Assembly (NCBI GenBank): GCA_000310025.1
Contig: FN648707.1
Location: 1,117,793 to 1,172,971, forward strand
From: Ectocarpus siliculosus
Lineage: Eukaryota; Sar; Phaeophyceae; Ectocarpales; Ectocarpaceae
Reading direction: 5' to 3'
Length of the DNA: 55,179 nt
Below, piece by piece: positions 1 to 55,179 of this stretch. Position numbers and translations under genes: made by a program. A model generated the notes under the pieces. It had not been told where the DNA came from. It saw only the letters and a list, made by a program, of their open reading frames with translations, and did no database searches. Each line of letters starts with the position of its first letter. Positions within the stretch are counted from its first letter, which is position 1.

Positions 1-420
1 AGGCCCTTGGCCGCGCACGTAGTACCCGAGCTTGTCCCACCGGAGGACCGCCGGTCGAGCGGGACGCCGCCGCCCTCCCTCGCCGCCGCCGCCGCCGCCG
101 CCGTTGGCGGCGCTACTACTAGAACGGCGCGGCCGCTCACGACCCAGCAATGGTTCCGAGAGATTTTGGTCGTCCCACTCCCCGCCACCGTCCCGCTGCT
201 GCTGGAGTAGCTCCGCGGTCTCACTTGCGCTTCTGCTGGTGATGCCATCTTCTTCTTGATCGAGAGCAGGGGTCTGTTCGAGCAGAGGGGTCCCGTAGAC
301 TCGCTTCGCCCGCGACGCGGCTCGTCCCTTGGCCGTCGCCGCCGTGCCCGGGTCGGAGACCATGGCAAACAGCACGAAGCTCATCACCAACAGCCCGGCC
401 AGAGAAACCAGTATAGCCAT
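1..420 (-). CDS. Transmembrane and linker exon of the ABCG gene, open at the window edge
   Basis: The acceptor TCTCTCTTGCAG is followed by an open frame to base 1. A ~20-residue hydrophobic helix comes first, then a basic patch (KGRAASRAKR), an acidic stretch (LDQEEDG), LLQQQRDGGGEWDDQNLSEP, a poly-Gly run from a CGG/GCC microsatellite at about 80-105, and finally LRWDKLGYYV at the expected start of the ABC domain. The topology is extracellular EGF region, one TM helix, then the cytosolic ATPase. The Walker A and later motifs must lie outside the window, so assignment to ABCG rests on Adp1-like architecture and this short strand. Confidence 0.65.
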   Translation of the reverse strand, partial: MAILVSLAGLLVMSFVLFAMVSDPGTAATAKGRAASRAKRVYGTPLLEQTPALDQEEDGITSRSASETAELLQQQRDGGGEWDDQNLSEPLLGRERPRRSSSSAANGGGGGGGEGGRRRPARPAVLRWDKLGYYVRGQGP

Positions 421-3400
421 CTGCAAGAGAGAGCGGGGGAGGGGGGGGTGTACTCATGTACTCATAGTCGTGCATGTCGTAGTCGTTAGACCATTGACCT
501 CGTATCCCTACAAAGCCGGGACGGAGCACGCCGGGTTCTCACCGGACCAGGCTCCAGGAGGGGGGGGGGGGGAGATAAGACAGATTATTGTACCAAGCGA
601 AATCAGTGTCGCCAATCTGGCAAGAGACAGGAGGATAAGTAAGGTAGATGCAGTACGCAAAATCAGTACCAGAAACAGATCCTTCGACAACCGCTCTCAG
701 AAGGACGGATCTACTTTAACTTCGACGGACCATGTGAGTCTAGACACATCAACAACCCCTTGTGAGCTCCACGAGCACAAATCATCGTTCTACACGGCAT
801 GGCCAAGACAACAGCTAACCTGCACTCCGATGGACCAGGAAACAGCCTTCGCCTTCGACCCAGACGGCTGCACCGGCGCCCCGCCCTGCGAATGGGAAGC
901 GCGGAATCGATCATGGCGAACGGGTACTTCGTCGGACACGTACAACACACGCTTCCCCAAGAGCCACTGTAGTGTGTGGATGCTCAAGAGGACTGCGGGG
1001 GGCCCACAGAACATACCGGCATCGTTCCGACAGGCACCCGACCAGCTCACATGGCCGACACAAAACAGATCGGCAAACACACACCAAAGCAGCACACCCT
1101 ACACATGTTAAAAAAAAGCACGCCCAAGTCTTGTGCCACAACGATTGTCTACTTTTCTCGGCCAGCTCGACCAGTTCAGGCCCAAATAATGTCCGCACCT
1201 GGTACAGGCAGGACCCAACGGAGCAGGTCATCGATAGCGGCGCGAACCCTCCCGGCTGCTGGTAGTAGCACACGTATGACCCGTTCACCTGAAGCGTTAC
1301 GAAGAATTCCACGGTTGTAGCGTGTTGGACTAGACCCAACGACGTGGGTTGGATTGTGCGCGGCAGCACAAGCGAGGGGCATTCTTCGATTGACAAGCGC
1401 CGCCGGATTCGGCAACACTTGTTGCTATTCTCACGTTGCTGCTGGCAAAAAACATCTCTGCCCACATGCATGTATGCATAGGCCAAGCGGGGCCATTCAC
1501 CAGCGGAAGGAAGCACCCAAAGGCAGGGAGGCACGGACGTCCCAGTGCAGAGCAGGGGGTCGCGGGGGGGGCGTGTGGTTCTTACCAGGATACCATCATC
1601 ATCGTGGCATTTTGCCGGTGTTTGGAAATTTGAAGAGAACGAGATAGAGGGCGATGGGGTACGTGCGGTTTGAAGAAAAACGGCAGTCAACCCAAGGGAC
1701 GGTGGGGTAGACTGCTGGTTGCAGGCCGACCTCAACATCCCACAATGTGTTGAGAAACGTCCAGACTCCTTCGTCTTTGTGACCACACGGGTGGGACAAC
1801 TCACACTGTCAATACACTACCCCGCACTGGATATCATGGTAGAGAAAAAACATACACACCAATCGCATCTACAAAAAATAATGAAATACCAAATTCGCAT
1901 GAGGAGAACACCCCACAACATACCCAACTCCATTCGGCAGCCAGGTGTCAATTCACCTTCTCTTCTTGGCAGGCGATGGTGATGGACTTCCCTCCCTCCG
2001 GCACGGCCGTGCAGGGGTGCGTCTCGTACGTCTTCCCCTTGGGGGACACGCAGTGTGGAAACCTGCGTCACGGGGACCCCGCCGGGCGGGACACGAAGGA
2101 AGGACGTCGGGCACGACAACGGGGATATTTTTTTATGATTGCTAACCGTACCTCGGCGACACAGGGAGCTCTTCTGCTGAGGCAGCGGACCGGACGCTGC
2201 CATACGTGCCGACGATGAGACACACCACCGAAAAATTCCTGCAAAGTGCTCTCCGTGTCATACCCGTGGCGTACAGTAGAACATCCACAACCTCCAACCT
2301 ACCGGAGGGGCATCCTGACTACCAAAATTCACACGTGAGACGTGCAATACACACGCACATCATGCGTTGTCCTACACCCGTAAAACAGTACAAACCACAC
2401 CCTGTATGCCTCACCCCAAACTACCGATTGGCAAACCTTGCAATCGCTCGTGTCTTTTGGGCCTTAGGCCTCGCTAACTTCCTAACCTTCGGTTGGCTTT
2501 CGTCTCCAACCTTCGAAATTGCTCATACCCCATGCGCCTCAACCCTAGTACCCTTCACCAAATAGAACCCACGCCTTGGGTCTCCCCCCCTAAAACTGCT
2601 AGGTCTCACCCGTCACACATAGGGTACTCCTCGGGAGGACAGAGTCCCTCCGTGTCGCCGCACTCGAAATTCACGCAATCGCGCTCCCCCACATCCGTCC
2701 CGCCGATGGGGAAGCACTTGTCGCGGTAAACCTGCGATAAACGGGGCAATGAAAAACACGGGAAACCCATGGGAAAACCCGCGTCACGGGCACAACGAAC
2801 TCAAAACATGATTGCAAAACGCCCACAAGAACAACCACGCCGCAAACAGGGCGTTCAACGAGCTTAAGCCATGATTGCAATCCATCCTAAAAAAACACAT
2901 ACACAACAAAGAGGGCGCAAGGAAGTGAAACATGATTGCAATCCGCCGCCCTCGTGGCGGGAAGGCACTAGGCACATGTCACCACAAGACCTCCTGCAAA
3001 CGAATTTAAAACTATCTGCCACGCAGACCGCAGTAGGCCTTCGCAAGGACATCAAGCTTGGTTTAAGTAGGGTTAAGCGGTACGGTTAGGATACTAAGCC
3101 CCGCCCTCTACTTCACACGCGAACAACAACATCCTGGTGAAGTCGGTCCAGTAGGCCAAAGCTTCATGTCACCTTGCAGGGGCCGGCCGAGCCGTCGAAG
3201 ATCTTGGGGTAGTGGTACTTGTACTGGCCAGGCCATTTCTCCTCCGTCCTGGCGTGAATGCCGGCGAACTCTGCGGCAACCATCGAAGAAAGCACAAGCA
3301 CAAGAGGTAAAGAAGGAGGCCCCAACAGGTTGTGCCAGCAGACACATACCATAGCCTTTAGAAGCATTTGTTGATTCAACCTCACTGAGACTGACGTACC

Positions 3401-6264
3401 GTAAATGTCAAAGAGATGGCACCCCCGTCTTCGCGCGTTTTTTACGGCGTATTTCCCCACAACCAGGCAGGAGGTACTACAGCCGAAAAGGGTGGTTCTG
3501 GAAACATCTCGTCGAGGACTTCCCTGAGAGGTATCGGTTGGTGCTCGCACCTTCCTAGTTTTGAAGAAATACGCTACAAACTCTTACACGGGGGGTGCTA
3601 TCTCTCCGACTCTTACGGTATTTCCATTGTCAGCCGGTTACCGCGGTCGATGCCAACAAAAATACCCCAACACGAGCACACAGGCATGAGAGAGAGGTGA
3701 AGATTGGCTACCGTCGTACAATTCGCCCCGATGGGGGATCCTCGAACTTTTTCAGCGCCGGCAGAAGCTTCCAAATTCATTTGTTCAGAGGCGGAGCTAG
3801 CGAGGGTACTCAACACCATGGCGTCTCCCTTGTACGAAGAGGTAGCTTGGCTATGAACGTGGCTAACACAAAATGATATCGCCGAGCAGTTAGCAAGACG
3901 ATGATGAAGACAGCCAACAACATTGGAGGGATTTCAATGAAAATCGACTCGCTTCTTCTGACCTGCCTTCGACTCCTGACAGAGAGGCAAAGCAGCAGCA
4001 GCTTAATAGTTTGGGCACCGCAGTCAAGCAGTGCTCTTCGCTCTCAAGCACCGATGACGAAACGACAACTCCACCGCCACCCCCAACTACAAAACCACAA
4101 ACCCGACACACCAACAGGGCCACCAGAGCTCCCACCTTCACTACTACAATGGTAACCTATCCCTCAGCACTAACACGGCAGCGGCATCATATCATGACGC
4201 CTCCACCAACACCAACAGAAAAAATAAATGGTACCTTTTAGGACCACGAAGGCCGGGTCCTCCTCCGTACCCCCCCCCGTCACCGCCCACTGTATCCACG
4301 TGTCCGGCTGCTGATCGCACAGGAAGTCGGTCCAGCCGTCCTCCCCTCCGCCGCAGGAGCACGAGAATATCTTCCCGGCCTCCGATCGAGCTTCCTCCTC
4401 GGTAAGAAGGAGAGTGTTGGCGCTGCAGTTCGTCGCTGCCGCAGCCTGGATAGTCTCGATCACAGGGTGAATACACGGTATGAATGGTTCGTTACCCCGT
4501 TTGTAAGAGTGGTTATTCTAGGCTGCTGGGTATTTCGGGCGGCTTCGTGGCTGGTGGTGGGGGGGGTACTCATGAAAACGCATGCCGTAGTGGTGAGACC
4601 GTTGAGCTCGCAACCCTACATATGACGGAGCGAATGTGTCGCGTTTTCACCGGCCCAGGTTACGTTTCACAAAAGGATGAAGCTGAAGCTGGTAGTCGTC
4701 GTTGTTGGGTTTGATGTACCAAACAATTAACACCATGTGGGTATTCTTTCAAACCCTGGTCCGTGACCCGTGGAAAAAGATTATTCATTCTCGGCTCTGG
4801 ATAGTACGGGTGGCTTCGTGGCTGGGAGGCACGCAGGGTCGGGGGGGTGGCGGGGGGGGCGTCATGCTGCTGGGGTTGTCGAGAACAGAGACAGCATCAG
4901 GTCAGGTCTTCCTCGTGCAACGGGCCCGACGTACATGAGCCCGACGTCTTCAGCATATAGATATACGACTCCTGCTAAGCCCCCCGGTGTCGATGCTCCT
5001 TGCAGCTACTACCTGTTAACACGTTGTCTCAACGAAACATTAAACATCAACGCAGGGTACACGTATGTCAACAGCAGTACAAGGGCTCCTCCGGCTGGTT
5101 CGTGTTCCCCCCCCAAAAAAATAACCGCGAGTGCGTGCTCACCTGCCCGTCGACCGTGCTGCTCGGGCACACAGAGACATCAAGGCAGCGCCCGCAATCT
5201 ACGCCCGCCCACCCGTCCTCGCACAGGCAGTGCGCGCAGCTCAGGTCGGTATGGTTTCCGGTTCCCCAGTACAGGGTAGAATTCCCAAGGCAGGTGGGGT
5301 CCCCGTAGTCATACGCGTTTGTGCAAGCTGAGCGTCGGTTTGGGTGCGGGGAGGGGGCGGGGAAGAGAGTCAGGCACACTGCTGTACGCGTATCCACAAC
5401 CCAAAGCGGTGGTAACATTGTGGCAGTGCCAACATCCCCCCTGGATGTATGTAGGTGCCTGGAGCAAGTAAGGCCGCGTTCGAGTGCATGTGTTACTCGA
5501 ACGTACAACACGATTGTTCCCCTTCGCCTGCTATTCGAAGTGCTGCTGCGAGTACTACCGTATGTGGTACACGTCCGCGCACGCACTCCCTGCATACGAC
5601 ACTGACGTGAAACAAACAAAGAACTAAACAACCCCAACCCCACCGCATCTTGGCTGCGCACACCAGAGTGCAAAATTATTTGTAGACGCTGATCTCGCGG
5701 GTCTCCTACTATCGAGGGCGCAGTCAGTTGCCAGTCTAGTTTTCAAAGGCAGCAGCTTTGATACATCAGCCGGCACGATTGCATCGCAGTAGTGACGGCC
5801 GGAGAACCCCTGCCCGCCACAAGTGCATGTGGGAACACTGCGCTACCGCTGTGATCATGTTTGACAACCCGGTACACCGCCCGAGTTTCTGCATACCGTA
5901 CGTACATAACGACCACCCTGCGGTGGGACTCCTCGTCTTTCGTTACGGATAGGTGGGGTCTAGGGTGCTTGCAGCAAGAACAACAGCATTGCCTCTCGCG
6001 AGCCACAAAAGAAGGTCGATCCCCGCACACACATCGTAGCCCCTCTCTATGCTAGCTGCTGGCTACATGTTGAACCGCTGCTGTGTCAGGGTGTGTCAAA
6101 AATGTGTCATTTGTAGCAAAGACAAATACGCCGCAAGTGTACGCCAACAGCAGCAGCAGTGCCTTGTTGGATAAATCAACCTGTACTGCGGACACTAACG
6201 CTACCCATGACAACCAGCAGCCAACATAATACCCCACAAATAAACGACGGCCACCGACGTCCAT
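1..6264 (-). CDS. Adp1-like ABCG transporter, 5' part (EGF-like ectodomain, TM helix, start of ABC domain); partial
   Basis: Minus-strand multi-exon gene whose 3' end lies outside the window. Exons inferred: signal-peptide exon from ATG 6264 (end uncertain, about 6181), 5327-5143, 4445-4235, 3270-3173, 2731-2610, 2062-1957, 1288-1199, 885-820 and 420-1. From 5327 onward every GT/AG junction is in codon phase. Exon 5327-5143 carries an EGF-like motif (CLCEDGWAGVDCGRC). Later exons are Cys-rich (SCSCGG, FECGDTEGLC, CVSPKGKTYETHPC, VCYY..SMTCSVGSC). The last exon opens with a membrane helix (MAILVSLAGLLVMSFVLFAM), then an acidic/Ser-rich linker with poly-Gly encoded by a GCC run, and ends in VLRWDKLGYYVRGQG, which resembles the strand that opens an ABCG nucleotide-binding domain. 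This order matches yeast Adp1, an ABCG transporter with a lumenal EGF domain; substrate unknown. The first exon does not join in phase with 5327, so a small exon may be missing. A decayed inverted copy lies at 23637-26935. Confidence 0.75.
450..556 (+). repeat. tRNA-like SINE head in ABCG intron
   Basis: It follows a G-rich run and reads GTACTCATAGTCGTGCATG, GTCGTTAGACCATTGACC, CAAAGCCGGGACGGAGCACG, CCGGGTTCTCACCGG, the reverse complement of the head at 18860-18965 and 29240-29335. Confidence 0.65.
4566..4680 (+). repeat. Diverged tRNA-like SINE head in ABCG intron
   Basis: It follows a run of G and reads GTACTCATGAAAACGCATGC, CGTAGTGGTGAGACCGTTGA, then GACGGAGCGAATG and TTTTCACCGGCCCAGG. 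It is more diverged than the copy at 450 and absent from the inverted duplicate. Confidence 0.5.
5143..5327 (-). CDS. EGF-like exon of the Adp1-like ABCG gene
   Basis: 185-nt exon, entered in phase 1 and left in phase 0, between a pyrimidine-rich acceptor (CTCAG) and a GTGAGC donor. It encodes eight Cys, including C-x-C-x5-G-x2-C spacing typical of the C-terminal half of an EGF module (CLCEDGWAGVDC), followed by GRCLDVSVCPSS. This is the most diagnostic exon for the Adp1-type ectodomain. The duplicate at 24505 onward carries a 2-nt insertion and a 6-nt deletion that leaves TGA at 24578-24580. Confidence 0.75.
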
Positions 6265-6700
6265 GATGGCTGATGGTGGGCGGCGCGCGAGACAGGTTGA
6301 TGAGCACGCGAAAGACACGCACGCGCGGACAACAAAATATATAATGGGGGGCGAACTCTGTCGAACCTTGACGGAGAGAAGGACCAGAGCTCCGGTTTCG
6401 CACGTCAGCTCCAACAACAGAAGTCAGTACCAGTATCGCTCCCCACACGACACCGCACATCCGCGCTTTGCCTCGGCAGCCCCACATTCATCAGTGAACA
6501 CGCAGCAGGTGCGACACTGCTTGTTGTTGTCAAACAAGGTGCAATTAGCGGCGACGCGACTAGGAATTTTGGGGTACCCATGCTCAATATCCGAGATCCG
6601 AGACCTCCGTGTGTTTAAGCAGACAGCACAGTTGCACCGCACCCGCTCCCGCTGGGCAACCCTTCTCAATTGCACGGCACCACTGCCAACACTAGCACCT
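6265..6700. promoter_or_regulatory. Shared upstream region of divergent ABCG and MSS51-like genes
   Basis: 436 bp separate the putative start codons of the minus-strand ABCG gene (6264) and the plus-strand MSS51-like gene (6701), so promoters must lie here or in 5' UTR. Part of it, 6265 to about 6556, is duplicated in inverted orientation at about 23637-23992, which is where the duplicated segment starts. No TATA box or specific factor site was identified with confidence. Confidence 0.35.
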
Positions 6701-8218
6701 ATGGCACCAGCGGGAATTCTGTTACGGCGAGGCAGCGGATGCTGCTGCAGCAGTGCCGCGAGGAGTGTTGTCTCCTCTATGCGGGCATATTCCACTCTGG
6801 AGCTGCCCGAAGCAAGGAAGCAAGGCGAAGAGAACAAAGCCTGGGCCAAGACGCCGGGCGCGCGACAGGTCCTTGATCAACCACCGTTCGAAGGGGAGGA
6901 CGGTGATATAGGTGCAGCTCGGGCTTCGGCGTGCATGCTGGAATCTCTCGAGGGTTATCTTCAGGTTCGCGATAACGCCTGCTGCCCTCGCAGGGGTTAA
7001 TACAGTTTGTTTTAGCCCTTTTCGCTCGTTTGCAAGTTTGAACTTTTGAATCGGAAGCCCCCGCATGCCGCATGAGGATCGCATCGGTTTCGCAGTTTTC
7101 ATCCCAAGGCAGATACACAAACCTTCTGCTCGCAAGTATTGTAGAACGTATGCGTAGGATTCTTGATCGACGTGCAAGCCGATGCGTCGGGAGGTACTAA
7201 GGCGTCCGGTGTGGATGTAGGCTAAACCTTGCAAGGGCTAAACTGCACCTCTCCCCCCCCCACCATCGATCAGGCTCGTCGATGGCCTTACCGCGAAGAA
7301 CCTGCTCGGCGATTCCTCTCGCACCTCCTCACCTACCCTCTCACGCTAGCGGCCGGTTTGCGGGAAGCCCGGATAAAGCAGCAGCCCGAGTATACCAACA
7401 GCGACGGCCGTCGTAACAAGCTCGCCGTTGTCTGCTTGGGCGCCCGGGCCGAGAGCACGATGCCCCCGGCGTACTGGCGGGAGGCACTCTTCGCCCTCCC
7501 GGACGTCTCTCGCCTTTCCCTTCATCTCATCGGCCCGGAGCTAGGCCTTCCCCCCGGCGTTGTTGCGGCAGCGCGACCGGGGACAGCGGCCTGCGACGGA
7601 GCGGGCACGATTGGCCCTATCTCGACTGCTGTTATCTCTGTAGGTGCAAGGACGGCTGATATTGCGTGGACTCGAGCCATGGTGGGCTCAAGCGCCGGCG
7701 GGTGCGTCACGGGAGCAGAGCAGAAGCCAGAGGCGGCGGCGGGTTCAGCTGTGGGCTCTGGAAGAGGTGCTGCCACAGAACCGGGGGGGGCGGGGGCAGT
7801 AGAGGCTGCAGAGGAAGCCGTAGAAGCGGCCGACGCGTTCGTTCTTTTCAACCCAGGCCTTGGGCACCCGCACCTCCGGCAAGGGTGGGACGGGGCGCTG
7901 AAACGCCTTCTCGCTACCGGAAAACCGATAGTCGTTTCGTGTCACAGCCCGAAGGACCTGGATAGAGACACGCGTCTGCTGCGCGAGGCGGGGGCGGAGC
8001 CGTGCTGCCCCCCCAGCGCCGCAAACGCCTCGGCGGGGGAAGGGAACGGCAACCGGGGGAACGGTTTGGGTGCGAAAGAAAACCCCTTCCGTAGCTTGAT
8101 GGCGTCGGAGGACCCGCTCTCGGTGCCGGGGGATGAAGATCTCGTGTGGTGCAACTGGGGGATGATGGTTGTACGAGGGGCAGGGGATGCAAGAACAAAG
8201 GGCAGGGTAGCCTTGTAG
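6701..8218 (+). CDS. Mitochondrial MSS51 C-terminal-domain-like protein
   Basis: Two-exon model: 6701-6964 (88 codons, donor CAG/GTTCGC) and 7274-8218 (acceptor GATCAG), in phase, about 402 aa. The N-terminus looks like a mitochondrial presequence: MAPAGILLRRGSGCC, then SSMRAYST, an R-x-Y-S/T cleavage-like site. Exon 2 matches the pattern of the conserved C-terminal region of MSS51/ZMYND15/ZMYND17 proteins: FLSHLLTYPLTLA, then LAVVCLGARAEST, W.EALFALP, LSLHLIGPELGLPPGV, then FVLFNPGLGHPHLRQGW and GKPIVVSCHSPKDLDRD, ending near NPFRSL. No MYND zinc finger is visible before it. An Ala/Gly/Glu-rich insert (7690-7820) separates two conserved blocks. Its role (mitochondrial translation or assembly) is inferred from family only. 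The donor is non-canonical beyond GT, so exon 1 is less certain than exon 2. AATAAA at 8463-8468 could be a poly(A) signal. Confidence 0.7.
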
Positions 8219-8576
8219 CGGTGTCGTCAGCTTTCTGTCCCTCTCAGAGAACACGTTGCCCACCACCCGAGGGTAGGATCAAAGGTGGTTCTCGACGGTT
8301 GTGTGCGAGACGAAGAAGAGCCGATAACGTGGCACATAGGTATGGGGGATTTTAACGGCCGCTAAGGCAAACCATCCGTACCGCCGGAAGGGTTCCATGA
8401 TCTTCATGCAACTTGGCACTCGTAATTGAGAAGGGGAAGGAGGTCCCGTATCTTTCTAAGCCAATAAAATATGCTGTGAAAACCGCGGTAACGATTCACT
8501 TCTTCATTGTTTATTTTTTTTTAGCTTTTCCATTGCAATGCTGACTGTCCATTTCCAACAAGCTACCACGCTGCCG

Positions 8577-9369
8577 ATGTTTTCTACACTCAACTTGTGT
8601 CTCGCTGTAGCACTGGCCCTTCTTGCAGGCGCACCTGCTATCGCCCGCGAAAACATCAACAATCCGAACGCCTCGTGCGGCGAACAAATCGGCATCATAT
8701 ATTGACCCGGCAGACCGTGCACGAAAAATTCTCCTGCTGGTCCTCTACCTCTACATGCCATACATGCCATGCATGCCACAGGTTCCATCCTTTGCTCCAC
8801 TACTCCCTAGCGACTGTCGTGAGGGGGGGGAAGGCAAGAATGTCGTGCAGCGTACCCAACCTCTGTAAGGTATGCAAATGAAAATATCGGCACATCTCTC
8901 GCGAGGGGATCCCTGAATTGAACACCCTGTGGGCACTGTTCGTCAACCAGTGCAAGAAATCCAATCCAAGAAGTCACACGATACTCAAAAACAGAGTGGG
9001 TAAAGACAGAAAGCTGAGTGAACGGGGGCGCCGAGTGATTGGCGGAATCGTGGGCTGATTCGTGTTCAATTCGACGGCGTGCTCCCTTGCGGAAAAGCCA
9101 TCGCGAAGCGCGTCTCGCGGCACGCTTTACGAATACTGTACTGTATACGCTCACACCGCGTTAAGCAAAATAGCGAATCAAGACTGCGTGTCTCTTTCTT
9201 TCCCGAATATTCGGATCCCGAACGAGCACATGGATATTGAAATACGAAACGCGCAAGGACTCGAACGCAGTGCAAGTGCCTGGTGGACTACGATTACGCC
9301 TACATGGGCGCCAACGGTCACCCGGATGACAAGAAAATCCGCGACACGAAAACAAACAGCAACCAATAA
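8577..9369 (+). CDS. Small secreted Cys-containing protein (three short exons)
   Basis: Hand-built model with consistent phases: 8577-8674 (or from in-frame ATG 8538), 8782-8869 and 9271-9369, about 94 aa. Exon 1 is a clear signal peptide (MFSTLNLCLAVALALLAGAP, then AIA before RE). Exon 2 runs from a CCACAG acceptor to a strong AAG/GTATGC donor and ends CSVPNLCK. Exon 3 starts CKCLVDYDYAYMGANGHPDD and stops at TAA 9367-9369. The C-x-C and aromatic/Gly pattern at the exon 2/3 junction loosely resembles the end of an EGF module. Individual exons are short and could be chance; in-phase splicing and the signal peptide are the support. It lies tail-to-tail with the DDHD lipase gene. Function unknown. 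Confidence 0.4.
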
Positions 9370-9641
9370 TTTCTTCGTTCATATGCATGTTTGTGCTTCG
9401 GCAGCAACCAAAACCCAGCACCGTCGACTACACAAGGAGACCCCTCCCTGTGCCCCCAGCCCCGCTCTTTTCGCCTTGCCCCCCTCGCAAAATCGTACAA
9501 CACTGCATACCGGTACTCACACGACAACGCGGGATATCGTCACACTCACAACACGAGAGAAACTGGAAAATATGGCGTCTTTGGGGAAAGAGGGGGTCAC
9601 CGTTCCCGGTTAAGCTAGAAATATATACAACACTCCTAACG

Positions 9642-9944
9642 TCACGCGACCAACTCCAGTACTTTCGTCTCCTCTCTCGTTGATCCCTCTTCCTTCTCCT
9701 CTTCTGCCTTTGAACCCTCGTCTGTTTTTCTCCCCTCCTCACTCTCCTTGGAGTCTCCTTCTTCTTCTCCCTCCCCCTCCAGGCCCTCGTTGAGCCGGTT
9801 GACGAGGAACATCACCATGTCGAAATTGGTGAAGTAGCTGCTGTGGGCGAACACCGCGCTAGCCCAGGGGTGCATCCCCTCCAGGGTGGACTCCTGGATC
9901 ACCCAGTCAATCCGTTCGTCAAGCTCGTCCTCGGCATCGGTGAC
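9642..9944 (-). CDS. C-terminal exon of the DDHD phospholipase
   Basis: 303-nt terminal exon ending at a TAA. It encodes ERIDWVIQES, then AHSSYFTNFDMVMFLVNRLN, the C-terminal D, H and D positions of the DDHD signature, followed by an acidic Glu/Lys-rich tail. The acceptor is inferred at CCCGAAG/GTC; a small exon between 11390 and 9944 cannot be excluded. Confidence 0.75.
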   Translation of the reverse strand, partial: VTDAEDELDERIDWVIQESTLEGMHPWASAVFAHSSYFTNFDMVMFLVNRLNEGLEGEGEEEGDSKESEEGRKTDEGSKAEEEKEEGSTREETKVLELVA

Positions 9945-12900
9945 CTTCGGGGGCACACGAATTTGGGGGACTCGTGTAAACGCATGGCACAGGCGTTAGG
10001 CCATTGACCTCGCATCTCCACAATGCCGGGGCCGAGCGATATTGCCGGGTTCTCGCCGACCCAGGCTACACGGTACACAAGGGTGAATCAGTGATGTTGG
10101 TATACATGGAATGCGCTCAGCCGTTCGACCATCGGTGGCACCGAGAAGAGGACATCTCCGACAACATCTCCGACCATACAGCAGTGCCTGGTTCTTCTCA
10201 TAACGGTTCGCCAAGCGTGCCTCGTTCCCCAGCCACCGCCCGTGTCGGCCACTGCTGTCCGTATATACATCCAGCATATCTTATGCACATGCTGCTATCA
10301 TGCCCGGAAACACGCGGTTGCTCGATCGATCGATTAGAGGGGAGGGACCATTGTTCCCTAGACAAGGAACAAAAGAGACCATCTAACCCCAACTCAAGAG
10401 AAACAAACTCACCAAGCGTACAATACGTCCTGGGATGACAACCGCCGTCTGGATACAAATGCCACGTACTTACCGGATCTGTCCACCGATCAGGGGGAGG
10501 GAGACACCCCAAAACCATCCATACAAACAACTAGAAATGGACGAAAGACGCGACCACTGGTATGCATAGGGCGCAGAAGCACGGACATCAAACAATTGTG
10601 AAATCCAAAAATGAACTTGTAGAGGAACGTAATGACAAAATGTGTCATTAATCGCTTGTGTCGCCAGGCGCCACAGAGAAACGCCAAGAAGGCGAGGGAC
10701 AAAAAAAAGGTTCTTGGGGGGAAATTTCATTATTCACCTCTTCGGACGCAATGGGCTCTTCGTTGTTTGTCGTCCCTGGGTCTCCGATGGCGGATTTCTG
10801 CTCCAGATTTCACAGACACAAGGGAGGGGAGGGGGGGGGTCGTGAGATGCACAGCACGGGAAGCGGGAGAAGCGCAGCGACCTGGTGGGAACCGTATGTG
10901 CTTACATTCTGAAACGAGCTTCTTCGCTCATCAACGGCTTTCGACCGCGGTAGACGTCTCAGAGCTGGCGACGCCGACAGCACCTCGAGAGCAGACGGTC
11001 AATCTAGCAAAGAATGGACAGAGGCGATGGCCGAGATGCCTCCGAGAGGTAGGCGGGAACCTCCTTCTTATCCTCGATCTTGACAGAGATACCCTACTTT
11101 TTCCCGTATTACAAACCGCTGCACAAACCACCATTCATTCGAAATACTGGAACAACCTCACTTTCATTCGAAATACTGGAACAACCTCACTTTCACTATA
11201 TCGAAGAACGGGTAGACTTTCAGTGATGGTGAAATCTAAGCATATCGAAAAGGAAAACGACGCTACGCGATGCGGAGCGGCAATCCATCGATCGTAAGAC
11301 AGAACGGAAGCAACATGCACGAGTTGCTGCTGCCATAATCAAAGCAAGTCTCACGGCAACAGAGGGGGCAAGCACAAGCTACAGCTCACGATGGTTGTGT
11401 TGATGCTGCTCTGGATGATGTTCCACCCCTTCCCGGTGGACTTGGTCATCCGACCGATGGCTGCGTTAACGCCTCTGTTGAACTTCTTCACCGAAACGTG
11501 GATGCGGTCGCCGCCTCGGTGTGGTACCTGGCCAAGAGGGAAGCCCAGGGGAAAAAAATACCAACATCTTAATACGAGGACACGCAACGACACCTTGCTG
11601 TCTGATACATTCCACTACCCGTTGTCACCACCGCTGTTGGTGCGGTTTTTCATTCCTTTACTGCCTTACACGGTAAGTACTCACGGCTTGCGGAATGAAC
11701 TTCGGTGGCAGTTGTGTGAGCACATTGCCCGACCTTGCTGTCTGGTACATGCCATTACGCGTGCCGCTGTTGATTCATTTGTTCACGAACTATTCCGAAG
11801 AGTATTCACGGCTTTTGGAATGAATTTCGTCGGTTCATCCCATAGCACCACACGACATTGCTGTCTGGTTCCATTCCAAAGCACGCCCCTTTCACCGCTG
11901 TTGATTCGTTTGTTCACTGCCCAAGTACTCACGGCAGGCGGAAATGAATTTCGGTGGCAGTTGAAGGCACAAGACTTGCGTAATGAATTCCGGTGCAACT
12001 TGCCTCCACTTTGCCGCTAAAACTCGTGTAGCTTTCCATACTTCATGACGTTCAACAACGAAAACCTGTTCACGCAAACGTCTGGGTACATGAGGTCTTT
12101 GGCTAGGAAAAGCTTCAACACATCAACCATTGTCTTCGAAAAGGTATGTGCGTGCCGTCCTCATCGCAACAAAAACATGCCTGTGGAAGAATGGGCGCAA
12201 GAGCCTTCCCTTATCAATCTCGCAGGAACGTCGAAAATCCCCACGCAAAAAAGCATCCTGCTCTAAATAGTTGACCATTTGCACGACCCTGAGGATCACA
12301 TCAATATCGTGGCACCACCGACAAAGTTCGGAGTTTAGGTTTCGAGGCGTTTGTATTGATTCCAAAGAACGAAGAACAGAGTAAGTACCGCAGCCAGCCT
12401 TGCTCGTGCAGAAACAAAGCAAAAAAAGCTCTGTATCGATTCCAAAATTCCCGCTCGCGGTGGGGCGATATGTACACACACTCACGTGCAAGGGCTGAAG
12501 GTCGCGGAGTCGCTTGTCCAGCAGCGGCTCCAGCCTGTAAGCGACCGGGTCGTAAAGCTGGACCGGAAAAAAAAAAACGCAAAAAGGGCCCCCAACCCAC
12601 AGGGTACCCAATGATATAGATTAATGACAGAGAAATCGGTGTAGATTCAGGAGCGCGGGGTGGGGGGGGGGGGCACTTTTTCATAATGTTGTCTTGATTT
12701 CAAATCAGCGCTCACAGCAAAATAGGGTCTTGCTTTGACGTCTAACTTCGTAGACACATCGACCTCGCGACCACAGGTTCCGTAGGAGGCGAAAATGTTG
12801 ACGTTCGGTGCCTGCACTGTGATGAAAGCTGGAGACCACAGACAGCAGTAGGCGTTGACGCTGAGATCCGTCAAACAAAACATTGACAGTCATCAGGTGG

Positions 12901-15900
12901 CACGTACTTGCAAATGCGCAGCATGACTCGGCGGAAGACACGACCAACATTTTCCTGCCACACACGAGAAATTTATCAGATATAGATGCTTCCGCGCATT
13001 CGGAGTGACTCAGCCCTTCCTTCAGCCGAAACGTGGCTGCACAAAAAAAAAACTACACCCCCCGCTACCTCTGTCGGTGGTCAGGTAGAGATCCCGAATA
13101 ATGTTCATTTTTCTCACGTGGTAGAGGTTGAAGAACCGGTTGGTGGTGTGGAACTTGAAGAGCCTCTTCTTGTCGAGGGTGGACTGTCGGAGAGAGAGGA
13201 ACGTCCCGATCGGTGACCCGCAAGCTAGAAGGACCTCCGGGTAGAAGCTGATGAAAAAAACGCAAACGAATCGCGGAATTGTATGCCAACACGCAAGGAT
13301 GCACGCAGAAATGTGTCTTACGCACCTACGTCGTACCTAACGAGGGTCCTGGGTGGGGTAAAGGGGTACTCTGAAATCAAATGGATATCGAAGATCCACT
13401 TTTCTTGTTAATATTTGCTCAGAGTTAATATTTGCCCCCAAGAGTTTCATTCTAACTCTCGAATATGAAGATAGGAAGGTGCCGTTTTCACTTTTCTTCT
13501 TGCACCCTCGAAACCGACGACAAACATCGCGCGTACAATGCAGCACAAAAAATGAACAAACGTGCCAGGCGAAGCGGCTTGGGATGGAACCCGGGCAACA
13601 GCACACAATAGCCGAACAGGCACCAAAGCCGTAGGGTTTACAGGCTAGTATTCAGCCGCACAACCATAGAGAACAAAAGCCAAAACCAAAAGGGCAAGAA
13701 GCCAGACGCAAAATTTGCAAGCTACGGCTGCACCACCAACTATTGTCGGTGTTGATGTTGGTGCTGGTGGCTACGTGGAAAAGAAAGAGCGTGCTTCTTC
13801 CGTACTCTCCCACGCAAAGAAACAAAAAATAGCAAGAATGGTGGTGCGAAGAAACACCACACACGTAATAAACGACCATAACCCTACGGCCTGAGGAGAT
13901 CAAATACACGCCACCCGCGTCAATGGTGTCCGCTAGCACTGCAAAAACATGCGAAAAAAAACAGGAAACACACGCGAGTACAGTAGAGTCAAAACTTGTG
14001 AGAAACGCCGAAAGCTGTGGGCGCTAGAATCTCTCGACACAGAGCAATGGTTCGATGGGCGGCGCGCCGCGATCATCGAATGATTGCTCTGTGTTGATTG
14101 AGAGTTTCTACCGCCACAGCTCTCGGTGTTGCTCAAGTTTTTTTCTCTATTGTACTCGTGTGCGTCTCCTGTTTCTTCCGCATGTTTTTTCAGTGCTGGT
14201 GGTCACACGCTAGCAAGGCCATCAGCTGTAGTTGCCTGTGTTGTGCTTGATTACCCTTTTCTCATCGGCGAGCTGGTGCCTTACCACCCCGGCACAGCTG
14301 ACCCCACAAGCCGGAAAAGGAGCAAGAGCTGCGGGACACCGGTGATGGGTTACCTTAAGAGGGGTATGTCCTTCCCGACAGCATCCTCGGCGATCTGCGT
14401 CTCTCCCTTCACCGGCTGCGCCATGAGGATATCGTGTGCAATGATGCTGCCAAGGCTGTGTCCCATTACCGACACCTTGGCGAGGGAATCATGTACGTCC
14501 GCGAGCGGCAGCACAGAAAAAAAAAACCATTAAATGATACGACTGCAGACATGTTTGGTTGGACACGCCGATGGTCTACTAGAGACAGACAGACAGTAGA
14601 GAGAGGGAGGGAGAGACAGACAGACAGACAGACAGAGACAGAGACAGAGAAAGAGACAGAGACAGTGACAGACAGAGGAACAGAGAATGAGGAACAACGA
14701 GAGAGACGGGGGGGGGAGGGGGGGGGGGCAGAGAGCGAGAGAGAGAGAGAGGAGAGAGGCAGGCCCTTCCGAGAGCGCTACAAAAACAAGCGAACACTAC
14801 AGCGGGCCGCGTAGCCCATAATCGTGGCCAGATATGCCTACAGCCATCTATACGACAGCCATCTATACGACAAGCAGCGTGAAGAAAACCACACAGCACA
14901 ACCTCGCCAGGACAACGTCGTGGCTTACGGAAGCATTGCCGAGAGAGATACGCACCAAAGAAGGTAGTACTGTACCTTCTTGAAAACACACACACAACTC
15001 ATTGCTGCTGCTCCTGCTCCGCTAATGACACATGGCCAGACGTGCGTACTGCTGCCCAACACGACGAAATCATCGAGTTCACGTGGAATCAATCACACGC
15101 TCTACTGTAGCAGCAGCAGCCTCTTCCCAGCGGGACGACTTCAAAAAAGCGGCAAGGAAGAGAAAGGCGCACGTACCTTGCCGGAGAAGTCGGGGGTAAA
15201 CCGGCAGAAATTATTCCACATTTCATTCATCTGCTCCCCGACCACCTTCAGGATTGCCACCTGCATGCTGCACTCGCGGGGGCATTGGGGGAGGAGGCAA
15301 GGATTCCTTGTGGGCGACTATTGAAGAATGACGTCGTGAGGGCCTGCGACTCCCTACCGTCCAAAGCACAGCTGATAGCAGAACCACGACAACAACTACA
15401 AATAGCAACCGCGAGAATGCAGCAGCGGCAGCACCAACCTGAACCGCATGAGCGCATCACTTTCACAACCACTACCGCAGCAACAACAACGGTAGCACCA
15501 CACCAACCGCCACCAGCACCAGCAACAGTACACAGTAACAGCAACAGAAAATCAGCAGCAACAAAGGCACCGACCGCACGACCGCGCCACTTTTCCCAAC
15601 CACTTACCACCGAGAGCCACAGCAACAACAACAACAACAACAATACCAATCGCACACATGAGGGCACTACCATCACCATCACCACCGTCACCAAAGCAAT
15701 AGCAAGGGCATCAACACCAACATCAGGAACAACAGACGACGGCATGAGCCGCACAAGCACGACACTTTTTCTTCTCACTCTGGGGTCAGGTAGTACATGA
15801 CATCCATGATAGCCTGGCTGGCGAAATCTCGGAAGCCCGGGATGTTTTTGAGCGTGATATCCTGGATCATCCCTTCGGCCACCGCTTCGTTTCCGTGCAC

Positions 15901-18900
15901 CTGCCCGAAAGCAACGCCCAAAGGAAAGAAAAAGTAAATCAAGCGGCTTTGAACAAGGCTTGCCCGGACACTGTGGGAACCACCATATCCGGTGTCCCAA
16001 AAAATGCGGAGAATGGTAGTAGTTTTCGGAACAAACTATAATATGCGATGGAACCGAGCACAGTTCGCCGGAACGACCCGTGACAAGAGCAGCATCGCGA
16101 GCATTGAAACCGTGCATCGGCGTGTTCTGCATAATGCCCTTCAAGTCAGAAGTCTGTGATGTACAGCAGCAAATGGCTTGCACCTCGATGCCTCTTAGAA
16201 TGTTGACATGAAACGTGCCATCTGACTCGTGCTCTTGGCCCCGCTTGCAAACCGCTTCGTCTAGTGAGGAACATCAGCCCCCCCTACCCGCCACGTCTCT
16301 TGCACCGCCTGCCTTCGCTTTCGTGAAAGTGAAATCGGTGTTGGCTTTGACAACACCGAGCTCAGCACAGCGTTCGGTACACCGGCCTGCAGCCTAAATC
16401 AACCAAAAGACTACAAAAGACACCGGCCTGCAGCCTAAATCAACCAAAAGACTACTATGCCGCGCCCCTTTTTCTCAGATTTGTCAACACCCTCCCTGCC
16501 TATCTTCCACTCTACCTGATGAAACCACTCCACCGGCAAAAACTCCACGTATCCCCCGCTCTCCTCGTCCCCATCGTTGTCCCCCTCCTCGCTGTCTTTC
16601 GACCCAACCCCCTCCCCCTTTGCCTCGCACCCTCCCCCCGCTTTCGTGACAAAGCATTTCGCGTCGTCTTCCTTTGCTTCCACTACCGTCGTGTCGTCCT
16701 TTTCGGCAGCGGCTGTAGATTCGGCGGCAGCGGCGGCGGCGGCGGCGGCGGCCGCCTCTTCCAACTTTGAGGCCTTCTTAAGGTCCCTCAGGAGCTCCGC
16801 AGACATGTCCCGCATCGGCCCCATGCTCGCCCGCAAGCTGGCCATCGCGCTCGACTTCCTGGACCACTGAGAAAAAAAAAAGGGAGAGACAACCAGGGGA
16901 GGGGTACGAAGCAATACGCGTGAACGTAGAGATACCCGAGGCATCAATATCCCTGCAAAACCAGTTTAGCTTCACGGGCAAGGCAGGCAGGCAAGTAGGT
17001 AGGCGGCGCATCGCCTAGCGCCATGGGATGGCTGCACGTGAGTCCCCGCACGAGAATGGCGTGCGTTCCAAGGACGAGGGTGGCTTGTGGGCGGGCTTGT
17101 GAAACTCGTGCTGAGCGTAACTTTCGTAGTACTTGGGGGCGCTCATTTCGAAAAAACAGAGACAAAACGACGTTGCTTTGCCACGGGTGCGCGAATCTCC
17201 GGATAGCCGGAAGTGCAAGAATGTGAATACCCCATCTGACGTCACGCACACCTCAACCTGACACCGCTTCATGGAAGGGGGCACCGTGACATCGCGTAAG
17301 GAGGAGTGGGGGGATCCATGAAAAAAAGCGTAAACGGCAAGCATAACAAGACTGCAGCATTTTACACACCTACCCCTTCGTGTGTAGTTGAAAAGACCGC
17401 AACATTCGCAACAGTCATGCGCGTTGTGCAAGCACACCCGTACCGTAGCACACCTCAAAGACGACAGAGAACGTGGACTGCCACCGCACCGTCAATCGAC
17501 AGTAGCACACCTCAAAGAGGACAGACAACGTGGACTGCCACCGCACCGTCAATCGACACCACCGAGCTAGCGATGATGTCACTCACCAACGATTCGCCGA
17601 TACCGTGTATCACGAAGACGAGGTGCTTCGGGGGCTCTCCCTCGAGCGGGATGTCCCCGTCCGTCGCTGAGACGCCGCCCCAACCGCTCGCCTGCAGCCA
17701 GTCGAAAACAAATTCGGCATTTACTGCTGTCATTTGTGGTTCATTGCTTATTTATCCTAGACCCTCCTCTGAAAATAGAGATGGATTTCTTGTGTTGAAC
17801 CACAAAGAATAATAAATTGCGTCCCTTGGTTTCTCGCACGCTGTTAAGGTACATGGCGGTTTTTCCTTTCGGTGTCGTTCTTGATATCGCACGCGCGTGA
17901 GAGAAAAGTGACTTTGTCGCGGGCAACGGGGGAAGTGCTACGGGCACGTGAGGCAGGTAGATTGTGTGACTTTTGGTCTTTCTCCTCGCGTCCCACGTGC
18001 GGGATTCTCGCGAGCATGGCACAGCCAGACCAGGAACCAATCGCAGCATGCGACCATCTTGCTGTAGAGGGTGAGAGACAGAACATGAGCATAATTTACC
18101 GTTCCGAACGCACCTCTGGCGTGCCCCGTCGGACCTGAAAGGCGGTCTTGTAAATCGTGGACACCAACATCGACGGTACCTTCACCGGTCTGCCAATATC
18201 GAATGACGAACAAAAAGCCAAATGTGGCCGCAAAAACAGGCGCGCGCAGGGTCGGTGGTGTGTGACGTTCACCGCTGTACTTGAATTGGGGGCGGACTAG
18301 AGGCTGTCCGGAGCGTACCTGCATGATGCTTCGCGGTCATTGGGGCAGGGGGTGTGCAGCAGTATCAGCTGCGCAAATATTGCTGTGAATGACAAAACGA
18401 CGTACCGCACCGTGTGTCCTTTGCAACGCACANNNNNNNNNNNNNNNNNNNNNNNNNNNNNNNNNNNNNNNNNNNNNNNNNNNNNNNNNNNNNNNNNNNN
18501 NNNNNNNNNNNNNNNNNNNNNNNNNNNNNNNNNNNNNNNNNNNNNNNNNNNNNNNNNNNNNNNNNNNNNNNNNNNNNNNNNNGGTGGTCGAGTAGATCAT
18601 GTTGTGCGGGGTCGAGAACCCTCCCTCCGCGCAAGGGGGATGATCGCACCACGTTGTGTTAAAATGGTCAAGCATCCTCGAGGCAGTTACACAGTGCTAA
18701 CAACTGTCTCTGGAAGTCAAAGCACCAGAAAATAAATTAAGTCATAAGCAGCTGTCATCCGTACGCAAGGAAGTAAGCACAAGATGCCGAACACCCTTAG
18801 CAGGATGCAGCTCACCCTTCATGCGACTCGCCGAATACCTCACAGCGCTTCGCGCTTGGTGATGTGAGAGCCTGGTCCGGTGAGAACCCGGCGTGCTCCG

Positions 18901-21899
18901 TCCCGGCTTTGTAGGGATGCGAGGTCAATGGTCTAACGACTACGGCACGCACGACTATGAGTACCCCCCCTCCCCCCCCCCCCCTCTCTCTCTCTTCTCT
19001 CGACGCCTTGTCAGTGGTAATGCAGCTGGCCTGGATGCTCCATCTTCCTTATTCATGGCGCCCGATACGCACAAGAAATCTTGGCTACCCCTCTCCCCCT
19101 TCCCCCGTGACTCACTTTTGTTGCAAATCGATGTCGAAGTCCGCGAAATAGTCGTCCACGGATTCGCCCGCCTTCACCTTCGTCATCACTACCTGGTTTT
19201 GCAGGCAAGAGCAGGCCGCCGATAGTTCGCCATTACGAAGAAAGGAAGATTCACGATAAATAGTAACGCTTGTGGTGCTTGGGCTTAGGGGAGGAGGTAG
19301 GTGTTTCGCGTTACGCGCCGTATCACATGCTGAGGTGGGTGTAGGTGAGCTGCTGCTGCTGCTGCTGCTGCTGCATAGAGGTGCACAGCGATGTCGTAAC
19401 CCTGCCTCGTGATGCGCACAGCGTACGCCATCGTACGCCAACGCACCACCGTCGTTGGTCATTCAGCAAAATACGAATGTGAGGGAAACCTCACGTTGTG
19501 CGGTCTTCATTAGCGATCACAAGCCGGTTTCCACGGTACTCAACAAACTAACTGCACCCCCGACCGCACATGGGTGCACTTATTCGTACAACGCACTAAA
19601 ATACACCGGAGAAGCAAGCAGAACGGAAACGTGAACAACTTCTGCCGGCAAGTTGACAAGAGTGCGAGAGATCGACGGCAGAATGATGTCCCACGACAGT
19701 CAGGAACGCCCCGGACACGGGCAGGAAACCCTCGAACATATGTCGAGAAAAATAACAGCCCATGTACACCTAGAAAACGTGTTACAGATTCTTCACGGTC
19801 TCGCGACACGGCCACAGCACCGCTGCCGTACCCGACCTCGGGTATAATAACGGCTAGAGTGCACTCGTCCATTCTGAATGTAGTGTTATACATCCAAGGA
19901 CATAGGCAGCGCTTGGACCAATAGCGCGCCTACAGTCGTTCCTTCTGTATGAAATGTTTTACATCCGAGAACACAGGCGATGCTTGACTCAATCGTGCGT
20001 CCAATGCCATATACTCGAGAATGTGCCAGCACCTGACTCAATAGCGCACAGTCCGATACCCACACATCAGTGTGGCGGCTGTACCACGGCACTCGCTACA
20101 CTTCACGTTACCTTGTTCTCCCCATCGGAGAGGGGGATTTCAGCCTCCGAAAACGTCTTGCTCCTAAGCTGCACCTTGGCAGCGGCATAGGCATCCTGTC
20201 CATCCATCGTCGCAGCGACGACAACGAGCACATGCAACGAAAACGGGTTTGATTCACGACTGCGCCAAGGCAGAAGGAAGCCCGATTTTGAGGACGAGCT
20301 CTTTGCTGGGCAGTGGGGCGCGCGTAGTTTCCCGGCTCTGCTTGCTGGTAGTCCCCAAGTGGTCATCGTGCTTCTCAACAAAAGTGTACACCGAAGAAGT
20401 TTACAACGAACGCTTTGAACATCGACCCAGTGACCATGGACAACAACGTGGCCCGGAGCCCCTCCTCACGACATGCGGTACGGGGGGGTTCTTGAAAAAC
20501 GAAGCGGCCATGGTTGGTCGCGACGCCAGGCACCCCCGGGGTATGAGATAGACGGCAGGTCTCCATGGCCGCGAACGTGTCTCCATTTTCCAAGGTGACC
20601 TCTCAGCATGTGACGGCCAGACAAGCATAAAATGACGTTTGATTCTGTAGTCCAGGCTCGACGCCAACATAAATCGCTTCAAGCTCTTGTAGACACGGAA
20701 TACGGCCGTTAACGCAGAAGAGACCCGAGCTCCACCCGAAGGGCAATGGTAATGGCGGCGCATGTGTCAAGACGTCAGACACGGTTGCTGGTGCATCGGG
20801 ATCACTCCAGCAGCAGCAGCTCGCCACAGGAGTAGAGCCGTGGTATGTAACTTGTCGGCTTTTGTCTTTCGAATCCGAGGACTGCCAACGCTGACCGCAG
20901 CCTACGCAAAAGGCAACATGGCGAAATGCAGCCACTACCAACGCGAACACGACGTGGAAAAAAATTGCGTTCGGGTCACAAAACTTCGGCATCTACACAG
21001 GGGGGGTTGTCACCCAGAAGCTGCAACTTCCGCGGACCCCCCAACGAACCTTACGGCTGAGGGGCGGGAATGCTAGCATGGTCGGGTGTTTTAGGTACCT
21101 CCAACAGCTCCGCGTCCTTCTCGCTGAAGGGCAGCCAGCCGCTGCCCTTCTCGAGGAAGTACGTCGCGCGGATGATCGGTTTCCCGGCGGGCTTCTCGTC
21201 CCAGTACAGGGCCCTCACCGTCCGCGCCTGTTGAGGATGACAAAAAATAACACGGTCCACCGATTGCGAAAAAAAAAAACGCAGAGGAGAAGGTGTTGCA
21301 TGCAGAATGCGTCCGCGGACCGGGGACGGATACTACAAGACAGAACTCGAAAGCGTTAGAGCATGAAGAACACTATGGGTAGAGCACACCCGCCTCATGA
21401 AACAACACCATAACCACCGTATGCGCGAAACGGAGCCCGTCCTTTCGAGACCAGATGCTTGTTGCTTCGTAAGGACGACTCTCACAGTTCGCCACCGCAT
21501 AGATAGAGATGCGCGAAGAAATCAACAACGGAAAAACTGCCAGCGTCTGGCAAACGTCCAAGCAAACATTAGTGCTGGGAAGCAACCGCTGCGGGCGGCA
21601 CACAGTGTCCACTGCTGCGCCAAACCCTGCTGCTGCTTGAGGAACCGGTCCTTGGAACAGGCAGCGAGCGGCACACGAAACAGCATCAACCGGATCCTGC
21701 CGTGCAATTTGCTGCCACGCTTCGATAGATAAATAAATGTCGCGCTCCCCCGCACCTTCATATCGACGACGTATTTTCTGCCGTAGACCAAGACTTCGGC
21801 ATCCCCCCTGTGGTGGGCCTCTTCCAGCCTGGCGCAGTCGCTTGCCCACATGGTTTTCCAGTGCCCTGGAGTCTTGGGGGCCCCGTGACCTTCGGGCTC
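9642..21899 (-). CDS. DDHD-domain phospholipase A1 (SGR2/DDHD1/DDHD2/SEC23IP family)
   Basis: Fourteen exons inferred on the minus strand: 21899-21756, 21227-21099, 20195-20112, 19192-19116, 18134-18100 (tentative), 17723-17587, 16866-16516, 15900-15779, 15267-15177, 14475-14354, 13247-13118, 12557-12486, 11527-11390 and 9944-9642 (stop at 9642). All junctions keep phase; total about 645 aa. Family landmarks appear in order: W..SDCARLEEA, VLVYGRKYVVDM, IIRATYF..GWLPFSEKDAELLE, HLVFVIHGIGE, YVEFLPVEW, IMDVMYYLTP, the lipase box VMGHSLGSIIAHDIL, LLACGSPIGTFLSLR, FNLYH-LYDPVAYRLEPLL, VPHRGGDRIH, RIDWVIQES, and AHSSYFTNFD. The nucleophile Ser and the D, D, H, D residues that name the domain are all present, so activity is expected. 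It likely hydrolyses phosphatidic acid or other phospholipids at internal membranes (family knowledge). An N-terminal exon upstream of 21899 was not found. Confidence 0.85.
9969..10083 (+). repeat. Diverged tRNA-like SINE head downstream of DDHD exon
   Basis: It contains CGTTAGGCCATTGACCTCGC, CAATGCCGGGGCCGAGCGA and TTGCCGGGTTCTCGCCGAC, aligning with the other heads. It lies just upstream (minus sense) of the terminal DDHD exon, within the last intron. Confidence 0.55.
11134..11197. repeat. 32-bp tandem duplication
   Basis: CATTCGAAATACTGGAACAA followed by CCTCACTTT is repeated twice in the last large intron of the DDHD gene. Confidence 0.85.
11592..11975. repeat. Three intronic tandem repeats of about 125-135 bp
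   Basis: The units share CTTGCTGTCTGGTACAT, GCCGCTGTTGATTC-TTTGTTCAC, TACTCACGGC and GGAATGAATTTCGGTGGCAG. They lie in the DDHD-gene intron between exons 12557-12486 and 11527-11390. No coding role is apparent. Confidence 0.7.
14354..14475 (-). CDS. Catalytic GHSLGS exon of the DDHD phospholipase
   Basis: 122-nt exon beginning VSVMGHSLGSIIAHDIL and ending after GKDIPLL at a GTAACC donor. GHSLGS is the G-x-S-x-G nucleophile elbow of PA-preferring phospholipase A1 enzymes. The preceding exon ends FTPDFSGK, so the joined reading is F-SGK-VSVMGHSLGS, as in SGR2 and DDHD1. The acceptor is AAG rather than CAG. Confidence 0.85.
14581..14760. repeat. GACA/GA microsatellite
   Basis: Polypurine tract with GACAGACAGACAGACAGACA, then GAGACA and GAGAGA units and G runs, in an intron of the DDHD gene just upstream of the GHSLGS exon. 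Confidence 0.9.
16380..16455. repeat. Tandem duplication of about 42 bp
   Basis: CACCGGCCTGCAGCCTAAAT followed by CAACCAAAAGACTAC occurs twice in direct succession, in the intron after the FLPVEW exon of the DDHD gene. Confidence 0.85.
16516..16866 (-). CDS. Lipase exon with Ala/acidic low-complexity insert
   Basis: 351-nt exon with a strong pyrimidine tract at its acceptor (TTTTTTTTTCTCAG). It begins WSRKSSAMASLRASMGPMRD, continuing the HGIGESL of the preceding exon, and ends YVEFLPVEWFHQ. Between these conserved ends lies an ~70-residue insert with poly-Ala (from GCC/GCG codons near 16728-16752) and acidic or Gly-rich stretches. Such inserts between the HGIG and PVEW motifs vary in the family. 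Confidence 0.8.
17447..17560. repeat. 57-bp tandem duplication
   Basis: Two near-identical copies of AGTAGCACACCTCAAAGA... through CCGCACCGTCAATCGAC lie in the DDHD-gene intron just after the HGIGESL exon. Confidence 0.85.
18433..18582. other. Assembly gap (150 N)
   Basis: 150 undetermined bases in an intron of the DDHD gene, abutting a SINE-like repeat. A short exon or the rest of the repeat may be hidden here, so splicing between 19116 and 17723 is the least certain part of that gene. Confidence 0.99.
18583..18965 (-). repeat. SINE-like repeat, copy cut by assembly gap
   Basis: It runs from the end of the N gap (GGTGGTCGAGTAGATCATG) to GACTATGAGTACCCCCC and is almost identical to 28953-29335. 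The missing body part probably lies in the gap, which suggests the repeat itself broke the assembly. It sits in an intron of the DDHD gene. Confidence 0.7.
19350..19374. repeat. CTG microsatellite
   Basis: Eight GCT/CTG units in an intron of the DDHD gene, between exons 20195-20112 and 19192-19116. Confidence 0.9.
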
Positions 21900-21972
21900 C
21901 TGAAAACGGGGGTATATCGGGGTGGCGTTTACAGACGCACGGCAGTGGCGCTGGCAAGCCCTGCTTGCGTGT

Positions 21973-22078
21973 CCATCGATACGTGCCTCAGGCAGCAGCG
22001 CAGCAACTGCGGCGGCGCTGACTGTAGCCCTGCTGTAAGCCCATCGGCACGCGCCTCAGGCAGCAGCGCAGCAACTGC
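21973..22078. repeat. Direct repeat with 67-bp period
   Basis: Two copies of a CATCG-ACG-GCCTCAGGCAGCA stretch continuing GCGCAGCAACTGC lie upstream of the first recognised DDHD exon. Confidence 0.75.
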
Positions 22079-23636
22079 ATTGAGCGTGATGACAGCCAGG
22101 ATACGCCCCGACCAATGGAGAGGAGACTGCACAGCCCGAATGCATGCGAGCAAAGGAATTTACGAGTTTTTGACCTTCGTTCTCACAGAAGGCGGGGAAA
22201 CGAAGGATGACCACCTAACTGCTGTCTTGTCGAGCCTGTTACCCACAGGGGAGATATCGCTGTATGCTGCTACGGGAACCGTAGAAATGTAAGCTGGTCA
22301 CCGCCGTACAACACTATTAATCCATTGCTGATTTCCCACGGACTCTTATCGATGGAAGACATGGAATTGTTGTGGTCTTCGTTCTTTGTAGCTAAGAACA
22401 CAGAGCCGGACGATCGGAGAATCGTGTTGAAAGCTTGTGCAAGCGAAATCGTTGAGTGGGTGGGGGCGGGGGGGGCACGTGATGCCGCGTTTACTTTCGA
22501 TGTCTTTGCCAAGCACCTCAGTCACCGCTGATGGCAGTACTGGTATGACTCCGGCTTCCATACTAACTTGAACCGTTTCGGGTGTACGATGGTCCCACGA
22601 TAGCCCCTCAACACAGAAACGCAGTTGTGCACGTCCTTCGTCGATTGGTGCCTTGTATATAGGGCGAGATACAGCTGGTGGGGTATTTAGACACTAGTAT
22701 TATTATAATCCCCAACCGGTGGGGGATTCTACAAAATACTAGATACCCCACCGGGCAACCGGGGGTTGCATGTACAGTACACGCCGACTACTAATACCCC
22801 TGGAATATACGGTTGCCTTCGACGATACAACGCAAGACCACGGCATCTCAAGCCACCGAGCCCTTCACAGAGGGTTGTGTACCCATTCACCTTGAGGTAT
22901 CGTTCGTGCCTCATGTGCCGCTTGGGGAGAACCTACACCTCTATACGTAGGGTTTCCCCGATGCGGAACAACTTCGGCAAATGGCCTTTGTCCAGTTTCC
23001 AGCTCAACATTCAACATGCCAACACAGACAATAGTACCGCGGTAACCAAGCATCTCTCCCGAGGAATACGTGTGAATGGCAGGGAAGCCAAAACAGGACG
23101 AGAGGCGATGTCTTCAGCTATACGTGCCAAGGTTGCAGATATGTCGGCAGCAACACCGATCTACATAAGTTTAGGCTGCAAAGTTGATCGCCGCCCAGCT
23201 GTGGGCTCATCCAAAGAAGCAGCGCGTGTGTTTCCCTTCTCGCTTGTAGTACGTGAACACTCAGTTCACAGCACAAGGCCAAAGCCGCCTCAACTACTAC
23301 AGTCGAAAGCACATCAACGGAGGGGGGAGGTGCAGCAGCAACCATGGAACGGACATGTGCGCAGCGGAAGGCAAAAAAGGAACGAAATCAACGACACATC
23401 TCGCCGTTGCAAGCATCGTCTGCCAATGTCCCGATTCTTTCTTGCGCTAAATTCGCGAATTCGCACTAGATTTTTTTTTACCTGCACAAGCCATGATGGT
23501 GTTGGACTGTCTCTGGAGATAGACATCGCTCCGCAGCAGTTGGCGCTCCTGCTACAGCGAGAGAGCGTGGTCAACAGGTCAGTCACGAACCCAGTTGCAG
23601 AGTTGCAACCCAGGGGGCGACGCACGTGCAGGTGTC
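22079..23636. other. Interval between DDHD gene and inverted duplicate
   Basis: The unrecognised 5' end of the DDHD gene should lie here. Several open frames exist, including one of 292 codons on the plus strand, but none has family motifs. Short CCGTTGCA triplets (23690-23712) lie just beyond. Confidence 0.4.
22675..22756. repeat. Small foldback sequence
   Basis: GGTGGGGTATTTAGACACTA at the left pairs with AATACTAGATACCCCACC at the right, around a second inverted core CCCCAACCGGTGGGGG. It could be a tiny MITE remnant; no further copies were seen in the window. Confidence 0.5.
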
Positions 23637-26600
23637 ATTCCTAGTCGCGTCGCCGCCAATTGCGCCGCCTTTTCTGTCAACCGACCGTTGCACCGTTGCA
23701 CCGTTGCATGTGAAGTATCATTTTGCCTGTCTGCTGTTCGCTGATGTAATGATATTGGCTTGCCGAAGCCACGCCCCGGTGTGTGGTGCCGTGTGTTGAA
23801 CATTACTGCTGCTAACTTCTTTTTTTTGAGCTGAAGTGCGAAAGCGGAGCTCTGGCCCTTCTCTCCGTCAAGGTTCGACAATGAGTATTGCATATCTTGG
23901 TCATCATGTGGTTTTGTCCGGGTGTCGAGACTCGGAAGCGGTCACATTATGTTAAGTCATGATCAAACCTGTCTCACGCGCCGCCCACCGTCATGGACAT
24001 CGGTGGCCGTCGTTTGTTTTGTAGGGTTGGATGTTGGCTGCTGGTTGTCATCGATAGCGTTGGTCGCCGCAGTACAGATTGATGCATCCAACAAGGCACT
24101 GCTGCTGTTGGCGCAACATCTTGCGGCGTACCATTTGTCTACACAATATAGAAGCACATCCGGACACAGCGGTTCAATGTATCGGCGTAGTTTAGCGTAG
24201 AGGGGCTATCATGTGTGTGTGGGAGTCAGCCTTCGATCGTTGCTGGCGAGAGGCAGAACGCTAATGTGCTTGCTGTAAGCACCATAGACCCCGACTCTCC
24301 AAGACGAAATAATAGCCTCGTCAAATGACCCCTCGATTATTGAGAGGGCATTTTGATAGGGATTATACTTGTAGACAGCAACGGGCAGGAGCATGGTAAA
24401 CCAGGGCAGATGTTGGCACCACTTTGGGTTGTGGATACGCGTACAGCAGTGTGTCTGACGCGGACTCTCTTCCCCCCTCCCCCGCCGCGCTCAAACCGCC
24501 GCAGCTTGCACAAACGCGTATGTGACTACGGGGACCCCACCTGCCTAGGGAATCCTACCGCGTACTGGGGAATCCGTTGAGACTTGAGCTGCGTGTATTG
24601 CGTGTGCGAGGATGGGTGGGCGGGCATGGATTGCCGGCGCTGCCTTGACGTCTCTGTGTGCCCGAGCAGCACGGTCAATGGGCTGGTGACCACGCACTCG
24701 AGTTTAGTTTTTTTTCGGAGGGGGGGGGGTCGTGCTGTGGGAGTTGGAAAACGAAACAGCCGTAGGAAGCCTTAAACTGTTGATGTATTCCGCCGGTTGA
24801 TGATTTTTTTCGTTGGAACGCCGCGACAATCCTAACGTTCAAGGGACATCGGAACCGGGATACTTGTCGGGAGTTTTATACATCTATCCTGAAGATGCCG
24901 AGCGCATGTACATCGGGCCGTTGCACGAAGAGACTCCTGATGCAGTCTCTTTCTGGACAACCCCAACAGCACTACCCCCCCCCTCCCCCCCACCAGCCAC
25001 GAAGCCACCCGACATATCCAGAAGTACAGAATAATCCCTCTTATGAACGGGCCCACGACCCAGACTTAATATCGCATCCACCCTGCAGTCGAGACTATCA
25101 AGGCTGTTGCAGCGACGGACTGCAGCGCCAACAGTCTTCTCCCTACCGAGGAGGAAGTTCGATCGGAGGCCGGGAAGATACTCTAGTGCTCCTGCGGCGG
25201 AGGGGATGACGGGTGGACCGACTTCATGTGCCGTCAACAGCCAGACACGTGGATACAGTTGGCGGTGACGGGCGGGGGTACGGAGGAGGACCCGGCATTT
25301 GTGGTCGTAATAGGTGTTGTTATGCGTGGTTTTGCCATGCTGTTGGTGGATACTGGGGGGCGCCGTGATATGAGGCCGGTGTGGTGGTGGTGCTGAGGGA
25401 TGGGTTGTCGTTGGTACTTGGAGTAGTGTGAAGGCGGGAGCTCTCCTAAGCTTCGGGTATTGATTTTCTGGGCGTTGGTTTTGTAGTTGGAGGTGGAGGT
25501 GGAGTTGTTGTCCGTTTGGTGTCTGTACATATGTGCGACGGGTCTAACCAGAAGAAAGAGCGTCTGATTGTTTTGGTGGTGTGCCTGGCTGTCGGCACCT
25601 TCGGTACGGCAGCGTCCGGTCCGCTGCCCCGGCAGGAGAGCTCCCTGTGTCGCCGAAGCTAGGTTAGCACTCTTGAAAACATCCCTCGTCATCGTACCCT
25701 CCCCGCGGCGCAGGTTTCCATACTGCGTGTCCCCCAACGGGGAGAAGTACGAGACGCACTAATGCACGTCTACCTCGCACGGAGGAAAGCCCATCACGAT
25801 CGCCTGCCAAGAAAAGAAGGTAAATTGACACTTGACTGCCGGATTGGATGCGAATTGATTGCCGCCTCTCAGTGTTGCGTGCCTTTATTACCGCCCCCCT
25901 CCGAGCTTTGTTCATTTGTAGATATCTCATGTGGTTTATGTATTATCTGCCGTAGTATCCAGTTGCGTGTAAGCTCTGGCACCTTTGTGGTCATGAAGGC
26001 CCGAAGAACGTTGGACCTTGTTCGAACACATCGTGGGATTGATTGCAGCCCTTCTCGGTGTTGACGTCGACCTTCATCCAGCACAATCGCATGTCAAGCC
26101 ATCACCACCACCCCGGGGATAAGTTGGCGTTACTCTTAAGACCGCACGCATACCCCGCTCTCCCCTCTCCCCTCGCCCTCTATCTCGGCTCTTGGGGAAA
26201 TCGCACACCCGCGGAATGCTATGTTCGTAGTGTAGGCATACAGGCGAGTGGGTAGACATGTTACTCCATCAACAACGTGAAGACAACAGCGACAAGAAAA
26301 ACAAGTGTGGCGATGAATCTGGCGGCGAATGCCCATTGTCGCGTGAAAAATCCCCTCCGCTTGGCCCACCGCTCGCTCTTCAACCCACGTGGGCGGGTCT
26401 GGTCCCAACGCTCACACTGACCTTTCCCCGAACCCAAATATTATTTATACCTTCATCGCAATCATCCAGGTGAACGGATCCTACGTGTGCTACTACCTAC
26501 AACCGGATCATTTCGCGCCGCTATCGATGACCTGCTCCGTTGGATCCTGCCTGTACCAGGTACGGAGTTTCTTTGGGTCCGAACTGGCCGAGTTACCCGA

Positions 26601-26935
26601 GAAAAGCAGACAATCGCTGTGGCACACACTTGGGCGTGCTTTGTTTGACCTTGTGTTGTGTTGCTTTTTCCGTGTTTGTTTGCCGATCTGTATTGTGTCG
26701 GTCATGTGAGCTGACTAGCGGGTGGTGGAAACGAGGCCGGTACATTCTGTTGGCCCCCCGCAGTCCTCTTAAGTATCTAAACACGGTGGCTCTTGGGAGC
26801 GTGTGTTGTACGTGTCCGACGAACTCCCCGTGCGCCATGATCGATCCCGCGCTTCCCATTCGCGGGCGGAGCGCCGGTGTACCCGTCTGGGTCAAAGACG
26901 AAGCCCGGTTCCTAGACCATCGGAGCGCAGGTTAG
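23637..26935 (+). pseudogene. Inverted, decayed copy of the ABCG gene 5' half
   Basis: The plus strand parallels the minus-strand ABCG gene exon by exon: signal-peptide region (ATG 23993, 1-nt insertion), EGF exon (24505 on), the CSCGGG exon (about 25098-25310), the CVSPNGEKYETH exon (about 25700-25806), the VNGSYVCYY exon (26470-26559, intact) and the exon near 26865-26930. Lesions seen: a 2-nt insertion in the EGF exon, TGA 24578-24580, TAG 25184-25186, TAA 25760-25762, TAG 26913-26915, and a lost AG acceptor before the last exon (CGCAG became CGCGG). The exons equivalent to 3270-3173 and 2731-2610 are missing through a deletion. The membrane helix and ABC domain have no counterpart. It cannot encode a transporter. 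Confidence 0.8.
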
Positions 26936-27150
26936 CTTTGAAACTTGATTTGTTTCAAAACCTAGTCCCTCGGAGTGCAAGGTAGCTTTGGACGCTGATG
27001 TGTTGAAATTTATGATGACGTGGTTTGGTGGAGCTCAGGGGGTTGGCGAGGTGTTTGGGCAGGTGTTTCGACGTACCTGGTCCTTCGAAGTTCAAGTGGA
27101 TTCGTCCTTCTGAGAGCACTGTGTCGGACGATTGTTTCTGTTGTTGGCAG
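23637..27150. repeat. Right arm of inverted segmental duplication
   Basis: This is the shorter arm (about 3.5 kb), inverted relative to 660-6556. Collinearity fades after about 27125, where TCCTTCTGAGAGC is the last clear match. About 1.8 kb of left-arm sequence (roughly 4050 to 2220) is absent here. The two arms flank about 17 kb that contain the MSS51-like, small secreted and DDHD genes. Confidence 0.7.
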
Positions 27151-27898
27151 TCAGATGTTGGCTTGCTATCCAGGAGGGTAGTCGAGAAGCGAGCAGCACT
27201 GTGGAAACCCTACCGTTTACGGTAGCAGGAATCAGCCTGTTGTGTAGGTTGCTTGTTTCCAGTGGCGTTGTGGGAGGCTGGCAAGCGGTGGCCCAGAACC
27301 ATCTCGCTGTTTTGGATTTTCATCTCCATCGTGTAGCTTGTGTCGGGTGGCTGTCACCACGTGTTTTGTGAGGATGACATCGCGGCGGCAAAAGGGGAGT
27401 ACGGCGGTACATTGGTGGCGTTTGTTGCGCAAGCACAATGATATTACCGTATGCACAATATTGGGAAAGGAGAGGTTGCCGAAAATAGCTTGGGAGGGGG
27501 CTCGTAGGGTTTGGAGGTCTAAACCGAGCGTACCGAGATTTTCTGTAGGGTATGGGAGCCTGTACCGAGCGTACCGAGACGATCGGTAGGGTATTTACCG
27601 ACGGTACAGACAAATACATACCCTTCCGCACACATCCTTGTTTATTTCCTGTCGAAGGCATCTGAAGAGCTGGTCATTTTCACTAGAAGAGCCGTATTTT
27701 CACTAGAATACCGAACGGCCCGCTCTTACATGACCCACCCCGCCGATTTAAATGTCTTGCGCAGTCCATGTAATCTTGAGCGTACCTACCTTCGCGTGTG
27801 TGGGAAGCGGGGAGGCCTATGTGATTGCAGACGATGGGTGGCTTGTTTGGACGTAAGGTTCTCGATCCAACATGGCATGTGTGTGTTGTCGGTCTAAA
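27151..27898. other. Non-coding interval with TACCGAGCG repeats
   Basis: No exon was recognised. Around 27525-27600 GTACCGAGCGTACCGAGA and CGGTAGGGTA occur as imperfect direct repeats. Confidence 0.5.
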
Positions 27899-28249
27899 TA
27901 TTGTGGCGACAGCCCCCCCATTTTTCGTGGTGAGACGTGTACTACAATCTTCAGTGTATGAGAGTACTACACTTTTCAGTGTATTATTTCGTACAACTAC
28001 AACCATACAAGGTCACACAGGAGGGGGTGAACACCGGGGCGTCTTTCTTCTTCTGCTTTTTCTTTTCGTGCCCCACCTTCCTCCTGATGTGCGTGCTGAA
28101 TATTGTACTTTTATGGCGAGAAGGGTCCAGACGCCCCTTTTCCTCGTCGACGGTGGTAACGTCGAAGTTTGGTACTCACGACAGCTTTTTTTTCAGCTTA
28201 TTTTTTCGCTTTCACCCGCAAAGTTGTGAAAGTTGTAAAATTTTCACCC

Positions 28250-28314
28250 CATGGGGATACGAACTCACGATGTTGCCACTAGCGGTGTCGAGGGTACCAC
28301 TAGACCACCGGGCC
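28250..28314 (-). other. tRNA-like Pol III promoter segment
   Basis: On the minus strand TGGTCTAGTGG (28307-28297) matches the tRNA A box, and AGTTCGTATCC (28264-28254) matches the B box, at tRNA-like spacing. The cloverleaf is degenerate: the T stem does not pair well. It is therefore more likely a tRNA-derived SINE head or tRNA relic than a working tRNA gene. Confidence 0.6.
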
Positions 28315-28429
28315 GACCGGCATGGTCTGCGTAAATTTCACGGTACACCTCGTGAAAATTCCCGCCGTTTTTTTCCCGCCGTGGTGGGCGGTCCCGGTAC
28401 TGGCGGTAATTACCGCCACATTCGGTGGT

Positions 28430-28660
28430 ACCGGGAACCGCCGAAGGCGGTACCGCCGAAAAACGAAGTACCGCCTACCGCCTAAAAAGTACTGCCATAT
28501 TGCAGTACCGCCGAAGAAGTACCGCCATGATTGGAAGTACCGGGAACCGCCAAAGGCGGTCCCGCCGGAAAACGAAACACCGCCTACAGCCAAAAAAGTA
28601 CCGCCATATTGAAGTACCGCCCCGCCTGCATCCGCCCAAAAAACTAGTGCCGAGGTGTAC
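28430..28660. repeat. Array of ACCGCC-containing units inside the TIR element
   Basis: GTACCGCC recurs many times with spacers (such as GAAAAACGAA, TACCGCCTA, ATATTG), and larger half-units GGGAACCGCC-AAAGGCGGT form small palindromes. Two longer repeats (28425-28520 and 28540-28625) align to each other. No coding reading is supported. Confidence 0.7.
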
Positions 28661-28810
28661 CCTGGTAAATTTAGAAAAAATGCTCGGAGTAACATTTTCG
28701 AACCCAGTCGGTCTCCGTGAAAACAAATTGTGGACACCACATCTCACCACGAAAAATGGGGGGACTGTTTCCAGAATGAAAAGGACGAAACAGCAACAAC
28801 AATAGCCTCC

Positions 28811-29335
28811 CCCCCTCGGTGTTTGCCATCGGGATTGGGTTTTCGTCGCTTGGCAACGACGTTGTAAAACAAGCCAATTCACTTCGTGAGCTCGGCAACC
28901 AGGTTACCGTTTTTTTTTTTTTCCTCCGTTTTCTTTTGCGGTAATCATAATGGTGGTCGAGTAGAGTATGTTGTGCGGGGTCGAGAACCCTCACTCCGCG
29001 CAAAGGGGATGATCGCACCACGTTGTGTTGAAATGGCCAAGCATCCTCGAGGCAGTTACACAGTGCTAACAACTGTCTCTGGAAGTGAAAGCACCAGAAA
29101 ATAAATTAAGTCATAAGCAGCTGTCATCCGTACGCAAGGAAGTCAGCACAAGATGCCGAACACCCTTACCAGGATGCAGCTCACCCTTCATGCGACTCGC
29201 CGAATACCTCACGGCGCTTCGCGTTTGGTGATGTGAGAGCCTGGTCCGGTGAGAACCCGGCGTGCTCCGTCCCGGCTTTGTAGGGATGCGAGGTCAATGG
29301 TCTAACGACTACGGCATGCACGACTATGAGTACAC
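28811..29335 (-). repeat. SINE-like dispersed repeat, fullest copy
   Basis: About 500 bp, from CGGTGTTTGCCATCGGG to GACTATGAGTAC on the plus strand. It is nearly identical to 18583-18965 over their shared part and similar to the tandem copy that follows. On the minus strand the element would start with a C/G homopolymer, then CATGCCGTAGTCGTTAGACC and later CCGGGTTCTCACCGG, a D-arm-like and T-arm-like pair that suggests tRNA ancestry. Confidence 0.65.
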
Positions 29336-29735
29336 CCCCGCCGCCCGAAATCACGTCCACCCCGGTGTTTGACATCGGGGTTGCGTTTTCGTCGATTGGC
29401 AACGACGTTGTGAAACAAGCCGATCGCTTCGTTTGTTCGATTAACAGGTTCCCGTTCTGTTTTTTTCCTTTGTGTTTCTTTGCGGTAACCATAAATGGTG
29501 GTCGAGTAGATTGTGTTGTGCGGGGTCGAGAACGTTCACTCTGCTCAAAGGGGATGATCGCACCAAGTTGTGTTAAAATGGTCAACCTCGAGGCAGTTAC
29601 ACAGCAGCGCTTATTACTGTTTCTGGAAGTCTGTCTCTGGAAGTTGAGGCACCAGAAAATAAAAAATCATTCACAGCTGTCATCCGCTGCAAGGAAGTAA
29701 GCCCCAGATGCCGAACACCCTTCGCAGGATACAGC
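29335..29735 (-). repeat. SINE-like repeat, second tandem copy, truncated
   Basis: It directly follows the copy at 28811-29335 in the same orientation and repeats CGGTGTTTGACATCGGG, GGTGGTCGAGTAGA, GGGGATGATCGCACCA, GAGGCAGTTACACAG and AGATGCCGAACACCCTTCGC. It lacks the tRNA-like head. An internal duplication of TCTGGAAGT is present. Confidence 0.65.
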
Positions 29736-30164
29736 GAATCATAGAACAAGCCGAAATCAAACAAGTTTACTATTATATAGTCAGCGAGTGTAATGGTTTG
29801 GTTTCGCGGTTTTTCTAAAAGTTAGTCGCGCGGGGCTCACGCTGACTAGCTAGGTTGTTAATGGTTTGATTTCGACTTGAACAAGAGTTAGTTATAGTCT
29901 TCAGTTGTGGGTTCGAGGCCCATACTGGAAACTTTGTAGTGGTGTTTTCCTGAGACGCGTCTGAGATACAAGAACATTCTGCAGGATGTGAGTAGGCGAG
30001 TGATATGAAGCGAAATAGAGATTCGACGGATAGTAGCGCTGGCAAGGGGAGTCGCCCTCCCCGAAAGTGAAAGTGCCGGGGCTCACGAACTCCACGACTA
30101 ACTAGTTATTATGAAGCCGAAATCTAACCATTAGGTCTAGTCTAATGGTTTGTTTTCGGCTTGT

Positions 30165-30335
30165 ATAGCACCATCCACGCGACTCGCCGAATACATCACG
30201 GTGCTTCGCGCTTGGTGATTTGAGAGCCTGGTCCGGTGAGAACCCGGCGTACTCCGTCCCGGCTTTGTAGCGATGCAAGGTCAATGGTCAAACGACTACG
30301 GCATGCACGACTATGAGTACACCCCCCTCCAAACC
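30165..30335 (-). repeat. SINE-like repeat, head fragment
   Basis: It matches the head portion of the copy at 28811-29335: GACTCGCCGAATAC, GAGAGCCTGGTCCGGTGAG, AACCCGGCGTACTCCGTCC, GGCATGCACGACTATGAGTA, followed by a C-rich tract. Confidence 0.65.
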
Positions 30336-30852
30336 ACCCCCCTCCCAACCAAACGGACCCCGATTTTTCGATTTCAGTACATGTATGTAGGCCTTGTTGT
30401 CTTTATTTTTTCACGTAGACCCTTCTCGAACTCCGTGTTTGACCCAGCAGCCGCCGGCCAATTGCCCCCCCGTGAACTTTCCCATGAGTCAAGCTGCCGA
30501 ATCCCTTGAGTGTGATTTGTGCAGGTACAATTGCGAAGGTCCACGTTGTCCCTTAAGCGATGAAATGCATGTCTTTAATAAACGCCAAGCACATATACGT
30601 CGTATAGTCACACAGAGTGACGTTTTTGGTGGGTCAGGCGGTTAACGCAGCCGAAGGCAACGAGATAACGAACCACACACACAACGCGTTATGATCCCCC
30701 GTCACGACACTTTATTTTTTCTTGGCCCTTGATCATGACCGCTACTCACTCCTGCACATGTGCGAATACCCAAACCCCGTGCTAGGCCTCTTCTCTCGCC
30801 TTACCACCCTTTTCTTGGAATCCTCGCCAAGAAACCACCCTTATTACAATAA

Positions 30853-31068
30853 AAGGAACGTCGGGCAGGTGGACCTCGGCGCCACCCCGGATGAGGTCCA
30901 GAACCATTTTAAGACCTGCGGCACGATCAACCGGATGGCCATCCTGTGGGACAAGATATCCGGAAAACCTAAGGGAAGCTTACAACGAGCTTGCCGACAT
31001 GGACGTGTCGGAGAACGCCCCCGCTGTGGACAACTCCCCTTTCAAGCGCCGCAACCTCAAAATGTGAG
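30853..31068 (+). pseudogene. PABPN1-like RRM fragment, frameshifted
   Basis: The frame reads [20 protein letters not shown], then [20 protein letters not shown], a close match to the RRM of nuclear poly(A)-binding protein 2. Homology then continues in another frame after about 30972: [29 protein letters not shown] small deletion at the RNP1 position (expected KGFAYIEF) breaks the frame and removes aromatic RNA-binding residues. The start of the domain is also damaged (expected IYVGN). This is probably a relic copy; a GTGAGT directly after the homology might be an old donor, so it need not be a retrocopy. Confidence 0.65.
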
Positions 31069-33126
31069 TTCGAATAATAACAAAGTGCTCGTTACTAGGT
31101 ACACGTACACCATTTTTTTGTGATAATCATGTTGTGTTTTCCAGGTGTTTTCTGTTTCAAGCCTGCCAACGGAAGAAAAAAAAAAGACGGTCTGTAGGTG
31201 CACGTCAGGTTTCATTTGCTCCGCAAAGAATAACGACGTGTTGCGGCGATATTTGACTGTGTTTTCTTTCTGCTTTTTTCATATGCATACAGACAGTAGT
31301 CTCTCTAGCTCCGGCGCGGAATATGGAGGGAGTTACGCAGTTCCATGATGTAAACACTTTTCCAAGGAACTTATTATGCGTCTCTAGCTAGCCTTCAAAG
31401 GGAAAACAAACGAGGCGGTCACTACAGACTGCAGCACGCAGTGTGCTATGTGCCCACCCACGGTTGTAAGAATAGATCTGAGGACTAAGTTCACCCAGGA
31501 CCGATGCGGATGACATAAACCTTGAATGTCACACACCCATGCTCCTTCCAGCACAGGGATGATTATTAGACGTGAACACGTGAGCGTGCTCTCTCTCTCT
31601 CGAGGGGCCCCGTACTTGGACTCCAAATATCATACCACGAACTCCCCTGATCGGATCTTGTATCCAAGTGAGTACTCCGAAACGGCCCCCCTGCTTGATA
31701 CAAGATATACGATCTTGAAGTCCTTGGTGAAAAATCTTCCAACCAACACAACAATACAAATAACCACTTGAGAAAGATCTTCTACTAAAACTGATGGCTA
31801 CGCATTACACTCAAAGCGTCTCCATTAGTTTATCCTCGAATTCAATGTATCCGCCCCTGGATAATATCTCAAACCGTCAACACAATAGAACCATCCTCAG
31901 AAGAGTACCGAAAAATATTATCTGCCCACATCAGAAAAGCGCCGAAACGTCTTCGTTTACCACCACCTCTTCTTGATACTTTAGATTTTGACCGTTGCGA
32001 CCCCCTTCTTTGATCGCCACCTGTGGAAAGGTAGACGAGCTCACCAATCATAGGGCGGCAGCGGCGCTGAGGGCCGGGGTCATAAACATGACCAATCCAA
32101 AAAAAATTAGCGTGTCGGAGGCCCTATTTGTTGCTCTACTGCTGCGCGGTGACCACCCCTATCATAGGCGTCCCTTGTGACTGTCCATTCGCTCATCTCC
32201 TGGTCGATTCCTGGACAGACAGAGTCACATCAAACACACAGCCGGCGTCCAAGTTCAGAGCGCACGGCAAACAAAATCGGAAGGAGGGGTGGGGGGCGAA
32301 TGATTCTGATTATACGTGCTTCAGCAGTTCCTAAACCATGTGTACCGCACCGCCGTCAAGGGGAGATGGGTATGACGAGCCGTGGCCTCGACGCGCATGG
32401 CACTCACAAATGGACGAGGGGAAAGATTTCTTCTTCTAGAAGTTCCATCAGCGCTATATTGGCAGAGGCTCGAAAATGAGTCGTGACCACATGTTTCGGT
32501 ACTATGGTACACGCTCCTAAATCAGAAGCACGAGGGTTGGTTTCGCTGGTACTGCGTTGATTGTGACAACTGTGATAAGGTTGCGTTCAAGGACACCAGA
32601 CGTCCATTCAGATTTGCAGTTCTCACCGGGTATCAGTCTTTCTGTCCAACGTCTGGAGGCTCATGGGGTACCACCAAGTGGACCCAACGGACTTCCACAA
32701 TGTGAGCCCTTCATCCATGCTCGAACAGCCGGGAGCACCACGTTTTCGCTGGGAGCACCATGCAACACGAACAAAGAGGCTCACACACGCCAATCGCACC
32801 CTCCTGAGGCCGACAGAGAACATGTTTGTCTCCCGTTGGAGCTCTTGCTTCGGTGGATCCGCGCCTACGGTCCATCACCCGGCTTGATCGCTCCTTCATC
32901 GCGAGCATCGAAGCCGAAGCTTCGCCAATCATTGCTCATGTTTCTGTCGGCACGCACCTATGTCCCTTTTTTCCAACCCCGAAATTCGGGGTCGGCGGCG
33001 TTGCGCCTTACCCATTAAGGCGTGTAAAATATATGAAATACAACTACGTGTGAAAGTAGCACATACTTACAGCAGGACTCGACTCGTCCCGACTCCTATG
33101 GGCCCAACCCTTCGCAAAAATATCAT
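31069..33126. other. Interval without a recognised gene
   Basis: Only short, uncorrelated open frames are present; none shows a family motif or phase-compatible splice chain. A poly-CAG/CAA tract near 33388-33415 belongs to the following gene's intron. Confidence 0.5.
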
Positions 33127-33348
33127 CTATCTCTGGAATCCTTTACCGTCCACAGATCTAAGACAGACAATGAACGCGAAAAACAAGACAAAGAACAACA
33201 GGCTCGCCAGAACGGGATTCGGCTCGCCGGCAGTCATGAGCCGCAACAGCTTTACAGAGAAGCGGCTCCAAAAATCTTTCGTCCCGACGACTAGTCCCGA
33301 TCCAAGCGATGTCATTGTGTCGACCTCGCAAGCATCGGGCCCCTGCGT
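33127..33348 (-). CDS. Terminal exon with C-terminal transmembrane anchor
   Basis: The acceptor CGTTTCGCAG follows a CTG/TTG-rich pyrimidine tract and opens 73 codons: TQGPDACEVDTMTSLG, then KDFWSRFSVKLLRL, a strongly hydrophobic segment, CLRSVDGKGFQR and TAG at 33127-33129. Position and phase fit the FYVE-like gene. It could instead be the end of a separate small gene, because the donor of the preceding exon was not pinned down. Confidence 0.55.
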   Translation of the reverse strand, partial: TQGPDACEVDTMTSLGSGLVVGTKDFWSRFSVKLLRLMTAGEPNPVLASLLFFVLFFAFIVCLRSVDGKGFQR

Positions 33349-36300
33349 CTGCGAAACGGCAACAGGGCACCAGCAAACACAGCGGAAACAGCAGCAGCAG
33401 CAACAACAACAACAGATGGGGGTATAGATAAGCGACACCATCATGGATTTGAGCCGTCAAAGTTGTTGTCCTGCACGGTGCTCTATAGAACGGAGGACGT
33501 GTGACGCACCAGGGAGAAACAAATGGGCATGGGTAGCTCAACATGGGCGTCCACGGGTAGTGGCGCTCCAGCTCTTCCATCACCACCTCCACCGTTGCAG
33601 CAGGTCTTCCCACATTTGGCGCCCCGTCCTTCACCGTCGAATTACGCTCCGCTGCACTAGCATGCCCTTCATCCGGTGACGGTTCTCTTACTTCTTCAAG
33701 AGACACGAACGTATCGGACGCGTCATCGGCACTGGGTGCCCTAGCCAGATCTGACGCGCCCTCATCCTCCGCCTTATTGGCGTCGTGCCCCATGGTGGTC
33801 GCTTCTCCAGCGCGTCCCAAGGGACGCTGGCTGGGGACGATCTCCGGTACTGACTCGGCAACGGAGGCTACCATCGCAGCAACGGCTACACGAGGCACGC
33901 CATCTACCTGCGATGGTCCCTCCGCGCTCGAAACAGAAACGGATGGCTCGGGCCCGGGCCCTTGGGGAGCTTCGAGCGAAGAATCCACAGTCGGCCCGGC
34001 TGGTTGCCCAGCGGGCATCCCGCCGGCATCCTGCGAAAACAGGGTCATGGGCACGGTAAAATGAGTGGGAGGCGGCAGCGAAATGTCAAACACGGCGAGC
34101 TAAGGCGGGATGACCTTTGTCACCAAAAGCAGCGAGGTACACGAGCATGGAGCCGAGGGAAGCGATTATTCGGTTGTACAGTACACAGAACCACGTACAT
34201 GCAATTCCAGCTATGTAGACGAATCGAGCCTCAACATGTAGCTTGTGGCAACCATTGGGCGGCGACCATTGGAAATACGAATGAACTTCTAACAGGATGT
34301 CAACAAGTCCGCACACGTCTCTCACCCCCACCACGTCTTTGGTGCCGGCCTTTTCGACTGTTTGAACCACCTGTGCCCTTCGGTCCACCTCCCGAGCCTC
34401 GCCGACCACCGTTGAGGGTGGTTCCGAACCGCTCGGTGCCTCGTCCGCCGCGCTCTCAGCCTCGGCCACTTCTCCGTCTCCCATTTTTTTGGGTCCCTTC
34501 TCAACCGCGACTGAGCACGACTGTTCCGTTCTAGTGACATCCGGGGCCGAAGCCTGGTGTTCCATGGTTGTGTCGTCATCGATCCGAGGGACTGACAAGC
34601 GTTCCGTGAGAGGCAATGAGGACGTTGTCCGATCGTTGTCGGTGCTAGGAGGCGCCGAGTCTACCGTCCTTGGCCTCTTTTCGGGCGCCGCTGACGCGAC
34701 CTCCCTGAGGCATGGGACGTCATCTGCGCGCCGGCCCGTCCTTGCTACGGCAGAGGCATCCTCCTGAACACACGGGTGGGTTGTCGGCAGTGGCACGGTT
34801 CAAGCAGCAAGCCCGCCACGAAAAATAATATACTGCATAGACAACATCCTTCGACTACCTCCCTGTGCTGTAACATTTGTGATAGTATCTACGCCACTCA
34901 GGATTGAACGGCCTTGGAAACTGAACAAATCCTGCTTGGGTTCTACTACGTCCGCACACGGCACACAAAGGTGATACGACATGGCAATGGAGTTTTCAAG
35001 CGGGCACCAGAAGCGGCGAAAAGGAAACCTTAAACCCCAGCCTCAAGTTCACACTAGCGGGGGAGTGTAAACAACCAAAATATACGTGTCGTGTACTACC
35101 GCTTGCAGCATGAGCTTTCATGCCTTTTAGAGGAGTCAGCAAACGTCCGACCGTCCGCAACAGCACCAGACTGGGTCCCGAGCATACCTGCGCTCCCACG
35201 CCACTGCCGATGTCAATGGTGCCCTCGCCGACCAGGGCACCCGCAGCGAGTCCCGTGAGGGAACCCATGCTCCCCTCGACCTCCGTGTCGGGTCTCGTCA
35301 CGCCCATACCGCCAGAATCAAGATGGCCGTGACTTCCTTTGTCGGCAGGCGATGGGTCTGCTAACCTCCCTGCCGGGTCTGCAGATGGATCATCAATATC
35401 ACCTGCGCCAAATGAGTATCGTAAATAGTAACGGAGGAGTGACAAGAGGCGTTGACACTCACGGCAAAGAAAAGCAACATTTGCCGGTTGTGAGCGCAGG
35501 ACAGCAGTGAATTCAATCTTGCAAAACGCCAACAACATCGTTCGGGCGTGAAAATCAAGCGGCCAGATTTTGGAAAAGTTACCTGTTTGCACGTAACGGT
35601 TATTGCTCGATCGGTCATACCGTCCGTCGTCGTTCGACAGAGAACGTGTCGTCTAGCCTAATCGCTCAAGTCCCATTACCCACCATATTTGGCTGCAGGA
35701 CTTGCCCCACCACCACTGCGACTTACCAGGCCGGTCAACCGACGCCGTGCGGACGCCCACAGACGTCAGGCCTCCATCCACAGGTGCCCTGACAGTGCCG
35801 GATTCCCGTTGCTGCAGATCGTTTTGCTTGGGCTCTTGCTTCACGGCCGACTGAGCCACTCGCTCAATCACTCCTTCGTTCAAGGCAGGTATTGACGGCG
35901 GCTCCAACGTGCAAGATCTTCCTCCAGGTGCGGTCGGTCCCGAAGACGGGGGCTCAGCAGTATCGTCAACGAAGTCATTGACGATCCTGGATGCCCCCTG
36001 GTTCTCCAAGACTGAGCAATATCCACCCTGTTCAGCCTTAACCACGGCAGGTGCCTCCTCGGTGTCGTTGGCAGAACGCTTGGTCGAGCCGTGCTTGATC
36101 GTATCCACCGTTTTCTGACCGGTGGGAACATCTGGTACAGACTCCAGGGTCACAGGATAATCCAACACGTGCTCGTCGTCGTTTGCCACCACCGCCGATT
36201 TGGGTAGACATTGTCCGGTCGAAACCCCCCCAGTAGCAGCAGCAGCAGCAGCAGCAGCGGCGGCAGCAGCGGCAGCGGCGGCGGCGGCCGTTGACGCGTC

Positions 36301-39300
36301 TTCCGGAGTCCTTACTGTGGTCTCACGGACTGTTGCACTTCTAGCAACCTGGTGCAAACATGTGGGGGTGATCAGGGCGAAAGGGTTGGTGAGGGCTACG
36401 GAAGGGTCCAACGGCAAACGGCATGTCAAGTGCTCGGAAAGTGGCGAACACGGGGTGTAGTGCAGAACACAGAGAGAAATAAATAGCCACCGTGCCGCCG
36501 CAGCACAGCCAATGAATACTCACAAGCTACATGCGGTTGCCAACACCGATCTGTTTAAGTACACCACACACAGTGCAAAGCGTTCATGAGCGTGTTCCTT
36601 GCGGTGGCAAGCGCTCCTATGTCCGGGGCGATACGCACGTCCTCAACAAACAACCATCTTTAAGGAATACGGAGAACGAAATAAGCCCCTGCCTCCCTCT
36701 GTAAATTCAAACGGTCAAGTTACACTCACTTGGATCACCGGCTCGGTGATAACATGTTCGTGCTTCACTGCGTCCTTCCCGGGCCGTTGGTCAGCAAACG
36801 CCAAGCTGGTTTCCGCTGCGTTAATTCCCGCGAGTGTCCCCTCGCCGCCATCGACCACTCCCTTCAGCTTCATATTACCCTCTTTGTCTGCCGCAGATGA
36901 CACTGAGACTTCCACCTGGCCTGATGGTGTCACCTCCGACGGACCAATGCCGGTGTCGACCGCACCCGACGACACCAACCCCCCAGCTGCCAGTCTGAGA
37001 GAAGCGTTGCCGCCTTCGGAGCTCCCTTCCAATGCCGTCGCAGTGACGTCATCAGCAGGGTGATCGCCTCCCTCTTTGGTCTCAACTCCAGCAGATGGCT
37101 CTGCCGCAGATGGCAAGAAGACACCCCCCTCTCTTGATGGCTTGTCCTCCGACGGGCCAACGCCGGTGCCGAGAGCACCCAAGGCCACCAGTCCACCAGC
37201 AGCAAGCCTCCGGTTGACGGAGCCCTCATCGCTTGACCGTCTTACGGCCGACGCTGTAGCGCGGACGTCATCAGCAGGAAGGTCGCCTGAGATCTCCTCC
37301 TTCTTTACGTCAACACCTGCTGGTGGTAATCCCGCAGGTGGCATGGAGGCATCCCCATCTCCTGATGGCTTACCCGATCGACCAACGCCTGCGTTCACAG
37401 CACTCGACGCCGCCAACCCACGCGCAGCGAGCCTCCGAGCGAAGGAATCGCCACCACCTTTTACGCTGACGTCGCCAGCAGGGAGGTCGCCCGAAACCCC
37501 GTCCAAGTTAGGCGCAGCATCACCAGCTATTTCTGGCGCAGATGGCTTGGAATCCTCCGTTTCTCCTGGTGGATTCCTCGCTTTAACAATGCCGGTACCG
37601 ACGGCACAGAAAGCCGCTCGTCCCCCAGCTGCGAGCCTCCGGGTGAGAGAAGCATCGCCGCCCACTGTGTTCACACCATCCGACGCTGTCGTACGGTCGC
37701 TCGAGGCGACTTCCTTCTCGGTTTCAGCATCCGCCGACGCCTCGACGGCAACTGGTGTAGGCACCCTCACCTCTACTGATGGTTGTTTTCCCGGCCGATC
37801 GATGCCTTCATCGACAGCACTCAACGCCACCAACCCACCCGCCGCGAGGCTCCGCGCGAGAGAAGCGTCGACTCCTTCCTCGCCCACGTCGGACGCCGTC
37901 ACGCTGCCGTCACCAGCAGGTAGCCCGCCGATGACGTCTTCAAGCTCGGGAGCAGATGGTGCGGGCACATCCGACTCTTTGGCCGGCTCCCTCGATCCAC
38001 CGATGCTGGCACCGACGGCACCCAAAGCAGCCGTGCTGCTGGCGCTTACAGCACCCAACGCAGCCGTGCCGCTGGCACTGACAGCACCCAAAGCAGCCGT
38101 GCTCCTTGCGCTGACAGCACCCAAAGCAGCCGTGCTCTTTGCACTGACAGCACCCAAAGCAGCCGTGCTCCTTGCACTGACAGCACCTAACGCCGCCAAC
38201 CCTCCAGCCGTGAGCCTCCGAGTGAGAGAAGCGTCGCCTCCTTCCACCCCCACGTCGGACGCCGTCACGCTGCCGTCCCCAACAGGGAGCCCGCCTATGA
38301 CGTCTTCAAGCTCCGGAGCAGATGGTTCGGACACAGCCGAATCCTTGGCCGGCTTCCTCGATCCACCAATGCTGGCACCGACGGCACCCAACGCAGCCGT
38401 GCCGCTGGCACTGACAGCACCCAACGCAGCCGTGCTGGTGGTACCGATAGCCCCTAACGCCGCCAACCCGCCAGTTGTGAGCCTCCGAGTGAGAGAAGCA
38501 TCGACACCCTGATCGCTCACCGTCGCGCCGGCAGAGATGCCCTCCTCCCGCTCTTTGGCATCCCCCGACTGCCTTCCCGTTGATGGGACGGAGGAGTCCG
38601 CCTCTCCTGGTGGCTTGCCTGGCCGGCCGATGCCAGCGCCGACGGCACCCAAAGCCGCAAGCCCACCAGCCGCGAGCCTCCGAGTCAGAGAAGCGTCGCC
38701 GCCTGCAACACGTGAGTCCGATGCCTTATCCCCGGCAGCGGGGGGGTCGTCATCCGTCCTGTCTTTAGCATCCACTGGCTGCTCTCCGGTAGATGGCGAG
38801 GGGGCATCCGTCTGCCGCGACAGCATGCCCGACCGGATCATGTCCGTGCCGATCGCGCCCACCGCCGCGGTACCGGTGCCGATAGCACCCAAAGCCGCGA
38901 GCCCGCCCGCAGCGAGTCTCCCGGTAAGAGACCCCTGAGCATTAGGCGACCGTCCAGGGGCGAGCTTGTTCTTGCCGCTGCCGTCAATGCCGCCAGCCGA
39001 GTCCCCCACTTTTCCTTCGCCCCCGCCTTCCGCCCCGTCGGCATAGAACCCAGCCGTGACGGCCGCGGCAGCGTCAGAGAGAGCCTTGAGCGGAGCTCGA
39101 GTGATCATGCTGCCTACGCTGTTGGACCGCCGGTGTCGCGTGTCGTGCGAGCGGCTGGCCGACCGCCGACCGGCGGCCGTATCTGCTGCCGCCGCCGCCG
39201 CCGCCGCCGCCGCACGAACAGGCTTATCCCCGCGGTGCGCCGCCGCACTCCTGCGAGCTGCAGCAACTTTTAATGCCGGCGATGATCCGGCGTTCTGCCT

Positions 39301-39954
39301 GATAGCTGCCGACCCCTTTCTTCGCGCCGAAGACGGGCCTCCGGCGCAGAGCCTGCAGGTACGCTTGGGCTCGAGGCTGCCCGAGCCGGGAACCGGTAGT
39401 CTCAACGGCGAGCAGGAGGCGCAAACGGCCTCCATGCACCGGCGGCAGCGGTGCGGGCGGCGCAGCCGGGTGAACTCGGCCTCGCAAACGCCGCACGACT
39501 GCTGAGACAGCGACGGCGCTGAAGACGCCACCGACGTCGACGCAGACGACGAGCTCCGCGTGATCGAGCCGTGGGGCACGCGAGAGCGCCGGGTGCGGTC
39601 CGGTGACCCGGCCACGGAGGCCGGCCCGACCACCTGCTGGTGCCGCTGTTGCAGCATCTTCCGCTGCCGCTGAGAAATTTCGGGCGTCGACACCGTGGAG
39701 AGCCGGGAGTTCACGGAGGAGGTGTCCGATTCACCGCCGGCTAAGGAAGAATCGCGGGAGGTGGCGCGCTCCCTGAACTCCGAGTTTATTGCCGCGGTGG
39801 GGCGGGGACGGGAGCGGGAAGAGGGACGCCTTCTGCCATCGTGGGGTGCCTCCAGACCGCTCCCTGAGCTAGGCTGCTGGCGCCTCCTGGACTGCGATTG
39901 CTTCCTCAGCCACTCGCGCCTGTCTGTAGCAGATTCCGGGATGCGCACCCGTGC
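33127..39954 (-). CDS. FYVE-like zinc finger protein with long repeat region and C-terminal membrane anchor
   Basis: Minus-strand exons inferred: 39954-36730 (1,075 codons), 36348-35727, 35402-35188, 34763-34326, 34030 to about 33540 (donor uncertain) and 33348-33127 (stop). The stated junctions keep phase; about 1,700 aa. Near the N-terminus (39498-39340) lies a FYVE-like finger: CGVC, then LRRPHRCRRCMEAVCASC, then RTCRLC, giving four Cys pairs and the basic RR.HRCR patch. The WxxD motif expected just before it is absent, so PI3P binding is doubtful. About 900 residues follow, dominated by repeats of the form SLTRRLAAGGLAALGAVGTG, with a block of 11-residue repeats. Later exons are acidic and low-complexity, with poly-Ala from GCA/GCG codons. 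The last exon ends with PVLASLLFFVLFFAFIVCL and a short tail, which suggests a tail anchor. The true start lies upstream of 39954, or is an in-frame ATG around 40068. Function unknown; perhaps an endomembrane tether. Confidence 0.7.
36233..36292 (-). repeat. GCA/GCG trinucleotide run encoding poly-Ala
   Basis: About 20 GCN codons on the coding strand of the FYVE-like gene, within exon 36348-35727, interrupted only by synonymous changes. Confidence 0.9.
38010..38210 (-). repeat. 33-bp tandem repeats encoding an 11-residue repeat
   Basis: Six consecutive units (such as CTGACAGCACCCAAAGCAGC on the plus strand) read on the coding strand as ALGAVSAxSTA, with K, R or S/G variation at the x position. 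A shorter block with the same core lies at 38385-38460. The larger unit containing SLTRRLxAGGLAALGA recurs about ten times between 38930 and 36940. Their even codon phase indicates expansion inside a translated frame. Confidence 0.85.
39340..39498 (-). CDS. FYVE-like zinc finger segment
   Basis: The segment encodes SCGVCEAEFTRL, RRPHRCRRCMEAVCASCS, PLRLPVPGSG and KRTCRLC. The four C-x2-C pairs and the spacing fit a FYVE or FYVE-related finger. The sequence before it (SAPSLSQQS) has no WxxD, and the canonical RRHHC is RRPHRC. RING and PHD folds fit less well, because the third pair VCASCS is followed by the typical variable loop and the final CRLC. Confidence 0.7.
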
Positions 39955-40259
39955 CTGAGGGAGTAGAGCGAGAGACAACGGTAGCAAAAAAGGGCGATGG
40001 CCGTCACGGTGACCTGTGTTGGGGGTTTTGTCGACGGAAGAGTAATAGCGTGGAGTGCTCTTCATGTTCTCGGGTCCGCCGCTGTGTCGTGAGTGCAGGC
40101 AACCCGTCCAAGAAACGTCGAATATTGTTTCTTTCTTCGTATGCGGCATGCTAAAACACGCTCTTCGAGGGATCCGACATCGATTACCCGACTGCAAAAG
40201 AAATGTACCGGCGCCACACGGTGTCGTTGGTAGCCTCGAAAATCCTTGTAGCAGCAAAT

Positions 40260-41499
40260 TCGGTGAAGGGAGTTATTTTCTTGATTTCGTGCCTAGTATG
40301 TCTGTCGAAGCGCTTGCTACTGCGTGCACTTGAAGGAAGGAACTGCCGTCCCCGCCTCGTGCTGCAGATCAAGGCGTGCACCACTGAACGATTTTTCTGT
40401 GCGATAACTTACGCATTGAACAGGAAAACCACTACAGTAGATCAAAACATCGAGCAAGAGTTTACTCCGTGCTCATGAAGTGGACCTCACATTTCACATT
40501 TTTTCCTCCACGAAACATGCTCTGTGTTCACGACCAAAAAAATGTCGCTTACGTGCACAACAAGCGAAGGCCTACGTGCCCTCACACACAAGCATAATGA
40601 TAGTGCAAACAGAAGAAGCTCGTGTGGAGGCCGGGAGGGATGATGGGGGTGGGGGTCATGGAGATTTGATTCGAGGGAACATGCACGTCAAAACGCGCCG
40701 GAACAGTGGTGAGAACCGGAGCAAGCAACCGACCATTGCGCAACATCGCACACGAAGAGCGTAAAAATGTGCTTTTGGAGAACAATCCCATACGATGTGT
40801 GCAAGAGTGCTCATCAGAACTGTAACCGAGTCTGCTGCCACGTACATCCTCGCCTACATGGTGAAGTACTGCATGGTGCGTCCCCAAAACTGCAAAAATA
40901 AACAGTCCTGCCTTGCATAAGGACACCAAAATTAACGAAACTCCCTCGGAGAAAGTCAGCTTTTTCACTAGCATGGTGGTTCGCAGAATGTACACTTAAC
41001 GATACTTCCCCGGCATAGGGCACAGTTTTTAGCAAAAAAACAGGTGAAACTGTGTCCTTAACAGAGGTTCGACTGTATAGACTGCTGCTGACTTGCGTCA
41101 TCAGCTTGTTGCGTCCGCAAAACTGAAAAAAACAAACCCCATGCAGACTATACACCGCCATGTATTGGTATGGCATAACGGCAAGGAAAACGGGTCCTCT
41201 CTCACTCGTTATGTTACCCTGTGACCCACGCGCAGACACGGCAACGGCCGCCCGAGGGGGCCGCCAGCATGACTCGATCGCTCTGCTCCGTTCATTGCAG
41301 TCTCTCCGCTCTTATCTCTCGTGCCTCGGGCCGCGGTTTCGTGGTGAGGGTTGCGGTACCCGCCGTTGTTTTTTTGGCGTTTGGATCTTCGGCATCCAGC
41401 AGCAGCGCTGCGAAGCGCATCCATCCGCGCTATCGCCAGACCGTGGGTGGAGTGAAGCGCTTTTCAACAAGTATAAAGGGGTCACGCAGCAAAATCGTG
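40260..41499. other. Interval without a recognised gene
   Basis: It lies between the FYVE-like gene's 5' side and the copia relic. The promoter and first exon of the FYVE-like gene may lie here, but no start exon could be pinned down. Confidence 0.45.
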
Positions 41500-44400
41500 T
41501 AGACTAACTCCTCAATACTAAACAGATCTATTACGAGCCCCATGCGAATGCAGAGAGATCCCGCCTGACATCCGAGTACCATGGCATCAAAATGCGAGTG
41601 GGAGAACCTCCCTAGTCTTGCTTCGGTAGGTTGGCTGTATTGCGCAACAGACTGGCATCGCAAGGAGTTACGTTCAGTGATGCTGATGCCAAATACGACA
41701 TGCCCCGTAGACTTTCCCGCGGACACACCATGCGACGGAAAATTCGCTCGCAACGAAAGGCTTGGAATTATAATGCGCGAGACCACCAAGCAGCAGGGCG
41801 TTCGATTGGTGAGGGAGCTGCACTCGTGTGTGGGCTGCGTGGAAGCGAAGGGCAGGAGGGTCCCGGTGCCGCGGCGAGGCACCCGCTCGGCGATACCATT
41901 AACCTCGCCTCTATCCCCAACACTGACGTCAACGGACATCGCCTGCGGCTCGCGTCCGCGATCTGGGCTTCCGGTTGTTTTAACCGCTCTGCGACGAAGG
42001 CAAACCTGGGCTGGATGTCGCCGTGCGGAGCCTTCTTCGGACGGAAGCCGTCGCTCAACGTCGTCCCTTTTTTCCAGGACAGGATGATGAAAGTCAAGCG
42101 CGGTACCAAGGCGGACGTTCAACCAGTGCGCTGCTTCCGCATGGCGCCAACAACCGCTCGACGGCTACCGCCGTTGTTCGTCGAGTAGTTGTTGGCGCCA
42201 TGCATGGAAGCAGCGAACTGATTGAACGTCCGCCTTGGTTGCGCGCTTGACCTGCATCATCCCGTCCTGGAAAAACAGGACGAAGTTGAGCGGCGGCTTC
42301 CGTCCGAAAAAGACCTCAAACGGCAAGTAGCGCCGTACCTGCGGCTGCGGCCGCACCGCCGCCGCCACCGCCACCGCCATTGCGGACGTACATCTACACC
42401 CCGCCCGCAACAGCGACCACCGCATCGCCGCCGCCCGCTTTCCCGCCCATCTTCACGGGATCCGCAGCTCCGTGGCCGAGCTCCATGGCGTCGTCGTCAG
42501 CACGACCGTCCACAGCAGCCGCGCCACCTCGTCTACCGCCGCCGCCACCGCCGCAGCCCGCCACCGCCGCCGCTCCCGCTCCTCCGCACCCGCCGCTTTA
42601 AAAACGAGCCGTAAAGGAGTTGGGGCGGGTGGAGACGAGGTTTCATCGTCGCACGCGCCGCGACGATGTACGGTTCATGGATGAGCTGCAACTACCGCCG
42701 TCACCGTCCGGTGGCGGCACCGCTGTCCACCACCGCCTTGGGCTACTGTCGATGATGGACGATGTGCGCTCATCTCGTCGCTCGCCACCCGGGAAGCCGT
42801 CGATCAAGGACGCGGCGACCCACCGCCTCCGCCGCCGCCGGATCCGAGCCTTGGAGGCCGTGGGAGCGGGGGGGCGCGGGATCTCGGGGGGGCGTGGCAT
42901 CCGGGGGGGACGGGAGGTCGCACGTGTTCGCGACAATGTTCACCACCCGCGAGGGCGTTGACGCCGCCCTTCGCGCCGAGCGCCCGCTTAACAAGACTCC
43001 AGATTTTCCCCACTGTCTCGCCAGCGACCTCCGCATGCCCAAGACGTTCAAGAAGGCCATGCGGTCCCCAACACTCAAACGTTGTGGGAAGATTCAGTCG
43101 GTCGCGAGTTTTTTTGTTTGTTGGATGCATGAACTAGAGAACCTCATCAATTCCAAGAGGGTGTTTAACTGGAAGGCAGACTATTACGGATATTTGACAA
43201 AATCCAAGGCAAGACTTGCAGCGCGGGGGGACATCCAGAGCGCTTCGATTGATTTTGGAGAATTGTTTGCGCCCGCCGTGTCCGTGCCCTGTGCGCTTTG
43301 CTAGAAGCACAGACATGTGAGCAGAACCTTGACTTGTGCCATTTCGATATTCAGTAGGTACTTGTGCATTTACTATTTAGCAGCATTGGCATGTGAGTAG
43401 AACCTTCACTTTTGTCATTTCTATATTCAGCGGGCATTTGTGCAGTCTGACCTTGATTAGGATGTTTCCATGAGTCTACCGCAGGGTTGTATATCTGGTC
43501 TAATCGTGAAGCTGTGCAAGAGTCTGTACGGTTTGAGGCAGGCACTACGACAATTGCATGCGCACCTACCGAGGTGTTTGTTGATCATAGGGTTTTCGGA
43601 GTGTCTGGCGGATGCGCGTGTTTTTCGATTGATTGAGAGGGGCATGTGATCATGATCATCGTGGTCCACGTGGATGGCATTTTGTTGTAGGGCAGAGGGA
43701 GAGGTGTGATAAGTGTGGCGGGGATATAAACGAGATGGCCCCCGTGAAGAACCTTGCAGAGTTGAGGTGATGCTCCGCGTGCTTCTACGAGAGGGATGTA
43801 TAGAAAGGGCTGTTGGAAGATTTCGCAGAAGAGGTTTGCCGAGGAGTTGGCAGCAGTACGATGTTGAGCGGGGGAAGAGTGTGCCCTTTCCTGTTAACGT
43901 GAAGCTCGCCGACTTCGACGAGAACAACACGTGCGCGCATGTCCCTCTTCGCGAGTTGGTAGGATCCCGGATGTGGTTGGCTATTCAAACAAGACCGGGC
44001 ATCGCGACGCAGTATGAGCAGCTGCGCGGTATTGTGCGTCTCCCAAGATGGTGCACTGGAAAGCAGCACTTGGTATTGAAGGGTACTTGCGTAGGGTGGT
44101 TATAACAATTGAGTGGGGAGTGGTGACTGTAATGAGCATGCAAGTGGCCGACTACGTAAGCAAGGCGGCAAACCGGAGGTCGGTGTCAGGAGGGTGAGTG
44201 ATGTGTGGGGGTGGGAGTAACTTCGTTTTCAAGGACGCAGAAGTGCGTTACGCTGCCCACAACGGAAGCAGAGTATGGCCATCGCCGACGTCTTGAAGGT
44301 TTGGTGTTTCAAGTTGCCAGCTGCGGGTATGCCGTTCATTCTGGTCTTCGAGGATAATGAGGGAGCGATTCCGATTGCGCACAACCCAATCACGAACTCT

Positions 44401-44541
44401 TACTCGAAGCACATCGATGTACGGCATCACTTTATCAGGAAGCTGGTAGAGAGGAAGGAGATTTCAATCACTCGTTTGACGTCGCAGTTTCAGCATCCAG
44501 AACACTTGACGAAGGCGATTAACGCTGAAGACCCACCGTGA
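41500..44541 (+). mobile_element. Degenerate Ty1/copia retrotransposon
   Basis: Pieces of copia Pol occur in order on the plus strand but in shifting frames: GAG-pre-integrase-like (LHSCVGCVEAKGRRVPVPRR, about 41818-41878), integrase C-terminal part (CGAFFGRKPSLN, KVKRGTKADVQ, 42025-42150), reverse transcriptase (KRVFNWKADYYGYLTKSKAR, LAARGDIQSASIDFGELFAP, 43155-43275; KLCKSLYGLRQALRQ, about 43509-43553), a damaged catalytic motif (VHVDGILL with TAG, about 43663-43690), VGSRMWLAIQTRPGIA (43960-44010) and RNase H (QKCVTLPTTEAEYG, 44239-44280; EDNEGAIPIAHNP and KHIDVRHHFIRKLVE, 44350-44455). Stops and frameshifts show it is dead. No LTR pair, primer-binding site or target duplication was identified. 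A Pro/Arg/Gly-rich GC block (42340-42960) sits between integrase and RT. Confidence 0.85.
42028..42327. repeat. Head-to-head palindrome of copia integrase fragments
   Basis: Bases about 42028-42159 read forward as AFFGRKPSLNVVPFFQD and onward. Bases about 42190-42327 read on the minus strand as VFFGRKPPLNFVLFFQDGMM and VKRATKADVQSVRCF. The arms are some 130 bp and largely identical, with about 30 bp between them; the spacer itself contains CTCGACGG/CCGTTGTTCGTCGAG self-complementarity. Two diverged element copies therefore face each other. Confidence 0.8.
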
Positions 44542-44569
44542 CTACGTGATGAACTTGGAGTGATTGAAG

Positions 44570-47500
44570 TGTTTTGGGGTCGAATCGCATTCTATCGCAC
44601 AGAGAGAGAAAGAGAGAGAGACAAGATTAGACAAGAGAGAGATATAGGATCTGGTTGGTATGGTGATGTTTCGGTGGCTGTGTCTGGGATTTTTCTTGAC
44701 TGTTTTGGAGGAGATTTTTTTGTTTTGGAGATGGTCTTGTTTTGGTGGTTGTGTTTGGGATTTTCCTGGTTGGTTTGAAGGAGTTGGGAAAGAAGAGGGT
44801 AATATTGATTGCTACCGAAGCATATGACGATGCATACGAGCAGGGGGGCTATTCAACATTCTCGTAGCATAAAATGACGGGTGATATCTTGGGAATACAA
44901 CTACGGAGATTGCAGTGACGAGTTGAAGAGGAACGGGTTCTTTTACCGTTTTCCTTGGGAGTGTCACGGAAGGGTGTTGATTCATGGAGATTTTTTTCTT
45001 TTTTAATGACAGAACGAATCCATTCTGGATCTACAGAAAAGAGAAAGATAGATTTGGAATGAATTGATAGCGTCAGCGGCTGTTATTCTATTATTTTCTA
45101 CGATTTCCCAACCAGCACACAACGATATCTCCCATGTAGGTAACGGACAGTTTGGTAGCAGTCGTGTATCTTTTCTGTATGTTATGCTGGGAATTTGGAG
45201 ATTATTTTCCGTATGTTTGAGTGTTGTTGCGTGATTTGATACCGTGATCGATTGACGAGCTTCTGCACGCTCCCAATAATCTAACGAGTTTTGCTCATCT
45301 TCGGCCCGTCATGGCCGACCTGCCTTCCACTCCAAGCACCCAGAACTGAGCGACCCGAATTATCGATGAGAGCGAATTATCGATGAAAGTGTTGTGACGT
45401 TTGTACCTACGCAGTGTTTTCGTGATTAGCATCTGCTGGCATCACTGGTAAAAATTAAGTGTCAGGCTTAATTAGACCCTAAAAAAGCCCGTATCCAGCC
45501 GGTTTTCTTCCCACTCGCACCGTAAAGACTTCAACACATCCCCGTCGAGTGTCGTAGTCTATGACTGCATGACTTCTATATTGTCTTATTAACTGCTGTT
45601 CATATAACCATGGGATGATGCCCGTAAAAGCGCGCAATTGTTAACCAGTATATTCTGCTGTGTGTTTCTGTCTTGATATCTCGATGTCGCTCTGTATCTC
45701 TATCGGCGAGGCACACCCTAAGACAGCAGCTCGGAACGCCAGCAAGAAGTCGTTCCAGGCACGTACTTTGACGTATGTATACAAATATGCATACGAGACT
45801 TCCGTAGAGAACGTAGTATGCATACGAAAGTTGACAGACTGCCATCCCTTACACTTCTCTCAGGCATCATCGAGACCTTCAGAAAACGCTGCGCCCTAGG
45901 CACAGATGGCGATGAGCTCGCACACAATTCTGACAGATGCACGTGCTTCGCGTAAGAACGGCAGTGTACCGCTCAGGAGACGACGGCGGCGTATTTTACG
46001 GAACAACGCAAGACTGCAGAGTTGAAGTGTGTCATCCAGCGGGTGTCATCATCATGCGCAGATAGGTAGAACACCTGTTGATGGTAACATGAACCGCGAT
46101 TGTCATAGAAGCATGCAGGTCTTCAAGTCGACAGCTCTCACCTGCAACAACGGGGCGTCGCTTGGTGGCCCCCTGGGATGGCTATGCAAGCCTGGGCCAC
46201 GTTTGGTCAAGCAATCGGCTAAGGAAGCCAGTCTGTCCCGCTCGCCATGGTCATCGTCACTCATTTCAGGGGCACGCCCAACCACTAGGCAGCGACGGAG
46301 TGGTGTGCTTCGCCCCTAGCCGGGTGAGTACACTACAGAGGGGGTGCGGCGAGCTGGACCACGACAGACCGTGGGTTGGGCGTCTCTATCTCTCTCTGTA
46401 TGGGGTAGAGGAACACGGTGCATGACGGGCAACGCGGGGGGTTCTGGGTTTCTGGGGTGACTCGATCCAATTACTGGTGATATCTTCCGTTTTTCATTTT
46501 CGATGACTACATGTATGATAGGCCAATCTTGACGGTGCCGCGAAGAGCCCGCCGCAAAGAGTCTGGGTCAAATCAAGTTTGAACATTTTTTTTTTTCCGC
46601 CAACACACATGTGCACGCACAGCAGACGCGCGATTGGCGAATCCTTCGTCAGTAGGATAGTTCTTGAGCTCAAATACAACCGCCCGGGGCCCATTTCTTA
46701 AAAAAAAAGCCCCATCCTCCTGTATCCAGTCTTGTGGACGAAGTGTTCTTTGCATCCATCTGAAGACACAGCTTCTTCTAAAGACGGATACTAAAAAACC
46801 AAAGCTGTCTTGAGGTTTTCGCCCCCGATCGTATTGCTGTTGAACAACCTCGGGTGGGTTGTTGGTGGGCGCATCCATCGTTCTGGTCATCAACGTCTCG
46901 ATGGCAGTGTCTGTGCACAGCAGTATCGTCCTGTTGTTGAGTACTGTATCGGGTGCGCGGTCCTTCCTTGTTTGGAGCACGATATGCATACAACCATACA
47001 TACTCCCGTGAAGACTAAGGCTGTCTGGGAGTGGAAGGGATGTGTAGCTTGGGCTTTTCGTTGTGTGGCCGTGGTCCTCTTTACTCAAGCAGCCAGCATC
47101 CACGCTAAAAAAACACCGCAATGGGCGATTGAGTAACTGAATTGTACTGGTGCAGCACCGCAAAAAGCTGCGCCCAGCAAAAAACCGTTGTCCGACAAAA
47201 AAACACGCGAAGGTTGACTGCTGGGTGTGCCTAAACGTATCACAGCCACACGATACTTGCATTACATGACATCCCGCAACGACCAAAGAGAGCCGATGCA
47301 TAGGTCACAGCGGTGACAGATTTGAGTGTCACTAGCGCCCTGTACGAGACATGGCATACACACCATCAAGGCGATACACCAGCAGTTCAACCTCCGCAAC
47401 GTTTTATCTACGGAGATCAAAATGTTCCTCAAGGCGAAGCCCCGTAGATATGACGTTCGAGATCCCGCCTACCCCTCCGCTCTCCCCACGAGAGTCCGGA

Positions 47501-47592
47501 CCCCCCTAGTCACACATTTATAGGTCCGAACATGCATCCCTACCAGGCTTGCTATTCTCTGCCGGAAGCTAAGGAATGATGGGCGCCCGGTT
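44570..47592. other. Downstream of copia relic; no gene recognised
   Basis: The first several hundred bases are T-rich (44600-45250) and may be copia 3' sequence. A stretch near 45055-45130 (GAATGAATTGATAGCGTCAG, then ACAACGATATCT) resembles 52125-52185, possibly related LTR remnants. Nothing codes convincingly to 47592. Confidence 0.4.
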
Positions 47593-50500
47593 TCAATAGA
47601 CGGGGGGCAGGAGCAAATAAGAAGAGGCCTTCCACTCGGCGAATTCCTCGTAGCGGCTCATCGACCTGTCGGGGAAGAAGTAAAGGCATGACGGAAACGC
47701 CCCATGCAAAACCCAAACGACAAAAACATCGTTCGAAACCGGAAGTACAGAGGTAGGAGGATGGGCTCAGTCAGTGGCATACAACCAGTCAGGAGGAGAA
47801 AAGACAGAAAACACGTGCCTGAGTGATCGAAAGTTATGTCGAAACCACGCGTACATATCCTAGCGGTTGTATATCATCTATGAGGCCATAGGCATGGACT
47901 TACAAACAAACGCCGTCTGCACGCGAAATTCCGTCTGATTTTTTTCGATGCCGTAGTTTTGCTTTTCTTCTGTGGGGAACGAACAGGGACTGCACAGACT
48001 TCGGTTTGGGGGTGGGGTTCATGTGGTGATGTTTCTCCTGCACCCTCAAGGTCTTAAACTGACAATTCCTTCAGCAGTATCATAGCGCCACCTGTTATGG
48101 CACCGCGCATATCGCATGGTTACATAATTGTCACGGAGAATTACCAATACTATCAAACGCACTGAACCCGAGGGCTGTGACTTGGCACGTTCCCCCCATG
48201 ATGCACTGTATGCGGTGGTCTCGGAACCGAGCAGCCGATGTTTCTTCGTTTCCGCAATTAACTTAGTAGAACAAAACACAACGAGACAGAAGAACCACAA
48301 TCCAGAGTGTAGGGGGTTCCCAAGAGACCAGCGCGTTCTGCACTACGAGTTTGCAGCATCTCCGGGTCGTTATATATTTCGGAGACAAGACACAAAACCT
48401 CGACGTGCTCATCGGGCACGAAATTCTTGAAACCAAGCGTTGCTGCTGGGCAAGACTCGACTTGTCTCGGAGAAAAACTCCCTCTCGAATCGATGCGGGG
48501 TAGTGACGTCCATAAACCAACTTGTGTGTACTGTGATGAAAATTGGTCTTTTCAATCCCTCCTAGGCAAAACAAGTGTCAATTCACTTGCTTACCTGTCC
48601 TTGTTTCGGGCGTCCGCTGAGAACCTCAATACCAAGGTGGCGAAGGGGATCCACCCCCAGGCGGTGTACGTTAGCATCGACAGCGCTCCGTACACCATGA
48701 GCTCACCTTTGTGGAAGAGGAGGGGGGTACGAGTGAAGAGTCGCACGAGTGAGCTCATATGTGGGGGTGAGAGTGGGATTGTGTTTGATTGTCAGAGGAA
48801 ATGCATAACTCCATCTCCGGGGTTGAATTGCCGTAGGTTGCAGAACAAAGCACACGCCACGGAGCGAAAAAAAAAAACTGAATTTCTCTGCTTCGAAGAC
48901 GGTGGCGTCGGAACCGTCTGGCCGAGAGCGTTCCGGAAGTGATAGTTTGGCTCTGGCATCCTCTTACTCTGGAGCAATAGAGGTTTCAACGTAGGTCCGG
49001 GGGGTGTGGTATCCTATGCAACCAACGGCGGTCGTGTGCTAAGATGTTTTGACAACTAGCTCGCCTGATTTTTTCCTTCTGGTACGTAACAGTGCAGACC
49101 TGGAGCGCAGGTTAACGTGAAACTCTGCTCAAATTAAACCAATCATCGCAAACAAGCAGGTTTTTCACCCAGACCTGACAGCAGTACTGACCTACCACGA
49201 AAGCGTAAACGGTCGAAGCTGGCTGATACGCGTGAGCACTGACGAAACGGTTTTTTTAACTATACATACCCGGTGTGAGTGCAGCGACATACAATTTGCT
49301 TTTGCGCCGTCAGTACCGAGCGATCCACTGGAGGGTCGCCACCCAACAGGATTCGGGTGTGATTCAATTATGGCGGCGCTGCCGCGAGGCCATTTCCTAA
49401 AGGGCGGGAAACTTGGGTCGACCCAGCGGCAAACTGACCACCGAAACAAAAAAAACGGTATCCTTGAGGTGCGAGCATCGCAAGGGAAGGGATCTTCGCA
49501 ACTCAGCTTCCTGCGCCTGCAGAAGAAAGGAAGACACTAAAAACGCCAAGGTGCCGCGTGTTGGATGCGGACGTTAACCGAAATGATCACAACCTTTGGT
49601 TCAACGGATCAGGATGGCTGTTTCTCACCCAGGTAGTTGGGGCTGCGGATGTACTTGAAGAAGCCGGTCGTGATCAGCTTCCCCGGCGCGAGCTTGAGAG
49701 TGTAGTACTTCTGGCAGTCTGCCCCTATCATCAAGAACATGCCTGATTATTAATGTCGTTCACAGCGGGGACAGACGCAAGAACGTATGGAGGACGGTTG
49801 AGTAGGTGGATCGAACCAGATGGCAATGCCCTTCCATGTATTCTTTTCACAATCCGGATGGCTTGATGTACTTCGACGGATTCCAAGAGCATTCTCATGA
49901 GAGAGGAAAGGGGGACAGTAAAGCGTGATTGACGGGATGGCGTGTCACGCAAAGAAAGGCTGACAAGACATCCCTTCGGGGGGGAGCATGTCCTACATGA
50001 TCAACGCAGCGCTCTGGGGAGGGAAAATCCATGCTACTCCTATATTTTCGGTGAATTCCAAACAATTATGTCAGCAAGGAAGGGTACTCCTGTTTTGCAT
50101 GCCTTTGCGGTTAGACCATTGACCACCCGTCCTTGAGAGGACTGACCACTGTTCCCACAGGACCGATCACCGATGGCCGATCGTTCCTTCCTACTTCGCG
50201 AAAGGTGGCTCTCAAACGTTTTTCCTATCAGTCCACTGGGGGGGGGGGGGTATGGTCGATCGGTCACGGCAGGGTCGTCAAAAAGCCCTCCACCGACACA
50301 GAAATGCATCCCGATCCACTATATATACAAGGCACGCTATTAGAACTTCGAGCGTCAAGAGCTAACCGGTAGAGAAGACCCCGATGGCGAGGGCTTGGAA
50401 CCACGGAGGGACGTCCTTCCCGTGGTGCATCATTATCCACGGGATTGCCCAGTACAGAACGCTGGTTGCGACGAAGGCTGCAGACATTTCTCCGAAGGAG

Positions 50501-52870
50501 GTAGGGCCGTGGAAGTTCCGGTCCGGAAACGTCTGGTCCTGATTTTATCGTACATTCCACACGGCAGTTGGACCGAAACGGATATACAAAGGTACTGAGC
50601 GGAGGCAGTAGCGGTTTTGGTACTGTGAAGACAGCAACAGCAACAACAATACCACAATGACAAAAGAGGTAAGCGTGACGGCGGCATTGAGGAGACCACC
50701 ACCCATCCGTGTTGGTTACGTTCCAGAAAATTTCAACGACCGACGTGCGAAGGCAAGTTCACCAGGTCGCCAGTGCTTGCAGCCATTTTGAACACAACAA
50801 GCAAAGACCTGCGCCGCCCTGAGCAAGAACCCTTCCCCTTGTTGTTCGCGCGCAAAGTGGTTTCGGAATCGAATCCAGAGGGAAGAAAATGATCAGAAGA
50901 GTACCCCAATTTCGTCTCTCTTTCCCTGAGTCACACAACCGAGGGTGTTGATCGCGGTTGCCCGTACGACGAACCGAGTTGTTGTTGTTGTCTTCACATT
51001 AAACTCGTGTCAGTTAGGTACGACGAACCGAGTACTCTGAGAAAACGATCAAGGCTCTGGGTATCGTGCTGGATAGGCCATCGCCGTGACTTAATCCCAC
51101 GGTGCAGCAGCGACTTGCCAGACCTAACCATACTAGGGTGAGCCAAGACACGTCTCACGCATGTATACGGAACATGAACAAGGGGTCGAGGGGCGTATCC
51201 TCAGTAATATTTCTTGGGATGACGGGCAGAGAGCGTCAGCTTGGGGGCATTGTAGGGTTGCTTGAGCGAGGTTTTCTGGAATTTTCAACACATCCAATGC
51301 GCTCCTGAGATCCCAAAGGCTTTTGGTGGGGCACAATGCACGGCATTGGTGGTCGAGGAAAGACCAGGGTTTTCTAGCGTTGAGACGAAATCCAACGAGG
51401 GCAAGGGTTTTACTGCAGATATTTTCGCACCTTCACGATCCAAAGATATCCGTAAGACCCATGAAGCGCCAGGTAGGTCCATGCCGCCGCACTGCCCCAC
51501 GTAACGTGTGCGGAAACCCGTAACATCGGGAGCATGCATGCGGAACGTCAAGCGCGCGATTGTTTGGTGTCAACCTCGGTGCGCATCGAGAGTCCGTACG
51601 AACAGGACCCCGCAACACTTGGGTGATACCCTTGTCTGAAATTCAAACATCAATAATATATCTAGAATTGCGCACACGACTCAACGTTTGTTTTGGGAAT
51701 TAGTCGGTCACCGTTTGAAAAGTGACCTACTGCTGTACCTCCAGCAAGAAAGAAGTCGATAGATGATACGGTGATGACATCCCTGATTAGGCCCAGATAT
51801 TTCTTCTCCAGGAAACAAATGTCGTTTGAACCGCGGAGGCACAGGAAGGTAGACACCCACACCCCTGCCTTCTCCTCCGGCGGGCGTCAGCCAATCGTCA
51901 ACACAAGGACTCCTACGATCCCGCTGAGGCCCTTCTCAACGGGTTATTGGTTGGTGCAGCATATCTCTGATGTTACGCTACACGAAACCTGCACTCTTTT
52001 TATATTTTCAACATATCGGACAATATCGGACCTGATTCGCATACGGTAACCGTCGATTGACTTTCACCAGACAGAATCGGGAATCTTTCTTACTACGCAC
52101 CCACAGAATCCTGGACAGAGTAGCAATGAATTCGTAGCGTTAGCGGACACACCTTTCTACGATTCAACATACAACGACATCTTCGAAAAAGTGCCCGGGG
52201 GCGCAAGCTTGGGGGCGGGGGATTTTTGTTGGTGGTCTGGTGGGAAAAATGCACGTTTTTCGGCAATGTCCCGAAGCCCGTTGCGTCGGGATAATACTCT
52301 TTGTGCTCTGATGCTCGAAAGACAAGTTCGTACGTCTGGTCAATATAAACGAGTTATACTGTAGGCACGCGGTGCTTGTACACAAGCGTACAGTAAAGCG
52401 GCCAAGGTAAAATCTTTGTCGCGCAAACTACGTACACGTAGTTGCGCGCAGAGATTGTCGCCGAAAAGATTTTTTACTTCAACCGCGGATCCGAGGAGCT
52501 CTGGATTTTCCTGGGGCCCAATTCAAGTTTTACCGAAACATTGCTTCAACCGCGACCGTGTGCGTACGCATGGTGCATTGTCTCCTGGTTCCTGCCTTTA
52601 TCTACCCCGCCTCGCTGTGAATATTCCCAACATGTCCGTCCGTCCGCAAGAGATCAATCAACACACGCACACGGAGTGATGTACGCATATGTAGACTGCT
52701 GTTGTTTCGTGAATACATACATACCTGAAACGGGAGTACTTGAGCATGAAGAAGTAGATGATGGGGGCGCAGAGAAACTTGTGCAAGTTGATGCCGTAGG
52801 CGATCTTACACTTCCAGCCAGGGGCTTCGGTGACGCCAGCGGCGGCCTTTGCGGATGAGTCGGATCCCAT
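47593..52870 (-). CDS. Integral-membrane methyltransferase/reductase-like protein (ICMT/PEMT/DUF1295-type)
   Basis: Six exons in perfect phase: 52870-52725, 51491-51431, 50538-50367, 49742-49629, 48706-48595 and 47665-47593 (stop), giving about 225 aa. Landmarks: an N-terminal hydrophobic segment (FLCAPIIYFFMLKYS), WTYLALHGSYGYLWIVK joined to DQTFPDRNF, MSAAFVATSVLYWAIPWIMM, then GADCQKYYTLKL.PGKLITTG, FFKYIRSPNYLGE and LMVYGALSMLTYTAWGW, ending KDRSMSRYEEFAEWKASSYL. The G-F-F-K-Y-x-R-x-P-N-Y-L-G-E signature is shared by steroid 5-alpha-reductase C-terminal-like, ICMT and PEMT membrane enzymes. Substrate cannot be told from sequence. The start codon could instead be at about 52915. Placement in the ER membrane is inferred. 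Confidence 0.75.
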
Positions 52871-53315
52871 GCTGCTTCTTCGGTCACTCACCGCGTGTTT
52901 TGCTGTCTCCCGCACTCTCTTCCGATAGCAGGAGGAGATGCTCTGGCCTGTACGAAACTATTGCTGCTGCTGCTGTACACCGTAAAAAAAAACGAGTGAT
53001 GACTGCTGAAAAAAAAAAAGAGTGACGACTGCTGTGTTCCATCTTCCATGATTTTTACAATATTATTCCTAATATCTAACAAACCAGCGCCGTGTCCCCT
53101 GTGAAGGTTACATTTTACAATAAACGACATAACGGAGAGATTCTCCCCGACATTTTGTCGTTGACCCAGTAGAGAACTACAGGGGATGTATTGAAAAATG
53201 TAAGTTACCTATCTATCTATCTATACAGATGTTTTTGTACTTAGTTTTAAACCCTCTTCTGTGTGACCGTGGATAGTTGTACAGCAGTAGCTGTACAGTA
53301 CGAAAAAAAAAAGCA

Positions 53316-53397
53316 ATGGAAAGTGTAGTCATATACACTGAAAAGTGTAATACACGTCTCACCACGAAAAATGGGGGGACTGCCGTCATAATGAGTA
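53316..53397. mobile_element. Solo terminus of the TIR element family
   Basis: The sequence TACACTGAAAAGTGTAATAC followed by ACGTCTCACCACGAAAAATG and GGGGGACTG matches the reverse complement of the left end of the element at 27899 and the right end at 28739-28777. No partner terminus was seen nearby. Confidence 0.6.
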
Positions 53398-53641
53398 GGA
53401 CGAGAACAAAAACAACGACAGCGAAGATTCAAAAATGTATCCATTCATACGATGTAGGTCATGAGCCACGGGTGATGACTCAGTACTTGCAGTACTTGTC
53501 GTGTATCTGCGATGCTGTGCGATGTTTAAAAGGTTGATAGAAGAAGGGCGTGACGCGATGACCTCACGACGAGAAGCGGAGCTTGCCGTGTACCCACCAG
53601 CAGCGTGGTTATGCGTAAATTCTTCACATACATGCCGTCAA

Positions 53642-53872
53642 TTATTCGTTTCCGCTGATGCCAATCACAGCAGCAGCAGCAGCTATCACGTGCCACGAGC
53701 AGTTTTTCTCCATGTGTTTCTTCAAGCTCTCCATGTGCCGTTCCCCTGGCAGTTTTTCCGGGGGTGGTTCCAATGATAATTGTTTGACATCTCGGCTCCC
53801 CCAGTCATCGCCAAAACGAAATGATTCATCTTGCTGCTGCCGTGGCCGCCCACGACCATGTGGCGCCGACAT
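53642..53872 (-). CDS. Possible 76-aa membrane protein
   Basis: Single open frame beginning MSAPHGRGRPRQQQDESFRF, with a hydrophilic middle (EPPPEKLPGERHMESLKKHM), a short hydrophobic segment (WHVIAAAAAVIGI) and GNE at the end. The size and one C-terminal helix recall small mitochondrial or ER membrane subunits, but no family is recognised. The poly-Ala comes from a CTG/CAG run, so the frame could be fortuitous. Confidence 0.3.
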   Translation of the reverse strand: MSAPHGRGRPRQQQDESFRFGDDWGSRDVKQLSLEPPPEKLPGERHMESLKKHMEKNCSWHVIAAAAAVIGISGNE

Positions 53873-54320
53873 TCTATTATGCTCCGTCTTGGCAAAACAT
53901 CAATTCCATGTCCGCCACCAGAGCGATACGAAAAGAAGGGTATTTACACTCTATCAGGGTTAGGGTTATCAGCAGACAAACAGCCGAGACAATATGAAAG
54001 GCAAATGGACGAAACTTACGACGACAAAGGGTACACAGAACAACAACGCATGGACCACGCCACCGGACGAAGACAAACATGCTAGGATGCTTGTCCCGAG
54101 ACATCGAAAAACAAAAAACGAAACACAACCGTGGAAGCCTCTGTTCAAGCGATGCCCCCCCCCTCCCCCCCCCGCAACGCCTCCCTCGCAAACGGATATT
54201 ACACCCTACAGATCACCGCATCAAAATTCAAATTTACAACAAAAACTCTGTGTGCCTTCTTTCTAACAGGGTGAAGGAATGCATACATACGCAAAAACAA
54301 ACGCAAACTGCTGTTCAGTG

Positions 54321-54598
54321 TCACCACGGACTTCCTGTCCCTGGGAACTGGGGCTGTGTTGGTGGTGGGATGCTTCCGAACTCCTGGTGCTGCTGTTGTC
54401 TCCCGGAGCTCGATTCTCGTTCTTGCAAGGTGGGGATGGGTAGCGACGCCGCAATCGGCGGGGACCCCGACACACCGTCCACCCCACCACCCATCATCCT
54501 CTCTGCGGCAGACCTCGTAGCGCTGCTGCCGTTGTTCCAGCTAGCGTTGTTACTACCGAAGGCCTGACCAACGTCTGCCGGGCGATTTCCGGCCTGCC

Positions 54599-54630
<32 letters not shown>

Positions 54631-55074
54631 GGATGGGGCACTCGTCCTAGACCTTGCTGCTGCATGCTCCCCGCTGTGCCCACCGACGGCGACAAGAACG
54701 CCATGCTCTGGGGAGGAGAGGTCGCCGCCCCCCCGAGGAGAACCGCCTGAGGCGGCGGGAGAGGGGGGGATGGCGAAGGTGATGGTTGATGCTGCTGCTG
54801 CTGCTGCTGCTGCCGCCGTTGTGGACTGCTGCCGATGCCGATGTAGCCGTCGCTTGCAACGCGCGCGCCCCCGCTCGCTTGCCGCGGAAACGTCCCCGAA
54901 AAGTCATTCTCGACGCGGCCGCTCAACGGTCGACCTCCCCCCGGCGCAGCCTGGCCGGCGGGGGGAGCCATCAACCAAGCCTGCTGCTGGTTGCCGCCGC
55001 CGCTGCCCAAACTAGCCGCCCTTCCCATTGGGGTGATCTTCCCGACCAGCTGCTGCTGTTGGTGTTGCTGTTGG

Positions 55075-55106
<32 letters not shown>

Positions 55107-55179
55107 GGTTTGCTGTTGTTGCTCAGGGGACGGTGGCATGAACGACGTCCCCTCGAGCTGTTCCCCAAGGGCTGCAAAC
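54321..55179 (-). CDS. C-terminal exon of a Gln-rich low-complexity protein; partial
   Basis: The frame is open from the right edge of the window (FAALGEQLEGTSFMPPSPEQ) to a stop at 54321-54323. It contains four poly-Gln runs from CAG/CAA codons (near 55050-55125, 54790-54815 and 54600-54635), Pro/Ser-rich stretches and ends PTQPQFPGTGSPW. The frame continues upstream of the first Met, so the ATG at 55139 is probably internal. No domain is recognised; such tails are common in brown-algal regulators. Confidence 0.55.
54598..55115 (-). repeat. CAG runs encoding poly-Gln
   Basis: Three main CTG/CAG clusters (54600-54635, 54790-54815, 55050-55115) in the coding frame of the Gln-rich protein, with CAA interruptions in the last. 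Confidence 0.9.

Follow-up and report, generated by a model that had tools for sequence, protein, structure and literature searches.

Partial copies of transporter genes and inverted gene copies have been described in several organisms. In human, ABCC6P1 is termed a 5'-truncated pseudogene of ABCC6 (PMC2329642) and is described as carrying exons 1-9 with their introns (PMC2329642, PMC3434077). In fungi, Adp1 is reported to consist of an N-terminal EGF-repeat domain, one helix, and then the ATPase domain and further helices (PMC6647914). Insertion of an inverted copy by a template switch during replication is a described mechanism, and the same review places efficient recombination between repeats at roughly 200-500 bp of near identity, while recording events with <114 bp and <50 bp (PMC2583991). 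In yeast, a 24-kb flip/flop region is bounded by 4.2-kb arms of 97.6% identity, where about 53,800 mitoses and 950 meioses are reported to have brought no change (PMC9731477).

Here we describe an inverted duplication in a window of 55,179 bp, the whole stretch of Ectocarpus siliculosus DNA that was analyzed (contig FN648707.1). The locus is a real, ordinary partially duplicated pseudogene of a familiar kind, lying inverted relative to its parent. It is a clean case of partial duplication in inverted orientation, with introns from which its age can be gauged, and it cautions against annotating a second gene at 23.6-27.1 kb. No account of the locus was found in the titles and abstract beginnings of the literature matches listed; these searches were not aimed at the source organism and we make no claim that the locus is unpublished.

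Two Inverted Arms and Their Spacer

A blastn comparison of the window with itself returned six minus-strand matches between two arms (A and B), all of them collinear, with identities of 72-84% and E-values from 1e-11 to 2e-140, which served as the control for chance similarity.

A 670-747 with B 27140-27063, minus: blastn arm match
A 813-1291 with B 26937-26467, minus: blastn arm match
A 1932-2233 with B 25844-25571, minus: blastn arm match
A 4062-4566 with B 25511-24981, minus: blastn arm match
A 4796-5418 with B 25022-24410, minus: blastn arm match
A 5938-6509 with B 24309-23726, minus: blastn arm match

The matches ending at B 24981 and B 25022 overlap by 42 bases in arm B. The same arms also appeared, as shorter pieces, in the repeat-finder output. 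Alignment within the window, performed in two pieces split at a deletion of ~1.8 kb, showed arm A (6567 to ~670, minus strand) to be collinear with arm B (23637 to ~27140, plus strand), which places the inner borders at ~6567 and ~23637 and the outer borders at ~670 and ~27140.

670..6567, minus strand: arm A, parent copy; the duplicated 5' portion of a nine-exon gene model with an open frame (blastn, alignment, model)
6568..23636, no strand: spacer separating the arms, 17,069 bp with the gap counted in (blastn, alignment)
18433..18582, no strand: assembly gap of 150 N within the spacer (alignment)
23637..27140, plus strand: arm B, inverted, truncated, non-processed pseudogene copy (blastn, alignment)
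6701..8218, plus strand: MSS51-like gene, head to head with arm A, approximate span (Pfam; start by eye)

The inverted segmental duplication proposed in the initial annotation is thus supported by all six matches. Its arm coordinates were right to within about a dozen bases, and the self-comparison displayed the collinear anti-diagonal expected of such a structure. As also proposed there, the copy stops before the exon encoding the membrane helix (outer border ~670, helix exon 1..420), and the inner break (~6567) falls in the short interval ahead of the MSS51-like gene, between the arm A ATG at 6487 and the likely MSS51-like ATG at 6701 (by eye), which are separated by 213 bases.

Over the aligned columns the arms differ by 27% (2,401 of 3,279 identical), so arm B is neither an allele nor an assembly duplicate, an origin that we ruled out, and represents a true second copy. 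Since the 150-N gap lies between the arms, their distance and relative orientation depend on the scaffold join. A direct repeat of 395 bp (18583-18977 and 28952-29346, 96% identity by blastn) has its first copy adjoining this gap and may be its cause.

The three genes that had been placed in the spacer were not confirmed. Only one of 10 chosen stop-free stretches, some of which overlap the arms, passed the Pfam cut-off, with a match to MSS51_C (PF20179, E 9.4e-22) in 7229-8215; a DUF3306 match in the same scan stayed below it (14.3 bits against a cut-off of 25). Rfam and tRNA scans of the whole window gave no matches, nor did an Rfam search of 18583-19100 at E up to 1.

Several other repeats were observed in the window. 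A dispersed repeat of ~100 bp, without an Rfam or tRNA match, occurs at 457-554, 4560-4659, and 9982-10067 in one orientation and at 18868-18964, 29237-29334, and 30224-30321 in the opposite one; its closest pair is 98% alike and its most diverged pairs about 73%. The copy at 4560-4659, in an arm A intron, is absent from arm B. In intron 2 of arm A (4485-4850), two similar stretches flank this repeat while arm B has a single one (B 24981-25022 matches both), as if a local duplication had taken place around a repeat insertion. Imperfect palindromes of ~280 bp at 13926-14206 and 42032-42312 match their reverse complements at 78% and 86%, respectively, and are perhaps foldback elements. An open frame of 1,185 codons on the minus strand (36715-40272) contains 33-bp tandem repeats at 38006-38187 and 38371-38464, as well as a Cys pattern which we take to resemble that of a putative FYVE finger.

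Gene Model and Predicted Product of Arm A

The minus-strand model of arm A comprises nine exons and 473 open codons up to the left edge of the window. All eight acceptors are AG and all eight donors GT, with consistent phases. This is a predicted model, with exon borders chosen by eye to keep the frame, so that the open reading across the exon joins is in part a product of how it was built.

6367..6487, minus strand: exon 1, signal-peptide-like start by eye (model)
5143..5327, minus strand: exon 2, Cys-rich, EGF-like by eye (model)
4235..4445, minus strand: exon 3 (model)
3173..3270, minus strand: exon 4, without counterpart in arm B (model, blastn, alignment)
2610..2731, minus strand: exon 5, without counterpart in arm B (model, blastn, alignment)
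1957..2062, minus strand: exon 6 (model)
1199..1288, minus strand: exon 7 (model)
820..885, minus strand: exon 8, acceptor lost in arm B (model, alignment)
1..420, minus strand: exon 9, membrane helix by eye, beyond the duplication and continuing past the window edge (model)

A 22-nt candidate exon (2173-2152) was dropped, as by eye its best donor breaks the frame and skipping it preserves the frame. The introns of the model are long, and the G+C content of the window is mostly 0.5-0.6 per kb. We infer that arm A would be a working gene.

By eye, the arm A product has a Cys-rich stretch followed by a single hydrophobic helix in the last exon, and the gene exits the window before any ATP-binding domain. 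By analogy, an ABC transporter gene with an Adp1-like layout is plausible; the ATPase domain of this predicted transporter would lie to the left of position 1, outside the window. A Pfam search with the 473-residue product returned no family at E up to 1 and no EGF match. A PDB search returned 984 sequences at E up to 1, and the best 60 of the 984 (best E 0.00097) seem to be antibody chains aligned over a short stretch, which we took for chance similarity. We also scanned the whole window for ABC motifs. The three matches (42881, 43864, and 51342) were taken for chance, and none was found between the end of arm B and 42 kb by this motif scan, which would miss a decayed remnant. One scan of viral contigs found no relative.

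Decay and Divergence of Arm B

Arm B retains counterparts of six of the eight copied exons and parts of seven of the eight introns. Since both exons and intron parts are matched in the six collinear inverted matches, arm B is not a retrocopy, and that origin was ruled out. Neither blastn nor alignment found a counterpart in arm B for the segment A 2233-4062 (~1.8 kb), which includes exons 4 and 5.

25512..25570, plus strand: site in arm B of the ~1.8-kb loss, A 2233-4062 (blastn, alignment)

Six codons of arm B are stops in the frame of arm A, two in exon 1 and one each in exons 2, 3, 6, and 8. Exon 2 carries a 2-nt insertion, which shifts the frame, and a 6-nt in-frame deletion; its stop sits after the insertion and is a stop in the frame of arm A only. 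The acceptor of exon 8 has changed from CAG to CG and is lost. The start-codon region of arm B was not reliably aligned and we make no claim on its decay. With parental introns retained in part and disabling changes set against the 473 open codons of the arm A model, arm B is, on its sequence, a truncated, non-processed pseudogene.

The contrast between an open arm and a pseudogene had been recognized in the initial annotation, together with the lost splice acceptor and the ~1.8-kb deletion, and our alignment recovered all of these. Of the four in-frame stops and the several frameshifts described there, the stops are indeed present, numbering six in the frame of arm A, a difference that depends on the exon model. 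Only one frameshift (2 nt) was found within exons, the other exon indel being the in-frame deletion of 6 nt.

Exons are 85.5% identical between the arms (661 of 773 aligned bases), against 70.1% for the intron parts and 5' flank (1,709 of 2,437). Over aligned columns, intron identity is 67-84% in six introns and 56% in one (1956-1289 of arm A, 336/598), while the eighth lies wholly inside the deletion; the first two introns have 442 and 307 bases of arm A missing from arm B. Aligning the arms and counting substitutions, as had been proposed earlier, gave the six stops mentioned above, a dS of 0.229 and a dN of 0.142, for a dN/dS of 0.62 (bootstrap 0.40-0.94; 254 of 258 whole codons, six exons).

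If arm B was always free and arm A constrained, a dN/dS of at least 0.5 is expected. With a value of 0.62, arm B need never have worked, and the ratio suggests that it probably died when it arose or soon after. In this analysis, arm B as a whole gave no clear sign of selection. In exon 7 taken alone the ratio was low (0.077/0.349, 30 codons), which would be compatible with arm B having functioned for a short time. The neutral yardstick is imperfect, since dS (0.229) is below six of the seven intron distances (0.233-0.658), the seventh being 0.185. The intron between exons 7 and 8 (1198-886) stands out by its similarity to arm B (84%; 255/305 against 1,063/1,454 in five others, p 8e-5), in a test for which the intron was chosen after looking and the very divergent intron (336/598) was left out; old gene conversion or local constraint may in part account for this likeness. 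CpG changes (36 against 43, with 140 shared) did not distinguish the two arms.

Origin of the Inverted Copy

Taken together, we consider it very likely that arm B is a non-processed, 3'-truncated pseudogene derived from one DNA-level inverted partial duplication of the arm A gene. The duplicated segment would extend from ~80 bp ahead of the parental start codon into the intron that precedes the exon for the membrane helix. Arm B would have received hardly any upstream sequence and no exon beyond exon 8, and would probably have been dead from birth and drifting since. We infer that a single event made it, either replication template switching, as described in PMC2583991, or the repair of staggered breaks. 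The latter leaves the stretch between the breaks at both ends, inverted, and is one of two routes under this best explanation. Taken further, it would mean that staggered double-strand breaks once led to inversion of the spacer and that the arms are the trace of this event, with the inversion as their cause, which is possible and, in our judgment, unlikely. The geometry fits, since both ends of the spacer carry an inverted copy, with the reservation that a scaffold gap lies between them, and the mechanism is known in Drosophila, where a gene and parts of its flanks are described as duplicated at a breakpoint (PMC4965816). However, one genome cannot separate such an inversion from a template-switch insertion, and the surviving gene would retain only ~80 bp of its former upstream sequence. 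It is distinctly doubtful that the inverted half-gene is the scar of a flip of ~17 kb that gave the surviving gene the MSS51-like gene as its new upstream neighbour and left the former upstream sequence of that gene next to the dead copy. Were the staggered-break origin shown, the locus would add one more case of this mechanism and of upstream-region exchange; otherwise, general understanding is unchanged.

Our preferred reading, a single inverted partial duplication, was also weighed against explanations in which the position, the carrier or the role of arm B differs. The 150 N between the arms and the 395-bp repeat abutting this gap (96% alike to 28952-29346) would allow for a scaffold artefact, with arm B a real sequence wrongly placed and oriented relative to arm A. 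This doubt is limited to the join, as the 27% difference between the arms excludes an allele or assembly duplicate, and we find the artefact very improbable. Capture of the gene fragment by a transposable element that then inserted at B is very improbable: several dispersed repeats were detected in the region by blastn, but no convincing terminal repeats surround arm B. Among 23 pairs of 14-40 nt listed over 7.5 kb, a single inverted pair was noted as enclosing it (22947-22964/27196-27213, 18 nt, 83%), and the flanks of this pair show no target-site duplication by eye. That arm B is transcribed and regulates its parent gene, acting as a decoy or giving rise to small RNAs, has a precedent in human ABCC6P1, reported to be co-expressed with ABCC6 and to lower ABCC6 mRNA when knocked down (PMC2329642). 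Precedent is all that speaks for such a role, which appears highly improbable for a copy that carries only ~80 bp of upstream region, shares no identical run above 32 bp with its parent and is without a clear sign of selection as a whole.

The initial annotation had also suggested that the arms could support inversion of the spacer. They are indeed inverted and kilobases long, but no long near-identical stretch was found: the longest identical runs are 32, 32, 27, and 26 bp, and the best 100-column window (step 50) reaches 93% identity. These runs compare with the roughly 200-500 bp of near identity reported for efficient recombination (PMC2583991), and the far more similar arms of the yeast flip/flop region still had no reported change of orientation (PMC9731477). 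Present-day inversion by recombination between the arms was thus rejected, their identity being too low, and it is extremely improbable that they actively mediate repeated inversion of the spacer.

Comparison with Known Duplicated Genes

Like human ABCC6P1 and ABCC6P2, described as shortened pseudogenes that share a chromosome with their ABC transporter parent and keep its 5' exons (PMC2329642, PMC3434077), arm B is a partial copy retaining 5' exons. The human copies are reported to be >98% alike to their parent, megabases away, transcribed, and variable in copy number (PMC2329642, PMC3434077), whereas arm B has 85.5% exon identity, lies 17 kb away, is inverted and decayed, and has a parent that is only a putative ABC gene. 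The likeness of arm A to the Adp1-type ABCG half transporters of fungi lies in its Cys-rich stretch followed by one helix (by eye); unlike them, its ATPase domain and main membrane domains would fall beyond the window edge, and its product has no Pfam match. The flip/flop region of Saccharomyces chromosome XIV likewise has inverted arms about 20 kb apart (24 kb in yeast), but the yeast arms are 4.2 kb long, 97.6% identical, and homogenized (PMC9731477), whereas those described here have diverged and one is broken. Finally, the staggered-break inversions of Drosophila also leave copies of one gene region at the inversion breakpoints, with the difference that for Drosophila the uninverted arrangement is known (PMC4965816).
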